NCBI GenBank assembly: GCA_021018995.1
Contig: CM037587.1
Location: 18,539,366 to 18,603,365 of the forward strand
Origin: Chloranthus sessilifolius
Lineage: Eukaryota > Streptophyta > Magnoliopsida > Chloranthales > Chloranthaceae
Direction: 5' to 3'
Length of the DNA: 64,000 nucleotides
Below, in pieces: positions 1 to 64,000 of the stretch. The position numbers and the translations under genes are program-made. The notes beneath the pieces were generated by a model. It was not told the origin of the DNA. It made no database searches and saw only the letters and a list, made by a program, of their open reading frames with translations. Position 1 is the stretch's first letter, and each line of letters starts with the position of its first letter.

Positions 1-1787
1 AGGGAGATGTGGGGGCATGCAGAAAAGGTGGGGTGAGTGTAGACTAGAAATGGGTAGGTTGTGGGGTGTCAGGTAGTGGGGTATATTAATACCCAATGCC
101 TTCCACAATGGAGTCAATTAGGGATGAATATCCCTCAGTGGTTAGGTGGTCTAGCTCTTGGGTATGGGTAAGTGAGAAGGAGAAAGTGGGGTTAGTGCCA
201 AAGGGTATGGATAGTGGAGAAGTGGAAACTGGAACAGCTGATGTGGAAGGTGCAGGGCTGAAAGGTTCAGCAGCTGATATGGATGGGCTAGCTGGAGGTA
301 AGGTAGGGATGGGGTCTATGATAAGAAGAGTAATTGACCAAGGTGTGGATGTGGTGATGGTTGAAATGATGGCTGAGCTGCTGGGGGGAATGGAAACTGG
401 AATGGAAGGTAAGGAAACTGAGATGGATGGTATGACAGAGGGGGGAATGGTGAGGTTGGCATCAGAGGAGCTGACCATAGGTAAAATCAAATCGATGGAG
501 GGGATGATTGTGGGTGCAAAGGTCATAGGTGGAGGCTCCAAGCTAGGAGCACCAGATGTGAGCAGGCTCTCAGAGGTGATTGATGTAGAGATCTCAGGAG
601 GAGGTATTGAGCTAGTGGCAGCTGTTGAGAGAGGCTCTAAACTAGCAGAAGTAGAGGTGCCATGTGCAGCAGCAGAGCTGACTGCTTGTGGAGCTTCTAT
701 CTCAGAATCCTCAGTTGATTTGTTCTTACTCTTCCCAATTAGGGTCCTACTAGCAGACCAAGCCCTCTTCCCAAACACTTTTGGCTTCACCCTCTCCACA
801 GGCTCATCCTCTTTAAACACAAATTTTCCTCTATTAAGCAAGGCAGTGATGAGCCTTCTATAAGGTGGCCCAGGTAGAGCTTGCACTCTCCAAATTTTGT
901 CATTGACATCCACCATTACATCAAATACCAGTTGGGCAGCATTTATTATTGTCCCTTGGAGAAAAAATATAGGGCATCCACTATGGGGGTTCTCCTCTCT
1001 TGCTGATGTCCACTGACATATATATTCTTTCTCAAAATTGAATCAATAAACAACATGCTGGGGTGTAGATCTCTCCTCATTATTAACTCCCCAGACCCCA
1101 CAATGCCTTGAGTGAGGTGCCTGGCTATTGCTTTGAAATACACATTTCAGGTTCTGGCAGACCATAGGATGTATCAAAAATAGAAGGGGCCCCTAATGTC
1201 AACCCAATGTCATTGCAATCTACCAAGAGCTCCATGTTATCAATCAAAATCACAAGGCAAGGCTCAGTTGAACCTGGCTTGGTCTTCTTCCTTAGGTTTT
1301 GATTCCACAGTTTGACCAGCCTAGGGTAAGACTTCTCCTGTAATGGGGTCATCAATGGGGTCAAACCTGCCTTCACCAAATAATTCAAAGTGTCCTTACA
1401 TGCCTCTTCCTTGGAGAAGTAGGGTATGTCAATGATTGTCTTAGGGATCTAGCTTAACTTCTCCACAAATTCATTGGGTGTGGATAGGTTTACATTGACC
1501 TCAAGTTCCCCCTCAAGGTCAGACACAGGCTCAGGAATTTTAAGCATAAGGGTGGGCTCAGGTATAGGGTTAGGTTCTGTCTCAAGGGCTTCCTCAATAA
1601 TTTCTTCACTGATTTGGGCCTTCTTAGCTTTCTTTTCTTTCCTAGGTTTCTCAGATTTTTTAGCTTGATCCACGACAAGCTTTCTTTTGGTAGATGGGGT
1701 CTCCTTGGGCTATTTGGTTAGCCTACTGGATTTCTTAGTGGAAGGGGCTTTGAAAAGGGTAGCTAGGGCATCCTCTTGATCAGCCAT
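1..1787 (-). pseudogene. E1 ORF3: 'putative plant transposon protein'-like, partial and broken
   Basis: ORF3 starts at ATG 1787 (MADQEDALATLFKAPSTKK). A Lys-rich N-terminus (RKEKKAKKAQ) is followed by a globular block (YPRLVKLWNQNLRKK, CNDIGLTLGAPSIFD), a second block with HLTQGIVGSGELIMRRDLHP, and a long Ser/Thr/Pro-rich tail (916-86). Two frameshifts and at least two in-frame stops are present, and the gene is cut by the window edge. It is homologous along its length to ORF3 of E2 at 30645-33751. The position is that of the env-like ORF of Athila elements, but I see no signal peptide or transmembrane segment, so an envelope role is not supported here. Confidence 0.75.
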
Positions 1788-2114
1788 TAGGCACTCAATC
1801 CACACAAATTATATCTCAATAATTCACAAAAATCTTCTATGTTTCAAATGAATCACCACAAAAATTACCAATGAAAGTACTGAGCAAGGAAATCATAGAG
1901 TGAATGGTGAAGGAGGACTTACCAACAGAAACCTAGGGTTTCTCAGATCTCGATGTGCACGACACCAAATCAGTCTCCAATAGGTGCAAAATATAGATTT
2001 TCAGGAATTGAAGCACTTAGAGCAAGGGCACAGTGAGTGGAGTTGGAACCAGTGAGGGAAAGGAAGAAGAAAGAAAATAGAAATCGGCAGAGAGAAAATA
2101 AAGCTCAGAGGCAA

Positions 2115-2615
2115 GCTGTCGAATGGTTGGATTGAGTTATCGATAGGTTTAAAAGGATGAAAATCGAGCTTCAGCAGGATTGGGGGAAAGTTGTCGACGG
2201 GTTGATACAACTTGTCGAAGAATGAAAAGCAGTTGAACCTCTTAAGAGGTTCACTCAATCCTGTCGACGAGTTCAAGACTTCAGCACAATTCATTTCGAG
2301 AGGTTTACAGAACCTCTCAACAGGTATTCTGAACTCAACATTTAATCCTCTCGACAAGTTCCAAGCTTCAGAAAGAATTCACTTTGAGAGGTTCACAAAA
2401 CCTTTAGACAGGTACTCCGAACCTGTCGACAAGGCACTCAAAAACCTTCAGAACCTGTCGATGAGTTCATCGATCCTATCGACAATCATTTTTACACCTT
2501 CAGAACCTGTCGAGAATTGATTCAAACCTCTCGATAGGTCCCAGATCATATCGAAATGGATACTGGAAACTTCAGGAACCTATCGAAATGTTCTCCACTC
2601 CTCTCGACAGCTTAG
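2115..2615. repeat. E1 internal array of CCTSTCGACAGGTTC motifs upstream of ORF3
   Basis: At least 16 imperfect units in 500 bp have consensus near CCTSTCGACAGGTTC (for example CCTGTCGACGAGTTC, CCTCTCGACAAGTTCC, ACCTGTCGACAAGG, CCTCTCGATAGGTCC). Units occur in both orientations because the core is palindromic. The array lies 330-830 bp upstream of the ORF3 start at 1787. The remainder of the spacer (1788-2114 and 2616-2885) shows no recognisable gene. Confidence 0.85.
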
Positions 2616-2885
2616 TTTCTTAGTTCAAATAGATTTCTACTCAGCTCCTATTCCATCTGTCACCCAAATTTATCAATTCTCCTTAGCTCCCATTCATTTC
2701 TCCTGCCTTGGAGTTGATGACACATGCTTCAAACCTACTGACTACTGACTCATGATTTGTAAATGCAAACATCAAGTGCAATTGGCAACCATATTTACAA
2801 TGCCAATCAGATTTAAAACAAAAACAACAACACATATTGACAAACACAACAGCGATGATACATAGTATACATTGTTGAGAATTAA

Positions 2886-4170
2886 TCATATTTTGGTGGT
2901 TCTTAGAGGTGGATGGTCACCACAGGCTCCACCACATTATCAATAAAAAGTTTGAGCCTTTAACCATTCACTTTCATTATCCTACCATCTTTGGGATCCT
3001 TGATTTCAACAGCTCCAGATGGGGTTACATGCTCCACCATGTAAGGTCCCTCCCATCTGGATCTCAACTAACCTAGGAAAAATTTCAATTTAGAGTTGAA
3101 CAACTATACCTTACTTTCAGCTGTGAACTCTTTCCTCAATAAATGCTTGTCATAGAAGGCTTTAGTTTTCTCTTTATAGATCCTAGCATTGGAGTATGCT
3201 TCCAATCTTTGCTCTTCCAGCTCTGATAGCTAGAGCTTCCTGTGCATGCCAGCAAAAGTTGGATCAATGTTCAATGCTTTAACAGCCCAATATGCTCTAT
3301 GTTCTAACTCTACTAGCCAGTGACATGCCTTGCCATACACCAATCTGGAAGGGGACATGCCAATTGGGGTCTTATAGGCAGTCCTATAAGCCCATAGTGC
3401 ATCATTAAGCCTCATGGCCCAGTCCTTCCTATCTGTCCAAACTGTCTTCTCTAGGATGTGCTTTATCTCCCTATTTGAGATTTTAACCTGCCCACTAGTC
3501 TGGGGGTAGTAAGGAGTTGCAATCTTATGTGTAACAAAATATTTCTTTAGCAAGCTCTCAAAATTTTTATTACAGTAATGACTGTCCCCATCACTGATGA
3601 TGGCTCTAGGAGTGCCAAATCTTGAGAAGATATTTTCTTTGATAAATTTTAAGACAGCCTTATGGTCATTAGTCCTTGTGGCAATGGCTTCAACCCATTT
3701 GGACACATAGTCCACTGCCACAAGGATAAAACTATACCCATATGAAGAAGTAAAAGGGCCCATAAAATCTATTTCCCAGATATAAAAAAGTTCAACAACA
3801 AGTATAGGCTATAGAGGCATAGAGTTTCTTTTTGAGGTACTACCCATTTTTTGGCTTTTGTCACAAACTTTACAATGTTGCCATGCATTCTTGAAGAGAG
3901 TGGGCCAATAAAATCCACTTTGGAGCACCTTGACAGCAGTCTTGTTGTCACTGAAATGGCCTCCACAAGCCTGTTCATGACACATTATTAGTATGCTGTG
4001 AAAACCCTGATCAAGGACACATCTCCTGACAACTTGGTCTGCACAATGCTTGAACAGGTATGGTCCTCCCACATGTAATGTCTGATCTGTGAAAAGAATA
4101 ACTCCTTATCCATTTTATTCCAATGTGGGGGGATCTTACCCACAGCCAAGTAATTCATAATGTTTGCAAA
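2886..4170 (-). pseudogene. E1 integrase, broken, catalytic Glu changed
   Basis: The HHCC zinc-binding module is legible (HEQACGGHF ... HCKVCDKSQ) at 4072-3809, then the DDE core ([24 protein letters not shown]) at about 3800-3230, and a C-terminal GPY-type domain (RWEGPYMV) down to about 2890. In-frame stops interrupt it. At the third catalytic position the sequence reads SGQVKIS where the sister element E2 has SGQVEIS. The Glu of DDE is therefore Lys, a G-to-A type change that would inactivate the enzyme. Confidence 0.9.
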
Positions 4171-6019
4171 CTAAGGTGTAGGGGTACTGATAGTGAACAA
4201 CTGTTCATCTGGGAAAGAATCATTGACAGACAACCTATCAAACTCCTCAGTTAGGATTCTAGATAAGTGGTTTGCAACCACATTTTCAACCCCTTTTTTG
4301 TCCTTAATCTCAAGATCAAACTCCTGTAATAGGAGGATCCATCTGATTAATCTTGGTTTTGCATCCTTTTTTGACAAAAGGTACTTTAGGGCTGAGTGGT
4401 CTGTGAACACTACTATCCTAGATCCCAAAATATAAGACTTGAATTTTTTCAAGGCATAGACAATTACCAACAATTCCTTCTCAGTTGTGGTATAATTTAA
4501 CTGAGCATTAATCATGATTTTGCTTACATAAGCAATTACACAACGGGCCTTATCCTTCCTTTGTCCCAAGATTGTACCAATAGCAAAATCTGACACATCA
4601 CACATCAGCTCGAATGGCAAAAAAAAATCAGGTGCTTGAAGGATAGGTGCAGAGGTTAAACAACATTTTAAAAGCTCAAAAGCCATAAGACATTCATCAC
4701 CAAACTCAAAGGGAACCTCTTGGCACAACAGGTGACTAAGAGGTTTTGAGATTTTGCTAAAATCCTTGATGAATCTCCCATAGAATATAACATGCCCCAA
4801 GAAAGATCTGACTTGTTTCACAGGTTTTGGTGAGGGAAAATGTGCAATCAGATCAATTTTATCCTTGTCTACCTCAATGCCTCTGTGAGAAACTACATGG
4901 CTAAGGATAATGCCTTGATTGACCATAAAATGACTATTTTTCCAACTCAACACCAAGTTGGTTTCCTCACATCTCTACAGCACAAGGCTAAGATGGTGTA
5001 GACATTGGCTAAAACTGTCTCCAAAGATAGAGAAATCATCCATGAATATCTCTAAAAAATTGATCAATCATGTCAAAAAATATAGCATATATGCATCTTT
5101 GGAAAGTTGCAGGGGCATTGCATAATCCAAATGGCATCCTTCTATAAGCAAAGGTACCAAATGGGCATGTGAAAGTTATCTTTTCTTGATCTTGTGGATA
5201 AACAGGGATTTGGTTATACCCCGAATATCCATCAAGAAAATCATAGAAAGCCTTGTTTGCCAGCTTATCCAAAATTTGGTCTATGAAGGGCAAAGGGAAG
5301 TGGTCTTTTCTAGTTTTCAAATTGAGCTTCCGATAGTCTATACACACCCTCCAACCTGTGGTTTCCCTAGTTGGAACAAGCTCACCAGAATCAGTTTTAA
5401 TCACAGTAATTTCATATTTCTTAGGGACCACCTAAGTAGTTGCCATCCATTTGGAATCTGAAATAGGGTAGATGACTCTAGCATCTAACAATTTGACCAC
5501 TTCTTGCATGTGGAGGTTCAATTTTCTCTGCATTTTTCTAGAGGGTTTGGAACCCTCTTCCAAGTGTATTTTATGCATGCATATAGCAAGGCTGATGCTC
5601 CCAAGGTCAGCAATGGTCCAGCCTATTGCTCTCTTATGCTTCTTTAAAACACACAACAGTTCTTCCTCTTGCTCATCAGTGAGAGAGGAAGAAATAATCA
5701 CTGGAAACTTCTTGTTTGCCCCAAAAAAAATATACTTCAAGGTCTTAGGCAGTTGTTTCAACTCCACATTAGGGGGACCTATGAGAGAAGGCAACAAAGG
5801 TGCCTTTGATGGTGGTGAAAGAGGCAACATAGTAAGTTTCCATGGTGGATACCTTGTTGCTGGCCCCATATCATAATTTAATGCTTTCACCTCTTGAATC
5901 ATGGTTGTGGGGGCCTTATCTTCTACAATTACTCCGCACATTTTCAAAAACATCACGAAAATCATCACCATGTAGGAGCTTGGGCAAAGTCTCTTCCACA
6001 AGCTCATCAAATACATCAA
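4171..6019 (-). pseudogene. pol: E1 reverse transcriptase and RNase H, broken
   Basis: The N-terminal connection and start of RT lie at 6019-5432, the RT palm (TGWRVCIDYRKLN, GYSGYNQIPV, MPFGLCNAPATFQRC) at 5431-5036, and the RT thumb and RNase H ([18 protein letters not shown]) at 4956-4171. One in-frame TAG separates the first two blocks. A one-base length change in a T run shifts the frame just before the catalytic FMDD box, which is still legible in the neighbouring frame. No complete RT can be made from this copy. Confidence 0.9.
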
Positions 6020-6491
6020 TTAAAAAGTAATCCTCACTATCCAAGTGAGACTGATTGGCTGCATCATACACATTCAATTTCACTTTCATGTTGCTAAAAG
6101 ACACTTCCATTACTCCTGATCTACACTGAATACAAGCATTGACAGTGGCCAAGAAAGGCCTGCCCAAAATTACAGGAATGGAGGTGGTGCACTTGTTTGG
6201 CTCCATGTCAAACACCAGAAAGTTTGCTGAGTAGAAAAACTTGTCAACCCCAACTAACACATCCTCTATCATTCCCACAGGCCTCCTTTCAGATCTGTCA
6301 GCTAGTTGTACCACCACGTGTGTGGGCTTCAATTCTCTCAAGCCTAATTTCTCATAAACTGAATATGAAAATAGGTTTATACTAGCTCCCATATCTAATA
6401 AAGCCTTCTCAATGGTATGATTCCCAATGATGCAAAGGATTGTGGGAACTCCAAGGTCTTGAAGCTGGGTTGGGGTTGCAATGGCCAACAC
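5916..6491 (-). pseudogene. E1 aspartic protease segment
   Basis: The retropepsin-like domain has active-site box ALLDMGASINL near residue 30 and the C-terminal GRPFLATVNA block. It follows the gag linker in the same frame after one TAA stop. The Asp of the D-x-G triad is kept. It would mature the E1 Gag-Pol polyprotein if the frame were continuous, which it is not. Confidence 0.85.
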
Positions 6492-8463
6492 TTAGTTCCT
6501 TTTATCAGCATAAAAGACCTTCTTGGATAGATGTATCCTAGATTGTCTTTTGTGGGTGCACAAATCTTTTAAAAATTTTGCATAGGCTGGAACTTGCTTG
6601 ATAGCATTAAGTAAAGGTAAGTTGATCTTTACTTGTTTGATTGTTTCCATCATCTCCTCCACTTTAGCATTCCCCTTATCAAAAGGAGAAGGTGTTTTCA
6701 ATGCATTGGGAAATGTCAGATGGGGGACTGATCTCCCATTTGATGCCTTAGCAAGCTCAAGCTCATTAGATTTTTCTTTATTTTTTTTTTCAGTTCTTTC
6801 TTGGGGTACCTCCACATCCCCTTTATTTTTTATATGCTGCTCCTGCTGCATATCTCCATGGGTTGATTCTTCATTTTCTGCACTTTCCTCATCAAGCTTC
6901 ACACCAACTTGGCTATCAACTAGCCTTCCACTCCTCAAGGTGGTGACAGATTTTGCTTCTTCATGGGAGAAAGTCTCACCCACCATGTACTGCCCCTTTG
7001 GATTGTTTATGGGCTGACTAGGCAGTCTTTCCTCCTTTCTCCTAGTCAAAGTATTAGATAGATAATCAAGGTGGTCCTCTATCTTCTTGATACTTTGGCT
7101 ATAAGAGTTGACAGTTTGTGACAAAGACCCTAAATTCTGCAGTGAAGCCAGAACTTGCTCTTCAAATGTGAGGGATTTAGGGGGTGCTGGGGCTAGTGTA
7201 CTTTGATGCACAGGTTGAGCCATAGGCTATTGGTATTGGGGCCTTGGAAAGTAATTCTGCTGGTATGGCTGGGCAATCCTATAAGGCATGGATTGCTGTT
7301 GTGGCTGCTACTGATAATTTTGGAAGGTATCTTGTCTCTACCTCAAGTTGGGGTGGTTTCTCCAATGATAACCAACAGTAGGCTATTGTCCATAGGACTG
7401 AGCAGCATTCACATGTTCCATCATAAGGTCTAAAAATTGAGCAGCAGAGGGCATTCCTCAAGGGAGTGAGTGGGAGACTGGCATATCACATATGCCTCCT
7501 CCACTTTGGCAGCCATTGGAGGCTGCATTGCTCCCATGAGCTTATGAAACTTTTGAGTCAAGCTGCCCACTTTCCTTTCCAAGTCATTGTATCCACTCAC
7601 CTCATATATTTTTTCTCTAATAGTATTTTCTCTCACCAATCTAGGGGTCTTAAAATCTCTTGACCAGGTCTCCCTTTGCATGGAGTTTTCACTGATGATA
7701 TCAAACAACTCCCAAGTCTCATAAGCTATCTTGTGGAGGTATGTACCACCACATGAGGCATCAACCATATCCCTGCTCTTGGGATCAATTCCTTGATAGA
7801 AACTTTGAATAAGTTACCATTTAGAAATTTGGTGATGGGGACATTACTTCAAGAGTTCCTTAAACCTCTCCCATGCTTGGTGAAAGTTTTCAGTTGGAGC
7901 TTGAGCATAAGAGATTATACTCTTCCTCAACTGACTTATTTTGGACAAGGGGAAAATTTTGGCCAAAAATTGACATTGAAGGTCATTCCAGGACTGAATA
8001 CTATTGATTGGGAGCATTGACAACCAAGTTCTAGCTCTATCCTTTAATAAAAAAGAAAAGAGTCTTAACCTGGTTGCTTCCTCCCCCAAACCTACAATGT
8101 TGAAGGTAGTGCACAGCCCTAAAAATTCATTAATGTGCTTATATGGATCTTCTTTACTTAGGCCATGATATGAGGGTAGCATCTGTATGATGGAGGATTT
8201 GATCTCATAGTTCCTTTGATAGTAGGGAATTGAATGCAGAAAGGGGAATTGTACACCCCTAGTGCATTGAATTCCTTCAATGTCCTAGGTTGCTCACCCA
8301 TTGCAGAACTATCACAATCAACTATAGGTGTGTGTATGAGATGCTTAGGTCTAAGAAGTCTCTCAACTTGAAGATCTAAAGGAGCAATCTCAGGATTAAG
8401 AGATCTCTTACTAAGCATGCACACAGTAGAAACACAATACAACTCAGACAAAATACAACACAT
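6492..8463 (-). pseudogene. gag: E1 gag, broken
   Basis: This is the capsid/nucleocapsid gene of E1. Recognisable segments are the N-terminal part (8463-8158), the Retrotrans_gag core (8182-7844, with LSKEDPYKHINEF and DRARTWL), the C-terminal part with a decayed zinc knuckle (7768-7430), and the gag-protease linker (7223-6492), which has a predicted coiled coil and a lysine/glutamate-rich stretch. The segments lie in three frames, so at least two frameshifts are present, plus in-frame stops. In the knuckle (around VICQSPTHSLEEC) the first expected cysteine is a tyrosine. The 5' leader between 8464 and 8739 shows nothing else recognisable. Confidence 0.85.
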
Positions 8464-8739
8464 ATTTCAGTAAAACAAATTCAAAAACACACAACTACTG
8501 CTACGGATATAAAAATTTACAGGTCTAAAACTGTAAAGGGGTTAAGGAATGCAAACTGTAGCACAACTTTCTCTTCCAATTAGCACAAAGCTCCTCTCAA
8601 AACAACAAATCCAGATCTGCAAATACAAAATTAAACTATAAAAAAAACTATAGCAACAATTAGTCAAACACAAAATAGGCAATTAAAAATCTAACTCTAC
8701 AATGAGAAAAACTTGGATTTACCAATTTACAAACACATT

Positions 8740-8757
8740 TCCCCAGCAGCGGCGCCA
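8740..8757 (-). other. E1 primer-binding site (tRNA-Asp type)
   Basis: The minus strand reads TGGCGCCGCTGCTGGGGA, close to the plant Athila primer site TGGCGCCGTTGCCGGGGA, which is complementary to the 3' end of tRNA-Asp. Confidence 0.85.
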
Positions 8758-9731
8758 AAAACTTGTTGTCTTGCTCACCTTACAATTATTAAATGGTTAA
8801 AACAGCCAATTAAAAGGCAAAATCACAGAGATGAGGAATCAAGGTAAGCAAGCAGTCCTGCAAGAACTAGGGTTATTGCAGTAAGTTTTAATAGGCAAGT
8901 CAAGGTATGTCCACAGGGAAATGTGATTTAAACTATGGTAAATCTCCATATCTATAGCAGATCTGACACTCTATCCTAAATTCAACTAAATCAAAATTGG
9001 AAAGAGGAGAGGTTTCTAGGATTTGCCACTAAAAATTATAAAAAATAAAATGCAAATGATCCAGATTTGATTAAACACATAGTTAAAGGAAAATGGAGAA
9101 AAGATTAAAATCAAGAGGTGGAGAATAGCAGCTAGGGATTTTGGTCTTTATTGAAAATTATTTAGTTCAAAGGCAGTGCAAGGAACTGGTTTGCAACAAT
9201 CCTTCATCTGGCTACAAGCTCAAATGCAAGGTATAAGAATTCACTCTCAACCAAAGAATTGAAGCAATCCTAAAGGCTATGATCTATCCACTCGAATGGT
9301 CATAGATCATCCCAGAGATTGTTCCAATTCAGGGATCTTAATTGGAATAATTAAACCATTGCAGATGTTGTGAATACAAGGCTACAAGCTCAGGCATCCA
9401 CAAGGGTATTAGATCTAGGAAAATCAAATGGCAATCACGAGATTTATGGATCCAAAATAACTTTACATTCAACAATTACTGAATCAATACAACTTACAGT
9501 CAATTGTGCTCAGATTTGCAATCTATGCAACACCTAATCCTCCTACAAAGCTTTGAACCTCTCAATTTACAGCTCTCAACCTCACCCTAGCTACCAAAGA
9601 GGTTTAGCCAATCATAATTGGCTAAGAGGTGAATGGGGGAAGAAGGAAGAGAGAGGGAATTTTTGGAGGGAACTCGAATTTGGCTCTGGTTCTCCCAATT
9701 TCTAGAAGCTAGCTTTGTAAATTCTCCCAAC

Positions 9732-9738
9732 TTTTATA
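9732..9738 (-). promoter_or_regulatory. E1 LTR TATA box
   Basis: TATAAAA on the minus strand, in the context GAGTATAAAAGTTGGG. It lies between the upstream motif array and the LTR 3' end, which suits the U3/R boundary. Confidence 0.6.
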
Positions 9739-10009
9739 CTCTTCTCCTCTCTTCTTAGATCTGTTTCACCCAATCAAAGCTCAAGAGAATAATTTTATTA
9801 TTCTGAGCTACTGATGTGGCTGATTTCTCTTCTATAAGTTATTTCCCCATTGGTCCAAAACAGGTAGGCCCATGTGATGTGGTTAGGGTTTCCATTCGTG
9901 CTCAGTGGTGTTCCAAAAATACCCCCAAGGGTCATTAACACACCTTGGGGCTCGTGTAAAGAATTCTGAAGTTGGCAACTGCTGTGAAAGGAACAGAGAA
10001 GTTCCTAAT

Positions 10010-10206
10010 TCGACTGTCAAGAGGTTTAGGGAACTTCTCGACAGGTTTTGAATTAGCTTGGTGTTCCCATCGGTAGGTTGAAGTGGCTTTCGACAGGTTT
10101 GGAGACATCTCGATAGGTTCATGTGAACTGGTCGACAGGTTACTGAAGGCTCTCGATAAGTTACTTGACTTCTCGACAGGTTTTGGTGAACTCATCGATA
10201 GGATTG
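10010..10206. repeat. E1 LTR array of TCGACAGGTT motifs
   Basis: About nine imperfect units occur in 200 bp (for example TTCTCGACAGGTTTTG, TTTCGACAGGTTTGG, ATCTCGATAGGTTC, GGTCGACAGGTTAC). The core GTCGAC is palindromic. The array is 270-470 bp upstream of the TATA box, so within U3. The same motif family fills the spacer at 2115-2615 in the same element. Confidence 0.85.
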
Positions 10207-10830
10207 ACAGCCAAAATCTTTTGGTGAACTCATGAACTTCTAAAGCTTTGTATACTATTTGATTGGCTGGCCTTGCACATGTTGAGTAGTAGGTTGATTC
10301 TTTGGCCTTTTTAAATGGATGTCTGCACTAAGACTATAATTTATTACTTATCTATAAAACATACTTAAAATGCTTTATTAGTCAGCTCAAGGGTCCATCA
10401 AAGATTAGGTTAGGAGGTGAAAAATGATATTTTTCACTGCTTATCACTCGTCTTCCTCCTTTGGCTGGTAGGTCGGGTCACCCTCTTACTCTGGATCGAG
10501 ATCTGCAGCTAAGATATTGAAGTCGCAGGATGAGCTATCATCAAAGCTCAGCAGGGACATTTACATTGCCAATTCATATTTTAGATAACCGAATTCACTT
10601 CTAGAGGCATAGAATATGAATAAAAGTATAGTAAGTCTTAGCTTGTATTTGCTATAGCATAAACCATTCATTATCATGCGAATAATTTAACATGCAGACA
10701 TGCTGAACCATCATGCTGAAGAAATACAAAACAAATCATGGTGGAACAAGTACAAGGAATCAAGCTGAAACAAGCTCAATTTAAATAAGCTTATCAGATG
10801 TAAAAGATACATGTATAGAATCAAAAGAAT

Positions 10831-10997
10831 CAAACTCCCGAGTTAGCGGGATCACTTGTCAAGCTCCGGAGTTAGCGGGATCACTTGAACCGAGACAAAT
10901 CAAGCTCCCGAGGTAGCGGGATCACTTGTCAAGCTCCCGAGTTAGCAGGATCACATGGACTGAGACAATCAGGCTCTCGAGTTAGCAGGATCACTTA
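10831..10997. repeat. E5 array of CTCCCGAGTTAGCGGGATCA units
   Basis: Five imperfect units of about 28 bp are spaced irregularly at 10831, 10860, 10901, 10930 and 10970. Each contains CCCGAGTTAGCGGG, a short dyad (CCCG/CGGG), followed by ATCACTTG. Irregular spacing and degenerate units exclude a CRISPR array. Confidence 0.85.
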
Positions 10998-11956
10998 GCT
11001 TAAAAGCGAAGCAAAACAGATACTTGACATCAAGGGTATAAAGACATGACTAATGCATGCATGGTATATGAGAACATCGTGAGCAGATGACATATAAGCA
11101 GATATCAATACTACATGTAGCATGATTCTTCATAGCAAAACTTTCCATTTCTATTTCTGATTATACATGATTAGACATGAACAATTCATGATAATAATTA
11201 ATCAAAACCATTCCTCTTAACTAATCTAGCATCATCTGTTAATATGATAGATTTGAGTATAATCCTTCAGCCATAAATCAACATTGATTACATATCCACA
11301 ACAAACCTGATGTTCATTGTCACATGCATTCTTCATAAAAAAAAACTCAGCATTTCTATGTGCTATATCTAACATGTTCCTTCGGTCACCTTATAGTGAA
11401 CTACTGCAACTCAACTTATGGCAGAACTAATCACCATGAGATCAAGTATTCAAAACCATTCTTTTAAACCTGTCATTCATATGATATAATGGCTGTCATG
11501 CTGACATATATTCATAGGATAATCCTATGTCGAGCTGAAATAGCATGGTTTGAGCATCAAAGTTCATGGTATAACAGATATGGTGTTGATCTTACTATCA
11601 TCATAGCTTAGTATACCTTAGTAGAGCAACTGAAACGATTACTGGCATATGGAGAAAAACTAACTTGCTAATCAGAGATGAATTTGAAAACAAAATATAA
11701 ATGATCAAGGGAAACTCCCTACCTTAGCTTACACTTTACGTATGACATGTGCATGCACGCATTCACGCTATCTTCATTGGTGTGCATCAAGCACCTAGAA
11801 GTTAATAGTCATAGATTTAGTATTTTAAAATGGGTTACTGGACCCAACATTAGACCCTTCATTAGTGCCCTACGATGTTAAATCATCGAAGAGTTAACAC
11901 GCACACCCGACAAGAGACCACAGAGACCTTAAAGGATATGCTAAGCCAAACATGGG

Positions 11957-12242
11957 CTTGCCACGGCAAGGCATAGGGTTGCCACGGCAAGCTCACCAGC
12001 TGAGCACCTTGCCGCGGCAAGCTCACAAGCTAGCCGTGACAAGCCTGATGCCAACTTGCCGTGGTGCCCTTTTGCTTTCTTGTTGCTTTTGGATTTTCTT
12101 GGTCTATTGGCCTCTGTACCATCTGTACCATATATAGATTTATCTGGTAGTTCTTTATACTCAATCTATAATATTTATTCACTTTGGTATGGAAGGTTTG
12201 GAGTGCACGCGACAAGCCTGATGCCAGCTTGTCGTGGTGCCC
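11957..12242. repeat. E5 array of TTGCCGCGGCAA palindromes
   Basis: Units read TTGCCACGGCAA (11958, 11979), TTGCCGCGGCAA (12009, a perfect 12-bp palindrome), GCCGTGACAAG (12033) and diverged forms TTGCCGTGGTGCC (12055) and TTGTCGTGGTGCC (12230). The last units are inside the 174-bp duplication. Confidence 0.8.
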
Positions 12243-12383
12243 TTTTGCTTTCTTGTTGCTTTTGAATTTTCTTGGTCTATTGGCCTTTGTACCATCCATA
12301 CCATATATAGATTAATCTGGTAGTTCTTTTATACTCAATCTATATTATTTATTCACTTTGGTATGGAAGGTTCGGAGTGCATT
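12038..12383. repeat. 174-bp tandem duplication
   Basis: Two adjacent copies start at 12038 and 12211 (both begin GACAAGCCTGATGCCA) and end in GGAGTGCA near 12210 and 12383. They differ at only a few positions, which suggests a fairly recent local duplication. Confidence 0.9.
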
Positions 12384-13445
12384 CAATGGAAATAATGACT
12401 CTGAAACCTTGACACATGACTTGAGATTTGATCACCGAGCTGTTGATTCAAGCTTGTGGAATCGACATCAAAGATCGTAAAATTTAATGTAACTAAACTC
12501 TAAGCTATGAAAACTCGTTCGTGGTTCATTTTATGGCATACCTTTTGGTGGACTCAAGGTTACGACGGTGCCGAATGTGTATTGATGTCGCGTTCTCCGA
12601 GTCCTGTGAACTACTAAGGACTCTCCGAAATCAATGGTTCCTCGGCTAAAACTCATTGGGGTTCACTTTGTGACTCATGGTTTCGAATCGTAGGTGTTAA
12701 GAAAGTGCATAGAGTCATGGGTTTACATACAAGCAGAGATTTATTTACTGGCTGCAATTTAAATGTATATGCAGGATTTTCAGTTTCTGTGTGGATAGCG
12801 TATATGTGCTATGTGGATTTCTTTGAAGATGGTAGTAGGAAGAACAGAGGTGTAGCTTTGTCAAATTTTATAGCAATTGAGCTGCACTTTGGGTGCATGA
12901 GAGTGCATGGTGACTCACGGAGTCGTGTAATCAAAATGAAATGCAAGTAGCTTATAGGCTTATAAAGGTATGATTCCATGCAAGGCCAGCACTTGGTGGT
13001 TGAGTGTATCTCATATAAGACAAACAAGGTTTTCCTTGCATCTAGCCTCATAGACTATTTCCGTGTATAAGTCATTTGGGCTGGGATTTCATGCAATGTC
13101 CACATGGGTTTGTTATTGTATAGGCATGTAAGCCAAAATAGGCTTGGCTTGAGTGTAAGACTAACATAGAACTATATGTGTAGAGCAGGAATACCAGTTC
13201 ATGTGTCTAGTACACTCCTATAAATTAGCTCATAACTTTAGTGTAAAGCACACACATATATTTACTATATAAATAAAGGCTATCTCTATACCTATCGGGT
13301 AGCATTTTTCTTTAATGTGCGTTTAATACAGTAGGTTTGAACACTCACTTAGCGAGGTCCTTTGAAGCACGTGTGTTAAGCACACGATTGACCTGACCCG
13401 TGTCCATACCAACTAGTGTAAATAAAAAATTGGGCATCTGTTACA

Positions 13446-13458
13446 TTCTCCCCTACTT
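13446..13458 (-). other. E5 polypurine tract
   Basis: The minus strand reads AAGTAGGGGAGAA immediately before the LTR start TGTAAC, the expected position of the plus-strand primer. Confidence 0.7.
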
Positions 13459-13698
13459 AAGGGATTTTCATCGTCGAAATAAACATAGACGAGGAAGAAA
13501 AATCAGGGCATGGTGGATATATGCAAAAATTACTACGCCAAAAATAATATATAAAGGTTTGGCAATGATGCATAAAACCAACAATAAAAAAAACAATGGA
13601 AAGACTAATCAAGATATGTGTGTCACATGTAGAAGTAATGTAAAGATAGATAAATACACTAATCAAGCAATAAAAACTATATCAGAATCAAAACTATA

Positions 13699-15065
13699 TC
13701 ACAAAACTAAGATACAAGTGAGTTGTATCTTACCAGGTTGTGCACTAGGTTGCTGCTGACCAACTGAGGATGGTCTAGTATCCTGCTGCTGAAACTCTGG
13801 CATTAACATGACTGCGTTGCGGGTGTACATAGATACATAGTTTCGTGCCCGTCCAATGTAAGGGCTTGCAGCGGTCGGGAAGGTATGCTCCACCATAATA
13901 TTAGTGGCCTCCTCAATATAATCAATACGTTGATGGAGCATATAGTGATTCTGATAAAGGTTATCAAACTGTTGAAGAGTCTGTTCATGATTTTCTTGCG
14001 TGAGTCGTGTCAGATCGGCAATGGTATAAGCCTCTTCTGAAGGGGAAACTGGGTCGGTTTGAGCTTGAGCGGGAATGGGGATGTCTTGGGTTGGTGCAGA
14101 GGGTGTAGCTTGGGATGGTTGGGGTGGAGCACGTATTTGTTATGCTAGGCAAATTTTCACCGCCTGTTGAGAACGTTGACACACATTCTTCCAAATTGTA
14201 GGGGTAAGTACCGACATATTGGTGGTGCAGATTTCTTCACCAAGAGGGATTTGATAAGGCACGCTATTAACGGCATCATGATGACCTTCTAGGAGACGGG
14301 TGATCAGACATGGGTATGGGCATGCAGGCATGGGACTAAGGACATTACTCTGCAAATAGATATTGGCATATTTCATGTCTTCCCACACAACCTTTGGGTT
14401 GTTTACCCATCTATTTTCATGGACTGCAAATAAAGCTTGTAAGAGAGCATCACGACGCTCTCTCTCATGCTGCATCGGATAGAGATTGCATCTAAAGACA
14501 GAATCAAGAAACCACATATTTTGTGGTAACTGACTGCGTCGGACTGAAAGACCCTGAGCATAAGAGGTCTATCCATCAGTCATTTTGGTTGTGATGTGAT
14601 AGAATTTCATATCTTTTAAGCATGGGGTTCGCAATCCAAGACTTTCATCGAAAGTCACACTATAATTCATAGCCTGAGCTATGTCTTGTAGGCCAAAATA
14701 AAACTTGCGACCATCGATTTCAATTTTGAGTTGGTCGACAATTGGTAGAACCTTTAAATTCTGATAAAAAAGATGAACAAGGCATGGGTAGAAATGGTTA
14801 TGAATGGGCTGATATAAGGTATCTAAGTGTTCTTGTTCAATGTACCATATCGACAATGCAGACAGGTAATTTGGTACAAGTAGTGAATTGTCAATAATCC
14901 ATTCTGGTTTCATGACCTTCGCGTTCCACCATGGAACGGGTTGTTCACGATCCACGGTGGATCGCTTTGGTCTTAGGATGTTGATGGGGCTTTTCCCTTC
15001 GATTTCGTCATAGCCTTTGGGCGTACAGGAGTAATTTTGACACCATAATTTTCCTAGGAGACATG
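13699..15065 (-). pseudogene. E5 accessory ORF, 'putative plant transposon protein'-like, partial
   Basis: Legible blocks on the minus strand are 15065-14569 (YPCLVHLFYQNLKVLP, DGRKFYFGLQDIAQAMNYS), 14517-14140 (MWFLDSVFRCNLYPMQHERE, RWVNNPKVVWEDMKYANIYL, then a helix-rich part) and 13941-13699 (a C-terminal block ending in a Gln-rich tail). At least one stop and frameshifts separate them. The fold-defining words resemble the plant transposon-associated domain seen in ORF3 of E1 and E2. The N-terminus is cut by E4 at 15066. The gene lies between the unseen pol and the 3' LTR, in sense orientation. Confidence 0.65.
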
Positions 15066-17211
15066 TGTAGACACCCCCATTTTGCCTTCTCGGAGTACAC
15101 AAACTTGTTCAGTCAACCTTTGACCCTTTTTAACCCGTGCTGTGGGACCATGCAATGGTACATGGCTGAACACAAGCCAAAACAATAGCTCTGAGGCTCA
15201 GATCCCAGCGTAGGGAGACTATATACTAAGCAACAGTATATAGCCGGAATTTAGACTGAAACAATAGTCTTGCATTTCATTCTAGAGACCATACCCGGAC
15301 AATCCCGAATTACACGCTAGAAACCTAGCGTGCAATTCAATCACGCGCAAAACCACAAGCGCATGACCAGTCCACCTTTCGCTGAGCAAGTCAGCCGGTC
15401 GCTCACTGAGTCGGTGACCAACTCAAAGAGATTAAGCACCGAAATCTAGGTGCGCAATTCAATTAAATGCCCACAAACAGGCGCATAATTGGAGAAAAAC
15501 CTATAAAAGATTTTTTTCTTAATTCGCCCAGGGGGAAGAGAAGTTGGACGAAAAGAGGCTGCAAAGTTTGAGAGAGGAAACAGTAAATTTCAAAACAAGA
15601 GAACTCCAAGCATAACCCACAGAACCTAACCATGATTTCGAGATTCAAGCTTCTAATCTTCGAGGTTTCTCTCTGCAGTCCCAACCCCATTAGATAAAGA
15701 TTTAATATTTTAGTTTCCGACCATAGCTCATAATCTCCAGATCTATTAATTTTTAATTTTATTTTTAGTCTTAGACCATAGCACCCCTTTTCAAACCGAA
15801 TCTTCCTTATATCTGGTTCTAGTTCTCTGTTTCTAGAACCAGTCATTAATCCATTGGTCCGATATACCTACCCTTAAGACCAAATTCTACTCTAAAATCA
15901 TAATTTACAATCCTATCATTAATTTCTTGTTCTAACCCTCAAAGTTCCGAACCAGTCCTTAATCATACGATCTGATTTTCTTATTTCTAACCCGAATTCA
16001 GTCCTAAAAGTTTTTTTTAATTTCAATTTCTTAGTTTAATACTCCAAAAATCTAAAGATATTAATTTTAGTTTTCACAATTCTAGTTTACAATCCAATTC
16101 AATTTGCCCCTATTGTTTTGAAATCAATTCTGAAAAGCCTAAAAATATTACTTTACCATTTAAAGTTCAACTCTTTTTTCTCTTTAATCTCAGCCACCCG
16201 ATTTGCCTAAGGGAACTTATGGAGGGTACTCGGGAACGAGGCCAATCCTCCTTAGCATAGGGGGCCCAAACCCCCTTTTTCCTAGAGTCTTTTTTTTAGA
16301 ATTAATAAATTACTTTAATTAGTTTATATCTAGACATAATTGATTATTCGCATTAATTAGGCCTTGATATGATTATTAGAGTGTGAAATCATAATTTCCT
16401 TTCCATTAGTTTTGTTAATTGATTATTCCAAATCTGAATTCTAGGAAATTTAGTTTATTCATGATTAGTTATATGTTGCCATCACTAATCTGTCAATAAT
16501 TAGGGTTGTAGATAAATCAGTCTTTTTTTATTTCTGTTGATATTACAATAGAAAATTAAATTTATTGCTTTAATTAGGCCAGTAGAGAAAATCAGTCTTT
16601 TTATTTCAATTAGAATTATAGTAGAATTACTACGATTGCTTTAATTAGAATCCCAGTATAATTAGCATGCTTAATTTTAATTAGAATATTACTGAAATGG
16701 ATACATATGCACTCCTAGTACCAATAGGAGACTTACACTGATTGGACTTTTAGTAATACCAGAACCTTGATGCTCGTCAGACTCTTGACAGCATCAGAAC
16801 ACTAATATAACTTACCTTAATAAGCCCACACAATCAAAGCATAATAATAATAGAATTGGGAAATCTAAACTGATCGAAATTATAATTACAAAGGGAAATA
16901 AAAGGAGAATTAAACTAACTAAACTAAGGAGAAGCACAGCCGCTGACGTTCACCGGCAGACGATTCAGTAAAGGAGTTCAACCTACAAGCCCTTCCTCCC
17001 CTTAAAGCGTAATCAGTGACGTGTTGCAGCGTTGTTAAATATCTACAGCTGGTGATCACAATCAAACTAGGAACCTTCCTAAAAAATCCTCCTTTTTTAT
17101 TTATTTTTATCATTCCAAACACCGCATCGCTAGAGTCCACCTGGACAGAATTGGAAGCCACTGATTCAGCGGGGACCAAAAGAAACCTAGAAAAAGCTTG
17201 CACCAATAGAC
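15066..17211 (+). repeat. E4 5' LTR (3' end tentative)
   Basis: The start TGTAGACACCCCC is typical of Tat-lineage LTRs. The end is placed before a degenerate primer-site-like string TGGCGATCACAATGGGAC near 17212. The true Tat site would read TGGCGACTCTGCTGGGGA, so this end is uncertain. An inverted repeat CACGCTAG/CTAGCGTG lies at 15313-15332 and a TATA-like box at 15502. No genuine gene is visible; the minus ORF at 15463-15846 has no family resemblance. Confidence 0.5.
15502..15509 (+). promoter_or_regulatory. E4 LTR TATA-like box
   Basis: TATAAAAG in the context AAACCTATAAAAGATTTT, about 440 bp into the LTR and downstream of the GC-rich inverted repeat. Confidence 0.45.
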
Positions 17212-17348
17212 TGGCGATCACAATGGGACTTTTTTGTAAACTTTTCATAGATAGTTTTATTTTATTTCCTTATTTCCTTTCCCGTCGTGTCGTTTATATT
17301 CCTTTTTAGATATATGAGTCTTTGTCAAAGACTTGAGATGTCTGGCAT

Positions 17349-17638
17349 ATGTAGGGTAAGTTTGGAGACCCTCCGTTGTGGGGACTTCATGACAACCTCG
17401 CATACGAGGAAGAACCACCTTATACTTTTAGCCCATGGCAACCCGAAGTTAACATGACTAGTGAACAAGAGAACCCCTTCTCTACACCACACACCGGTAA
17501 TAGCCATAGCGATAGAAATAATAGCTTTGGATAAAACTTCACAACTCAACAAATTGTAGAACTTAGCATTCAAAGAATACAAAGAGGAGGCAATGACTCC
17601 GAAGAGTTGCTTCGAGGATTGACTGCTGCATACGAAAC
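17349..17638 (+). pseudogene. gag: E4 gag, 5' fragment
   Basis: One frame reads KFGDPPLWGLHDN, then AYEEEPPYTFSPWQPEVN, then TTQQIVELSIQRIQRGGN, ending at TAAYET where E3 begins. The codon after the ATG at 17349 is TAG, and another stop lies inside. The continuation is at 58364, after the 40.7-kb E3 insertion. Composition and order suit the N-terminal gag of a Tat-lineage element. Confidence 0.6.
17634..17638. other. Target-site duplication of E3, left copy
   Basis: GAAAC immediately before the E3 LTR, identical to GAAAC at 58364-58368 immediately after the other LTR. Confidence 0.9.
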
Positions 17639-18010
17639 TCTAGACACTCAAATTCGGCCCAAGGCCTGATCAAAACACATTTCGAGAGAGGTGTATTTTT
17701 GAGCTCTTAATAGCATGTATGAAACCCTTAGGAACCTTCTCGAACCTTTAAGAACCTTTCCAAATTCTTAGGAATCAACCCTAACCATCTCGACCCTTAG
17801 AACCCATTCTAAACCTAAACCTAACCTATCAGGCCTTGGAAAAAGGAGGGGTGCACTAGAACCAGCTATGGCCATCTACTATAATCAAATCTCATACCAT
17901 TGAAAAGTAGAAATCGTTAGCTTTCCAACAATCCAAGAATCGCCCCAATCGGAGTTACAGATCAAAGGATATGACAGTCCTAACTCGGAGGGCAGAAAGG
18001 GAATTTCAAG

Positions 18011-18205
18011 TGGCGCAATTAATAGTTGCGCCAGTTATAATTTTGCCTACCGCAACTATTAGTTCCGCCAGGCCACCTCTCCCAGAATTTAAGCTAATAG
18101 TTGCGCCAATTTTAAATGTGGGCCCCACCCTCACGGGCCAACTTTCAGGCACTGTTCATTACTATTTTACTATACATTTGCCTGGCGCAACTATTAGTTG
18201 TGCCA
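18011..18205. repeat. E3 23-bp dyad copies in U3 of the 5' LTR
   Basis: Copies at 18011-18033, 18048-18070 and 18183-18205, with a half site at 18093-18108. The consensus is an 11-bp arm TGGCGCAACTA, one central base, then the inverted arm TAGTTGCGCCA. Variants mostly change the CG dinucleotides to TG or CA. Confidence 0.9.
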
Positions 18206-18482
18206 GGCATATGAATAGTAACTCATAGTTTTTACCTCGAAATTCATAATTGAGGTTTGACTTGCTGACCACCTCGACCTTTGGGGTGTATTTTGCTAGT
18301 TCTGTTGCACCCTTTTAATGCCTATTTGCTTTGAGTGGCTTAAAGCCTCAACCCATCATCCACCAATAGAACCACCTTCACACCTTTCTAAGCTCTTAAA
18401 ATCCTAGGAAACCTTAGATTTGAGATTACCTAATTGCTAACCCCAATTAGCATATAAGTGGTCTCCTAATCCACCCATTTCC

Positions 18483-18490
18483 TATAAATA
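18483..18490 (+). promoter_or_regulatory. E3 5' LTR TATA box
   Basis: TATAAATA in TTCCTATAAATAGAG, matched by the same string at 57629-57636 in the 3' LTR. Confidence 0.7.
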
Positions 18491-19218
18491 GAGTCCCCCT
18501 CCCCTTGGATTAAAGGTTGAGAATTTTTACCTAAGAGAGAAAGAGCTTAAAGTGAGAAGATCTTTCTCCCTTTGGTGCACCATTGCTCATACAAATTCCA
18601 GAATTCCAAAACCTTCTTCCAACCCTTACCTTCCATAAAAACCTCTAGGTTAGGTGTATGCTACCCCTTAGCCTTCCTTCTCTACCTCTTAGCTACGAAG
18701 CCTTAGGAGTTAGAACCCCATTCTCTACCATTCAAGCCTTCAAAAGCTCATCAAAGCAAGCCAACGCAAGGCTCCTCTATGGTGCTACAAGGGCCCGAGG
18801 GCTCCGGCTCTCCCCATTCTTCTCCTATCTCTTCTTTAGCTCTTTCCATCCTCCCATTTGTGCCATTACGCCACCAAATTTTTAGTAAGAACGGAGGGGC
18901 ACAAATAGGATTTAAGGCCCATTTAGGCAAGAGGAAGCCATTTTCTTTTCTTTTACTTCATATTTATTTTGGCCTTTAGTAGAGACCGCGTTAAGCGGGT
19001 TGATCGGGTGCCTAACACCTTTCCAATCGATAATCGAAGCCCCTACCCTAGAGTCTTTGGTATGGACCGGATTCAGAGTCATATTTGTGACACTTCGGTG
19101 CTTATAAATATGATATAGGTATCCCGGGATACCAAAAGCTCCGGGTGGCGACTCTATAGTTTTTGCAAACGAGCGCATCACTGCGACGGGATCATTACGA
19201 ATCCTACGGTTGCACAGA

Positions 19219-19236
19219 TGGCGACTCTGCTGGGGA
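19219..19236 (+). other. E3 primer-binding site (Tat/Ogre, tRNA-Arg type)
   Basis: TGGCGACTCTGCTGGGGA, the string typical of Tat/Ogre elements and usually assigned to tRNA-Arg, two bases after the LTR end. Confidence 0.85.
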
Positions 19237-19372
19237 GTAGCTAGTAGAGCTTTCCCTTGAACTAGGCCTCTTTATTTTTTATTTTTCTAATATTTTATTA
19301 CTATTTTTTTTATTTTACTTACCCCTCCGATTAAGTCAATTTACTTACCCCTACTTTTACGTCATTTACAAG

Positions 19373-19575
19373 CCTTAGCCGATTGACGAGCCTACATGCG
19401 CATTATCTTTTAATTTTCTTTACTTTTCTGTCATTTTAGTGTCTTAGCCGATTGGCGGGCCCACTTGAGTATTGTCTTTCAATTTCTTTATTTTTCAGTT
19501 ATTTAAAGTGCCTTAGCCGATTGGCGGGCCTACTTGTGTACTCATATCCCAACAGTGGACGCCGAGCCGTAGTGG
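19373..19575. repeat. E3 leader: triplicated ~68-bp unit
   Basis: Three units start with CTTAGCCGATT at about 19374, 19443 and 19512, each followed by a GGCGGGCC-like word and a T-rich stretch. The remaining leader (19237-20700) is untranslated in appearance apart from the dyads at 20043-20207. Confidence 0.75.
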
Positions 19576-20042
19576 CGGCACGGGGTCATCACCCCCGATC
19601 TTTGAACTAAATAAAACTTCCATAAAAAAAAAAGAGTTTGGAAAAAATTAAAATTGAATAAAGAATAGGGAGCTTAATTAATTTGTTTTCACGGGGTAGA
19701 TTTTTAAGGGGTTGGGTTTAGGCACACATACAACCACCCGGATCTTAGTATGGTAGCAGCCCCTAGTGGTGATGATCCAAAAAAGTCTCAGCCCACCTAG
19801 TATCTGAGAAGGCGCTTGCGTCAGAGGTATATCAGGTGGGTTCCCATTCCAAAACTTAAAACCATTGGGGAGCGCGCTAGTGAGTTATACCGAACTCAAA
19901 CCCTTTAGGTGCGGTGAGGAGAGAATCGATCACCAAAAAATAGCTTAATTCTTGGAAGCCTAGCTTCCATAAAAAACTAAAAAGAGACTAATTTTGGACT
20001 ACTACCTCTGCTGTCATAACATTATGGAACCCCATTTTTGCT

Positions 20043-20207
20043 TGGCGCAAGTATTAGTTGCGCCAGTGCAAAAATTGAGAATTTATAACTGGCGCAACTA
20101 ATAGTTGCACCAGCTTTAAAATCCCAAAATTTACCTTGGTGCAACTAATAGTTGTGCCAGTGTAAAAAGGGAGTCCTGCAACCTGGGCGCATGTATTAGT
20201 TGCGCCA
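20043..20207. repeat. E3 dyad array in the 5' leader
   Basis: Four copies of the 23-bp dyad at 20043-20065, 20090-20112, 20137-20159 and 20185-20207, spaced about 47 bp apart, between the primer site and the gag start. Mutations again mostly affect CG dinucleotides. Confidence 0.9.
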
Positions 20208-20712
20208 AGTCTATTCTACATAGCACCAGCCCGAATCCGTGGCCTTTTTCACCTTCCGAGTCCCCCGATCAGTGCGCTTAGTGCCTTGTTTGAGCCTCGC
20301 CATCTCCGACACACAATACGCCCCCGCAGGTCAAAAGAGGGCAATTTCTTTTAGCTCATTTCGGGGAATCGGGTTGTTAGCCTCAATTTCCGTGCCTTTA
20401 ATAGATCTAAGGTTCTCCTTCGATTCTTCCGAAGTGCGTCAGAGTCGTCGCCGTGGGTCTTGAATTAGGGCACGAGAGCCACCCGAAAAGGAAATTCCAA
20501 GGCCTCGGAACCTTTGTTTTTTCAAAACTTTTTCCAAAAATTCCAAAAAATATAAAAGGCAACTCAAAATCCAAAAAAAATATATAGTTTGTGGTGCCGG
20601 CACAACGGCATCATCTTACCCTCCGCCGTCCCGTAGGGGAAGAAGGAGGAGGATTTTTGGGCCTTATCCAAGGCATCCTTACCCAACCCGTTCCCGTAGA
20701 ATGTCGTGAGTA

Positions 20713-21091
20713 GTGAACCCGGCTTATGCCGATCCCGACACATCCCCACCACACTCTCCAACCCATTCCCATGCAGGGGAAGTCTTTTCCACCATCCCCC
20801 TAACCCAATCACCCTTTACCGTTATCGGCCCGTTTGGCGCCCCCATTTTCCCAACCACTACCTCCCAAAACATTCAAAGTCCAACCCCCAGCTCCCCGTC
20901 TTTTGCCCAAACCATGCCCATACCAAATCCATCACATTTCCCACCCATGTCCATACAAAACACAAACCCATTCTCCCAATCCACATCCATGCCCCATTTC
21001 TCATCTTCCCCCTATAGGCCCGATCCACCCACATTCACATACACCACTTTCGCCCTATCCAACCCCCCATAAATCCCCCCATCTACCTAGG
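20713..21091 (+). pseudogene. gag: E3 gag, N-terminal fragment
   Basis: A Pro/Ser/Thr-rich reading frame (MNPAYADPDTSPP onward) reaches a TAA at about 21072, and the coding-like text stops at 21091 where E2 begins. The same low-complexity style (PNFFQTPTPNLSSSP) resumes at 38956. This matches the disordered N-terminal gag of Tat-type elements. The start is uncertain because earlier ATGs are possible. Confidence 0.5.
21087..21091. other. Target-site duplication of E2, left copy
   Basis: CTAGG immediately before the E2 5' LTR; the right copy at 38956-38960 reads CCAGG, one T/C difference. Confidence 0.75.
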
Positions 21092-21331
21092 TGTTAAGAC
21101 TTGAAAAGTACCACTTTTCACCCCTTAACTTAATCTCTATTGGACCCTTAATCATTTAATAAAAGTGTTTTAAGCCTGTTCTGTAGGTAATGAACAACAG
21201 CTGCAATAAGGCCTTAATCCTGCTAAGAAGCCCACTTTTGCCCCAGAAGTCTCTTAGAAGAAGGGAAGTTGGATCCAGACAAGAACTTGCCTGCATGAAG
21301 GTAAAGCACAGCAGCAACAGAGAAAGAAATG

Positions 21332-21935
21332 AGCTCGCACAGTTGCTGCAGGGTTCAAAGGATTCAGAAAGTAAGCCTCGCGCGGTCCTCGCGAGTTTCC
21401 CATGACTTCATACCAATTGTCCACGCTGTTCTTGCACAATTTAGTGATAGAAGGGCTTCAGAATCATGACTCGCACAGCTCTTAAAGCTCAAGCATTTAA
21501 ATGCTCATGCAGTTTCGTGCAGCTCAAGAAAGTAGCACTCAAAACCGCGCGTAGTTCACTCAAATAAGCTGAGGAGAGAGAGAGAGCTCCAGGTATTTCT
21601 ACGAGCAGCTATCTCACAGTAGCCGCGGGATGCAAAACTTCAGAAAAACCTCTCGCACAGTTCAGAGATCAATGCACATCATGCCCTCATGAGGATCCTT
21701 GCGAAGATCCATTGAGAAACAAATTGCTCGTGCGATTCCCGCGCCATTCAGAAGGAAAGTGCAATCCAGCGAAGACCAGAGAAATCTAGCGAGGATTCAA
21801 TGCTCTATCGCATGACTGCTTAAGCTACAAACTAAGACAACCCCGCGACGGCTAGAATTTCAAGTTAATCTAATCTCGCGAAGACTGTGCTACCACGTGA
21901 CAGTCTTGGAAACCAGTGCTACCTGGCGAGGCTCT
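21332..21935. repeat. E2 5' LTR array of TCGCGCAGTT/TCGCGAG motifs
   Basis: More than a dozen imperfect units, for example CTCGCGCGGTCC, CTCGCGAGTTTCC, CCTCTCGCACAGTTC, TCTCGCGAAGACTG, lie 180-790 bp upstream of the TATA box. Several units have lost CG to CA or TG compared with the 3' LTR copy. Confidence 0.85.
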
Positions 21936-22116
21936 GGACTCTAACTCTCCCTCACTTATGCAGAGGACATTCTAGGAACTTTCAGCAATTAGGGCATGCA
22001 CTCCAACGCTCCAATTTCTATGCACGCGACCCGAGGCATCTAAGGAACAGTATTAGGCCACATGGTATCGTTAAAATTAGGGTTTCCTAACCCTAATGCG
22101 CTGCCAAACTGACTGC

Positions 22117-22124
22117 TATATAAA
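22117..22124 (+). promoter_or_regulatory. E2 5' LTR TATA box
   Basis: TATATAAA in GACTGCTATATAAACC, with the same context in the 3' LTR at 37479. Confidence 0.7.
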
Positions 22125-23607
22125 CCTAAGCCTGGTTTAGGTTTAGGAGACCCCTCTTAGAATAGAATTTTGTCTATCTTCTTCTTGCAGTAGTTGTAGA
22201 TCTCTAGTAAGGTTTAGGTAGATTTCCTTTTACTTTTTCTTCTCTCCATAGCCCAGCACTTGCTGGCTATGCCTCTGTATGCTTATTTGGTTTAGATTTA
22301 TTAGAATTTCATGACTGGGTGTTTTACATGTATGGGATTGAAGTTTGAGATTGAGTTGTTCTGTACAAGGCTGCTGCCTTGAGATCCTCCTTTGATAGGT
22401 TGTATTATGAGCAATAGAGAACTATTTTTATAGACCTATTTAGATCCAAGTGACCTGTGTGTCTGGGCTAACATGCTCCCATACAATCTTAACCCCACCA
22501 CAGGATCCACTAGATCTGAAATCCCCATGGGAGCTTGTGCTTGTAGCCTTGTGAACATGGTGGTGACAGCAGTGTTCTTATTCTGTTTTGGTCCTCTGTG
22601 AGGAGGATAGCCTCTGGGATAGTCTGTGACCATTTAAGTGGACAGGTTATAGCCTTAGGGTGAGGCAAATCCACAGATCCATGATAGATTCTTCTTCTCT
22701 GCACTTGTGCTTGTAGCCTCGTGAGAGATTGTGCAGAGACAAACTCCCCTGTATTTGTATAGACCCGCCATCAGATGGAAGATCTGGTTTGGTTATAGAG
22801 ATTATAGGCTTGTGATTGGATCACTGCAGTCTTTCTACAGCAGTGGAGAGCTAGACCAAAGGCTGTACTCAAACTCTTGCTGGTTCTATGTGTCTGGGCT
22901 AACATGCTCCCATACAGGCCTAGCCCCACACATAGCACTTTAGAGGTTGAGGTTCCCTATGGATTCTTGTGCTTGTAGCCTAGATGAAGTAGTGCTTACA
23001 ATGATAGACTTGTTCTGACCCATCTCTGGACTGTGGTTCCCCAATTGGATAGTCTGTGACCATTTAAGTGAACAGGTTATAGCCATAAAGGGATTGTATT
23101 ATGGCACAGAGATGAGTTGGATTCTTTCTCCTCAGTGGTGATAATGTAGCCATTGGACAGGACTTCTATAGCAGCAGATCTGAATTTGAGTCATGAAACC
23201 CATCAGATCTAAACCTAATAGCATACTTCTCACCCCTTTTATATTTATTTTCCCACTCCATCCATTTTCTCAACCCTTTCTATGGTTTAGACATTAAGTT
23301 ACCTTAGGATTTAGAATTTAGTGACCTTAAATCCCCTTCCATTTAGGATTGCCAGACCAGTGATCGGATCCGAGAGCCTACTAATGATGGCTCCCTCGGA
23401 GCTTTAGATCAACTTTCCCTGTGGGACAAACTCTTACTTATCGAAACTTGCTACAACAGGCCCTGTATCTTGCAGGACTGTGCATATTTTAGGCTTGCTG
23501 CTCCATAATCATCACTCTACCTTTCACTCATTTTTTATTTACCCCATTCTTATCACTGTCTCTAATAAAGTCAATAGCAAGCACATAAAAATATCCCAAC
23601 AAGTTTT

Positions 23608-23625
23608 TGGCGTCATTGCCGAGGA
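23608..23625 (+). other. E2 primer-binding site, decayed tRNA-Asp type
   Basis: TGGCGTCATTGCCGAGGA differs from the canonical tRNA-Asp site TGGCGCCGTTGCCGGGGA at three positions, all C-to-T or G-to-A type. It follows the LTR end by six bases. Confidence 0.85.
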
Positions 23626-23887
23626 ATTTTGATCTAATAGTAGACTCTAGAATTTTGAATTCTTTATTCTTTGGTAGCTGTACTTGTGAATAATTGATAC
23701 TGCTGATTTACATTTGGAATTTTTCTTACAGATCTGGGCCGTAGCAGAGAAGGAGACTGGAATTGCATTGAGAGTCTAGCTACCTCTGTTTGCACTTCTC
23801 TAACCTTCAAAACCTCAGTCTATTTCTCCTTTGAAGATTCCATAAGGAGTTGATTAGGATAGTTGTGATTTTTTTTTCTAGTGTAAT

Positions 23888-25640
23888 GTGCTTGCGAATA
23901 GTTTTCCCTGCTGTTGGTGTGTGTGCATGTTAGGAAGGAGATCTCTCAGTCCTACTTTTGAGCCTGCTAACCCTGAGATTGAAAGGGGTAGAAGACCGAG
24001 AAGGCACAGACACACCACAATTGAGCCCCCTATTGAAATAGAGACAACAGTTATGGGTGAAGAGCAACCTAGAACATTGAAGAAATTGAATGCTCCGGAT
24101 GATTACAATTCTCCATTCAGCATTCAATTCCCAGATGTTTAGGGTAATTATGAGATCAAAACTTCCATCATTCGAATGCTTCCCTCTTTCCATGGGCTTA
24201 GCAAGGAAGACCCTTACAAGCACATTGACCAGTTCTTGGCCCTGTGTACGACATTCTCCATTGCTGGTTTGGGACCAGAAGCCACTAGGTTAAGGCTTTT
24301 TCCTTTCTCCTTAAAGGACAGGGCCATGACCTGGTTATCTACTCTCCCAAACAATAGCATCACTTCCTGGAACGACCTCCAAACAAGATTTTTGTCTAAA
24401 TTTTTCCCAGAGACCAAGACCAGCCAATTGAGGAAGGGCATCCTTTCTTTTGCCCAGTCCCCAACTGAAGATTTTAACCAATACTGGGATAGATTTAAGG
24501 AGATGCTGAAACAATGTCCCCACCACAAGATCCCTGATTGGCAGCTTGTCCAGAGCTTCTACAATGGGATTGATGAGAAGAGCAGAGATATGGTAGATGC
24601 CTCTTGTGGTGGAACATACATGCATAAAACAGCTGATGAGGCATGGGACTTATTTGAGATCATAAGTGAAAATGCTTTCCAGAAGATGTCCTCATCTAGA
24701 ACTGTTCAAGAGCCTTCTCCTAAGCTGGGGGTGGCTGAAACTTATAAAGGAAAGATGTATGAAGTTAGAGGAAACGATAACCTGAGAATACAGATGGCCA
24801 ATCTTACTGAAAGATTTGATAAACTTTTGACTGTGGTGCTGCCCAGAATGGCTGCACAAGTGATGGAGGCATGTCTGATATGCCAATCTACACAGTATAC
24901 AGTGGAAGAATGCCCATCTGCAGGGTAATACCCTGAGTTTGTAATGGAACAGGCTGCTGCTGCCCAATCTTTTGGACAACAATAATCTAGTGGCTATAAT
25001 AAGCAACCATATCAATACCAGCACCAAAATGCTGGTTACCAATGGAGAGACCACCCAAATTTGAGGTGGAGGCAAGACAATTATATGCAGCCACAACAGA
25101 TGTTGGCCTTACCTCAAAGGCCACAGCAGCAGTTTAACCAGGGTTATGCCCAAAGGTCAAATTTCCAACAGCAGTAGCCCCAACAACAAAATCAATTGGT
25201 ATATCCCCCACCTCAGCCCCGAAGTGCTTCTTTTGAGGACCAGGTTTTGGTCCAATTGCAAAGCCTTGGACCCTTAAATCAGACTGTGACTTCTCATAGT
25301 CAAAGCATTAAGAAAATAGAAGAGCAGCTTGGCCAAATAGCCAATGCTCTGGCTAAGAGAGAGGAGGGCAGGCTGCCAAGCCAACCAGTAGCCAACCCAA
25401 AGGGCTAGTATTCCATCTGTGAAGGCTCCTCAAATTTTGAGGGGGCCAATGCCATCACAACCTTAAGGTCTGGCAAGCTGGTAGACAACCAAGTTGGAAA
25501 AGAACAAGGAGATGTCTACCCTAAGAAAATATCAAGTGAAAATGATAAGGACTTTGTTAGCACACAGAGTCAAGAACTGCCTGCTACCCTTCAACAAGGG
25601 AAAAATAAAGAGGTAGAAGGACCTCAAAAGAGATAAAATA
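23888..25640 (+). pseudogene. gag: E2 gag
   Basis: One main frame runs from 23888 to 25408. An N-terminal region with IEPPIEIETT leads into the Retrotrans_gag core (LPSFHGLSKEDPYKHIDQF, DRAMTWLSTLPNNSI) at 24176-24925, then a knuckle (CLICQSTQYTVEEC) and a Gln-rich linker with a helical segment (SQSIKKIEEQLGQIANAL). In-frame stops occur at about 24140, 24926, 24985, 25174 and 25406. The knuckle has Tyr where the zinc-binding His is expected. Expected product is the capsid/nucleocapsid polyprotein, inactive in this copy. Confidence 0.88.
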
Positions 25641-25769
25641 GATAAAAGAAAAAAATAAAAGTTTAGCCATAGGCTTGCAGCTGAGGAACCAGCAGTACCT
25701 CAGCTGCCATTTCCTCAAGCTTTAAGTGGCCCTGCTCCTTTTAATAAGGGTCAGGCACAGATCGAGGAA

Positions 25770-26384
25770 ATGATAGAGACCTTTAAGCAAGTCAAAATAA
25801 ATTTACCCCTGCTTGATGCAATTCGACAGGTCCCAGCCTATGTAAAGTTTCTAAAGGACCTCTGTACTCAGAAAAGGAAGGCCAGAGGCCATTTGTCCAA
25901 AAAGGTCTTTGCAACTGATACAGTTAATTCTGTATTAACTATGACAATACCTGAGAAGTTGTAAGACCCAGGGATACCCACTATTCCCTGTATTATTGGA
26001 GACCACACGATTGGAAGGGCCCTTTTAGACCTTGGAGCCAGTGTTAACTTGCTGCCATCGTTGTATACCAAATAGACTAGGATTGGGGGAGCTGAAGCCC
26101 ACCCTCATTGTTCTATTGATGGCTGATAGGTCTGAGAGGAATCCCATGGGAGTGGTTGAGGATGTCCTAGTGGGGGTAGACAAGTTCTTCAACCCTGCAG
26201 ACTTCCTTGTTTTGGACATGGGTTGTAACAAAAGTACATCTCCGATACCTGTTATCCTGGGCAGACCATTTTTGGCCACTCCCAATGCATGCATTCAATG
26301 CAGGTCTGGAATCATGGAGGTCACTTTCAGACATATGAAAGTTGTACAATAATAGCAAAGTACCCTCACCGATAAGAGGAATGC
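25770..26384 (+). pseudogene. E2 aspartic protease segment
   Basis: A linker (KVKINLPLLDAIRQVPAY-like helix) leads into the protease box ALLDLGASVNL near 26030, then VILGRPFLATPNACIQC near 26250. At least one frameshift lies between the active-site box and the C-terminal part, and a TAA stop precedes it. It is the direct counterpart of 5916-6491 in E1. Confidence 0.85.
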
Positions 26385-28063
26385 TTGGTAGATGTACTAG
26401 AAGAAATTGTTGAAGAAGAACTGTCCACTCTGCTGGAGTGGGGTAACATTATCGCTAATTTAACTGAAGTTTGGAACTTGGTGGAGGAAGGAAGCCTAGC
26501 TTTAATGCCAGAAGACATGCCCCTAGTGAGGTCTTCTGTGGGCTTAGTTCATCATTCCAATTGGAAACCTACATTGTTGCCCCTTTCTCCAACCAACAAT
26601 ACACCAATCCTGCCATCCATACAACAAGCCCCTGATCTAGAACTCAAGAAGTTGCCAGAGATATTAAAATATACTTTCCTCGAGAAAGAAGAGAAACTTC
26701 CTGTAATTATCTCCTCTTCTCTAACCTGTGAGCAAGAGGAGGAATTGTTAACAGTTCTGAGGAAGCACAAGAAAGCAATTGGCTGGACCATTGCGGATCT
26801 GGGAGGGATTGATGCATCAATCTGTATGCATAGGATCCATTTAGAAGAGGGCTCAACACCCTCCAAGGAAATACAAAGGAAATTAAATCCTCACATGCAG
26901 GAGGTGGTCCTGAAAGAAATTATTAAGTTGCTGGATGCTGGGATAATTTACCCCATCTCTGATTCTAAATGGGTGGCACCAATCCAGGTGGTACCCAAGA
27001 AGTCTGGCATCACAGTTATCACAACCGACTCTGGAGAGTTGAGACCAGCCAGGCAGACCACTGGCTGGAGAGTTTGCATCGATTATCGAAAACTCAACTC
27101 CAAGACCAGAAAAGACCACTTCCCTCTCCCTTTTATTGATCAAATTTTGGATAAGTTGGCTGGGAAAGCTTTTTACTGTTTTCTTGATGGGTACTCAGGG
27201 TACAACCAGATCCCTGTGCACCCTTTGGATCAAGAGAAAACTACTTTTACTTATCCTTTTGGCACCTTTGCTTACAGAAGAATGCCTTTTGGACTGTGTA
27301 ATGCCCCAGCCACCTTTCAGAGGTGTATGTATGCCATCTTTTCTGATATGATTGATAAATTCTTAGAAATTTTCATGGATGATTTCTGGGTTTATGGGGA
27401 TAGCTTTGACCAATGTCTACAACACCTCCATCAAGTCTTACAAAGATGTGAAGAGACCAATTTGGTCTTAAGTTGGGAAAAGAGCCACTTCATGGTAACA
27501 CAAGGAATTATGTTGGGCCATGTGGTCTCTAAAGATGGAATTGAGGTAGACAAGGCCAAAGTTGACCTTATTGCAAATTTGCCCCCTCCAAGAACCGTCA
27601 AGCAAATCAGATCCTTCCTTGGGCATGCTGGATTCTACAGGAGGTTTATCAAAGACTTCAGCAAAATTGCTAAACCATTGTGCCACCTGCTCTGCCAAGA
27701 TGTGCCCTTTGATTTTTCTGCTGAATGTCTTGAGGCTTTTGAAAAGTGAAAAATCTGCCTCACCTCTTCTCCTATACTCCAAACACCTGACTATACCTTG
27801 CCCTTCGAGTTGATGTGTGATGGATCTGACTTGGCAATAGGTGCTGTCTTAGGCCAGAGAAAGGATAAGCTGCCTGTGGTCGTTGCATATCTCAGCAAAT
27901 CACTTGCTGAAGCTCAGCTGAACTACACAACCACTGAGAAAGAGCTCGGCAAGTGGTTTTGTCAGGACAAGTTTAGACCTTACCTACTTGGGTCTAAACT
28001 GCCATCTTCAATCGACCACTCAAAGACAGAGTACCTACTATCCAAGAAGGATGCAAGCCCAGA
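26385..28063 (+). pseudogene. pol: E2 reverse transcriptase and RNase H
   Basis: An uninterrupted 454-codon frame (26385-27749) contains the RT palm (GWRVCIDYRKLNSKTRKDHF, GYSGYNQIPVHP) and the catalytic FMDDF box near 27375, with the thumb (VRSFLGH-type block, here IRSFLGHAGFYRRF). A TGA at 27747 interrupts the connection to RNase H (27798-28067; LMCDGSDLAIGAVLGQ, YTTTEKEL). A frame change near 28064 separates RNase H from the integrase. The RT core itself looks intact. Confidence 0.92.
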
Positions 28064-29539
28064 TTGATTAGATGGATACTCCGATTGCAGGAGTTTGACA
28101 TCGAAATCAAAGACAAGAAGGGTATAGAAAATGTGGTGGATGACCACTTGTCCAGAATTATGTTGGAAAAAGGTGATGATGACCTTGCTACAAATGATGT
28201 CTTCTCGGATGAGCAACTATTTTCCATCCACTCTTTAGTCCCCTGGTATGCACATATTGTCAATTATCTAGTTATAGGCAAGATCCCTTCCTATTGGACA
28301 AAAGTCGATAAAGACTTATTTTTCTCACAAGTCAAATTATTTTTCTGGGAAGAACCTTGCTTGTACAAGTATTGTGCAGACCAAATCATTCGGAAATGTG
28401 TCCCCGAAAGTGATGTCCCCAGTATTCTGGCCATGTGCCATGAAAATGCCTGTGGGGGTCACTTTAGTGGGAGAAAAATAGCTGACAAAATGCTGCAGTG
28501 TGGGTTCTATTGGCCTTCTCTTTTCAGAGATGCCAATACACACTGCAAGACCTGTGAAAGATGTCAGAAACTAGGAGGGCTATCTAAACAAAATTCAATG
28601 CCTTTACAGCCCATCCTTGTTGTAGAACTGTTTGATGTGTGGGGTATTATTGATTTTATGGGCCCCTTTCCTCCTTCAAATGGTTTTCATTTCATCTTAG
28701 TGGCAGTGGACTATGTTTCCAAATGGGTAGAAGCCATTGCCACAAGAACTAATGATAATCAGTTGGTCCTCAAGTTCATAAAGCAGAATATCTTCTCCAG
28801 ATTTGGTACCCCTAGAGCCATTATCAGTGATGGGGGGAGCCATTTCTGTAACAGAAATTTCGAGAGCTTGCTCAAGAAATATTTTGTCACCCATAGGATT
28901 GCTACTCCCTACCGCCCACAAAGCAGTGGACAAGTTGAAATTTCAAATAGGGAGATCAAGCATATCCTTGAGAAGACTGTGAGGACTGATAGGAAGGATT
29001 AAGCTGACAAGCTTAATGATGCACTGTGGGCTTATAGGACTACCTATAAGACCCCCATCGGTATGTCCCCTTTCAGACTGATCTATGGCAAGGCCTGTCA
29101 TCTCCCAGTGGAGTTAGAACACAGGGCCTATTGGGCCATCAAACATTTAAATCTAGATCTAAGTTCTGCTGGTCTTCACAGGTCGCTGCAGCTGTCTGAA
29201 TTGGAAGAACTAAGGATGGATGCGTATGCCAATGCCAGGATCTACAAGGAAAGGTCCAAAACTTTCTTTGACAAAGGGCTGTTGAGAAAGAGTTTTATCG
29301 CTGGTGATAAGGTTTGGTTATTTAACTCCAAACTTAAGTTTTCTTCGGGCAAATTGAAATACAGATGGGAAGGTCCTTATATTGTCATGCATGTTTCCCC
29401 ATCTGGTGCTGTGGAAATCAAGGATCCCAAGTCTGGGAGAACCTTGAAAGTGAATGGTCAGAGGTTTAAGCCTTGTTTTGAAAAACCTGCTGACCTTTTG
29501 GACACCATTCACTGTCAAGGGGATCCTTCTTCAAACTGA
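28064..29539 (+). pseudogene. E2 integrase
   Basis: The HHCC module (HENACGGHF ... HCKTCERC) is followed by the DDE core with Asp in IIDFMGPF, Asp in IISDGGSHF and Glu in SGQVEIS, all three kept. A single TAA at about 29000 interrupts the frame shortly after the core, and the C-terminal GPY-type domain ([11 protein letters not shown]) ends at 29539 (GDPSSN). With only one stop this is the least damaged integrase in the window. Confidence 0.92.
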
Positions 29540-29880
29540 TTCCACCGGTGTGTCATTACTGTATCATATGTACTTAGTTTTTGGTTGATTTATCTTGCTT
29601 TCTTTAGTTTCTATTCTCTAGGATTTGCTAGTGGCCTTATCTGAATTTTACCCTATCTGTTTTGAACTTTTGATGCTTGGCTTGATTCATACTGCTTTTG
29701 AATTGATAGCTTCTGTTGAATGCCTAATGTGGAAGATCATTTTTCTTGTCCTTGAGTGTCTAATTGAGTTTACATGTGTCTAAAGACAGTCATAGGAGAG
29801 GGTCATGCCCAGGATTCAATCACAGCAAACATGCAAAAAGGGGCAGAACAGAGAGCACATGCTCTCTGTTTTATTCCTTA
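29540..29880. other. E2 spacer after pol, no gene seen
   Basis: Non-coding text between the integrase stop and the motif array. No recognisable gene or RNA. Confidence 0.6.
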
Positions 29881-30330
29881 CTGTCGCTAGGTCCAAAATG
29901 AAAGTCTGGGAGACTATCACGAGATTCAATAGCTATCGCGAGGTTAAAAAGGAAGCCTGGGAGCATGTTTCTTAGTTTGCATAGCAACATCCAATGCCTA
30001 TCGCGAGTTTCATGTGTGCCTGACAACCTCTCGCGCGGTCCACATCGCGCTCTTCAGTAGTTCTTGCGAGATTATCAGGCTGTCGCGAGGTTCTCAAGGT
30101 AAACTAGGAGACTCTCTCGCAATTCAACAGAAATACTTCATTTCCTATCTCGAGATTCTAAGTCTGTCGCGAGATTCAAAAATGAACCTCAGAGCTTTTC
30201 GCGTAATCTAATAGATACCTAAGAACCACTCGCGTGACTCACATGAATTAATCTCTCTATCGTGCGCTCCAAGGATAACTTGAGAGATTGTCGCGCAATC
30301 CAGATTTAATCCACACCTTCGCTAGGTTCA
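29881..30330. repeat. E2 internal array of CTRTCGCGAGRTTC motifs upstream of ORF3
   Basis: About 16 imperfect units (for example CTATCACGAGATTC, CTGTCGCGAGGTTCTC, CTGTCGCGAGATTC, CTATCTCGAGATTC, TTGTCGCGCAATCC) lie 315-765 bp before the ORF3 ATG. The core TCGCGA is palindromic. The spacing to ORF3 nearly equals that of the different E1 array. Confidence 0.88.
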
Positions 30331-30339
30331 TTTCCAAGC

Positions 30340-30644
30340 CCGCAACCAGATGTTCCAAAGCGCGCTGAGCTTCGTGATAAGTATTTCAACCCCGCGCTTT
30401 GTCCCTTCTTCATTATTTTCATCCTTCTTCCCTCTGCGAAACCCTAGCTTCTGGAGCTCTCCCCTCTCCCCCTCCAGCATCACTCCTACAGCTCATCATT
30501 CACCTCACAATTCTACAGAGTTGTTCCTGACATCACTACCATCCATTGCCCTCTGCTTAGAGATCTTGAGATGCCCTGTGCGTCAAATCAAACCAAACCC
30601 TAGATTTCAGCCCTCGTTTCTCATACTATAGGACTGAGTTAGAT
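30340..30644 (+). promoter_or_regulatory. Gene-like leader before E2 ORF3
   Basis: This is a C/T-rich stretch with AAACCCTAG words and no splice signals I can defend, between the motif array and the ORF3 ATG. It resembles a plant 5' untranslated leader, suggesting that ORF3 has its own promoter. No clear TATA box is seen. Confidence 0.45.
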
Positions 30645-33600
30645 ATGGCTCCAAAATCTGCACAGAAGAGAAAAGGGAAGGACAAGGACCCTGCAGAGAC
30701 CACCCCTAAAAAGGCCAAGACTTCAAAGTCCCTTAAAAAAGGAAAGGAAGTGGTTGAGGAGGCGGCGGTACCATCCACAAAGTTCTCTACTCATCCCAGG
30801 CTCATGGAGTCATTCCATTGGAGCACTAAAAAACCTTTGATGTACCATTTTTGAAAGGCCTCTCCTCGCCTGCAATACAATTTTTGAGCAAAGCGGGCCT
30901 GATGCCATTGATGAGAGGAATTCCAGCATTAGCCTACCCTAGGCTAGTGCAACTGTTTTATCAGCACATCAAGGTCAAGAGGGATAATGATGGATAAGGG
31001 TGCTTGCTGGTAATGATTGACGACATTGGTATGTTAGTGGGCTCTAAGATGATCGCTGAAGTGTTGGGCATCCCAACAGCATTCAATCCCAGCTGTGGAT
31101 ATGGCCCCCCTCTGACTGCATCGATTGATACAATTGCATTGGCCCTAAGTAGAGGATTAAAAGCTACCGAGGACTCAATCAGAAGGAGAGAACTAGAACC
31201 TGAACTACTGCTCATTGACCAAGTCCTATGAAAGAACATATATTGCTCCGGACATTAGCAAGAGAGGAGAACCCCCATTTCAGATGCTGTTTACTCCTAC
31301 CACATGGGCCATGGCTTCCATGCAGCCGGGCTGATTTTTGAGGCTATGAAGGATGTGGTGGAGAAGTTAGGATCCAACAAGAAGCCTCACAGGCTACCCT
31401 ATGCAAGAATCATCACCTTGCTGCTGATCAAGGGGGGCTACAAGATAGGAAGGACTGAGCAGACCACCACCCTTACCCCTACTACCTTTGCCAAGAGGCA
31501 ATGGGGAATCAGCAGGAGCTTGATGGAGGGTCAGAAAAAGAAGAAAGCTGAGGCTGTGCCACCGCAAGCAAGCATGCATCATGTGGTCTACCCTCCTACA
31601 AAGGAGTTGCCCCCAGAGCCTACCACTTCCAGAGCTGCAGCAGCACCTGTTACCCCTGCATCCACCCCCCCCTCTTGCATCCATCTCTCACCCCCCTCTG
31701 TTTCCATTCTCCATGCCCACTCCCCCTTCACCTGTGCTTGGTCCATGGGAGGACTCACTATCCCCTACCTTACCTCAGTACACAGCCACAATTCCCCCCT
31801 TATCTCCACTTAAGCCTACCAGCCCACCACTCATCTCCTACAAAAAATGAAAAACAACTGCGACCATCCCAACCATCTCCCAAACACCACCCTCCATACC
31901 CTCTATCCCCATTGACACACCCCACCTTGATGAAACTCCCACCCCAGCCATATCTACTACATCCCCTCTCCCTGACATTGACTTAACCCTTAACACATCC
32001 ATAGGCTTTTAAGCCTTCATCTCTACATTCCTTGAAACAATGCCTGCATACTACACGCCTCTGCCAGACTCCCCAACTACCTCCTAGCACCACTCCCTAG
32101 AACCCCACTCTTCCCCTCCCTCCACTTTCCATCATGCTCCTTCCTCCCCTTTCCAACCAGTACCCTCTTCTCCCCAAACCCAACCTCCTAGCTTTGACAC
32201 ACTAACCCTCATCCTCCCCCTTATCCAAGACATACAAGCCAAGTTATCCACCAATACCCAAAAACAGGACCAGATGCAAGTTGAACTCACCTCCATCCAA
32301 TCTACCCTACACACCTTAACCACTCCACCCATCCCTCCCCAATCCACTTCACCCCCCCTGGTCCTATCCATTGACAGACAGACACAAACAGACTTCCCTC
32401 CTGATCCTTTACCCCCCCCCCCACCTTCACCATTAACTCTTACCCACCCATTTCCTTTAATCCCTTTCACAATTCCCATTTTCCATCCCCCATCACCCCC
32501 AACTCACGCACCTTTTCCTTTCCCCTATACCCTCCACCCCTCTTATCCTACCCCCCCCACCTTCTCTACCAAATCCACTCAAAGCAGACCCAGGCACCCA
32601 TTCCCCACAACTTGATTTCCTACTATCATCCCCCCTCCTCCCCTCCTGGACCAAGCACAATCTGCTCCTTCCACCTCTTATCTTCCCATTGCCCCAAAAC
32701 ACCATTTTTACTGCCCCCCCTACCTCACCATCCTCCACCATATGGGAGATAATGCATACCTGAGGAAGGATGTCCTGAGAGGCATGGCCAAGCTTCACCA
32801 ATCAATTGAGACCCCCCTGCTGGAGCAGATTGATAAAATGACAGAGGAACACCGACAACAGCTTATGGGCATCTTATTGGGGTGGACAAACATTTTGGAC
32901 TCTTACCAAAAGGCCAAGGCTACAACTACTTATCATCAGATCAATTGAGAATATGAGAAATCAAATGCTGCTACAGCGAATGCCTAGGCGAGAATGCTTG
33001 AAAAATGACTTAACAATGCTCAGGAAATCTAAAAAATCCAAAAGGAGATCCATGAGACTGACGCCCTCAAATTTCAAATCAAGATAGCCTCATTGGAATC
33101 CGCTTTGGTTGCTGCCCATAATGAACCTTACCATCCGACCCCCATCTTTGTTCACGTGCCTGCGCCTGCGCCAACTACTACTCTAGCTCCACCTGCCCAG
33201 TTTGAGGAGGCACCACCTCAGTCCCAGAAAGCCAAAGGAAAAGCTCCTGCTTCACCTCCTACGGAGCAGCCTCCATCTACAGAGCAACCTACCCCTACCA
33301 CGGCCTCTGCTGAACCACCACAGAAGCAAACTTATCCTCAGAGGAGGAAAGTCACTGCCAAAAGGTCTGCTCCCAAAGTTGTCCCTATAAAAATTGACAA
33401 AGAGCCTGCTGCCTAGTCTGAAGAGGCACAGTCCCCTACCAAATCTGAGTCTACTAGAAAAGGAAAGTCATCAGTGGTCCCCACTGAGGAACCCAAAGCT
33501 AAAGGCAAAGGAAAATCCCCTGCCACCCCCCTGCTAAGCGCAAAGGAAAAGCCCCTCAAGAACCCAAGGAACCAAAGGCTCCCAAAGCACCAAAAATGAG

Positions 33601-33751
33601 GGTGAGGGCACCTAAAGCTCCATCTGTAGTGAAAACACCAATCAAAAAGAAAAAGGAGAGGGAGGAAAAGAAGAAACAAGACAGAGCTTCCCTTAAGACA
33701 CAGGCTAAAAAGATGGGCTGGAATTTCCTTACAGATTCTGATTCAGATTAG
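30645..33751 (+). pseudogene. E2 ORF3: 'putative plant transposon protein'-like
   Basis: ORF3 starts at ATG 30645 (MAPKSAQKRKGKDKDPAE), with a very Lys-rich N-terminus that looks like a nuclear localisation signal. A globular block follows (YPRLVQLFYQHIKVKRD, VMIDDIGMLVGSKMIAEVLG, HLPYARIITLLLIKGGY-type text) up to about 31560, then a long Pro/Ser/Thr-rich region, a helical block (RKDVLRGMAKLHQSIETPL) near 32770, and a Lys/Pro/Ala-rich tail ending GWNFLTDSDSD at 33751. Several stops and frameshifts break it. It is homologous to E1 ORF3 (1-1787). Position is that of the Athila env-like ORF, but no membrane segment is seen. Function unknown; a nuclear or DNA-binding role is inference. Confidence 0.75.
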
Positions 33752-34058
33752 ATCCTAGCTTCTAGATTGTATCCTAGGTTTTTCTTCTTGTAATTCCACT
33801 TGTAACTATTTTTATTACACTTTAATAGAAATTCTAGTTTTATCTATTACTCCGTCCTGTGTGTTTCTTTCTAATTGTTTGGTACTTTTGATTTTGTTCT
33901 TTTTGCCATTCATGGGAGATGCATTTTGGGAGGATGTGTATCTTTAAAATAGTAATATGTTTGGAGAACAGATGGAGATGGTGGCTATGTAAAGTTGAGT
34001 AAATACATGCCCCAGGGATTTCCATGGCTTCCTCTTCAAATTGATGTGCCCTGTTTAG

Positions 34059-34125
34059 TGTACCTCGCGAAGTTCCCCAGCTCAACTGCGCGAGACATGT
34101 CCTTAACTCATCACTGATTGCTCTT
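34059..34125. repeat. E2 third cluster of TCGCGA motifs
   Basis: Three units lie together: ACCTCGCGAAGTTCC, ACTGCGCGAGACATG and CTTCGCGAGGATCC, about 270-330 bp upstream of the small ORF at 34394. Confidence 0.75.
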
Positions 34126-34393
34126 CGCGAGGATCCCCGCCCGCTACACTGGCCTCTTTTAATACCGTGCCTATCTTTGGACATTCATTTAATGCTCCTT
34201 CTCTTTTCCAAAGAGCAAGTGTGTGTTTCTTCTTTTCCCACACAGCACGCATTTATTGCCAAGTTTGAAAAGGGGCGCAATTTCAACTCCGCCGATTCAT
34301 GTTCCCTCGTCCCTCTCTTTTTAAGCGGCCATCAGTCCCTTTTCATCTCATCCCTCCTCTTCTAACCATATAAGTCCATACCTCCTCACACAA

Positions 34394-34813
34394 ATGGCGG
34401 ATGACAGCCCCTTCGGCTTCCCAATCAAACTTTTTCCCATCTGGGACGATCCCCCACCGCCCAAGGAGCCGAACCCCTTGCAATTTCTCTTGGATGAATT
34501 TGATGAGGTCCAGTGGATCTTGGCCAAGGAGGAAAAGAAAAACAAAAAAAGAGAGAAGCGAGAGAAAAATAAGAAGAAAAAATGGCACCACCTGCATCTC
34601 CCCCTCCATCTTCCTCAATCCCTCCCCCGGCTACACATTGACCCCCCCCATTTTCTCTTTTCTTTTTTCATCTTTTTGTCATATTTTCTTTTCATTTCAA
34701 TGAAAGTTTCTTTTACTTCTATACTGTTTAGTTTGCATTCTCTGTTTCTCTATCTTCTTCTGTGTTTATTTTTGTCTGACTACTTGGATTCTCCTACTTT
34801 TTATCACCTCTGA
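34394..34813 (+). CDS. Small ORF in E2, unknown function
   Basis: A 139-codon frame (MADDSPFGFPIKLFPIWDDP) follows a C/T-rich leader and a nearby motif cluster. Residues 1-45 are moderately acidic and Pro-rich. Residues 46-65 form a Lys/Glu-charged helix (EEKKNKKREKREKNKKKKW), followed by hydrophobic Phe/Leu-rich text that may be out of frame or non-coding. I recognise no family. It could be a real accessory protein of about 60 residues, or chance. The leader similarity and motif cluster favour a transcribed unit. Confidence 0.35.
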   Translation: MADDSPFGFPIKLFPIWDDPPPPKEPNPLQFLLDEFDEVQWILAKEEKKNKKREKREKNKKKKWHHLHLPLHLPQSLPRLHIDPPHFLFSFFIFLSYFLFISMKVSFTSILFSLHSLFLYLLLCLFLSDYLDSPTFYHL

Positions 34814-36436
34814 ACCAGTGAGGACACTACTCCAAATGGTTTGGGGGTGTGGAGTCTGCCAATAGAATAGTTAATTTTAGTGCAATAATGGTGATTTAAC
34901 TAAGATGAATAAAGTTAATTTCCACTTAACTTGACACAATGAGGAAACATGTAAAAAATTTAAACATTTTTGTAGACTTTTGAAAACAGAAAAAGTTGAA
35001 TTTTGACACCACCATGAAGCTAATATTAGAAAATTTTTGAGTTAAGTACTCAGTGAGCCTAAGAGGAGAGAAACAGACGAAAATACAACCCATGAGTTAA
35101 ATTTGAAGACCATACCTAGTGAGATTTGGGCTTAAAATTTTCTTTTGAAGAGTGTTTTTGGCATTATTTCTGCTCTAAGGACTGATGAATCAAGACTTTG
35201 TCACTAGAAGTTGTGCAACTCCAAATCAAAACTAACTGACAGCACTTGTGAGACTAAGGAAATGATCGAAGGCCCTTATTTGGACAGTTTGAGCCTAAAA
35301 ATCCAACCTTTTAAAATCTGCCCTTTTACATATACCAGTTGAGCCTTAAAATCATACTCTTCTTTCACAAACACCAGAACACTTGCACCTTAAACTCATT
35401 ACCTGAGTTAACCTTACCGTCACTCTGAGAATTTAGAAGGTAAAGGAGAAGGAAGAAAAGATACTGAGAATGGTCCAATATTTTGTGGAAGGTGAAGAAA
35501 AGCATCTTGTGAACAGCTGCGTATCAATGGCAGTTGAGTGGCATTTCATCAAAAGAATGAATAAAGAAAATAAAAAGAGGAAAAGAAAGAGAAGTCTAGA
35601 GAACATCATCATCTGAAAAGTGAAAAGAAGAGGAAAAGCTGGCCACTTTGTCTCTGAAATAGAAGAGAAAGATGAATTTTTTACTAGAATTAAGGTTGTA
35701 AAGTCATGAACCACTCCTGACCTTGCTGATTTCTCAATTTGGATTCCCTTTTTACCCCTTTTATTCTGTACACCCCTCAGCCATAAGCCACATTACAACC
35801 CATTCTAAAAAGACCTTGTGGATCCAAAGTCAAATGAGCTGTCAAGTGGAGATGAAGAGTTGTCCAATCTATGGTGAAAATCTTTGAAGATGTCAGAAAT
35901 TAGAAGCTTGGCCTATGCTCATGCTTGCAAACCCATTTGGGGTCCGCAACTGCTCTTGAGCTATTGAGAATGTGAACACCCTCAGGATATTAATGTTGAG
36001 AGATAGCCCAAGTGAGAATTGGGTCTGAATTTTAACCCCATTGGGATTGTATCCAACCTAAATTTTGAATCAAAGGCAAGCTGGGTACTAATTTTTATAC
36101 ATTGAAATTCTAATGTTAAATGAATGATGGTCAGGCAAACACATGTTAACTTTTAAGTTTTAAATGGCTTGCAACATTGCTGCAATTTCCTCTAACTGTT
36201 AAATAAATTTACTGTGGAATGAAACTTTAAACATTCGAATTTGTGTTGTCATTATCTGCACTATACTTAACTGACTCTAATGGTGAAGTTTGTGGGTGTC
36301 TCCACTGAAAACCCTCAGGAGACTTCACTCCTCCACTAGGGATCACCTAGGGGTTTAAAAGGCTTGGTACATATGCTAAATGTAGCCGTGATCCCTACGA
36401 AAGTGGCGTTTACAACTTTGCTAAGGGACTAGCAAA
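34814..36436. other. E2 3' internal region, no gene seen
   Basis: About 1.6 kb between the small ORF and the polypurine tract. The text is A/T-rich and has no recognisable domain. The minus ORF at 35433-35714 has low complexity and no family resemblance. Confidence 0.55.
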
Positions 36437-36453
36437 GATTAGGTTTAGGGGTG
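36437..36453 (+). other. E2 polypurine tract region
   Basis: GATTAGGTTTAGGGGTG, purine-rich, directly before the 3' LTR start TGTTAAG. Confidence 0.6.
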
Positions 36454-36695
36454 TGTTAAGACCAAAAAAGTACCACTTTTCACCCCTTAACTTAATCTCT
36501 GTTGGACCCTTAATCATTTAATAAAAGTGTTTTAAGCCTGTTTTGTAGGTAATGAACATCAGCTGCAATAAGGCCTTAATCCTGCTAAGGAGCCCACTTT
36601 TGCCCCAGAAGTCTCTCAAAAGAAGGGAAGCTAGAGCTAGACAAGAACTTGACTACATGAAGGCAAAGCACAGCAGCAACAGAGCAAGAAATGAG

Positions 36696-37296
36696 CCTCG
36701 CGCAGTTGCCGCAGGGTTCAAAGGATTTAGAAAGTAAGCCTCGCGCAGTCCTCGCGAGTTTCCCAAAACTTCATACCAATTGTCGGCGCTGTTCTCGCAC
36801 AGTTTAGTGATAGAAAGGCTTCAGAATCATGACTCGCGCAGCTCTCGAAGGTCAAGCACTTAAATGCTGTGTAGTTTCGTGCAGCTCAAGAAAGCAGCAC
36901 TCAAAATCGTGGGCAGTTCACTCAAATAAGCTGAGGAGAGAGAGAGAGCTCCAGGTATTTCTGTGCACAGCTGTTGCGCAGTGGTCGCGGGATGTAAAAC
37001 TTCAGAAAAACCTCTCGCGCAGTTCAGAGATCAATGCACATCACGCCCCCACGAGGATCCTCGTGAAGATCCATTGAGAAACAAACTGCTCGCGCGATTC
37101 TCGCACCATTCAGAAGGAAAGTGCAATCCCGCGAAGACCAGAGCAATCCAGCGAGGATTCAATGCTCTATCGCGCGACTCCTTAAGCTGCAAACTAAGAC
37201 AACCCCGCGATGACTAGAATATCAAGTTAATCCAATCTCGCGAAGATTGTGCTACCACGCGACAGTCTTGGAAACTAGTGCTACCTGGCGAGGCTC
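36696..37296. repeat. E2 3' LTR array of TCGCGCAGTT/TCGCGAG motifs
   Basis: Units include CCTCGCGCAGTTG, CCTCGCGAGTTTCC, GACTCGCGCAGC, CCTCTCGCGCAGTTC, TGCTCGCGCGATTC, CTATCGCGCGACTCC and ATCTCGCGAAGATTG, all upstream of the TATA box. Confidence 0.88.
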
Positions 37297-37478
37297 TGGA
37301 CTCTAACTCTCCCTCACTTTTGTAGAGGACATTCTGGGAACTTCCAACAATTAGGGCACGCACTCCAATGCTCCAATTTCTATGCACGCACCTCAAGGCA
37401 TCCAAGGAATAATATTAGGCCACATGGCATCATTAAAATTAGGGTTTCCTAACTCTAATGCACCGCCAAACTGACTGC

Positions 37479-37486
37479 TATATAAA
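37479..37486 (+). promoter_or_regulatory. E2 3' LTR TATA box
   Basis: TATATAAA in CTGACTGCTATATAAACC, matching 22117-22124. Confidence 0.7.
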
Positions 37487-38955
37487 CCTAAGCTTGGTTT
37501 AGGTTTAGGAGACTCCTCTTAGAATAGAATTTTGTCTATCTTCTTCTTGCAGTACCTGTAGATCTCTAGTAAGGTTTAGGTAGATTTCTTTTTACTTTTT
37601 CTTCTCTCCATAGCCCAGCACTTGCTGGCTATGCATCTGTATGCTTATTTGGTTTAGATTTAATGGAATTTCATGATTGGGTGTTTTACATGTATGGGAT
37701 TGAAGTTTGAGATTGAGTTATTCTGTACAAGGCTGTTGCCTTGAGATCCTCCATTGATAGGTTGTATTATGAGCAATGGAGAACTATTTTTAGAGACCTA
37801 TTTAGATCCAAGTGACCTGTGTGTCTAGGCTAACATTCTCCCATACAAGCCTAACCCCACCACAGGATCCACTAGATCTGAAATCCCCATGGGAGCTTGT
37901 GCTTGTAGCCTTGTAAACATGGTGGTGACAGCAGTGTTCTTGTTCTGTTTTGGTCCTTTGTGAGGAGGATAGCCACTGGGATAGTCTGTGACCATTTAAG
38001 TCGATAGGTTATAGCCTTAGGGTGAGGCCAATCCACAGATCCAAGATAGATTCTTCTTCTCTGCACTTGTGCTTGTAGCCCCGTGAGAGATTGTGCATAG
38101 ACAAACTCCCCTGTATTTGTATAGACCCGCCATTAGATGGCAGATCTGGTTTGGTTATAGAGATTGTAGGCTTGTGACTGGATCACTGCAGTCTTTCTAC
38201 AGCAGTGGACAGCTAGACCTAAGGCTGTACTCAAACTCTTGCTGGTTCTGTGTCTAGGCTAACATGCTCCCATACAGGCCTAGCCCCACACATAGCACTT
38301 TAGAGGTTGAGGTTTCCTATGGATTCTTGTGCTTGTAGCCTGGATGAAATAGTGCTTACAATGATAGACTTGTCCTGACCCATCTCTGGACTGTGGTTCC
38401 CCAGTTGGATAGTCTGTGACCATTTAAGTGGACAGGTTATAGCCATAAAGGGATTGGATCATGGCACAGAGATGAGTTGGATTCTTTCTCCTCAGTGGTG
38501 ATAATGTAGCCATTGGACAGGACTTCTATAGCAGTAGATCTGAATTTGAGTCATGAAACCCATCAGATATGAACCTAATTACATACCCCTTTTATATTTA
38601 TTTTCCCACTCCATCCGTTTTCTCAACCCTTTCTATGGTTTAGACATTAAGTTACCTTAGGATTTAGAATTTAGTGACCTTAAATCTCCTTCCATTTAGG
38701 ATTGCCAAATCTGTAGTCAGATCTGGAGAGTCTACTAATGATGGCTCCCTCGGAGCTTTAGATCAACTTTCCCTATGGGACAAACTCTTACTTATCAAAA
38801 CTTGCTACAACAGGCCTTGTATCTTGCAGGACTGTGCATATTTTAGGCTTGCTACTCCGTAATCATCACTCTACCTTTCACTCATTTTTTATTTACCCCA
38901 TTCTTATCATTGTCTCCAATAAAGTCAGTAGCAAGCACTTAAAAATATCCCAACA

Positions 38956-40880
38956 CCAGGTCATGGCCATTTTCATCGGGGCCATGCCCAATTTTTTCCA
39001 AACACCTACACCTAACCTTTCATCATCCCCATACATCCCCCACACCTTCCCTTTTCCCAATGACTCATCTCATCCAACCCATATCCTACTACCTACCATG
39101 GCCATGCCCGATCATACCAGGACCATGCCCAATTTTTCCTCCACTCCCTCATCTACGTCTCATCACCCCTTAAATCCACTATCCACATCCGATGCCCCCT
39201 CCATGGACATGATGGAGGAGATGTTCCAAGCCTACTCCTCATGAAAGGCTTCTCAAAATACCTCTCCTCCACACCCCATGCCAATGAACCCATCCCATAC
39301 CCTAGCCAATTTCCAGGCCTCACTCCCCCATGACCCCCATCAACCTCCATAATCCACACCATCCAAACCCCCACGCCTCAAGGCCCCATGGCCCAACCTC
39401 CCACTGCCCATACACCCCAAGGCCCAATGGCCCAATCTCTAACCCCCACATGCCCCAAGATTCATTGGCCAAACCCCCTTTTTCCACATATCCCAGGGCC
39501 CCATGGGCTAATACCCCACCACCCAGACCTATCAAGGGCCCATGGCCCAGACCCATCAAGGGCCCGTGGACCAGACCCACTCAGGGCCCATGGCCTAGAC
39601 CCATCTAAGGCCCATGGCCAAAACCTGTCAAGGGCCCACGACCCAAACCTATCAAGGGCCCATAGCCCAAACCCATCAGTGGCCCATGGCCTAAAATGAC
39701 CAAGGCATCATGGCCCAAACCCAAACCCCACACTCATACCTTCCACAATACCCCTAACATTTCACCCAGCCTCCACCCCCAAGTCAAACCCTACTCCAAA
39801 CCCAATTCTCCCATAGCCCCACACCCTAAGGCCATCTCCAAACCTCCCCCCATACCCAATGGAGCCATCAGGCCCCACCTCAAAACCAAAATCCCATCAC
39901 CCAACAAACCTTTCCTCATCCCCAATGGGCTCAACCAACCCCTACTCATGTCATTCTCATCCAACCTGTGCTACAATAACAAGAGAATCCCGCCCTCACT
40001 GCATATTATACCGACTAGTATAGGAAGACGAGATTAGGAATAGCGGGGCCTACACTGGGCCATTGACCAGCCTTCACACTCCTCCTATAATTGCCCACCC
40101 TTTGGTGGCCCAGAGTGAAGTCCAACTAATGGCTAAAAAAGTGGCCCCTATATCGAAAGAGTCAGAGCAACTAAAAGAATAATTGGACAAAATACAAAAG
40201 CATCTAATGAAAATGGGTGGTGCTGAAATCTATGCCATGGACTTCACAGATTTATGTTTGTTCGCTGAGGTCCCCCTGCCCCCCAAATTTAAAATGCCGG
40301 CCTTTGACAAATATAATGGCACTGGCAATCCTATTGCGCACTTGAAGTCCTACTGTGGGGACATGTGCCAATACGGAGGGGACGAAAGACTACTAATAAA
40401 AGTCTTTCGGAAGAGTCTAACCGGTCTGACTTTGAGATGGTTCACATCTTTAGAACCATCCATGATGAAAATGTGGAGGGACTTGACGCACCTCTTTCAA
40501 GAACAATATGTCTACAATATAAACTTGTGCTGCGAAAGTCGGACTTGGCCCATTTAAGACAGAACTAGAATGAGACCTTCAGCGACTACTTAGGATGTTG
40601 GAGAGCACAGGCAGCTCAGGTCAGAAATAGGATACCTGACGATGAGCAGATCGAAATGATTTCAATGAATACTCTGTCAGTGATCTCGTACTTTTTAATG
40701 TACCAACAACAGTCCAGCTTTGCTGATCTGGTGAGAAATGCTAACCAATGTGAGAATGCCATCAGGGAGGGCCGTTTGAATAAGAACGTGTTGAGTGGAC
40801 CCAGTGGGGTTAGAAGATTTTCAGAACAAAGGAACGAGAAGAGAACAGGGGCCGATATTTAGAACATTACCAATACCAGG
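38956..40880 (+). pseudogene. gag: E3 gag, main part
   Basis: The Pro/Ser/Thr-rich N-terminal text continues after E2, followed by a 24-bp minisatellite (39520-39710), and then the Retrotrans_gag core at 40183-40557 (PKFKMPAFDKYNGTGNP, MCQYGGDERLLIKVFRKSL) and a helical part to 40862 (CENAIREGRL). Frames change several times. The capsid core is typical of the Tat lineage. Confidence 0.82.
39520..39715 (+). repeat. 24-bp minisatellite inside E3 gag
   Basis: About seven imperfect units near ATCAAGGGCCCATGGCCCAG, with a 24-bp period. As 24 is a multiple of three, the array codes for an eight-residue repeat in any frame (for example GPWPRPIK). Confidence 0.85.
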
Positions 40881-41014
40881 CCCAATAATAATACTACCCT
40901 ATTTCAATTTCAGGCAGCCCCGCTAGCACCAATAAGAACTCCGCAGATGCAGAGAGTAGGAAATGGGCAAGGAATACAAATGACTCCGAACAGAGAAGAG
41001 CCCGTTATGATCGA

Positions 41015-42037
41015 GTGTTCACACCCTTGGGGCAGTCTTTGAGTGTACTCTTATCTTTGTTAGTGGAAAAGAGGTTAGTCACTATCCATCAACCGCAACC
41101 TCCCCCTCTCCCGATCCTGAAGAACTATAACCTAAATACCCACTGCAATTATCATCAGGGCCCGGGTCACCCGATCGATCGCTGCTTTCCATTGAAGCAC
41201 ACAATCCAAGATTTGATTGACGTTGGGAAAATAATTCCACCTACACCTTCTCAGCATGCGAATATTCACCAGGTGCCATTACCCCCACATCCGACCGGAG
41301 GAGCAGGTCCCAGACCCACCGTCGGAATGGTAGAAAGTGAAGAGGAGTTTAAATTCGATCCATTCGATTACATCAGTGATCGGGAGAGTTATGTAGCGCC
41401 GTTGTCAAGAAATGCTGAAGAGAGAAATATCTGGGTAATCGAATCCCTGAATTTGTCAGATTATTTCCCTAACCCGACTCCACAAATTGAATCTCAGGGC
41501 ATACTTTCCATCACCCACTCCTGTCAATTATGTACATATCAATGCATACCAACTATATTCCATCACCCCCATCAATTACCCAATAAACCAATAGGCCCCC
41601 AATCCTCCACCACCAACAAACTACCAATGGCCTGCGCCCCCCCATTACCTCCGGTTCAACCACCTGCAAACTCTGCCACCCCCATCAATTATCTAGTGGC
41701 CCATCAAACCCCCGATACCCCGCCAGCACCTATCAGCTATCAATGGCCTACTTTTACCCCCTTTCCCTCAGTACCACCATCCTTAAGCTTCACCACCCCC
41801 ATTCGACCCAATTTTACCACCCACCCATCCATCACTGAGATAAGCCAGGTCTTACCTACCATCCTAGAGCCATTAGTACATGCACTTAAAGTGCCGACAG
41901 TCATACCATTCCAGCTCTCAGGACCAACCTATGATCCACATCAGGTCCCATTGAGCTATGAGCAAACTAATGCTAACACCGGCAGTAGCAGCAGGGAGGG
42001 GGAGTGGACTTCGTTACCAGATCGAGAAAATTTTTGA
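41015..42037 (+). pseudogene. E3 gag-pol linker with CHHC-type knuckle
   Basis: A 340-codon frame contains HCNYHQGPGHPIDRC near 41145, followed by PLKHTIQDLIDVGKI. This Cys/His word is the usual nucleocapsid motif of Tat-lineage polyproteins. The remainder is Pro/Thr-rich. It leads into the protease segment. Confidence 0.8.
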
Positions 42038-42105
42038 AATAGTCCGAGGCAACGAAGAGGTAGCAATCGCAATAAAGAACAACAATTGCACTAGCATTCA
42101 AGAAA

Positions 42106-42660
42106 ATGAGTCGAGAGCATATATTAGAGACTCAGCTGAGAAGAATGCATGCCCATATAACTGTATGGGATCTATTGATGACTTTCCCACTCCATGTCCA
42201 AGCATTAATGGGGGCACCCAATGCCATTTCATTTTCAGATGAGATTGGGCAAATAATTGGACAAGTGATGGCACCCAATGCCATTTCATTTTCGGATGCA
42301 GATCTGTTGGAGGAGGGAAATAGTCATGCTAAATCCCTCAACATTACTATCGAATCTGGGAACATGATAATTCCCTTAGTTCTAATTGATAACGGGTCAA
42401 CTCTAAAACTGTGCCTGTGAGGACTGCCACCAAGAACGGCATGGATCCCTATATGCTAAGGCCGACAAGGACTAGCGCTCGGGGATTTGATAATATAAGA
42501 AGATAAATAATGGGAGAGGTCGATCTGGAATTAGTAATTGGGCCCATGACCTTCTCTATACCTTTTCAAGTGATGGATATCAAATCTTCTTTTAATTTAC
42601 TAATAGGACACCCGTGGTTACATGAGGTCGGGGTGATACCTTCTACCCTCTATTAAAAGC
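42106..42660 (+). pseudogene. E3 protease segment
   Basis: The block ITVWDLLMTFPLHVQALM is followed by ESGNMIIPLVLIDNGSTL, the Tat-type protease with a D-N-G-S active-site word, and by FNLLIGHPWLH-type text near 42600. Stops interrupt it after 42418. A local duplication repeats the word GGCACCCAATGCCATTTCAT at 42212 and 42269. Confidence 0.8.
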
Positions 42661-43763
42661 TAAAATTCATATCCGGGTAGAAGGTGATCACCATCATTGG
42701 TGAAGGGCATGATGAGAAAGATAAAGCCACTCATAGCATTGAAAATCCTAAAGTAATGGATGTGCCACATACTGAGGAGGACACCGACCTCCACAGTTTC
42801 GAGTATGAGGTATCGGCAATAGGCCCAGAACCCCGAGAAACATCACTTCTACAATTGGCAGCGGAATGGAAGCAGTGGTGGCCATGCTCCAGAAATGGGG
42901 CTATTAGAAAGGCAGAGGGCTCGGGCCTAGACTTCAAGGTAGAAGAGAGTCAGTTGTTGCCAAGGGGTAGAAAGTTCGATTCGGGTTAGGTTACAAGCCC
43001 ACAGAGGAAGAGGTTCGAGAGGCCAAAGAGAAAGTCAGGGTCGCTGCAGCTGTAAGAGCTCGAGGGATCAACATAGAAGAGGAACGTCCCCCTAGGCCGC
43101 ACATCAGGGAATCCTTTGTCAGTGCTGGGGTCATAAAGATTGATCGAAATGGGATAACTCATCTGACTCCACACAAACCCATAGCCCCTGTCTATCCCAC
43201 CAATCCCACATCTCCCTTCCCAATCTTGAAATAGATCTGGCTGCCCTATCCCTATTTGAGGAGCAGCATTCCATACCTGAACAAACTCTTCATGTGGTAA
43301 ACCACCACAGGACTTTGAGGATGAAATCTAAGATGAACCTATGGTCTATATGATGGAGGCCGGTCCAGAAGAGTCACATTCGCCAGCCTCCTACATCCAA
43401 AAAGGTAAAGGGGCATCAAGTCAAGTACACAATTGGGCATCTTTGCCCCAAACTCTAGAAGCAGGGAGTGGCCTAAAGTTTGGCACTTGTTGCAAAAAAA
43501 AACAACCTATAAAAAATGAGATAAACCCTTGGCAGGCAATACCTCGTATATATAGCAACCCGCCTTGCCAAGGGACCGTCTCTGAAGAAAACAAAAATCT
43601 CAAAAATATGGAAAAAGTATAAAATCTCAAAAACATTGAAAAAATCCAAAGTCTAAAAATATCATCATTAAAAATTCTAGAAAAAGTCTCACAAAAAAAT
43701 GCCTTAATTGAAATGCTCGTCCCATGTAAAATTGACCCCTTTCCTATAGAAATATAAGAAGAG
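42661..43763. other. E3 protease-RT linker, decayed
   Basis: Polyprotein linker with short broken frames (for example 42684-42989 and 43341-43622) and A-rich text near 43600-43720. No domain recognised. Confidence 0.5.
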
Positions 43764-45420
43764 GTGGGAGTTATGAGTCTGGACGAGGATATCACCTTTG
43801 AGGAGCTCCCTAATGAGCTCCTTGACCGGTTTGCCAACTTTGAGCATGGCCCTACCCTGATTGTAGAAGAAACTGAGGACATCAATCTAGGGACTAAGGA
43901 GATTCCCAGAATAACCAAAATAGGAACGTCACTGTCTCCTGAGGAAAGAAAAAGCATGCTCGACTTCCTTTGGTCATACCAAGAAATTTTTGCTTGGTCA
44001 TACGAGGACATGCCTGGTTTGGACACCGATTTGGTCGAGCATGAGTTGCCTCTCTACCCTGATGTGAAGCCGGTTAAGTAGAAGCTGAGACATTTCCGAC
44101 CCGAGTGGATGTTGAAAGTCAAAGATGAGGTCATCAAGCAGTATGATGCAGGGTTTCTTATGGTATCTAAATACCCACAGTGACTAGCCAATATTGTGTC
44201 GGTGCTGAAGAAAGATGGAAAGGTTTGCATGTGTATCGATTTCCGTAATTTGAACAGGGCAAGCCCGAAGGACAATTTCCCACTTCCGCACATTGACATC
44301 TTGGTTGATAATACTGTCAAGCATGGAATTTCTTTTATGGATGGATTTTCAGGATACAATTAGATAAAGATGGCAGAGGCTGACAGAGAGAAGACAACGT
44401 TCATTACCCCCTAGGGAACCTTTTACTATCGAGTCATGCCATTTGGGCTGAAGAATGCAGGTGTAACGTACCAAAGAGCTATAACCACACTGTTTCATGT
44501 CATGATGCACCAAGAAATTGAGGTATATGTCGATGATATGATAGCCAAGTCACCAGAGCGAGGCGATTAGTTGGTAAACCTCCAGAAACTATTTTAGAGG
44601 CTGAGAAAGTACAGGTTACGTCTGAATCCATAGAAGTGCACATTTGGCGCTATGTCTGAGAAACTGTTGGGGTTCATCGTCAGCAGGAGAGGAATCGAGG
44701 TCGACCCCGTCAAACTCAAAGCTATCACAGAAATGCCACCGCCATCTACTGAGAAAGAAGTTAGAGGGTTCTTAGGCAGATTACAATATATCAGTCGGTT
44801 CATTGCACAGCTAATGCCCATCTACACGCCGATCTTCAAGCTACTAAGGAAGAACTCGCCCGTTGAATGGAATGATGATTGTCAGGTAGCATTCGATAAA
44901 ATCAAAAGCTACCTCCTTAACCCACCTGTGTTGGTACCACTCGAGCCAGGGAGACCACTCTTGATGTATCTCTCCACGACGGAAGTCTCAATGGGACGTG
45001 TCTTAGGGCAACATGACTAGATAGGAAGAAGAGAGCAGGCCATTTACATCTAAGCAAGAAGTTTACTGACTATGAAATGCGCTATTCTCATCTAGAGAAA
45101 GCATGTCTAGCTCTTGTATGGGCTACTCAGAGGCTCCGCCATTGCTTGCTATCTCAGGCCGTTCTACTCTTAGCCCGAATGGATCCATTAAAATTTATGT
45201 TCGAGAAGCCGGCCCTCACTAGATGGACTGCACGATGGTAGCTTTTATTAGCTAAGTTTGACATCACGTACGTCACACAGAAGTCGATTAAGGGACAGAC
45301 ACTCGCCGATCATCTTGCCAACAATCCTTTGCCAGATTATGAGCCTTTGAAGACTGAGTTCCCCAATGAGGACATCCTTTTCATGAAGGAAGATGATACA
45401 GAAGAAGCAGAGGAATCATA
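43764..45420 (+). pseudogene. pol: E3 reverse transcriptase and first RNase H
   Basis: The RT begins with FAWSYEDMPGLDTDLVEHEL. The palm words CIDFRNLNRASPKDNFPLPH and MPFGLKNAGVTYQRA and the catalytic YVDDM near 44530 are kept, followed by the thumb (VRGFLGRLQYISRFIAQL) and a conventional RNase H to about 45420 (RYSHLEKACLALVWATQRLR). Many in-frame TAG stops occur where related elements have Gln or Trp codons. It is dead as a protein. Confidence 0.9.
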
Positions 45421-45850
45421 GGTAATATAATTTGACGGGGCAGCCAATTCCGAGGGTCAGGGAGTTGGTGCCATTCAAATCTCACCAAAAGGATCCTATG
45501 TACCAGTCTCTATCAAGCTCAACCTCCCTTGCACTAATAACATGGCTGAGTATGAAGCTTGTGCCGCTGGTTTGTAGACGGCTCTCGATCAAAATGTAAC
45601 TCACCTCTAGGTGTTTGGCGATTCACAGTTAATTATATGCTAGACGAATGGTGACTGGAAGAAAAAAGATGAGAAATTGATCCCTTACCATGAGCATCTT
45701 GGGGATCTGATAGCTTGCTTCCAAGATGTGACATTCTCATATGTCCCTCGGATAAGAAATCACTTTGCCGATGCACTAGCAACATTGGCATCAATGATAG
45801 AAATCCCGTATGGTGCTGAGATGATTTCGATCATGATCGAGCAAAGGAAT
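45421..45850 (+). pseudogene. E3 second (archaeal-like) RNase H
   Basis: The words FDGAANSEGQGVGAIQISP, CTNNMAEYEAC and VFGDSQLII define the additional RNase H characteristic of Tat-lineage elements. Its Asp/Glu/Asp positions are legible. TAG stops interrupt it at two or more positions. Confidence 0.88.
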
Positions 45851-47158
45851 GAGCCGACCTTCTGCCTCCAGATTGAGGAACCTACAAAGCCTGATGATGA
45901 GCCACCTTGGTTCTCAGATACTAAGAATTTCCTCGAGACACTAACTTTCCCTAAGGGTACATCCAAGACAGATCGACGAACCATCCAACGTCTAGCGGCA
46001 AGCTATGTCATTTACGGGGAATGCCTTTACAAGCGATCCTATAATAATATTTTACTAAGATGCCTTACGAAAAGTGAAGCGATCAATATCATGAAGGAGA
46101 TCCATGAGGGACTATGCGGAGCCCACGTCAGCGGTCACATGGTTGCTAGGAAAATTTTGCGACAAGGATACTTTTGAACCACTATGGAATTAGATTGCTG
46201 TAAACATGTTCAGAAATGCTACAGGTGTCAAGAACACTCCAGTCTGATACACGCTCTTGCCATTGATCTACAGTGCATGACCACTCCTTGGCCATTTGCT
46301 ACCTGGGGCCTTGACGTCGTTGGAATGATTCATCCAAAAGCATCAAACGAGAATCGGTTCATCCTCGTTGCCATTGAATACTTCACAAAGTGGGTTGAAG
46401 CAGCATCATACGCCAATATCATGGCCAGTCACGTCGAGAAGTTTCTCAAGAATAATATTGTGTGTCGATTTGGAGTACCCAAAGATATCATCATAAACAA
46501 CGACATAAATTTTGCGAATAAGTACATCTGAGCCTTCTGTGAGCAATACAAAATCAAGTACCATCGCTCGTCACCTTATTGGCCTCAAACTAATGGAGCC
46601 GTAGAAGGCGCAAACAAAATGGTCATCTGTATCCTTGAGAAAATGGTCGTCACCTATCGAGATTAGAGCGAGATGTTGTAATTTGCTTTGTGGGCTTACA
46701 GAACATCAATCTGTACCGCTATAGGTGCAACACCATTCTCCCTTATGATTGGAACTGAGGTCGTCCTACCAGTGGGGTTGAAGTACCCTCGCTTTGAATC
46801 CTTATGGAATCAGGCTTACCTAAAGTAGAAAGAGAGAGATCTCACTTCGAACAATTGAACTTATTGGACGAGAAGAGACTCCTAGCCTTGTGTCACACTC
46901 AAAGTTTATCAGGAGCGAATCGCACGCGCTTAAAATAAATGTGTTTGCGGTTGAGATTTGAAGATAGGGGACACTGCGCTGAAGAAGATCTTCCCATCCC
47001 TCCATGCCGATCCAAGAGGAAAGTTCAAGCCAAACTGGGAAGGACCTTACGTCATCCAAGAAGTGCTTCCAGGATATGCCATCCGCCTCGCCACCATGGA
47101 CGGAGATCATCTTCCTGAGCCCATCAACGCTGGATACGTCCGACGATTCTACTCTTAG
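45851..47158 (+). pseudogene. E3 integrase, broken
   Basis: The HHCC module (HEGLCGAHVSGHMVARKILR ... CCKHVQKCYRC) is followed by the core with WGLDVVGMIHP, then IIINNDINF where SDN is expected, so the second catalytic Asp appears as Asn, and finally GAVEGANK with Glu kept. The C-terminal GPY-type domain (NWEGPYVIQEVLPGYAIRL) ends at 47158. TAG and TGA stops interrupt it. Confidence 0.88.
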
Positions 47159-47795
47159 TCTATCGCGATAAGGTAAGTATTGATGAAACAGATACGTGAC
47201 TGCTTAAGAACCACCCAAAAGAGGCCATCATTCCAAGCATAGTAGCCAAAAAGCATCCCTAAAAATGATGATATCTCTTGCGACCCCATTTGATCCCGGG
47301 CCTTTTTCTTTTAATAACCCTTTCCCCCCAAAAAAAAAAAATCTGTGTATGTACATACAAAAAGAAGAGAGAAGTGAAATTACCATCAAAATCCAAAAAA
47401 TCAAAAAAATAAAACCACAAAGAGATTGCCTGAAATAAAATGAAAAGAACAAAAATCATGGGGCATGTATAGTAAAGCCCCTAAGGAAGAAAGTATGTTG
47501 AGAAAACTGAAGCCGTATCAAGGAAACCCTTTTAGCCCAGCAAACCTTCAAATCCTAGCTTAACCCATAGCCAAGCTACACCCTGAAGAAAGCCCTCTTT
47601 AGGTTTATAAGCAGTCATAATATCTGTTAAGTCAACACAAGCCAAGTTGTGAGACGACACCAGAACCTCGTCCAGCCGGCTATGATGGAATTGACGTCTA
47701 TGTCGTGGCTTTTGAAAATGAATAAAAGAAATAAAGAAATAAAAAAGGAAAAAATATAATAAAAATACAAGCTCAACGGAAGATGGACGTAGTGA

Positions 47796-47935
47796 AAACC
47801 CGAAAGGGTGCTACGGGTAAAAACAACGAGTTTGTGCAGACCAGGTGAAAACTCGAAAGGGCGCTTAGGGTAAGAGAGCAAAACCCATGGATGTGGTGAA
47901 AACCTGAAGGGGCGCCACGAGTAAAAAAGGGGAGA
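47796..47935 (+). repeat. Three units of GTGAAAACCCGAAAGGG
   Basis: Units at about 47795, 47848 and 47897 (GTGAAAACCCGAAAGGGTGC, GTGAAAACTCGAAAGGGCGC, GTGAAAACCTGAAGGGGCGC), each followed by a GGGTAA-like word. They lie in the otherwise gene-free 47159-48680 region. Confidence 0.75.
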
Positions 47936-48689
47936 TTAAAAAAAAAGAGAAAAAAGAAAAAGAAGAGGGGTTTGAAATGATTGACTAATGTTTAAGGAGC
48001 CCTCTTGGTTACTCTCCCGGATCCCTTTCCGGGTAGCTCATGCTAATTCAAATCAAGTCCCGACCAGAATTGTTTTTGCGAAACTGCTTTGTCAGACGTA
48101 TGACTCAAGGCAAGGAGAAAGGTTTGACTCGATCGAAAGGGATTAACGTTCCGACCTTGGTAAAACTGTTGAGACTCTCTCAGAATCAACCATTCAAAGA
48201 AGAGTTTGACCATGATCAAAAGAGGACCCAGGGTATCACAAGATTTCACCCAGTGATTAAGGCACCACACAAAAAATACACAAAACAAAAAAAAAACAAC
48301 CAAAAGGACCAAAAGGTCTGTGTAGATGTATATAACAAACTACCCTTCGTTTATAAAATACACCGCTTACACCACATCCCAAAAATAGCCGGTGTGATGA
48401 CTAGCGTGCTTTCCCTTTTTTTACAAATAAAATAGCAAAAACCTAAAAGAAAATATGTATACCAAAAAATGTGTGTATTTGTAAAGGGATTTTTTACGCC
48501 CCTTTTCGATGTATCTGATTTGTGTAAAAAAGCTGTGTGCAGGAAGGAGTTAGCGGCCCAACTCATGCTTCAATGCGCTAATCTCAGCGACCATGCAGGC
48601 TCTTATACCTCTTCCGAGAAGAATCGGCTGCTCCAAAGGCGACACTCTACCCTCTCAAACGAAGGACTTCGCTCCTAGTTATTTCTGCT

Positions 48690-49960
48690 CTGACTTTTTC
48701 TTGTGCCAAAAGTTCTTGCAGGACCCTCTTCTCGTCCACCAGTAGCTCAATACGGGCTCAGAGTATCGTCTCCTTCTTTGGCCAGGGACCTCTAGTATCA
48801 ATAATCTCTGTCGAATCTGGACCATTAGCAACAAGCTGCTCGGTCGATAGCCAGGCCTCATACTCAGGAGAAGATTGAACCAAATCTCCCTACTCAATAT
48901 CACACATCAGCGTTGACTGACGCATCTCCCAAAGAGCAGCAATCCGATCTATGTCTCCAGAGGACCCCCTAGAAAAGATCAAATCACATAGAGGGGGTTT
49001 GGCCTCGCAAGGAACCTGCTGAGGGCAGCCGAACTGACGCAACACCCGAAATGGGAAGTAAAAGGTGCTGCCAGTCAATCCTAGGATAGTGATGCCCTCA
49101 TGGTCTCTGAGCGAACTACTAGGAAGATCCGGTCCAACCATGGAAGCCTCCATGTCAGCTCGGCATCGGTCAACCAAAGCTTCAGAGCTGACACATCACC
49201 TTGTGGAAGCATGTGGCACCTACCCAAAAAGCATTGAGCCGCCTCACCTCGAGCAACATAAAAGCGGGGCACAGGCCCCAAGATAGCGAGGTGCTCACCC
49301 AACCAGACCTGAAGCAACAAGGGGCACCCCCGAAGGCCCTCCACCTTACCCAAAGCAAATGAATCATGGCATCAATACAGCTCAGCAAGCACCAAATACA
49401 TCATGGATCGGCCCTCCTCCAACTCGGTTAGAATATCGCAAATTTCCAAAGAGAAACTCTCCCCCTAGTAAAGAAGAGGATTTCAGAAATGAGACCGAGT
49501 CCTAAAGCTTTCACGTTGAAAATGTTCCTAACTGGGAATTTTTGGAGACTTTCGTCACCGAAAACTTCTTTGAGGAATTTTAGCAAACACCTTGTGGGTC
49601 CCCCGATGAGACTTTTCTCATACTCGAGTTTCTTCAAACTGAGAGTAAGGTGAATGGATTTGGAGTAGCCATTTCAAGGCATGACTTTTGCAAGGCCCCT
49701 ATGAAGCTTTAAGCCGAACAAATTGGATAGCTCCTCAAGGGTTGGGGTTAGCTCCCGCTTCCCAAAATGGAATACATGAAAATTCACATCCCAAAATGAA
49801 GCGGCAGCATAAAGGAGTTCCCACCGTGGAGGAACCTCAAGAAAGGAAGGAAGGCGAGATAGCCCAAGGCGCTCCAAGTCGGCGAGCTCACTCTCATTCT
49901 AGCTCCCAAACCAAGCTATTAGAAATTTGGGCCCCAAGCCCAAGGAAGGGGGTAAATTAT
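48690..49960 (-). pseudogene. E3 antisense gene A: DUF7745-like
   Basis: On the strand opposite to E3's pol, the words YAAASFWDVNFHVFHFGKRE and LTPTLEELSNLFGL (49877-49674), RCLLKFLKEVFGDE (49637-49428), KVEGLRGCPLLLQVWLGEHL (49353-49290) and ITILGLTGSTFYFPFRVLRQ with FGCPQQVP (49100-49010) follow each other in the order of the plant retrotransposon-associated domain known as DUF7745. Frames change and stops occur, so it is decayed. TATAAAAA at 50313-50306 and two dyads at 50241-50171 precede the start. Function is unknown. Confidence 0.75.
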
Positions 49961-50170
49961 CTCCGAACCCTCCACATAAGGGAGGGCTAGAATGTGGGTC
50001 TATAGACGTACAATGATCTTTTGAGAAGATAAAAATTGATGTATGGTGGTGGACCCGCCTTGGAAAAGAAAGAGCAAAAAGAACCGGTCAAAGAGGCCAA
50101 GCGAAACAAAAAAGAAATAATTTTTGAGCTAACTCGGGTATATGAGGACCCACAGCCCCCAGGTTAAGCC

Positions 50171-50241
50171 TAGCGCAACTATTAGTTGCGCTAGCACATT
50201 CTTCCTGGGATTTTAGCCCGACACAACTAATAGTTGCGCTA
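50171..50241. repeat. E3 dyad pair upstream of antisense gene A
   Basis: Copies at 50171-50193 (arms TAGCGCAACTA and TAGTTGCGCTA, perfect) and 50219-50241. They lie between the antisense TATA box and the start of gene A. Confidence 0.9.
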
Positions 50242-50305
50242 GACTAAAGATCCCCCCTCTTCAACCATCTCAAGACCTAATTGGAGGGGCTTTCACCCTT
50301 TTTGC

Positions 50306-50313
50306 TTTTTATA
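50306..50313 (-). promoter_or_regulatory. TATA box of antisense gene A
   Basis: The minus strand reads GGGTATAAAAAGC, about 65 bp upstream of the first dyad and roughly 350 bp upstream of the first legible codons. Confidence 0.5.
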
Positions 50314-50559
50314 CCCTTCCGATCACTGATGGTTTGGGAATTACTTTATTTATGTGCAGGATTGATCCTACGTTAAGGCATGTGACCTAAAAAGTTGCTT
50401 TCTAAGAGCATTTGGCAGACACATCCTGCAAAAAAATAGATATGGGGCAAGGAAACCATGGCATAAAATCAAAAGCACTAAATATAATATATATCCAAAT
50501 GTCACATCAATCCATCCCAAAATGTCTACCAAATCCAAATCCAATCCCAAGAGTACTGA

Positions 50560-53020
50560 ATTTTAAAGCAAAAAATTAAAAGCCTATTCCTAGCTCGCGC
50601 CCTTTGACTTCTTTCGATGGCGAGAAGAGCACTGGAAAGTCCGCATGTCCCCCACCCGAGACCACGCCTACAAAATTCTACTAAGCAAAGAGTGCGACTC
50701 CTTGGCACGGGCACGCTGCGAGGCACGGTCAAAATAAAAAATCAGGATCAATTAAGGGACAAATAATAATGGAACAAATGAGAGGAGCAGAGCAGCAAGG
50801 TACTCACCGTATCCACCTCCCTAAGCTCCGTAATGTGGCGATGATACGCTGCATACTTCATGGCCAAGTTGAAGTCCCACATTCAGATCAATACAATATC
50901 AGCTATCGGGGCAATCATAAAGCATATACAAAAGAGGACTGAAACAAGAAAGAGATGGGTCGTCAGAAGATTTACCCCTGGGATCACCTCATGAGGAGGC
51001 ACACAGGCTGCCTCAGCAAAGAGTTGCGCTTGTCGATCCACATTAGCGCAGAGGCCCGAAAGAAAGCTATCATCCAGGTGTCGAAAGGTCCCATAAACCA
51101 CGGGCGGATCGCCACCAGGGATACCGGCATGAGAGCTACCCGACGGACCAACACCAGAAGAGCCCTCGCCCGAGGGACCCACACTAGAAGGGCCAGCACC
51201 GGAGGGATCTACCCCTGACGTATCAGCCGCACTTGTCCCGCCTTCACCATCTGAATCATCTCTAGGAGCAAACTGTGAACAAAATAAAGATCCGCTTAGA
51301 GGGGATGAAGGCTGAATTAAAACATAAGGGGAACTAATCCAAGCTAAGAAGAAGTACCTGACCGAGTGGGCCACCAAATGCAAGAAAATTGGTGCTAGGT
51401 ACAAAGCGTGGCAAGATAAACCGATATGACAAGCACTCATACCAAAGATGATAGTCCCGAGCACATGGAGAGCATGGATGGGGAGCCCATTATTGAAAAC
51501 GACCACCGTGAGCTCCTCGATACTACCAATAGGACTCTAAATGTCATCGGAGGATCCACAGGTATGGAATAGTAGCCCTAGAACTGGTGCACCACCCGCT
51601 CTCCTAGATAATAAAACATGGCCCATGCTCTATAGAAGAAAATGATGCGGCGGTTGTTTAACAGGCGAGAGGGGCCTACGGCTGCCCGGTCCCAGAAAGG
51701 GGATGCAAGGTACGGGTCAGGAAGGATCTGTCCAATCCAAAAAGAGGTCAAACAGGTAGCACATCAGTCAAAGGGGATTTTTGAACTAGAACAAACAGAT
51801 TTGAAAAGGGGCTTTACCTGCTTAGGAACCATAAAGTCGAGTTGGGACCTCAAACCCATCTCCAAGTGCTTGAGGGCTAAGTCACGGCGTCGGGCCTGGT
51901 TCCATTTGCTGAGAAGAGGATAGGTGAGCTCCTCCGAGAAAAGAAGCGGGCGCCCAGGGTGAAAGTGATAATATCCCCATACCTGAAAAGGGGCTAGCAC
52001 ACAAGAGCAGGTTAGTAGCATATAAAGATCATTTAAGAAAATGGCAAAAGCAAAGGAATGAGGAATTACCTCCAGGGCAGCCCAAAAACCAACAGCGGAC
52101 TTAGAATCACCGGTCGTGACCCAAGCCAGGTTATACATTAGGCATGTGTACCCGGCTCCTCCCCAGTCATACCTATGGACGTCACCCCAATTGTCCACGA
52201 CACGTAGCAAGGCTAGGTTGACTCGGCCACCACTTACGTTGGTGGTCTTACCAAGTAAGACCAGGAGAGTGATGTGAGCTAGGACGATCGCCGGCTCTGG
52301 CGTGATGTAGAGCACCCTATCTGGTTGACCTAGATCCACTAGCTCATCAGGTGTATAAAGTGCGGTCAGCCAGGACATCTTGACCTCGGTACCATGGGTC
52401 TGCCCGCGAGGGGGATAGGCCCCAATCAATCAGATGATGTCCTCTCTGCTCGGCACCGTGAGATCGGCTATTGGTATCCCTCCTATCCTATTGCCGGTAA
52501 TCATGGCCCAATCGACGGACATCAAGGTCATCTCGGCGTACGGCATATGGAAGGTCATTGTTTCAAGGCGAAATCGCTCGATCAGGGCCTTCAGATAGGC
52601 AGAATCAACCCTCATGGCAGGACAGGACAGAAACTCCCCAAAGCCTACTTGTGGCAGCAGGACCTTCACTACAAGAGGGACATAGAGGTAGAAGTCTTGA
52701 AAGGCGAGCCACCCCCTGTGGAATACAATATGGGGCAGGTCCTGCACCCAAAGAAATGCACATCAGAGTTTGAAAATAAGGTAAAAACTGCATAAGGGAA
52801 ATAAATTGAACCCCTCTTTTACCTTCCCGGCTATTCCGAAATTCGAAATATGGGTATGCTATTGGTGTAGGAGGCCGACTCGGGCGACCTCGCCCTGCAT
52901 TTTGAGCCATGGGCCTGCTCTCCACTCTACCCAAATGAACTGCTCCCCCCGCGGGCTGTATACTATCTCGGGTCCCTCCTCGTGGCTCTCCTCAGGAATA
53001 TGCTCATCCTCGCCCGACAT
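50560..53020 (-). pseudogene. E3 antisense gene B: plant mobile domain (PMD) protein with introns
   Basis: Minus-strand ATG at 53020 opens MSGEDEHIPEESHEEGPEI. The PMD core follows: LIERFRLETMTFHMPYAEMT, then GRVNLALLRVVDNWG, YDWGGAGYTCLMYNLAW, VWGYYHFHPGRPLL and DYHLWYECLSYRFILPRF, then a Ser/Gly/Pro-rich linker and a helical tail. Consensus GT/AG boundaries give at least four introns: 52822-52742, 52069-51983, 51817-51728 and 51357-51273 (81, 87, 90 and 85 nt); removing each restores domain continuity in the expected order. In-frame stops (near 52858, TGA at 52432-52430, and others in exon 4) show decay. PMD proteins include host MAIN/MAIL regulators of silencing and are known passengers of plant transposons. 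Confidence 0.82.
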
Positions 53021-53059
53021 GTTGGGGCACAAAAGTCAATCACATTAGAGCAAATCAGT

Positions 53060-54028
53060 GTTAAAAAACGGTTTTTGTGCTACATACCAAGGGAAGGTAA
53101 GTATCCTCACCCTCTTTCTATTCATTGTCTGGAAATAAAGATGCACACATACATAAGCAAGAAAAAAGCAAAAAAATCCTTTTAGGTTGAAATGCAAAAA
53201 AAATCCCTTCCTTTCTATCTTAAGATGTAACTTTTATGTTTAAAAATAAAAGCCAGTTGAAATAGGGAAAAATCATAATCAAAACCAAAGAGTCATTCCA
53301 TTATGTAAGGAAAAAAGGGTTTTAGAAAAAACAAACAAAAAAAAAGAGAAGTCCTTCTGTTTAGGAAAACAAAAAAATCCATCATTTTATGTCCTAAAAT
53401 TATAATAACAAAAAGAATCCTTTCTTTAGGCCTTGAAATTAAAAAAGAAACAAAAAATCTTTTTTTTCATGTTTAGAAAAAAAAAAAAAACAAAAAGTTG
53501 AAGAAAAAAAAAAAAAAAACAAAAAAAATCATTTTCTTCATGGTTCATAAAAAAAAAAGAAAAAAAAAAAATCTCTTTCAAAAAAATCCTTCCTTTTGTG
53601 TCCATAAAATCGAAAAAATCCTTCTTTTACAAAAAAACTAAAACAAAAAATATATATAAATCAATGCCTTAGTTTTCAAACAATAATTTTTATTTTTTTT
53701 GTTTTTAGAGGCAAAATCCTTTTCCTTAATTAATTGTAAGAAAAAATCGAAAATAAGCATTCCCCTTAATTAGTTTTCAATATATATAGGAACCAAAAAT
53801 GATTTTTAATTAACCTTTCGAAAAGAAAACAAAAAAACAAACAAAAAATTCCCTTTTCCTAACTAGTTTTGAAAATGATATCCTTGCTTGGTATTCAAGA
53901 TAAAAACAAAAAAATAAAATAAAAATAACACCCCTTTTCTAAGCACAAATGAAAACAAAAAAATATATTGTTTACATATATATGTATATATTATGCATTA
54001 ATAACACCCATAGAACCACAAAAATAAG
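53060..54028 (-). other. A/T-rich stretch, probable leader intron of gene B
   Basis: Runs of A on the plus strand make this T-rich on the minus strand, as plant introns are. A good donor (CAGAAG then GTAATC) reads on the minus strand at about 54176 and again in the duplicate at about 54624. I cannot fix the acceptor. It could simply be low-complexity DNA. Confidence 0.35.
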
Positions 54029-54925
54029 ACATTGTTCATGAAAAACCATTCACACATCATCAATCAATATGCTTACGATGGAAATAAACCATTTTTCATC
54101 TAGGAATGCAAGACCATGATCATATTTGCAAGAAAAAGCAAGAAAAATCAAAGAAAATAGGTGTTATATGATTACCTTCTGAAGGAAAAGGGGTTGTTGA
54201 TCTAGCGCGAGCCGCCAATCGATCCACACAAGCAAAGCAACAGCAATGGGGCATGCGTAGAGGCAATGTAAAGGAATCCTAAAAAGGGGTCAGTTTTCAG
54301 TTTCAAGAGGAAAAGAGGGAAATTTTTTGAAATAATGCCCTACAGCCCAAACTCGGGCTGTTTAAATTCCTCCCCAGCCAAGCCTGGTGCAATTATTAGT
54401 TGCGCAGGCAAAATTATGCCCATCTTTTGCTTGGCACAAGTAATAGTTGCGCCAGGCTATTTTGAGGCCCCTATTGAACATTGTTCATGAAAAACCATTC
54501 ACACATCATCAATCAACATGCTTACGATGGAAATAAACCATTTTTCATCTAGGAATGCAAGACCATGATCATATTTGCAAGAAAAAGCAAGAAAAATCAA
54601 AGAAAATAGGTGTTATATGATTACCTTTTGAAGGAAAAGGGGTTGTTGATCTAGCGCGAGCCGCCAATCGATCCACACAAGCAAAGCAACGACAATGGGG
54701 CATGCATAGAGGCAATGTAAAGGAACCCTAAAAAGGGGTCAGTTTTCGATTTCAAGAGGAAAAGAGGGAATTTTTTTGAAATAATGCCCTACAGCCTGAA
54801 CTCGGGCTGTTTAAATTCCTCCCCAGCCAAGCCTGGTGCAATTATTAGTTGCGCAGGCAAAATTATGCCCATCTTTTGCTTGGCGCAACTAATAGTTGCG
54901 CCAGGCTATTTTGAGGCCCCTATTG
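54029..54925. repeat. 449-bp tandem duplication
   Basis: Copy 1 is 54029-54477 and copy 2 is 54478-54925, both starting ACATTGTTCATGAAAAACC. They differ at few positions. Each contains two 23-bp dyads and the same splice-donor-like site. Confidence 0.92.
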
Positions 54926-54951
54926 GCTTGGCGCAACTAATAGTTGTGCCA
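54385..54951. repeat. E3 dyad cluster upstream of antisense gene B
   Basis: Copies at 54385-54406 (one base short), 54432-54454, 54834-54855, 54881-54903 (perfect) and 54929-54951. They lie 1.4-1.9 kb upstream of the gene B ATG. Confidence 0.9.
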
Positions 54952-55199
54952 AACACTCAGGCCGGGTCTTGGGCCTGGTACGAGCCAGATAGGAAAGCCG
55001 GTCCTCCACTCTTTTTATTTATTTTGTCACTCCCGACAGATGCGCGCGCTCCCAAGACGACATTTCGATCATCCTTCGACTTGCCAAGAAAGTCATGTTA
55101 AAATAAAAGCAGACCAAGATCGATAAGTACCCCGATCCTGCACAGGAAACTATAAAGAAAAATCCAACAAAAAATAAGAAAAATCCCCACAGAGAAGCC

Positions 55200-55545
55200 G
55201 GAAGTATTCACGAAAAATAATAGGAAAAATCACATAAAATAATAACTTCAAAATTCCAAAAAATCATGTAAAATGATAGGTAAAAATTCCAAAAGATAGC
55301 TTCAAAATTCCAAAAAATCACATAAAATAATAGCTTCAAAATCCTAAAAAAATCACATAAAATGATAGGTAAAAATTCCAAAAAATAGCTTCAAAATTCC
55401 AAAGAATCACATAAAATGATAGGTAAAAATTCCAAAAAAATCACATAAAATAATAGTTGAAAAATTCCAAAAAAAGTCACATAAAATGATCACATAAAAT
55501 AACAATTGAAAAATCCAAAAAATCACATAAAATGATAGAAAAATC
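55200..55545. repeat. A-rich minisatellite
   Basis: Irregular units around AAAAATCACATAAAATGATAG, about 20-40 bp long, more than ten copies. No coding potential. Confidence 0.85.
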
Positions 55546-56797
55546 AAAAACATATTTTTATTCCCCCGCACAGACGCACATGCGTGTTCTGATGCGGTAG
55601 AATGTCGACATTTTATCAGCAACACCACTGTGCTATAGTAACGTCCTAAGTCCAAGGTGCGCCTTGGATTCTAGATCCTACTTCAAGGAAGGAGCAACGG
55701 TGTTCGTCCCGGCCAAACAGTCAATGTTTTGATCGAGTCGACTCCACTGCTAAATCTTTGCGATGAGCACTCTATGTTGGATTCACATGAACTTAAGTGT
55801 CTTAAGCTTCAGATTCTCTGTTGGAAAAGGTCAATCGTTGGTTGGGACCAACCTGTTGAGAATGAGATTACGTATCAACCAAACTATGTGCAATCATGCA
55901 TTCAGAAGGGTTCATTTCCCTTTTATTTTCTGCAGGCTTAAAACTAGTATGGGAAGCGGTATCCCTGTAAAGTATACGCCATGCGTCTGGGTATCCGTAT
56001 GATGGTCGTTTGTTCCCATAAATTATACCCGGGCAAGTCCGGGTCGGGGCTTCCATCGCCTTTGTTGTTGCTTATCGCCCTTGATGGGTGCATGTTTATG
56101 TATAGTTAATTGATGTTTATGATCATTATCGACGGAAGCCAGGATTGGATGCCCCTTTTTGGGAGACACCTAATGATTGCTTTGATCTGTTTAGTGGTAC
56201 TTGAAGCTGGATGCTCTAGGTCATGTCGGTCTGGGGCACATTTTCAAAAATGGCACGTCCTCCCAAAAAGTGTTGGGACTTCTAATCACTCGGGTAGTCA
56301 TGCTAAATAAACTTTGGGATCATTGGGTTCACCCAGAGATTTCGAACCTTGCTTTAGGCAGGGGCACCCACGACCAGTCAAATGAGGCAATCAAATGGCT
56401 TATAAGATTAGACACAAACTGTAGAGCCTTGCGTAGTTTTGCTTAGCGCCTATCTTTGAATGTGGGCCGGATCACCTCTCTTACTTACGAAGCTGTTGCA
56501 TTCAGAATGAATCTTAAATATCAAATACCTTCAAATCATCTCGAGAAGTGAATGTTTGGCCTGGCATACAAGGATTTCGCAACTCGTTCCACCTTGGTTA
56601 TGCTCAGTAATGTCGCTAAGCGCTTGGGGACCGATTACCTTGAGAAACGAATATTTAGCCTAACATCTAGGACTTTCATTTTCTCGTTACTCACCTGATG
56701 TTTGAAGTTCGTTCTAAATGTAGTGGACTCATCAGTAATGGCTTGGGCCTCTTCAAACGTCTCTTCTTTGGCATTCGATCATTAGTGATCGGATACC
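55546..56797. other. E3 3' untranslated region, no gene seen
   Basis: Between the minisatellite and the polypurine tract. Short frames (for example 55729-55941 and 56201-56446) show no family resemblance. Confidence 0.55.
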
Positions 56798-56810
56798 AAA
56801 GAGGGGCATC
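56798..56810 (+). other. E3 polypurine tract
   Basis: AAAGAGGGGCATC directly before the 3' LTR start TGTAGACAC. Confidence 0.7.
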
Positions 56811-58363
56811 TGTAGACACACAAATTTGGCCTAAGGCCTGATCGAAACACATTTTGAGAGAGGTGCACTTCTGAGCTCTTAATGGCATGTATAAAACCCT
56901 TAGGAACCTTTCCAAACCCTTGAGAATCAACCCTAACCATCCCGACCCATAGAACCCGTTCTAAACCTAAACCTAACCTCCCAAGCCTTGAAAAAAGGAG
57001 GGGTATACCAGAACTAGCTATGGCTGTCTACTATAATCAAATATTATACCATTGAAAAGTAGAAGTCGTCAGCTTTCCAACGGCCTAAGAATCGCCCCAA
57101 TCGGAGTTACAGATCAAAAGATATGGTAGTCCGAACCTGGAGGGCAAAAAGGGAATTTCAAGTGCCCCCCCTAGGGAATTAGTTGTGCCATGCAACTTCT
57201 CCCAGAATTTAAGCCTGGCATAACTAATTCTCCCAAAATTAGTTGTGTCAGTTTTAAAGGTAGACCCCACCCTCGTGGGCCAACTTCCAGGCACTGTTCA
57301 TTACTGTTTTACTGTACATTTGCCTAGCGCAATTATTAGTTGCGCCAGGTATATGAACAGTAACTCATCGTTTTTGCCCCAAAATTAGTGATTGGGGTTT
57401 GACTTGCTGACCACCTCGACCTTTGGGGTGTGTTTTGCTAGTTTTGTTGCACCCTTTTAATGCCTATTTACAACCCTTTGAGTGGCTTAAAGCCCCAACC
57501 CATCATCCACCATTAGAACCACCTTTAAAAATTTTAAGCTCTCAAAATCTTAGGAAACTTTAGATTTGAGATTACCTAATTGCTAACCCCAATTAGCATA
57601 TAAGTGGTCTCCTAATATACCCCTTTCCTATAAATAGAGCCCCCCTCCCCTTGGATTAAAGGTTGAGAATTTTTACCTTAAGAGAGAAAGAGCTTAAAGT
57701 GAGAAGATCTTTCTCCCTTTGGTGCACTATTCTCATACAAATTCCAGAATTTCAAAACCTCCTTCCAAGCCTTACCTTTCATTAAAACCTCTAGGTTAGG
57801 TGTGTGCTACCCCTTAGCCTTCCTTCTCTACCTCTTAGCTACCAAGCCTTAGGAGTTAGAATCCCATTCTCTACCATTCAAGCCTTTAAAAGCTCATCAA
57901 AGCAAGCCAACGCAAGGCTCCTCTACTATGCTACAAGGGCCTGAGGGCTCCGACTCTCTCCTTTCTTCTCCTATCTCTTCTTTAGCTCTTCCCATCCTCC
58001 CATTTGTGCCGTTACGCCGCTGAATTTTCTATAACAACGGAGGGGCACAAATAGAATTTAAGGCCCATTTGGGCAAGAGGAAGCCATTTTCTTTTCTTTT
58101 ACTTTATTTTTTGTTTTGGCCATTACTAGTGACCGCATTTAGCGGGTTGATCGGGTGCCTAACACCTTCCCGATCGATAACCGACGCCCCTACCCAAGAG
58201 TCTTTGGTGTGGATCGGATTCAAAGTCATATTTTTGGCACTTCGGTGCTTATAAAAATGATATAGGTATCCCGAGAGACCAAAAGCTCCGAGTGGCGACT
58301 CTATAGTTTTTGCAAGCGAGCACATCACCGCGATGGGATCGTCACGAATCCCACGGTCGCACA
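56811..58363 (+). repeat. E3 3' LTR
   Basis: 1553 bp, colinear with 17639-19216, starting TGTAGACACAC and ending TCGCACA. TATAAATA is at 57629. One well-kept dyad is at 57325-57347; two further copies near 57171 and 57216-57250 are degenerate. Confidence 0.92.
57629..57636 (+). promoter_or_regulatory. E3 3' LTR TATA box
   Basis: TATAAATA in TTTCCTATAAATAGAG, matching 18483-18490. Confidence 0.7.
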
Positions 58364-58368
58364 GAAAC

Positions 58369-59680
58369 CATTAATTAGGGGACAAGTCAATTTAGAAGAG
58401 CAAGAGTGACAAGAAAGACCACACATTCTTTAACGACGACGCATTAGATAGGGCTATCTTGCGGTTCATGCCAAAGGACAATACCATTAAGATCGAAGAT
58501 CTCCCTAAAATGCTTGACGAGTACATGGCCAAGAGGGAGCACCCTAGTAATTAATTTGGGTTTGATAAATTTTGTAGGGATGTCAAATTTTACCTGCCTA
58601 TAGGATTCAAATCCCCAAAATTCACCAAATATAATGGCACTGGAAATCCTAACCATCACTTGGCACTCTTTTGCAACGACTGTAGGCCTATACGTGACAA
58701 CCAAGAACTTCTCATTCACTACTTCCAACGTTCATTAGAAGGGGAAGCACTAGACTGGTTCGCAGGACTCCCGCTCTATAAGATCGAAACCTTTGATGAT
58801 TTAGTTGGTCAGTTCTTAGACCAATATAAATACTTGATCCAAGAGACAGTCAGCCTTAGCGATCTGATGGCCGCCAAGCAAGGACCTGATGAAGAGTTTG
58901 TTGACTTCGTCGCTCGATGGAGAAAACTTGCAGCGAGGACCGACACTTCAATGAAAGAAAAGAACTCGGTCGACATTATCATCGACAATACAAAGGAATC
59001 GTTAAAGACCATGCCCGTCATAAGTGATTGCCCCGACTTCACTGCACTTCATTCTCAGGCATCTTGAATAGCACGACACATTAAAGGCGAAGACCTTGCC
59101 TTATCTATCATCACGTCTAAAATAGGCTCCTCTAGCGAATCCAAATAGAAAAATAATAAGGAAGCCTTAGGGACTGAACAGGTCAACACCGTTGTCAACC
59201 AAGGACAAAATTCTAATAACGATAGCTTCCAACTGTGTAACTTTGGACAAAATCAAAGTCAACAATGGTATACCAATCAGAATCAGAGCGCTATTCAATC
59301 CAGATATGTGAACCAGAACCAAGGCCAAAACCAGGGTCAAGGCTAATACCAAAATAGAAATCAATATCCCAACACCTATCAGAACCAAAATGCAACATAG
59401 AACCGACCGGCCCACGCGCCGAATTATAATAATGTCCCCCCAACACAAAACTTTAATCAAACTAGAGGTCCCTACCAACCGAGGTGGGAACATTATCCCC
59501 CTCTATATGATACAATCCCCAATATCTTTCAATTTCTTAACACTCAGAACCTCCTCCGATTCCCACTAGAAAAACCTCGCCCATGGCCTGCAAATCTAGA
59601 CTACAATAAATACTGTGCTTTCCATCGATATGTTAGACACAACTTAGAGGACTATTGGGTCCTCTGAGACCTGATCTATG
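58369..59680 (+). pseudogene. gag: E4 gag, main part with Asn/Gln-rich tract
   Basis: The capsid region reads SPKFTKYNGTGNPNHHLALF, then the Retrotrans_gag core (ELLIHYFQRSLEGEALDWFA, FDDLVGQFLDQYKYLI) in the 135-codon frame 58660-59067. Past a TGA comes a strongly Asn/Gln-rich stretch (59215-59470; NQNQGQNQGQG) and a Tat-type knuckle word CAFHRYVRHNLEDY at about 59612, where Tyr replaces the last Cys. Several stops and frame changes. Confidence 0.82.
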
Positions 59681-59682
59681 AC

Positions 59683-60768
59683 ATGAGTGATCAAAACCAA
59701 ATTGATTGGGAAGCATTGAAGAATCCTAACCCTAGCGACAACCAACCGCAACAAAACTTGGGGATCATAAACAACCCCATGCCTAATCACAACCAAGGGG
59801 CACCGGCCCAGCTCACTACCGTAGATCTCTCTAGTCAACCCTCGTTCCAACCCCCCACTTTAATCACTCACATCCAACCCTCGTTCCAACCCCTCACTTT
59901 AATCACTCACATCCAACCCTCCAACGCTCCTACTACCCTTGTGAGAGTCTTTTCACCCCCACATCCCTCGACCTTGATCACTCGCATCGCTCCGCCAAAC
60001 CCCCCACCCTATCCAAAATTCACCCAGATATGAGTCTACTCCTTTAGGGCTAGAAGACCATTCCTCCATCGTTCCCCACCAGAACCTTCGACCCCTTCAA
60101 ATCCTGAACCGACACCCTCACCACCTCCCTCGTCTGATTCTGAACTCGAGTTTGGAGACCATGCTCTTCAAACCGCAGCCCAAGTCGCCACGTGGATAGA
60201 AAATGCCACTTGGAAGACCTCAAACCTAGAAAATGAAATGAAGACTAAGTGCTCACTAAACATAAAGGATGGTGAGCGAGAAAAACTCTCCGACACGCAT
60301 GAGACCCTAGTCTTAGCTTTCATAGAAGAAGAGGATTACACACAGTACCTCTCGCCTTGGAATGGTGCCATGCAGGCCCACGCTCCGACCTCTAATTTTA
60401 CTCGCTTTACAAATACATCGATGTCGAGTCACGCTAGGTTCACTCAACTGCCGACTTGCCCAATTCTCAAATCCGGAATCAATTATCCACCTCCTCCTTT
60501 CCCTCAAAATAAGGATTTCACGAATACACCACAACTAGACGGGAACACAAGAGAAAGAGAGGTTCACTTGCCGCCCCCACCTCACATCATTCCTCCGCCA
60601 ATTCTCGCACCTCAACCACTTTAACCACCTGCACCTAAGGACCATTGGTCATGCAAAGAGATTACACTCGAGCTACGGCAAGAATATGGCCTGCTACGGC
60701 ACCTTCAAATGATCCCAGCTAAGATATCTATAATAAAGCTCATAAAAAAATCCCCTGATTATCATTGA
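59683..60768 (+). pseudogene. E4 gag-protease linker
   Basis: Pro/Thr-rich frames at 59683-60033 and 60238-60624. A 39-bp unit is tandemly repeated at 59836 and 59875 and codes for FQPPTLITHIQPS-type text. No enzymatic domain. Confidence 0.6.
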
Positions 60769-61583
60769 TTGTTGGTAAGGACACTTGAGGACACACAGGT
60801 AGACGAGGACACGACCCTAGATGAGCTTCATCAAATCACCTCGGTCATGGTGCAACCTTCAGCACTCATGTTCACCAATGCGGACATGCCTAAGGAGTCA
60901 CTCCGTGGGAGTACTGCTCCAATATATCTCACAGTCATCATTAGAGGATTCTCTGTACCTCATGCGTTAGTGGATATCGGAGCAGGACTCAATATTTGGC
61001 TGCTCACGATGTTAAAGATGCTCGAATACATGGAATAAGACGTCAGGCCCTCAGCCCTATCACTCATAGCTTATGACGGCTCACGTCATTTTGTTAAAGG
61101 GACTATAAACTCCAGGTTCGCCTTGGACCTATGCCAAAGGATGTCACCTTCCATGTTTCTGATTCTGCTAGCATGTACAATCTCATCTTAGGAAGAAAGT
61201 GGTTAGAATCAATGAAAGCCGTCGCATCTATGTATCATCAATGCGTAAAGTTCCCATATGAGGACTCCATCGTTCGTATATCCACTGATGCACCCCTCCA
61301 GGAGATAGACACTGACTATGCGGTGAGCATACCAATGGATCATGATTATGTGTTGAATATAGGTCATATTCAAAGGACTCGAATCCTGGAGGAGACAATC
61401 GCAGTAGAAGTCCTCTCCCCTACCCATCCTAGTTCTCCCCTGACGTGTCGACCAGAGTTGATGAGGAGAGAGGTTGGTCCAAACCTTGCCAAACTTTATG
61501 ACATCAACCCCCACCGCGATAAAGGGATGGGATCTTACGTACAAACTTGGATACATTCCTCACACCAAACTCAGAAAGAATAG
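60769..61583 (+). pseudogene. E4 protease segment
   Basis: The words LTVIIRGFSVPHALVDIGAG (where Tat elements usually have DNGS) and then NLILGRKWLESMKAVASMYH mark the two halves of a Tat-type protease. A TAA at about 61036 and a frame change separate them. The altered active-site word suggests inactivation. Confidence 0.78.
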
Positions 61584-63191
61584 GCAAGGTCGTGTAGGAC
61601 CTACGTCCCAACGAAAATACGCAAGCACATAGGGCTAGGTTACCAATCGGATGACTCACAAGCCGACTTGTTCCCTACCTCACCAAAATAGTCTCTATAT
61701 TGTCACTTCGTCTACGGGACCATTGAGAAAGCTAATGTACCTAAGAAGAAAGAGGTATCCTTCACTAAATCCCAAGAAGTGGAAATTGAATAAATGGCTA
61801 AAGCGTTCAATTATTTAACGAACTTAAAAGACGACATTGATAAACCCCTCGAAGGAGTCAAACTCTTGTTTGATCTCAAAGAGCCCATAAAGGAGAGGAA
61901 GGAAGAACCTCCCGGGCCTGACCCATAAGTAAAAGATTGGGAATCCACTGATGATGACGACTTCCACATAGCTACCTTGCAAGGAGATAAAGAACATTTA
62001 TACTCAATGTGGGAAGAAGATGATGGCTCACAAGCGGAGTTTAGCTCGTATAACATCAGCCTCTACCTTGGCCTTAAAGGATGAGAATGCCCGCGGGACT
62101 CACCTTGTATCTCTCACCCATATCAACCCCATTGCGAAGCATGCACTCACATATTAGAGCAATTAGCTAGTGAAATCCGATATTCTGTGATGACAGAAGT
62201 GAATGGCTCTGACCCTGTAATGATGGAAACAAGCAACAACTCACTGGCTCCACTATCGATGCAAGAAGAAGAGAATTCTGACAACCAGTTGACTGACCCA
62301 GGAGGAAATACCCATGTCCCACTCTTAGAGTTTGAAGAGGAGTTTGAGCTAGACATGCCTTCATCCCCAAATGCACCACAACTCTAAATATTTTGGAAAT
62401 CACTCGAGGAAGAGTGGCAACCTCTGCCAAGTGATGACGAGGACTACTGGATAGACCTCCCCACACTCGAATTAGCAAAATAAGCTAACCTAGGACTTCA
62501 AGCCTTATCAGATCAAGAAAGTGAACTTGATATTATCATCGATTCTGAAGGATGGGAATGCCCTTGGGAATCTCCCTGCGTTCTTCACCATTATCAGCCT
62601 CATTGCCAAGTATGTGTACTCATCCCAACATATTATGAATATTAAGAGAAAGAGCTCCCTCCCCTTAGGGATCCTTTAAAAGATTGCCCTTCATGGGAAG
62701 AGCAACCATATTATATCTTTGAGGATGATAGTTCAATCGATTACGATCTCCATAGATTCTTTGAGGAAGAGGCAATCAATGTGATGGAGGGAATCCAAAC
62801 TACGATACCTCTGTCGCCCACGTCATTCATTCAGAAGATCTCATTAGATGAGGACTCCAAAAATAAAAAAATGCTAATTTCAGAACAAGTCCATGTCTCC
62901 CGAAAAATCGCTCGAATGGCTCCAGCGGCTGTCTCGCTCCCTCAATTAGAGGAAGCAACTCTCTCGGTGCCTCTTGAGGCGACTGACCCTGTACCATATC
63001 TACTATAAAAATTCAAAAAAAAAGAAAAAGTGGAAAACCCTAAAAAATTAAACATACAAAACCCAAAAAAATCAGAAAACCTCAAAAAAGAAAGGGAACC
63101 CTTCGTCCTGAATCTATCGTCTGATCAATAAGGAGACTTTTCTCCTGAGACTACTATCCTATCTTCTACACTAGGACATAACGCAACCTGA
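61584..63191. other. E4 protease-RT linker, decayed
   Basis: Acidic polyprotein linker text with short frames (62187-62387, 62781-63008). One word (GWECPWESPCVLHHYQPHCQ) occurs in two diverged copies near 62070 and 62550, suggesting an internal duplication. Confidence 0.45.
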
Positions 63192-64000
63192 CTAAACAAC
63201 AAGCCGGTGAGCATACCTGACGAGATACTTCATGACTTTGAGAGAAGAATCAATAGCCTTGACCTTCACCTTATCAAAGATCTCTCGGTCATAAATTGCG
63301 CTAATGAAGGGTTACTTCTCGTAAAATCGAATCCCCAGTGTAGTAATTTCACAGTATACGAGATTACCGATGAGGAGGAAGGAACACCAGTCGCCAAGGG
63401 GGCGCAGGACTTCCAACGGGTTATCAAGCATTTCGACAAGCAAACTCAAGCTGCCTTGGAGTCGACAGAAGAAATTAACTTTGGCACCGAAGAGAAACCT
63501 AAGAAACTGTTAGTCAGCGCAACGCTTAACTCTAAAGAAAGCCAACATATTGTGCAAGTCTTGCAAGAATACCTGGACTCTTTTGCATGGTCCTATGAAG
63601 ATATGCCTAGTTTAGACCCCAGCTTGGTAGAGCATCGGCTCGTCTTAGAACCTGATGTAAAACCTATAAAGCAGAAACTCTGTAGGATACACCCACAAAC
63701 AACCCTTCAAGTCAAAGAGGAAGTTGACAAGTTATACAAAGCCAAATTCATTTGTGTAGTCCTCTATCCTAAATGGGTTGCTAACATAGTACTTGTCGCT
63801 AAGAAGGATGACAGAGTATGGGTTTGCATTGATTTTCGAAACCTTAACCAGGCATGCCCAAAAGACGACTTCCCACTTCTACACATTGACACTCTAGTCG
63901 ACAACACTGCTGGGCATGAGATGCTATCCTTTATGGATGGTTTCTCAGGATATAATCAAATCAAATTAGTTGAGTCCGACCAAGAGAAGACTTCTTTTAC
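63192..64000 (+). CDS. pol: E4 reverse transcriptase N-terminal part, open to window edge
   Basis: A stop-free frame of about 270 codons runs from 63192 past the window edge. It reads through the pre-RT region (DSFAWSYEDMPSLDPSLVEH) into the palm (CIDFRNLNQACPKDDFPLLH, FMDGFSGYNQIKLVESDQEK). The catalytic Y-x-D-D box lies outside the window. No intact start codon is assigned because the frame belongs to a polyprotein. It is the longest undamaged stretch of E4. Confidence 0.85.

Follow-up and report, generated by a model that had tools for sequence, protein, structure and literature searches.

Why does one 23-bp palindrome recur in the long terminal repeats (LTRs), in the leader and beside both antisense genes of a single retrotransposon? 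We examined this question in a 64-kb stretch of Chloranthus sessilifolius DNA (hereafter the window), which contains the element, here called E3.

A decayed Ogre/Tat-like element with two antisense genes

E3 is a decayed copy of an Ogre/Tat-like LTR retrotransposon that carries two antisense genes of plant mobile domain (PMD) type, and its family is very abundant in its genome. Its main parts are as follows.

17638..19218, plus strand: 5' LTR, ends approximate (self-alignment with 56810-58365, 86.4%)
18483..18488, plus strand: LTR promoter TATA box, TATAAA (also present at 57629 in the 3' LTR, and in L001, L002 and L004)
19219..19236, plus strand: primer binding site adjoining the LTR end
21091..38955, no strand assigned: nested LTR element inside E3, without dyads (LTRs 21091-23601 and 36453-38955, 93%)
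40183..47158, plus strand: broken gag-pol with gag, RNase H and integrase fragments (Pfam)
48890..49960, minus strand: antisense gene A, broken, DUF7745/PMD-like, ends approximate (Pfam)
51764..53035, minus strand: antisense gene B, broken, plant mobile domain, ends approximate (Pfam)
56810..58365, plus strand: 3' LTR, ends approximate (self-alignment)

Three features of the Ogre lineage are present, namely large LTRs (about 1.58 kb), a PBS-like sequence, TGGCGACTCTGCTGGGGA, starting at 19219 directly 3' of the 5' LTR, and an antisense PMD reading frame in the 3' part; the available text of PMC9289625 gives tRNA-Arg as the Ogre primer. The domain order is that of gypsy elements, with RNase H 5' of integrase (Pfam, 40183-46531; gag, RNase H and integrase scored). 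RT_RNaseH_2 and RVT_3 scored above their cut-offs, and gag (E 6.4e-4) and the integrase core (E 3e-4) below theirs. The two LTRs are 90.5% identical over 1,428 aligned columns with the dyads left out.

In E3 itself the matches to the antisense genes all fall below the Pfam cut-offs. Gene A matched PF24924 just below the cut-off (E 1.2e-5), and a second piece of it matched PF10536 below the cut-off (E 4.8e-4). PF10536 matched gene B at 52433-52762 (E 2.8e-8, 33.8 bits against a cut-off of 34.9) and, also below the cut-off, at 51767-52429 (E 4.9e-5). In L065, the closest relative by PMD (91%), PF10536 scored 69.6 bits, above the cut-off. A protein search with an intact 221-aa PMD piece returned 300 candidates, none at E <= 0.001.

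Number and placement of the dyads

The initial annotation had counted at least fifteen copies or remnants of one dyad, and this count stands. The sequence TGGCGCAACTANTAGTTGCGCCA has 12 matches in the 64 kb at up to 3 mismatches and none in 100 dinucleotide shuffles; a chance origin is ruled out by these shuffles and by simulated sequence. At up to 4 mismatches E3 contains 15 complete sites, to which a half-site at 18086 is added. Complete sites, remnants and the neighboring signals of the antisense genes are given here.

18011..18033, plus strand: U3 dyad 1, 1 mismatch
18048..18070, plus strand: U3 dyad 2, 3 mismatches
18086..18108, plus strand: U3 dyad 3 (half-site), without left arm
18183..18205, plus strand: U3 dyad 4, 1 mismatch
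20043..20065, plus strand: leader dyad 1, also in relatives
20090..20112, plus strand: leader dyad 2, also in relatives
20137..20159, plus strand: leader dyad 3, also in relatives
20185..20207, plus strand: leader dyad 4, left arm deviant, also in relatives
50139..50144, minus strand: TATA-like box closely following array A (CATATA in E3; TATATA in 6 of 11 copies shown)
50171..50193, minus strand: array A dyad, perfectly palindromic variant TAGCGC...GCGCTA
50219..50241, minus strand: array A dyad, 4 mismatches
50308..50313, minus strand: second candidate TATA box, 72 bp 5' of array A (equal distance in L065)
54029..54925, no strand assigned: 449-bp tandem duplication taking in part of array B
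54385..54407, minus strand: array B dyad, duplicate copy
54432..54454, minus strand: array B dyad, duplicate copy
54810..54815, minus strand: TATA-like box TTTAAA closely following array B (in 8 of the 9 copies shown)
54834..54856, minus strand: array B dyad
54881..54903, minus strand: array B dyad, perfect
54929..54951, minus strand: array B dyad
57163..57190, plus strand: remnant of U3 dyad 1, 3' LTR
57216..57250, plus strand: remnant (U3 dyad 3, 3' LTR) with about 11 bp between its arms
57325..57347, plus strand: U3 dyad 4, 3' LTR

Because the 3' LTR retains both arms at 57216-57250, the site at 18086 was formerly a whole dyad. The sites at 54385 and 54432 are duplicate copies and that at 57325 is the counterpart of 18183 in the 3' LTR, which leaves 13 independent sites, 18086 included. 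The two copies of the 449-bp duplication, which contains 54385 and 54432, are 97% alike, more than the two LTRs. Relaxing the search to 7 mismatches added only two places, 14125 (outside E3) and 51009 (coding), both with scores in the range of simulated sequence. The 2.17-Gb genome holds 58,286 dyad sites and none of the reversed control. Neither the full dyad nor a shorter form occurred in viral_contigs, and a 21-bp form was likewise not found in genome_contigs; by description these collections are viral and prokaryotic and hence uninformative on plants.

The dyads form tandem arrays. Their pitch is 47 or 48 bp in the leader and beside genes A and B, and 37, 38 and 97 bp in U3. Coding intervals of E3, which are approximate, contain no complete site at up to 4 mismatches, as had been claimed; under a uniform spread of four independent clusters this absence has p ~0.06. 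Nor did coding sequence of the family show an equal density of dyads where PMD was examined, with no site at up to 5 mismatches in the PMD bodies of 30 loci (30 kb, E3's own included).

Arrays A and B lie about 20-25 bp upstream of a TATA-like box (a consensus match) in most copies. If the second TATA box of gene A were used, array A dyads would fall in the 5' leader, since this box is 5' of the array. The dyad does mark the presumed control regions of E3. On the sense side, however, the U3 dyads are about 280-470 bp upstream of the LTR TATA box and the leader array comes after the LTR promoter, so for the sense unit the claim that a dyad sits at every presumed promoter applies only loosely.

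Arrays in related copies

The relatives are sampled slices rather than full-length copies and were picked by similarity, so the layout they share partly reflects descent. Among them the leader array is kept in 10 of 10 and the U3 array in 8 of 10; the array at gene A is kept in all 11 sampled copies and that at gene B in 9 of 11. The relatives without conserved dyads that could have spoken against a family-wide pattern are thus few in these slices: the L078 LTR is without the entire U3 dyad block, L042 is without array B, and L065 has kept the TATA-like block of gene B and lost the dyads before it.

Dyads are more conserved between sites than are their spacers. In complete uniform arrays, from which alone these values were computed, the likeness of dyads is 0.87 between different sites and 0.90 at the same site across copies, whereas that of spacers is 0.42 between different sites, 0.91 at the same site and 0.33 when shuffled. 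The 12 independent complete sites of E3 carry 23 deviations against 17.1 predicted by LTR-calibrated decay from perfect sites. Although this decay count alone had suggested that all dyads were perfect at insertion, we dropped that idea, as leader sites 1 and 4 have left-arm changes common to several copies. Among 161 sites, arm pairs altered on both sides were not in excess (13 seen, 16.2 expected). Most changes in this set are probably decay after insertion.

Possible functions of the dyad arrays

The sites, their spacing, their positions in the sampled relatives and the persistence of dyads while spacers differ are observed. On this pattern we think it probable that the dyads are arrayed as operators specific to the family, through which a single dimeric DNA-binding factor serves sense and antisense promoters. 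Each 23-bp dyad would be a putative binding site of one dimeric sequence-specific protein, and arrays of about 2-4 such sites would occupy the control regions, namely U3, the leader and, at either antisense PMD-clan gene, the stretch immediately preceding its TATA-like box. The gag-pol unit and the two antisense genes could then be under the joint control of a single factor, and the circuit would be autoregulatory if an antisense gene encodes the binder. Binding, the binder and the direction of effect are what we infer here.

Within the operator reading we rate an element-encoded binder and a host factor almost equally, the former slightly higher, and each taken by itself is less likely than not. 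In the host version the dyad mimics the site of a host transcription factor and was multiplied by the element for switching-on by the host. A host factor would explain why arrays lie close to promoters of either direction, with no need for a binder from the element, and U3 repeats in some plant LTR elements do mediate host-driven activation. The dyad arms also contain GGCGC, which we take to be loosely like E2F sites. Nevertheless, a near-perfect 23-bp dyad exceeds the usual length of plant transcription factor sites, and the presence of other palindromes at other PMD loci fits element-specific recognition better, though weakly.

The palindromes might instead act in the transcript, as hairpins for packaging or export or as a source of small RNA. 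The leader array is predicted to fold strongly (-81.8 kcal/mol, z -8.6), with adjacent dyads pairing together, but such a fold is expected of any palindrome array, paired arm changes are not in excess, and arrays A and B, being upstream of a TATA-like box, would be left out of the mRNA should transcription use that box. We regard a role in RNA as quite unlikely. Rfam gave three matches, each far under its gathering score. A functionless palindromic minisatellite unit spread by slippage and template switching is also conceivable and, we judge, about as unlikely. Repeat dynamics are evident in the constant 47-48 bp pitch and in the 449-bp duplication over array B, array B is absent from 2 of the 11 sampled copies, and the available text of PMC11963269 reports tandem-repeat arrays in about half of recently active Retand elements. 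Slippage or copying would, however, carry spacers along, whereas here the spacers differ widely and the dyads stay alike in separate regions.

A more specific form of the operator reading, which we offer tentatively and consider unlikely as a whole, is that PMD-clan mobile elements encode their own regulator. In this Ogre-like family a PMD/DUF7745 protein would bind the family's palindromes in the LTR, in the leader and at the promoters of its own genes. It would thereby coordinate transcription in the sense and antisense directions and might also lift silencing; protein and palindrome would co-evolve by family, and other PMD palindrome arrays would be further pairs. A 23-bp operator with 58,286 sites would be a direct handle on the role of antisense PMD genes in retrotransposons, which would become testable once its binder is identified. 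Were the binder the element's own protein, VANC-like self-recognition would reach beyond DNA transposons into large plant retrotransposons.

Comparison with known systems

Tnt1 and similar plant LTR elements have regulatory tandem repeats in U3, upstream of the LTR promoter. E3 resembles them in its repeated cis-elements upstream of that promoter, but its dyad additionally marks the leader and two antisense promoters.

The initial annotation had likened the arrays to VANDAL-type anti-silencing, and the likeness holds for array architecture and fails for motif form and carrier class. As described in the available parts of PMC5735166 and PMC10398659, the VANDAL/VANC system of Arabidopsis uses a family-specific short motif in tandem arrays that are mainly non-coding, and E3 likewise has a family-specific motif in dense non-coding arrays. 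VANDALs, however, are MULE-type DNA transposons and E3 is an LTR retrotransposon (LTRs, PBS, gag-pol), and the VANC21 motif is nine bases in one orientation (PMC5735166, available part) whereas that of E3 is a 23-bp palindrome. The resemblance is thus an architectural analogy only.

Tat elements (Ogre with PMD, Retand with TRP28) share antisense ORFs in the 3' part with E3. According to the available portions of the two papers, PMD is present in 57% of Ogre elements surveyed (PMC6317226) and a regulatory role of antisense products has been proposed for Retand (PMC11963269). A repeated palindrome common to LTR, leader and antisense promoters is not described in these portions; the string 'palindrom' is absent from PMC6317226 and occurs twice in PMC11963269, where the place shown is a reference title. 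In the host MAIN/MAIL1/PP7L pathway PMD proteins are also linked to a promoter DNA motif, DOWN (PMC7156037, in the part available), but this motif, given as CATGCAGTTT in the MORC1 promoter in the accessible text of PMC9899485, is unlike the E3 dyad.

Other PMD loci in the genome

Other PMD genes of the same genome adjoin palindrome arrays of different sequence, which hints at, but does not prove, a pairing of each PMD element with a palindrome of its own. We dropped the idea that these loci represent more Ogre families organized like E3, as their main array is 3' of PMD; at two loci it was absent from the 6 kb on the PMD 5' side. A neighboring frame had no Pfam match and by eye looked OTU/MULE-like. 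Self-reverse-complementary stretches at L106 and L108 were also dropped as arrays, since they looked like single large inverted repeats. A palindrome array is present at L005.

Dyad sites and make-up of E3

The 23-bp dyad TGGCGCAACTANTAGTTGCGCCA has 12 matches in the window at up to three mismatches and none in 100 dinucleotide shuffles. At up to four mismatches there are 15 complete sites, every one of them within the decayed Ogre/Tat-like LTR retrotransposon copy E3 and none in the stretches approximately assigned as coding; a half-site at 18086 and two 3′ LTR remnants bring the total to 18. Under a weight matrix built from 14 of the sites, each of the 15 complete sites exceeds 28 bits on its better strand, and the best non-site place in the window (11.2 bits) falls inside the simulated range (30 sequences, top maximum 16.4). 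Because sites 54385 and 54432 are products of a 449-bp duplication (97% identity) and 57325 is the 3′ LTR counterpart of 18183, we count 13 sites as independent. Judged by LTR divergence, this duplication is apparently younger than the E3 insertion.

Features of E3 and its surroundings (window positions)
17300-17637 and 58555-64000: visible parts of a putative gypsy-type element around E3
~17638-19218 and ~56810-58365: LTRs of E3
directly 3′ of the 5′ LTR: PBS of E3
21091-38955: nested LTR element inside E3
54029-54925: 449-bp tandem duplication across array B, the dyads of antisense gene B (97% identity)

The layout of E3 is that of the Ogre lineage, and 57% of the Ogre-lineage elements surveyed are reported to carry a plant mobile domain (PMD; PMC6317226). 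The gag-pol fragments are broken and in gypsy order, with two of four Pfam matches under the cut-offs. Both antisense genes are also broken, and all their Pfam matches lie under the curated cut-offs: DUF7745 (E = 1.2e-5) and, on another piece, PMD (E = 4.8e-4) for gene A, and PMD on two pieces (E = 2.8e-8 and 4.9e-5) for gene B. In the relative L065, PMD exceeds its cut-off at 69.6 bits and DUF7745 is under it at 15.7 bits. A gag match at 58555-59064, outside the 3′ LTR, together with the left side viewed by eye, suggests that E3 sits within the gag of another gypsy-type element, the visible part of which (17300-17637, 58555-64000) has no dyads.

Dyad arrays in relatives of E3

Across the 2.17-Gb assembly, the dyad occurs at 58,286 sites at up to three mismatches, and the pattern read backwards, as a control, at none. 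Among the first places listed, L001, L002 (overlapped by L003) and L004 are U3 arrays in E3-family LTRs, in which identity is 83-86% on the 3′ side of the array and 74-76% on its 5′ side.

As leader relatives we took slices at the best ten after E3 among 40 matches listed to the E3 leader, where a match had to reach at least position 811 of 812 (two partial matches were passed over) and sites were counted at up to six mismatches. All ten have the leader array, with four sites spaced 47/47/48 in eight and three sites in two, and eight of the ten have U3 arrays of 3-5 sites. At the corresponding place in L072 nothing matched the E3 LTR, and L078 has an E3-family LTR with the entire U3 dyad block missing, which may reflect either a deletion or a subfamily that lacks the block. 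Since leader sites 1 and 4 carry left-arm changes common to the relatives, the dyads are near-identical rather than perfect.

PMD relatives came from the 40 matches listed for the E3 PMD gene, among which E3 itself ranked first. The best relative, L065 (91%), was covered by an 8-kb stretch; of the eleven that follow it, ten were covered by slices and one, a partial match, was passed over. Sites were counted at up to five mismatches. All 11 carry array A on the 3′ side of PMD, and 9/11 carry array B on the 5′ side, all relatives being from one genome, chosen by similarity and viewed as slices. Over the 2.4 kb covered in L042, no array B was found. L065 is the closest relative by PMD among the matches listed; its TATA-like block of gene B, GCTTGGCTGGGGAGGAATTTAAACAGCCCGAGTT, is intact (2380-2490), and the dyads expected before it are gone. 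The PMD bodies of 30 loci, E3 among them, contain no dyads in 30 kb.

Read in the antisense direction, up to three dyads at ~48 bp are followed by a gap, usually of 26 bp for array A and 18 bp for array B, a TATA-like box and then usually CCCGAGTT. The box is found in 10/11 copies with array A sites (TATATA in six, CATATA in four) and in 8/9 copies of array B (TTTAAA); where a dyad has been lost, box distances differ. In E3 and L065, gene A has an additional TATAAA 72 bp 5′ of its first dyad, so its transcription may start from either this box or the one 3′ of the array. The LTR TATA lies at 18483, 278 bp past the last U3 dyad.

Dyad and spacer conservation

Of the arrays entered in the comparison of dyads and spacers, the complete, uniform ones were used (leader 9/11, A 4/11 and B 3/6); the arrays entered did not include L047 for A, nor L039, L040, L041 and L047 for B. 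Dyad likeness was 0.87 between different sites in the best orientation (0.85 fixed) and 0.90 for one site across copies. Spacer likeness was 0.42 between different sites (0.40 fixed), 0.91 for the same site across copies and 0.33 when shuffled. E3 alone shows 23 deviations over 12 independent complete sites, compared with 17.1 predicted by LTR-calibrated decay if all its dyads were perfect at insertion. CpG positions deviate at a rate of 0.20 versus 0.057 at other positions (57 sites), as would be expected of methylated, silenced copies. Arm pairs changed on both sides numbered 13 versus 16.2 expected (161 sites, of which two enter twice through the overlap of L036 with L065), giving no sign of selection for arm pairing in these inserted copies.

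The dyad symmetry, the fixed pitch, the promoter-proximal arrays in both directions and the retention of dyad likeness where spacer likeness is lost point to a binding site for a dimeric DNA-binding protein, which would be used by all E3 transcription units. The element's own PMD-clan proteins would be natural candidate binders, because the arrays precede the PMD-clan genes themselves and host PMD proteins have been linked to a promoter motif, in reports that leave direct DNA binding by PMD unproven (PMC7156037, PMC9899485). For a host factor, the probability of being the binder is almost the same as for an element PMD-clan protein. A literature search, mostly of papers outside subscription, found no report of an Ogre element whose LTR, leader and antisense promoters share a palindrome. 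One paper, PMC6911290, reportedly deals with palindromes as insertion targets.

Other palindromes

We scored 117 of 20,278 PMD candidates in the genome and took 30 loci (L005-L034) with 1.5-kb flanks. The E3 dyad was found in none of these; TGACAGTGGGNRCCCACTGTCA-like sites occurred in seven and a TTTCGATTAATCGAAA-like array in one.

Palindromes beside PMD genes
L012, L013, L021, L030, L031, L033, L034, L107: 22-bp TGACAGTGGGNRCCCACTGTCA-like palindrome, 3′ side
L032, 3046-3631: TTTCGATTAATCGAAA-type array, 3′ side, ~21-bp pitch in places
L005, 3350-3600: loose CAGTCG...CGACTG array, 5′ side, 739-aa open frame

Three loci, L005 among them, have a PMD frame that stays open over a long stretch and are putative host genes. 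With one finder, palindrome families of at least three members appeared in 7/30 PMD loci versus 3/17 similar-sized window pieces, a small, non-random control in which all three positives are the E3 dyad itself. The TGACAGTGGGNRCCCACTGTCA-like palindrome has 2,073 genome sites at up to two mismatches (control 0). Among 54 perfect places listed on contigs C1-C8, 14 are no more than 10 kb from any of the 83 scored PMD loci on these contigs (0.07 expected), two of them being among the loci that supplied the pattern (L030, L031), and all 14 are on the PMD 3′ side; two loci lack the palindrome throughout 6 kb 5′ of PMD. These arrays are mostly irregular, with differing spacers, and stand beside another group of PMD genes; L021 and L034 have a single site each in the flank examined.

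Elsewhere in the window, the 14-bp palindrome CTTGCCRYGGCAAG occurs four times at 11957-12043, ~90-170 bp before ATATATAG. With 0.56 copies expected and four reached in 1/100 shuffles, the cluster is a weak signal.
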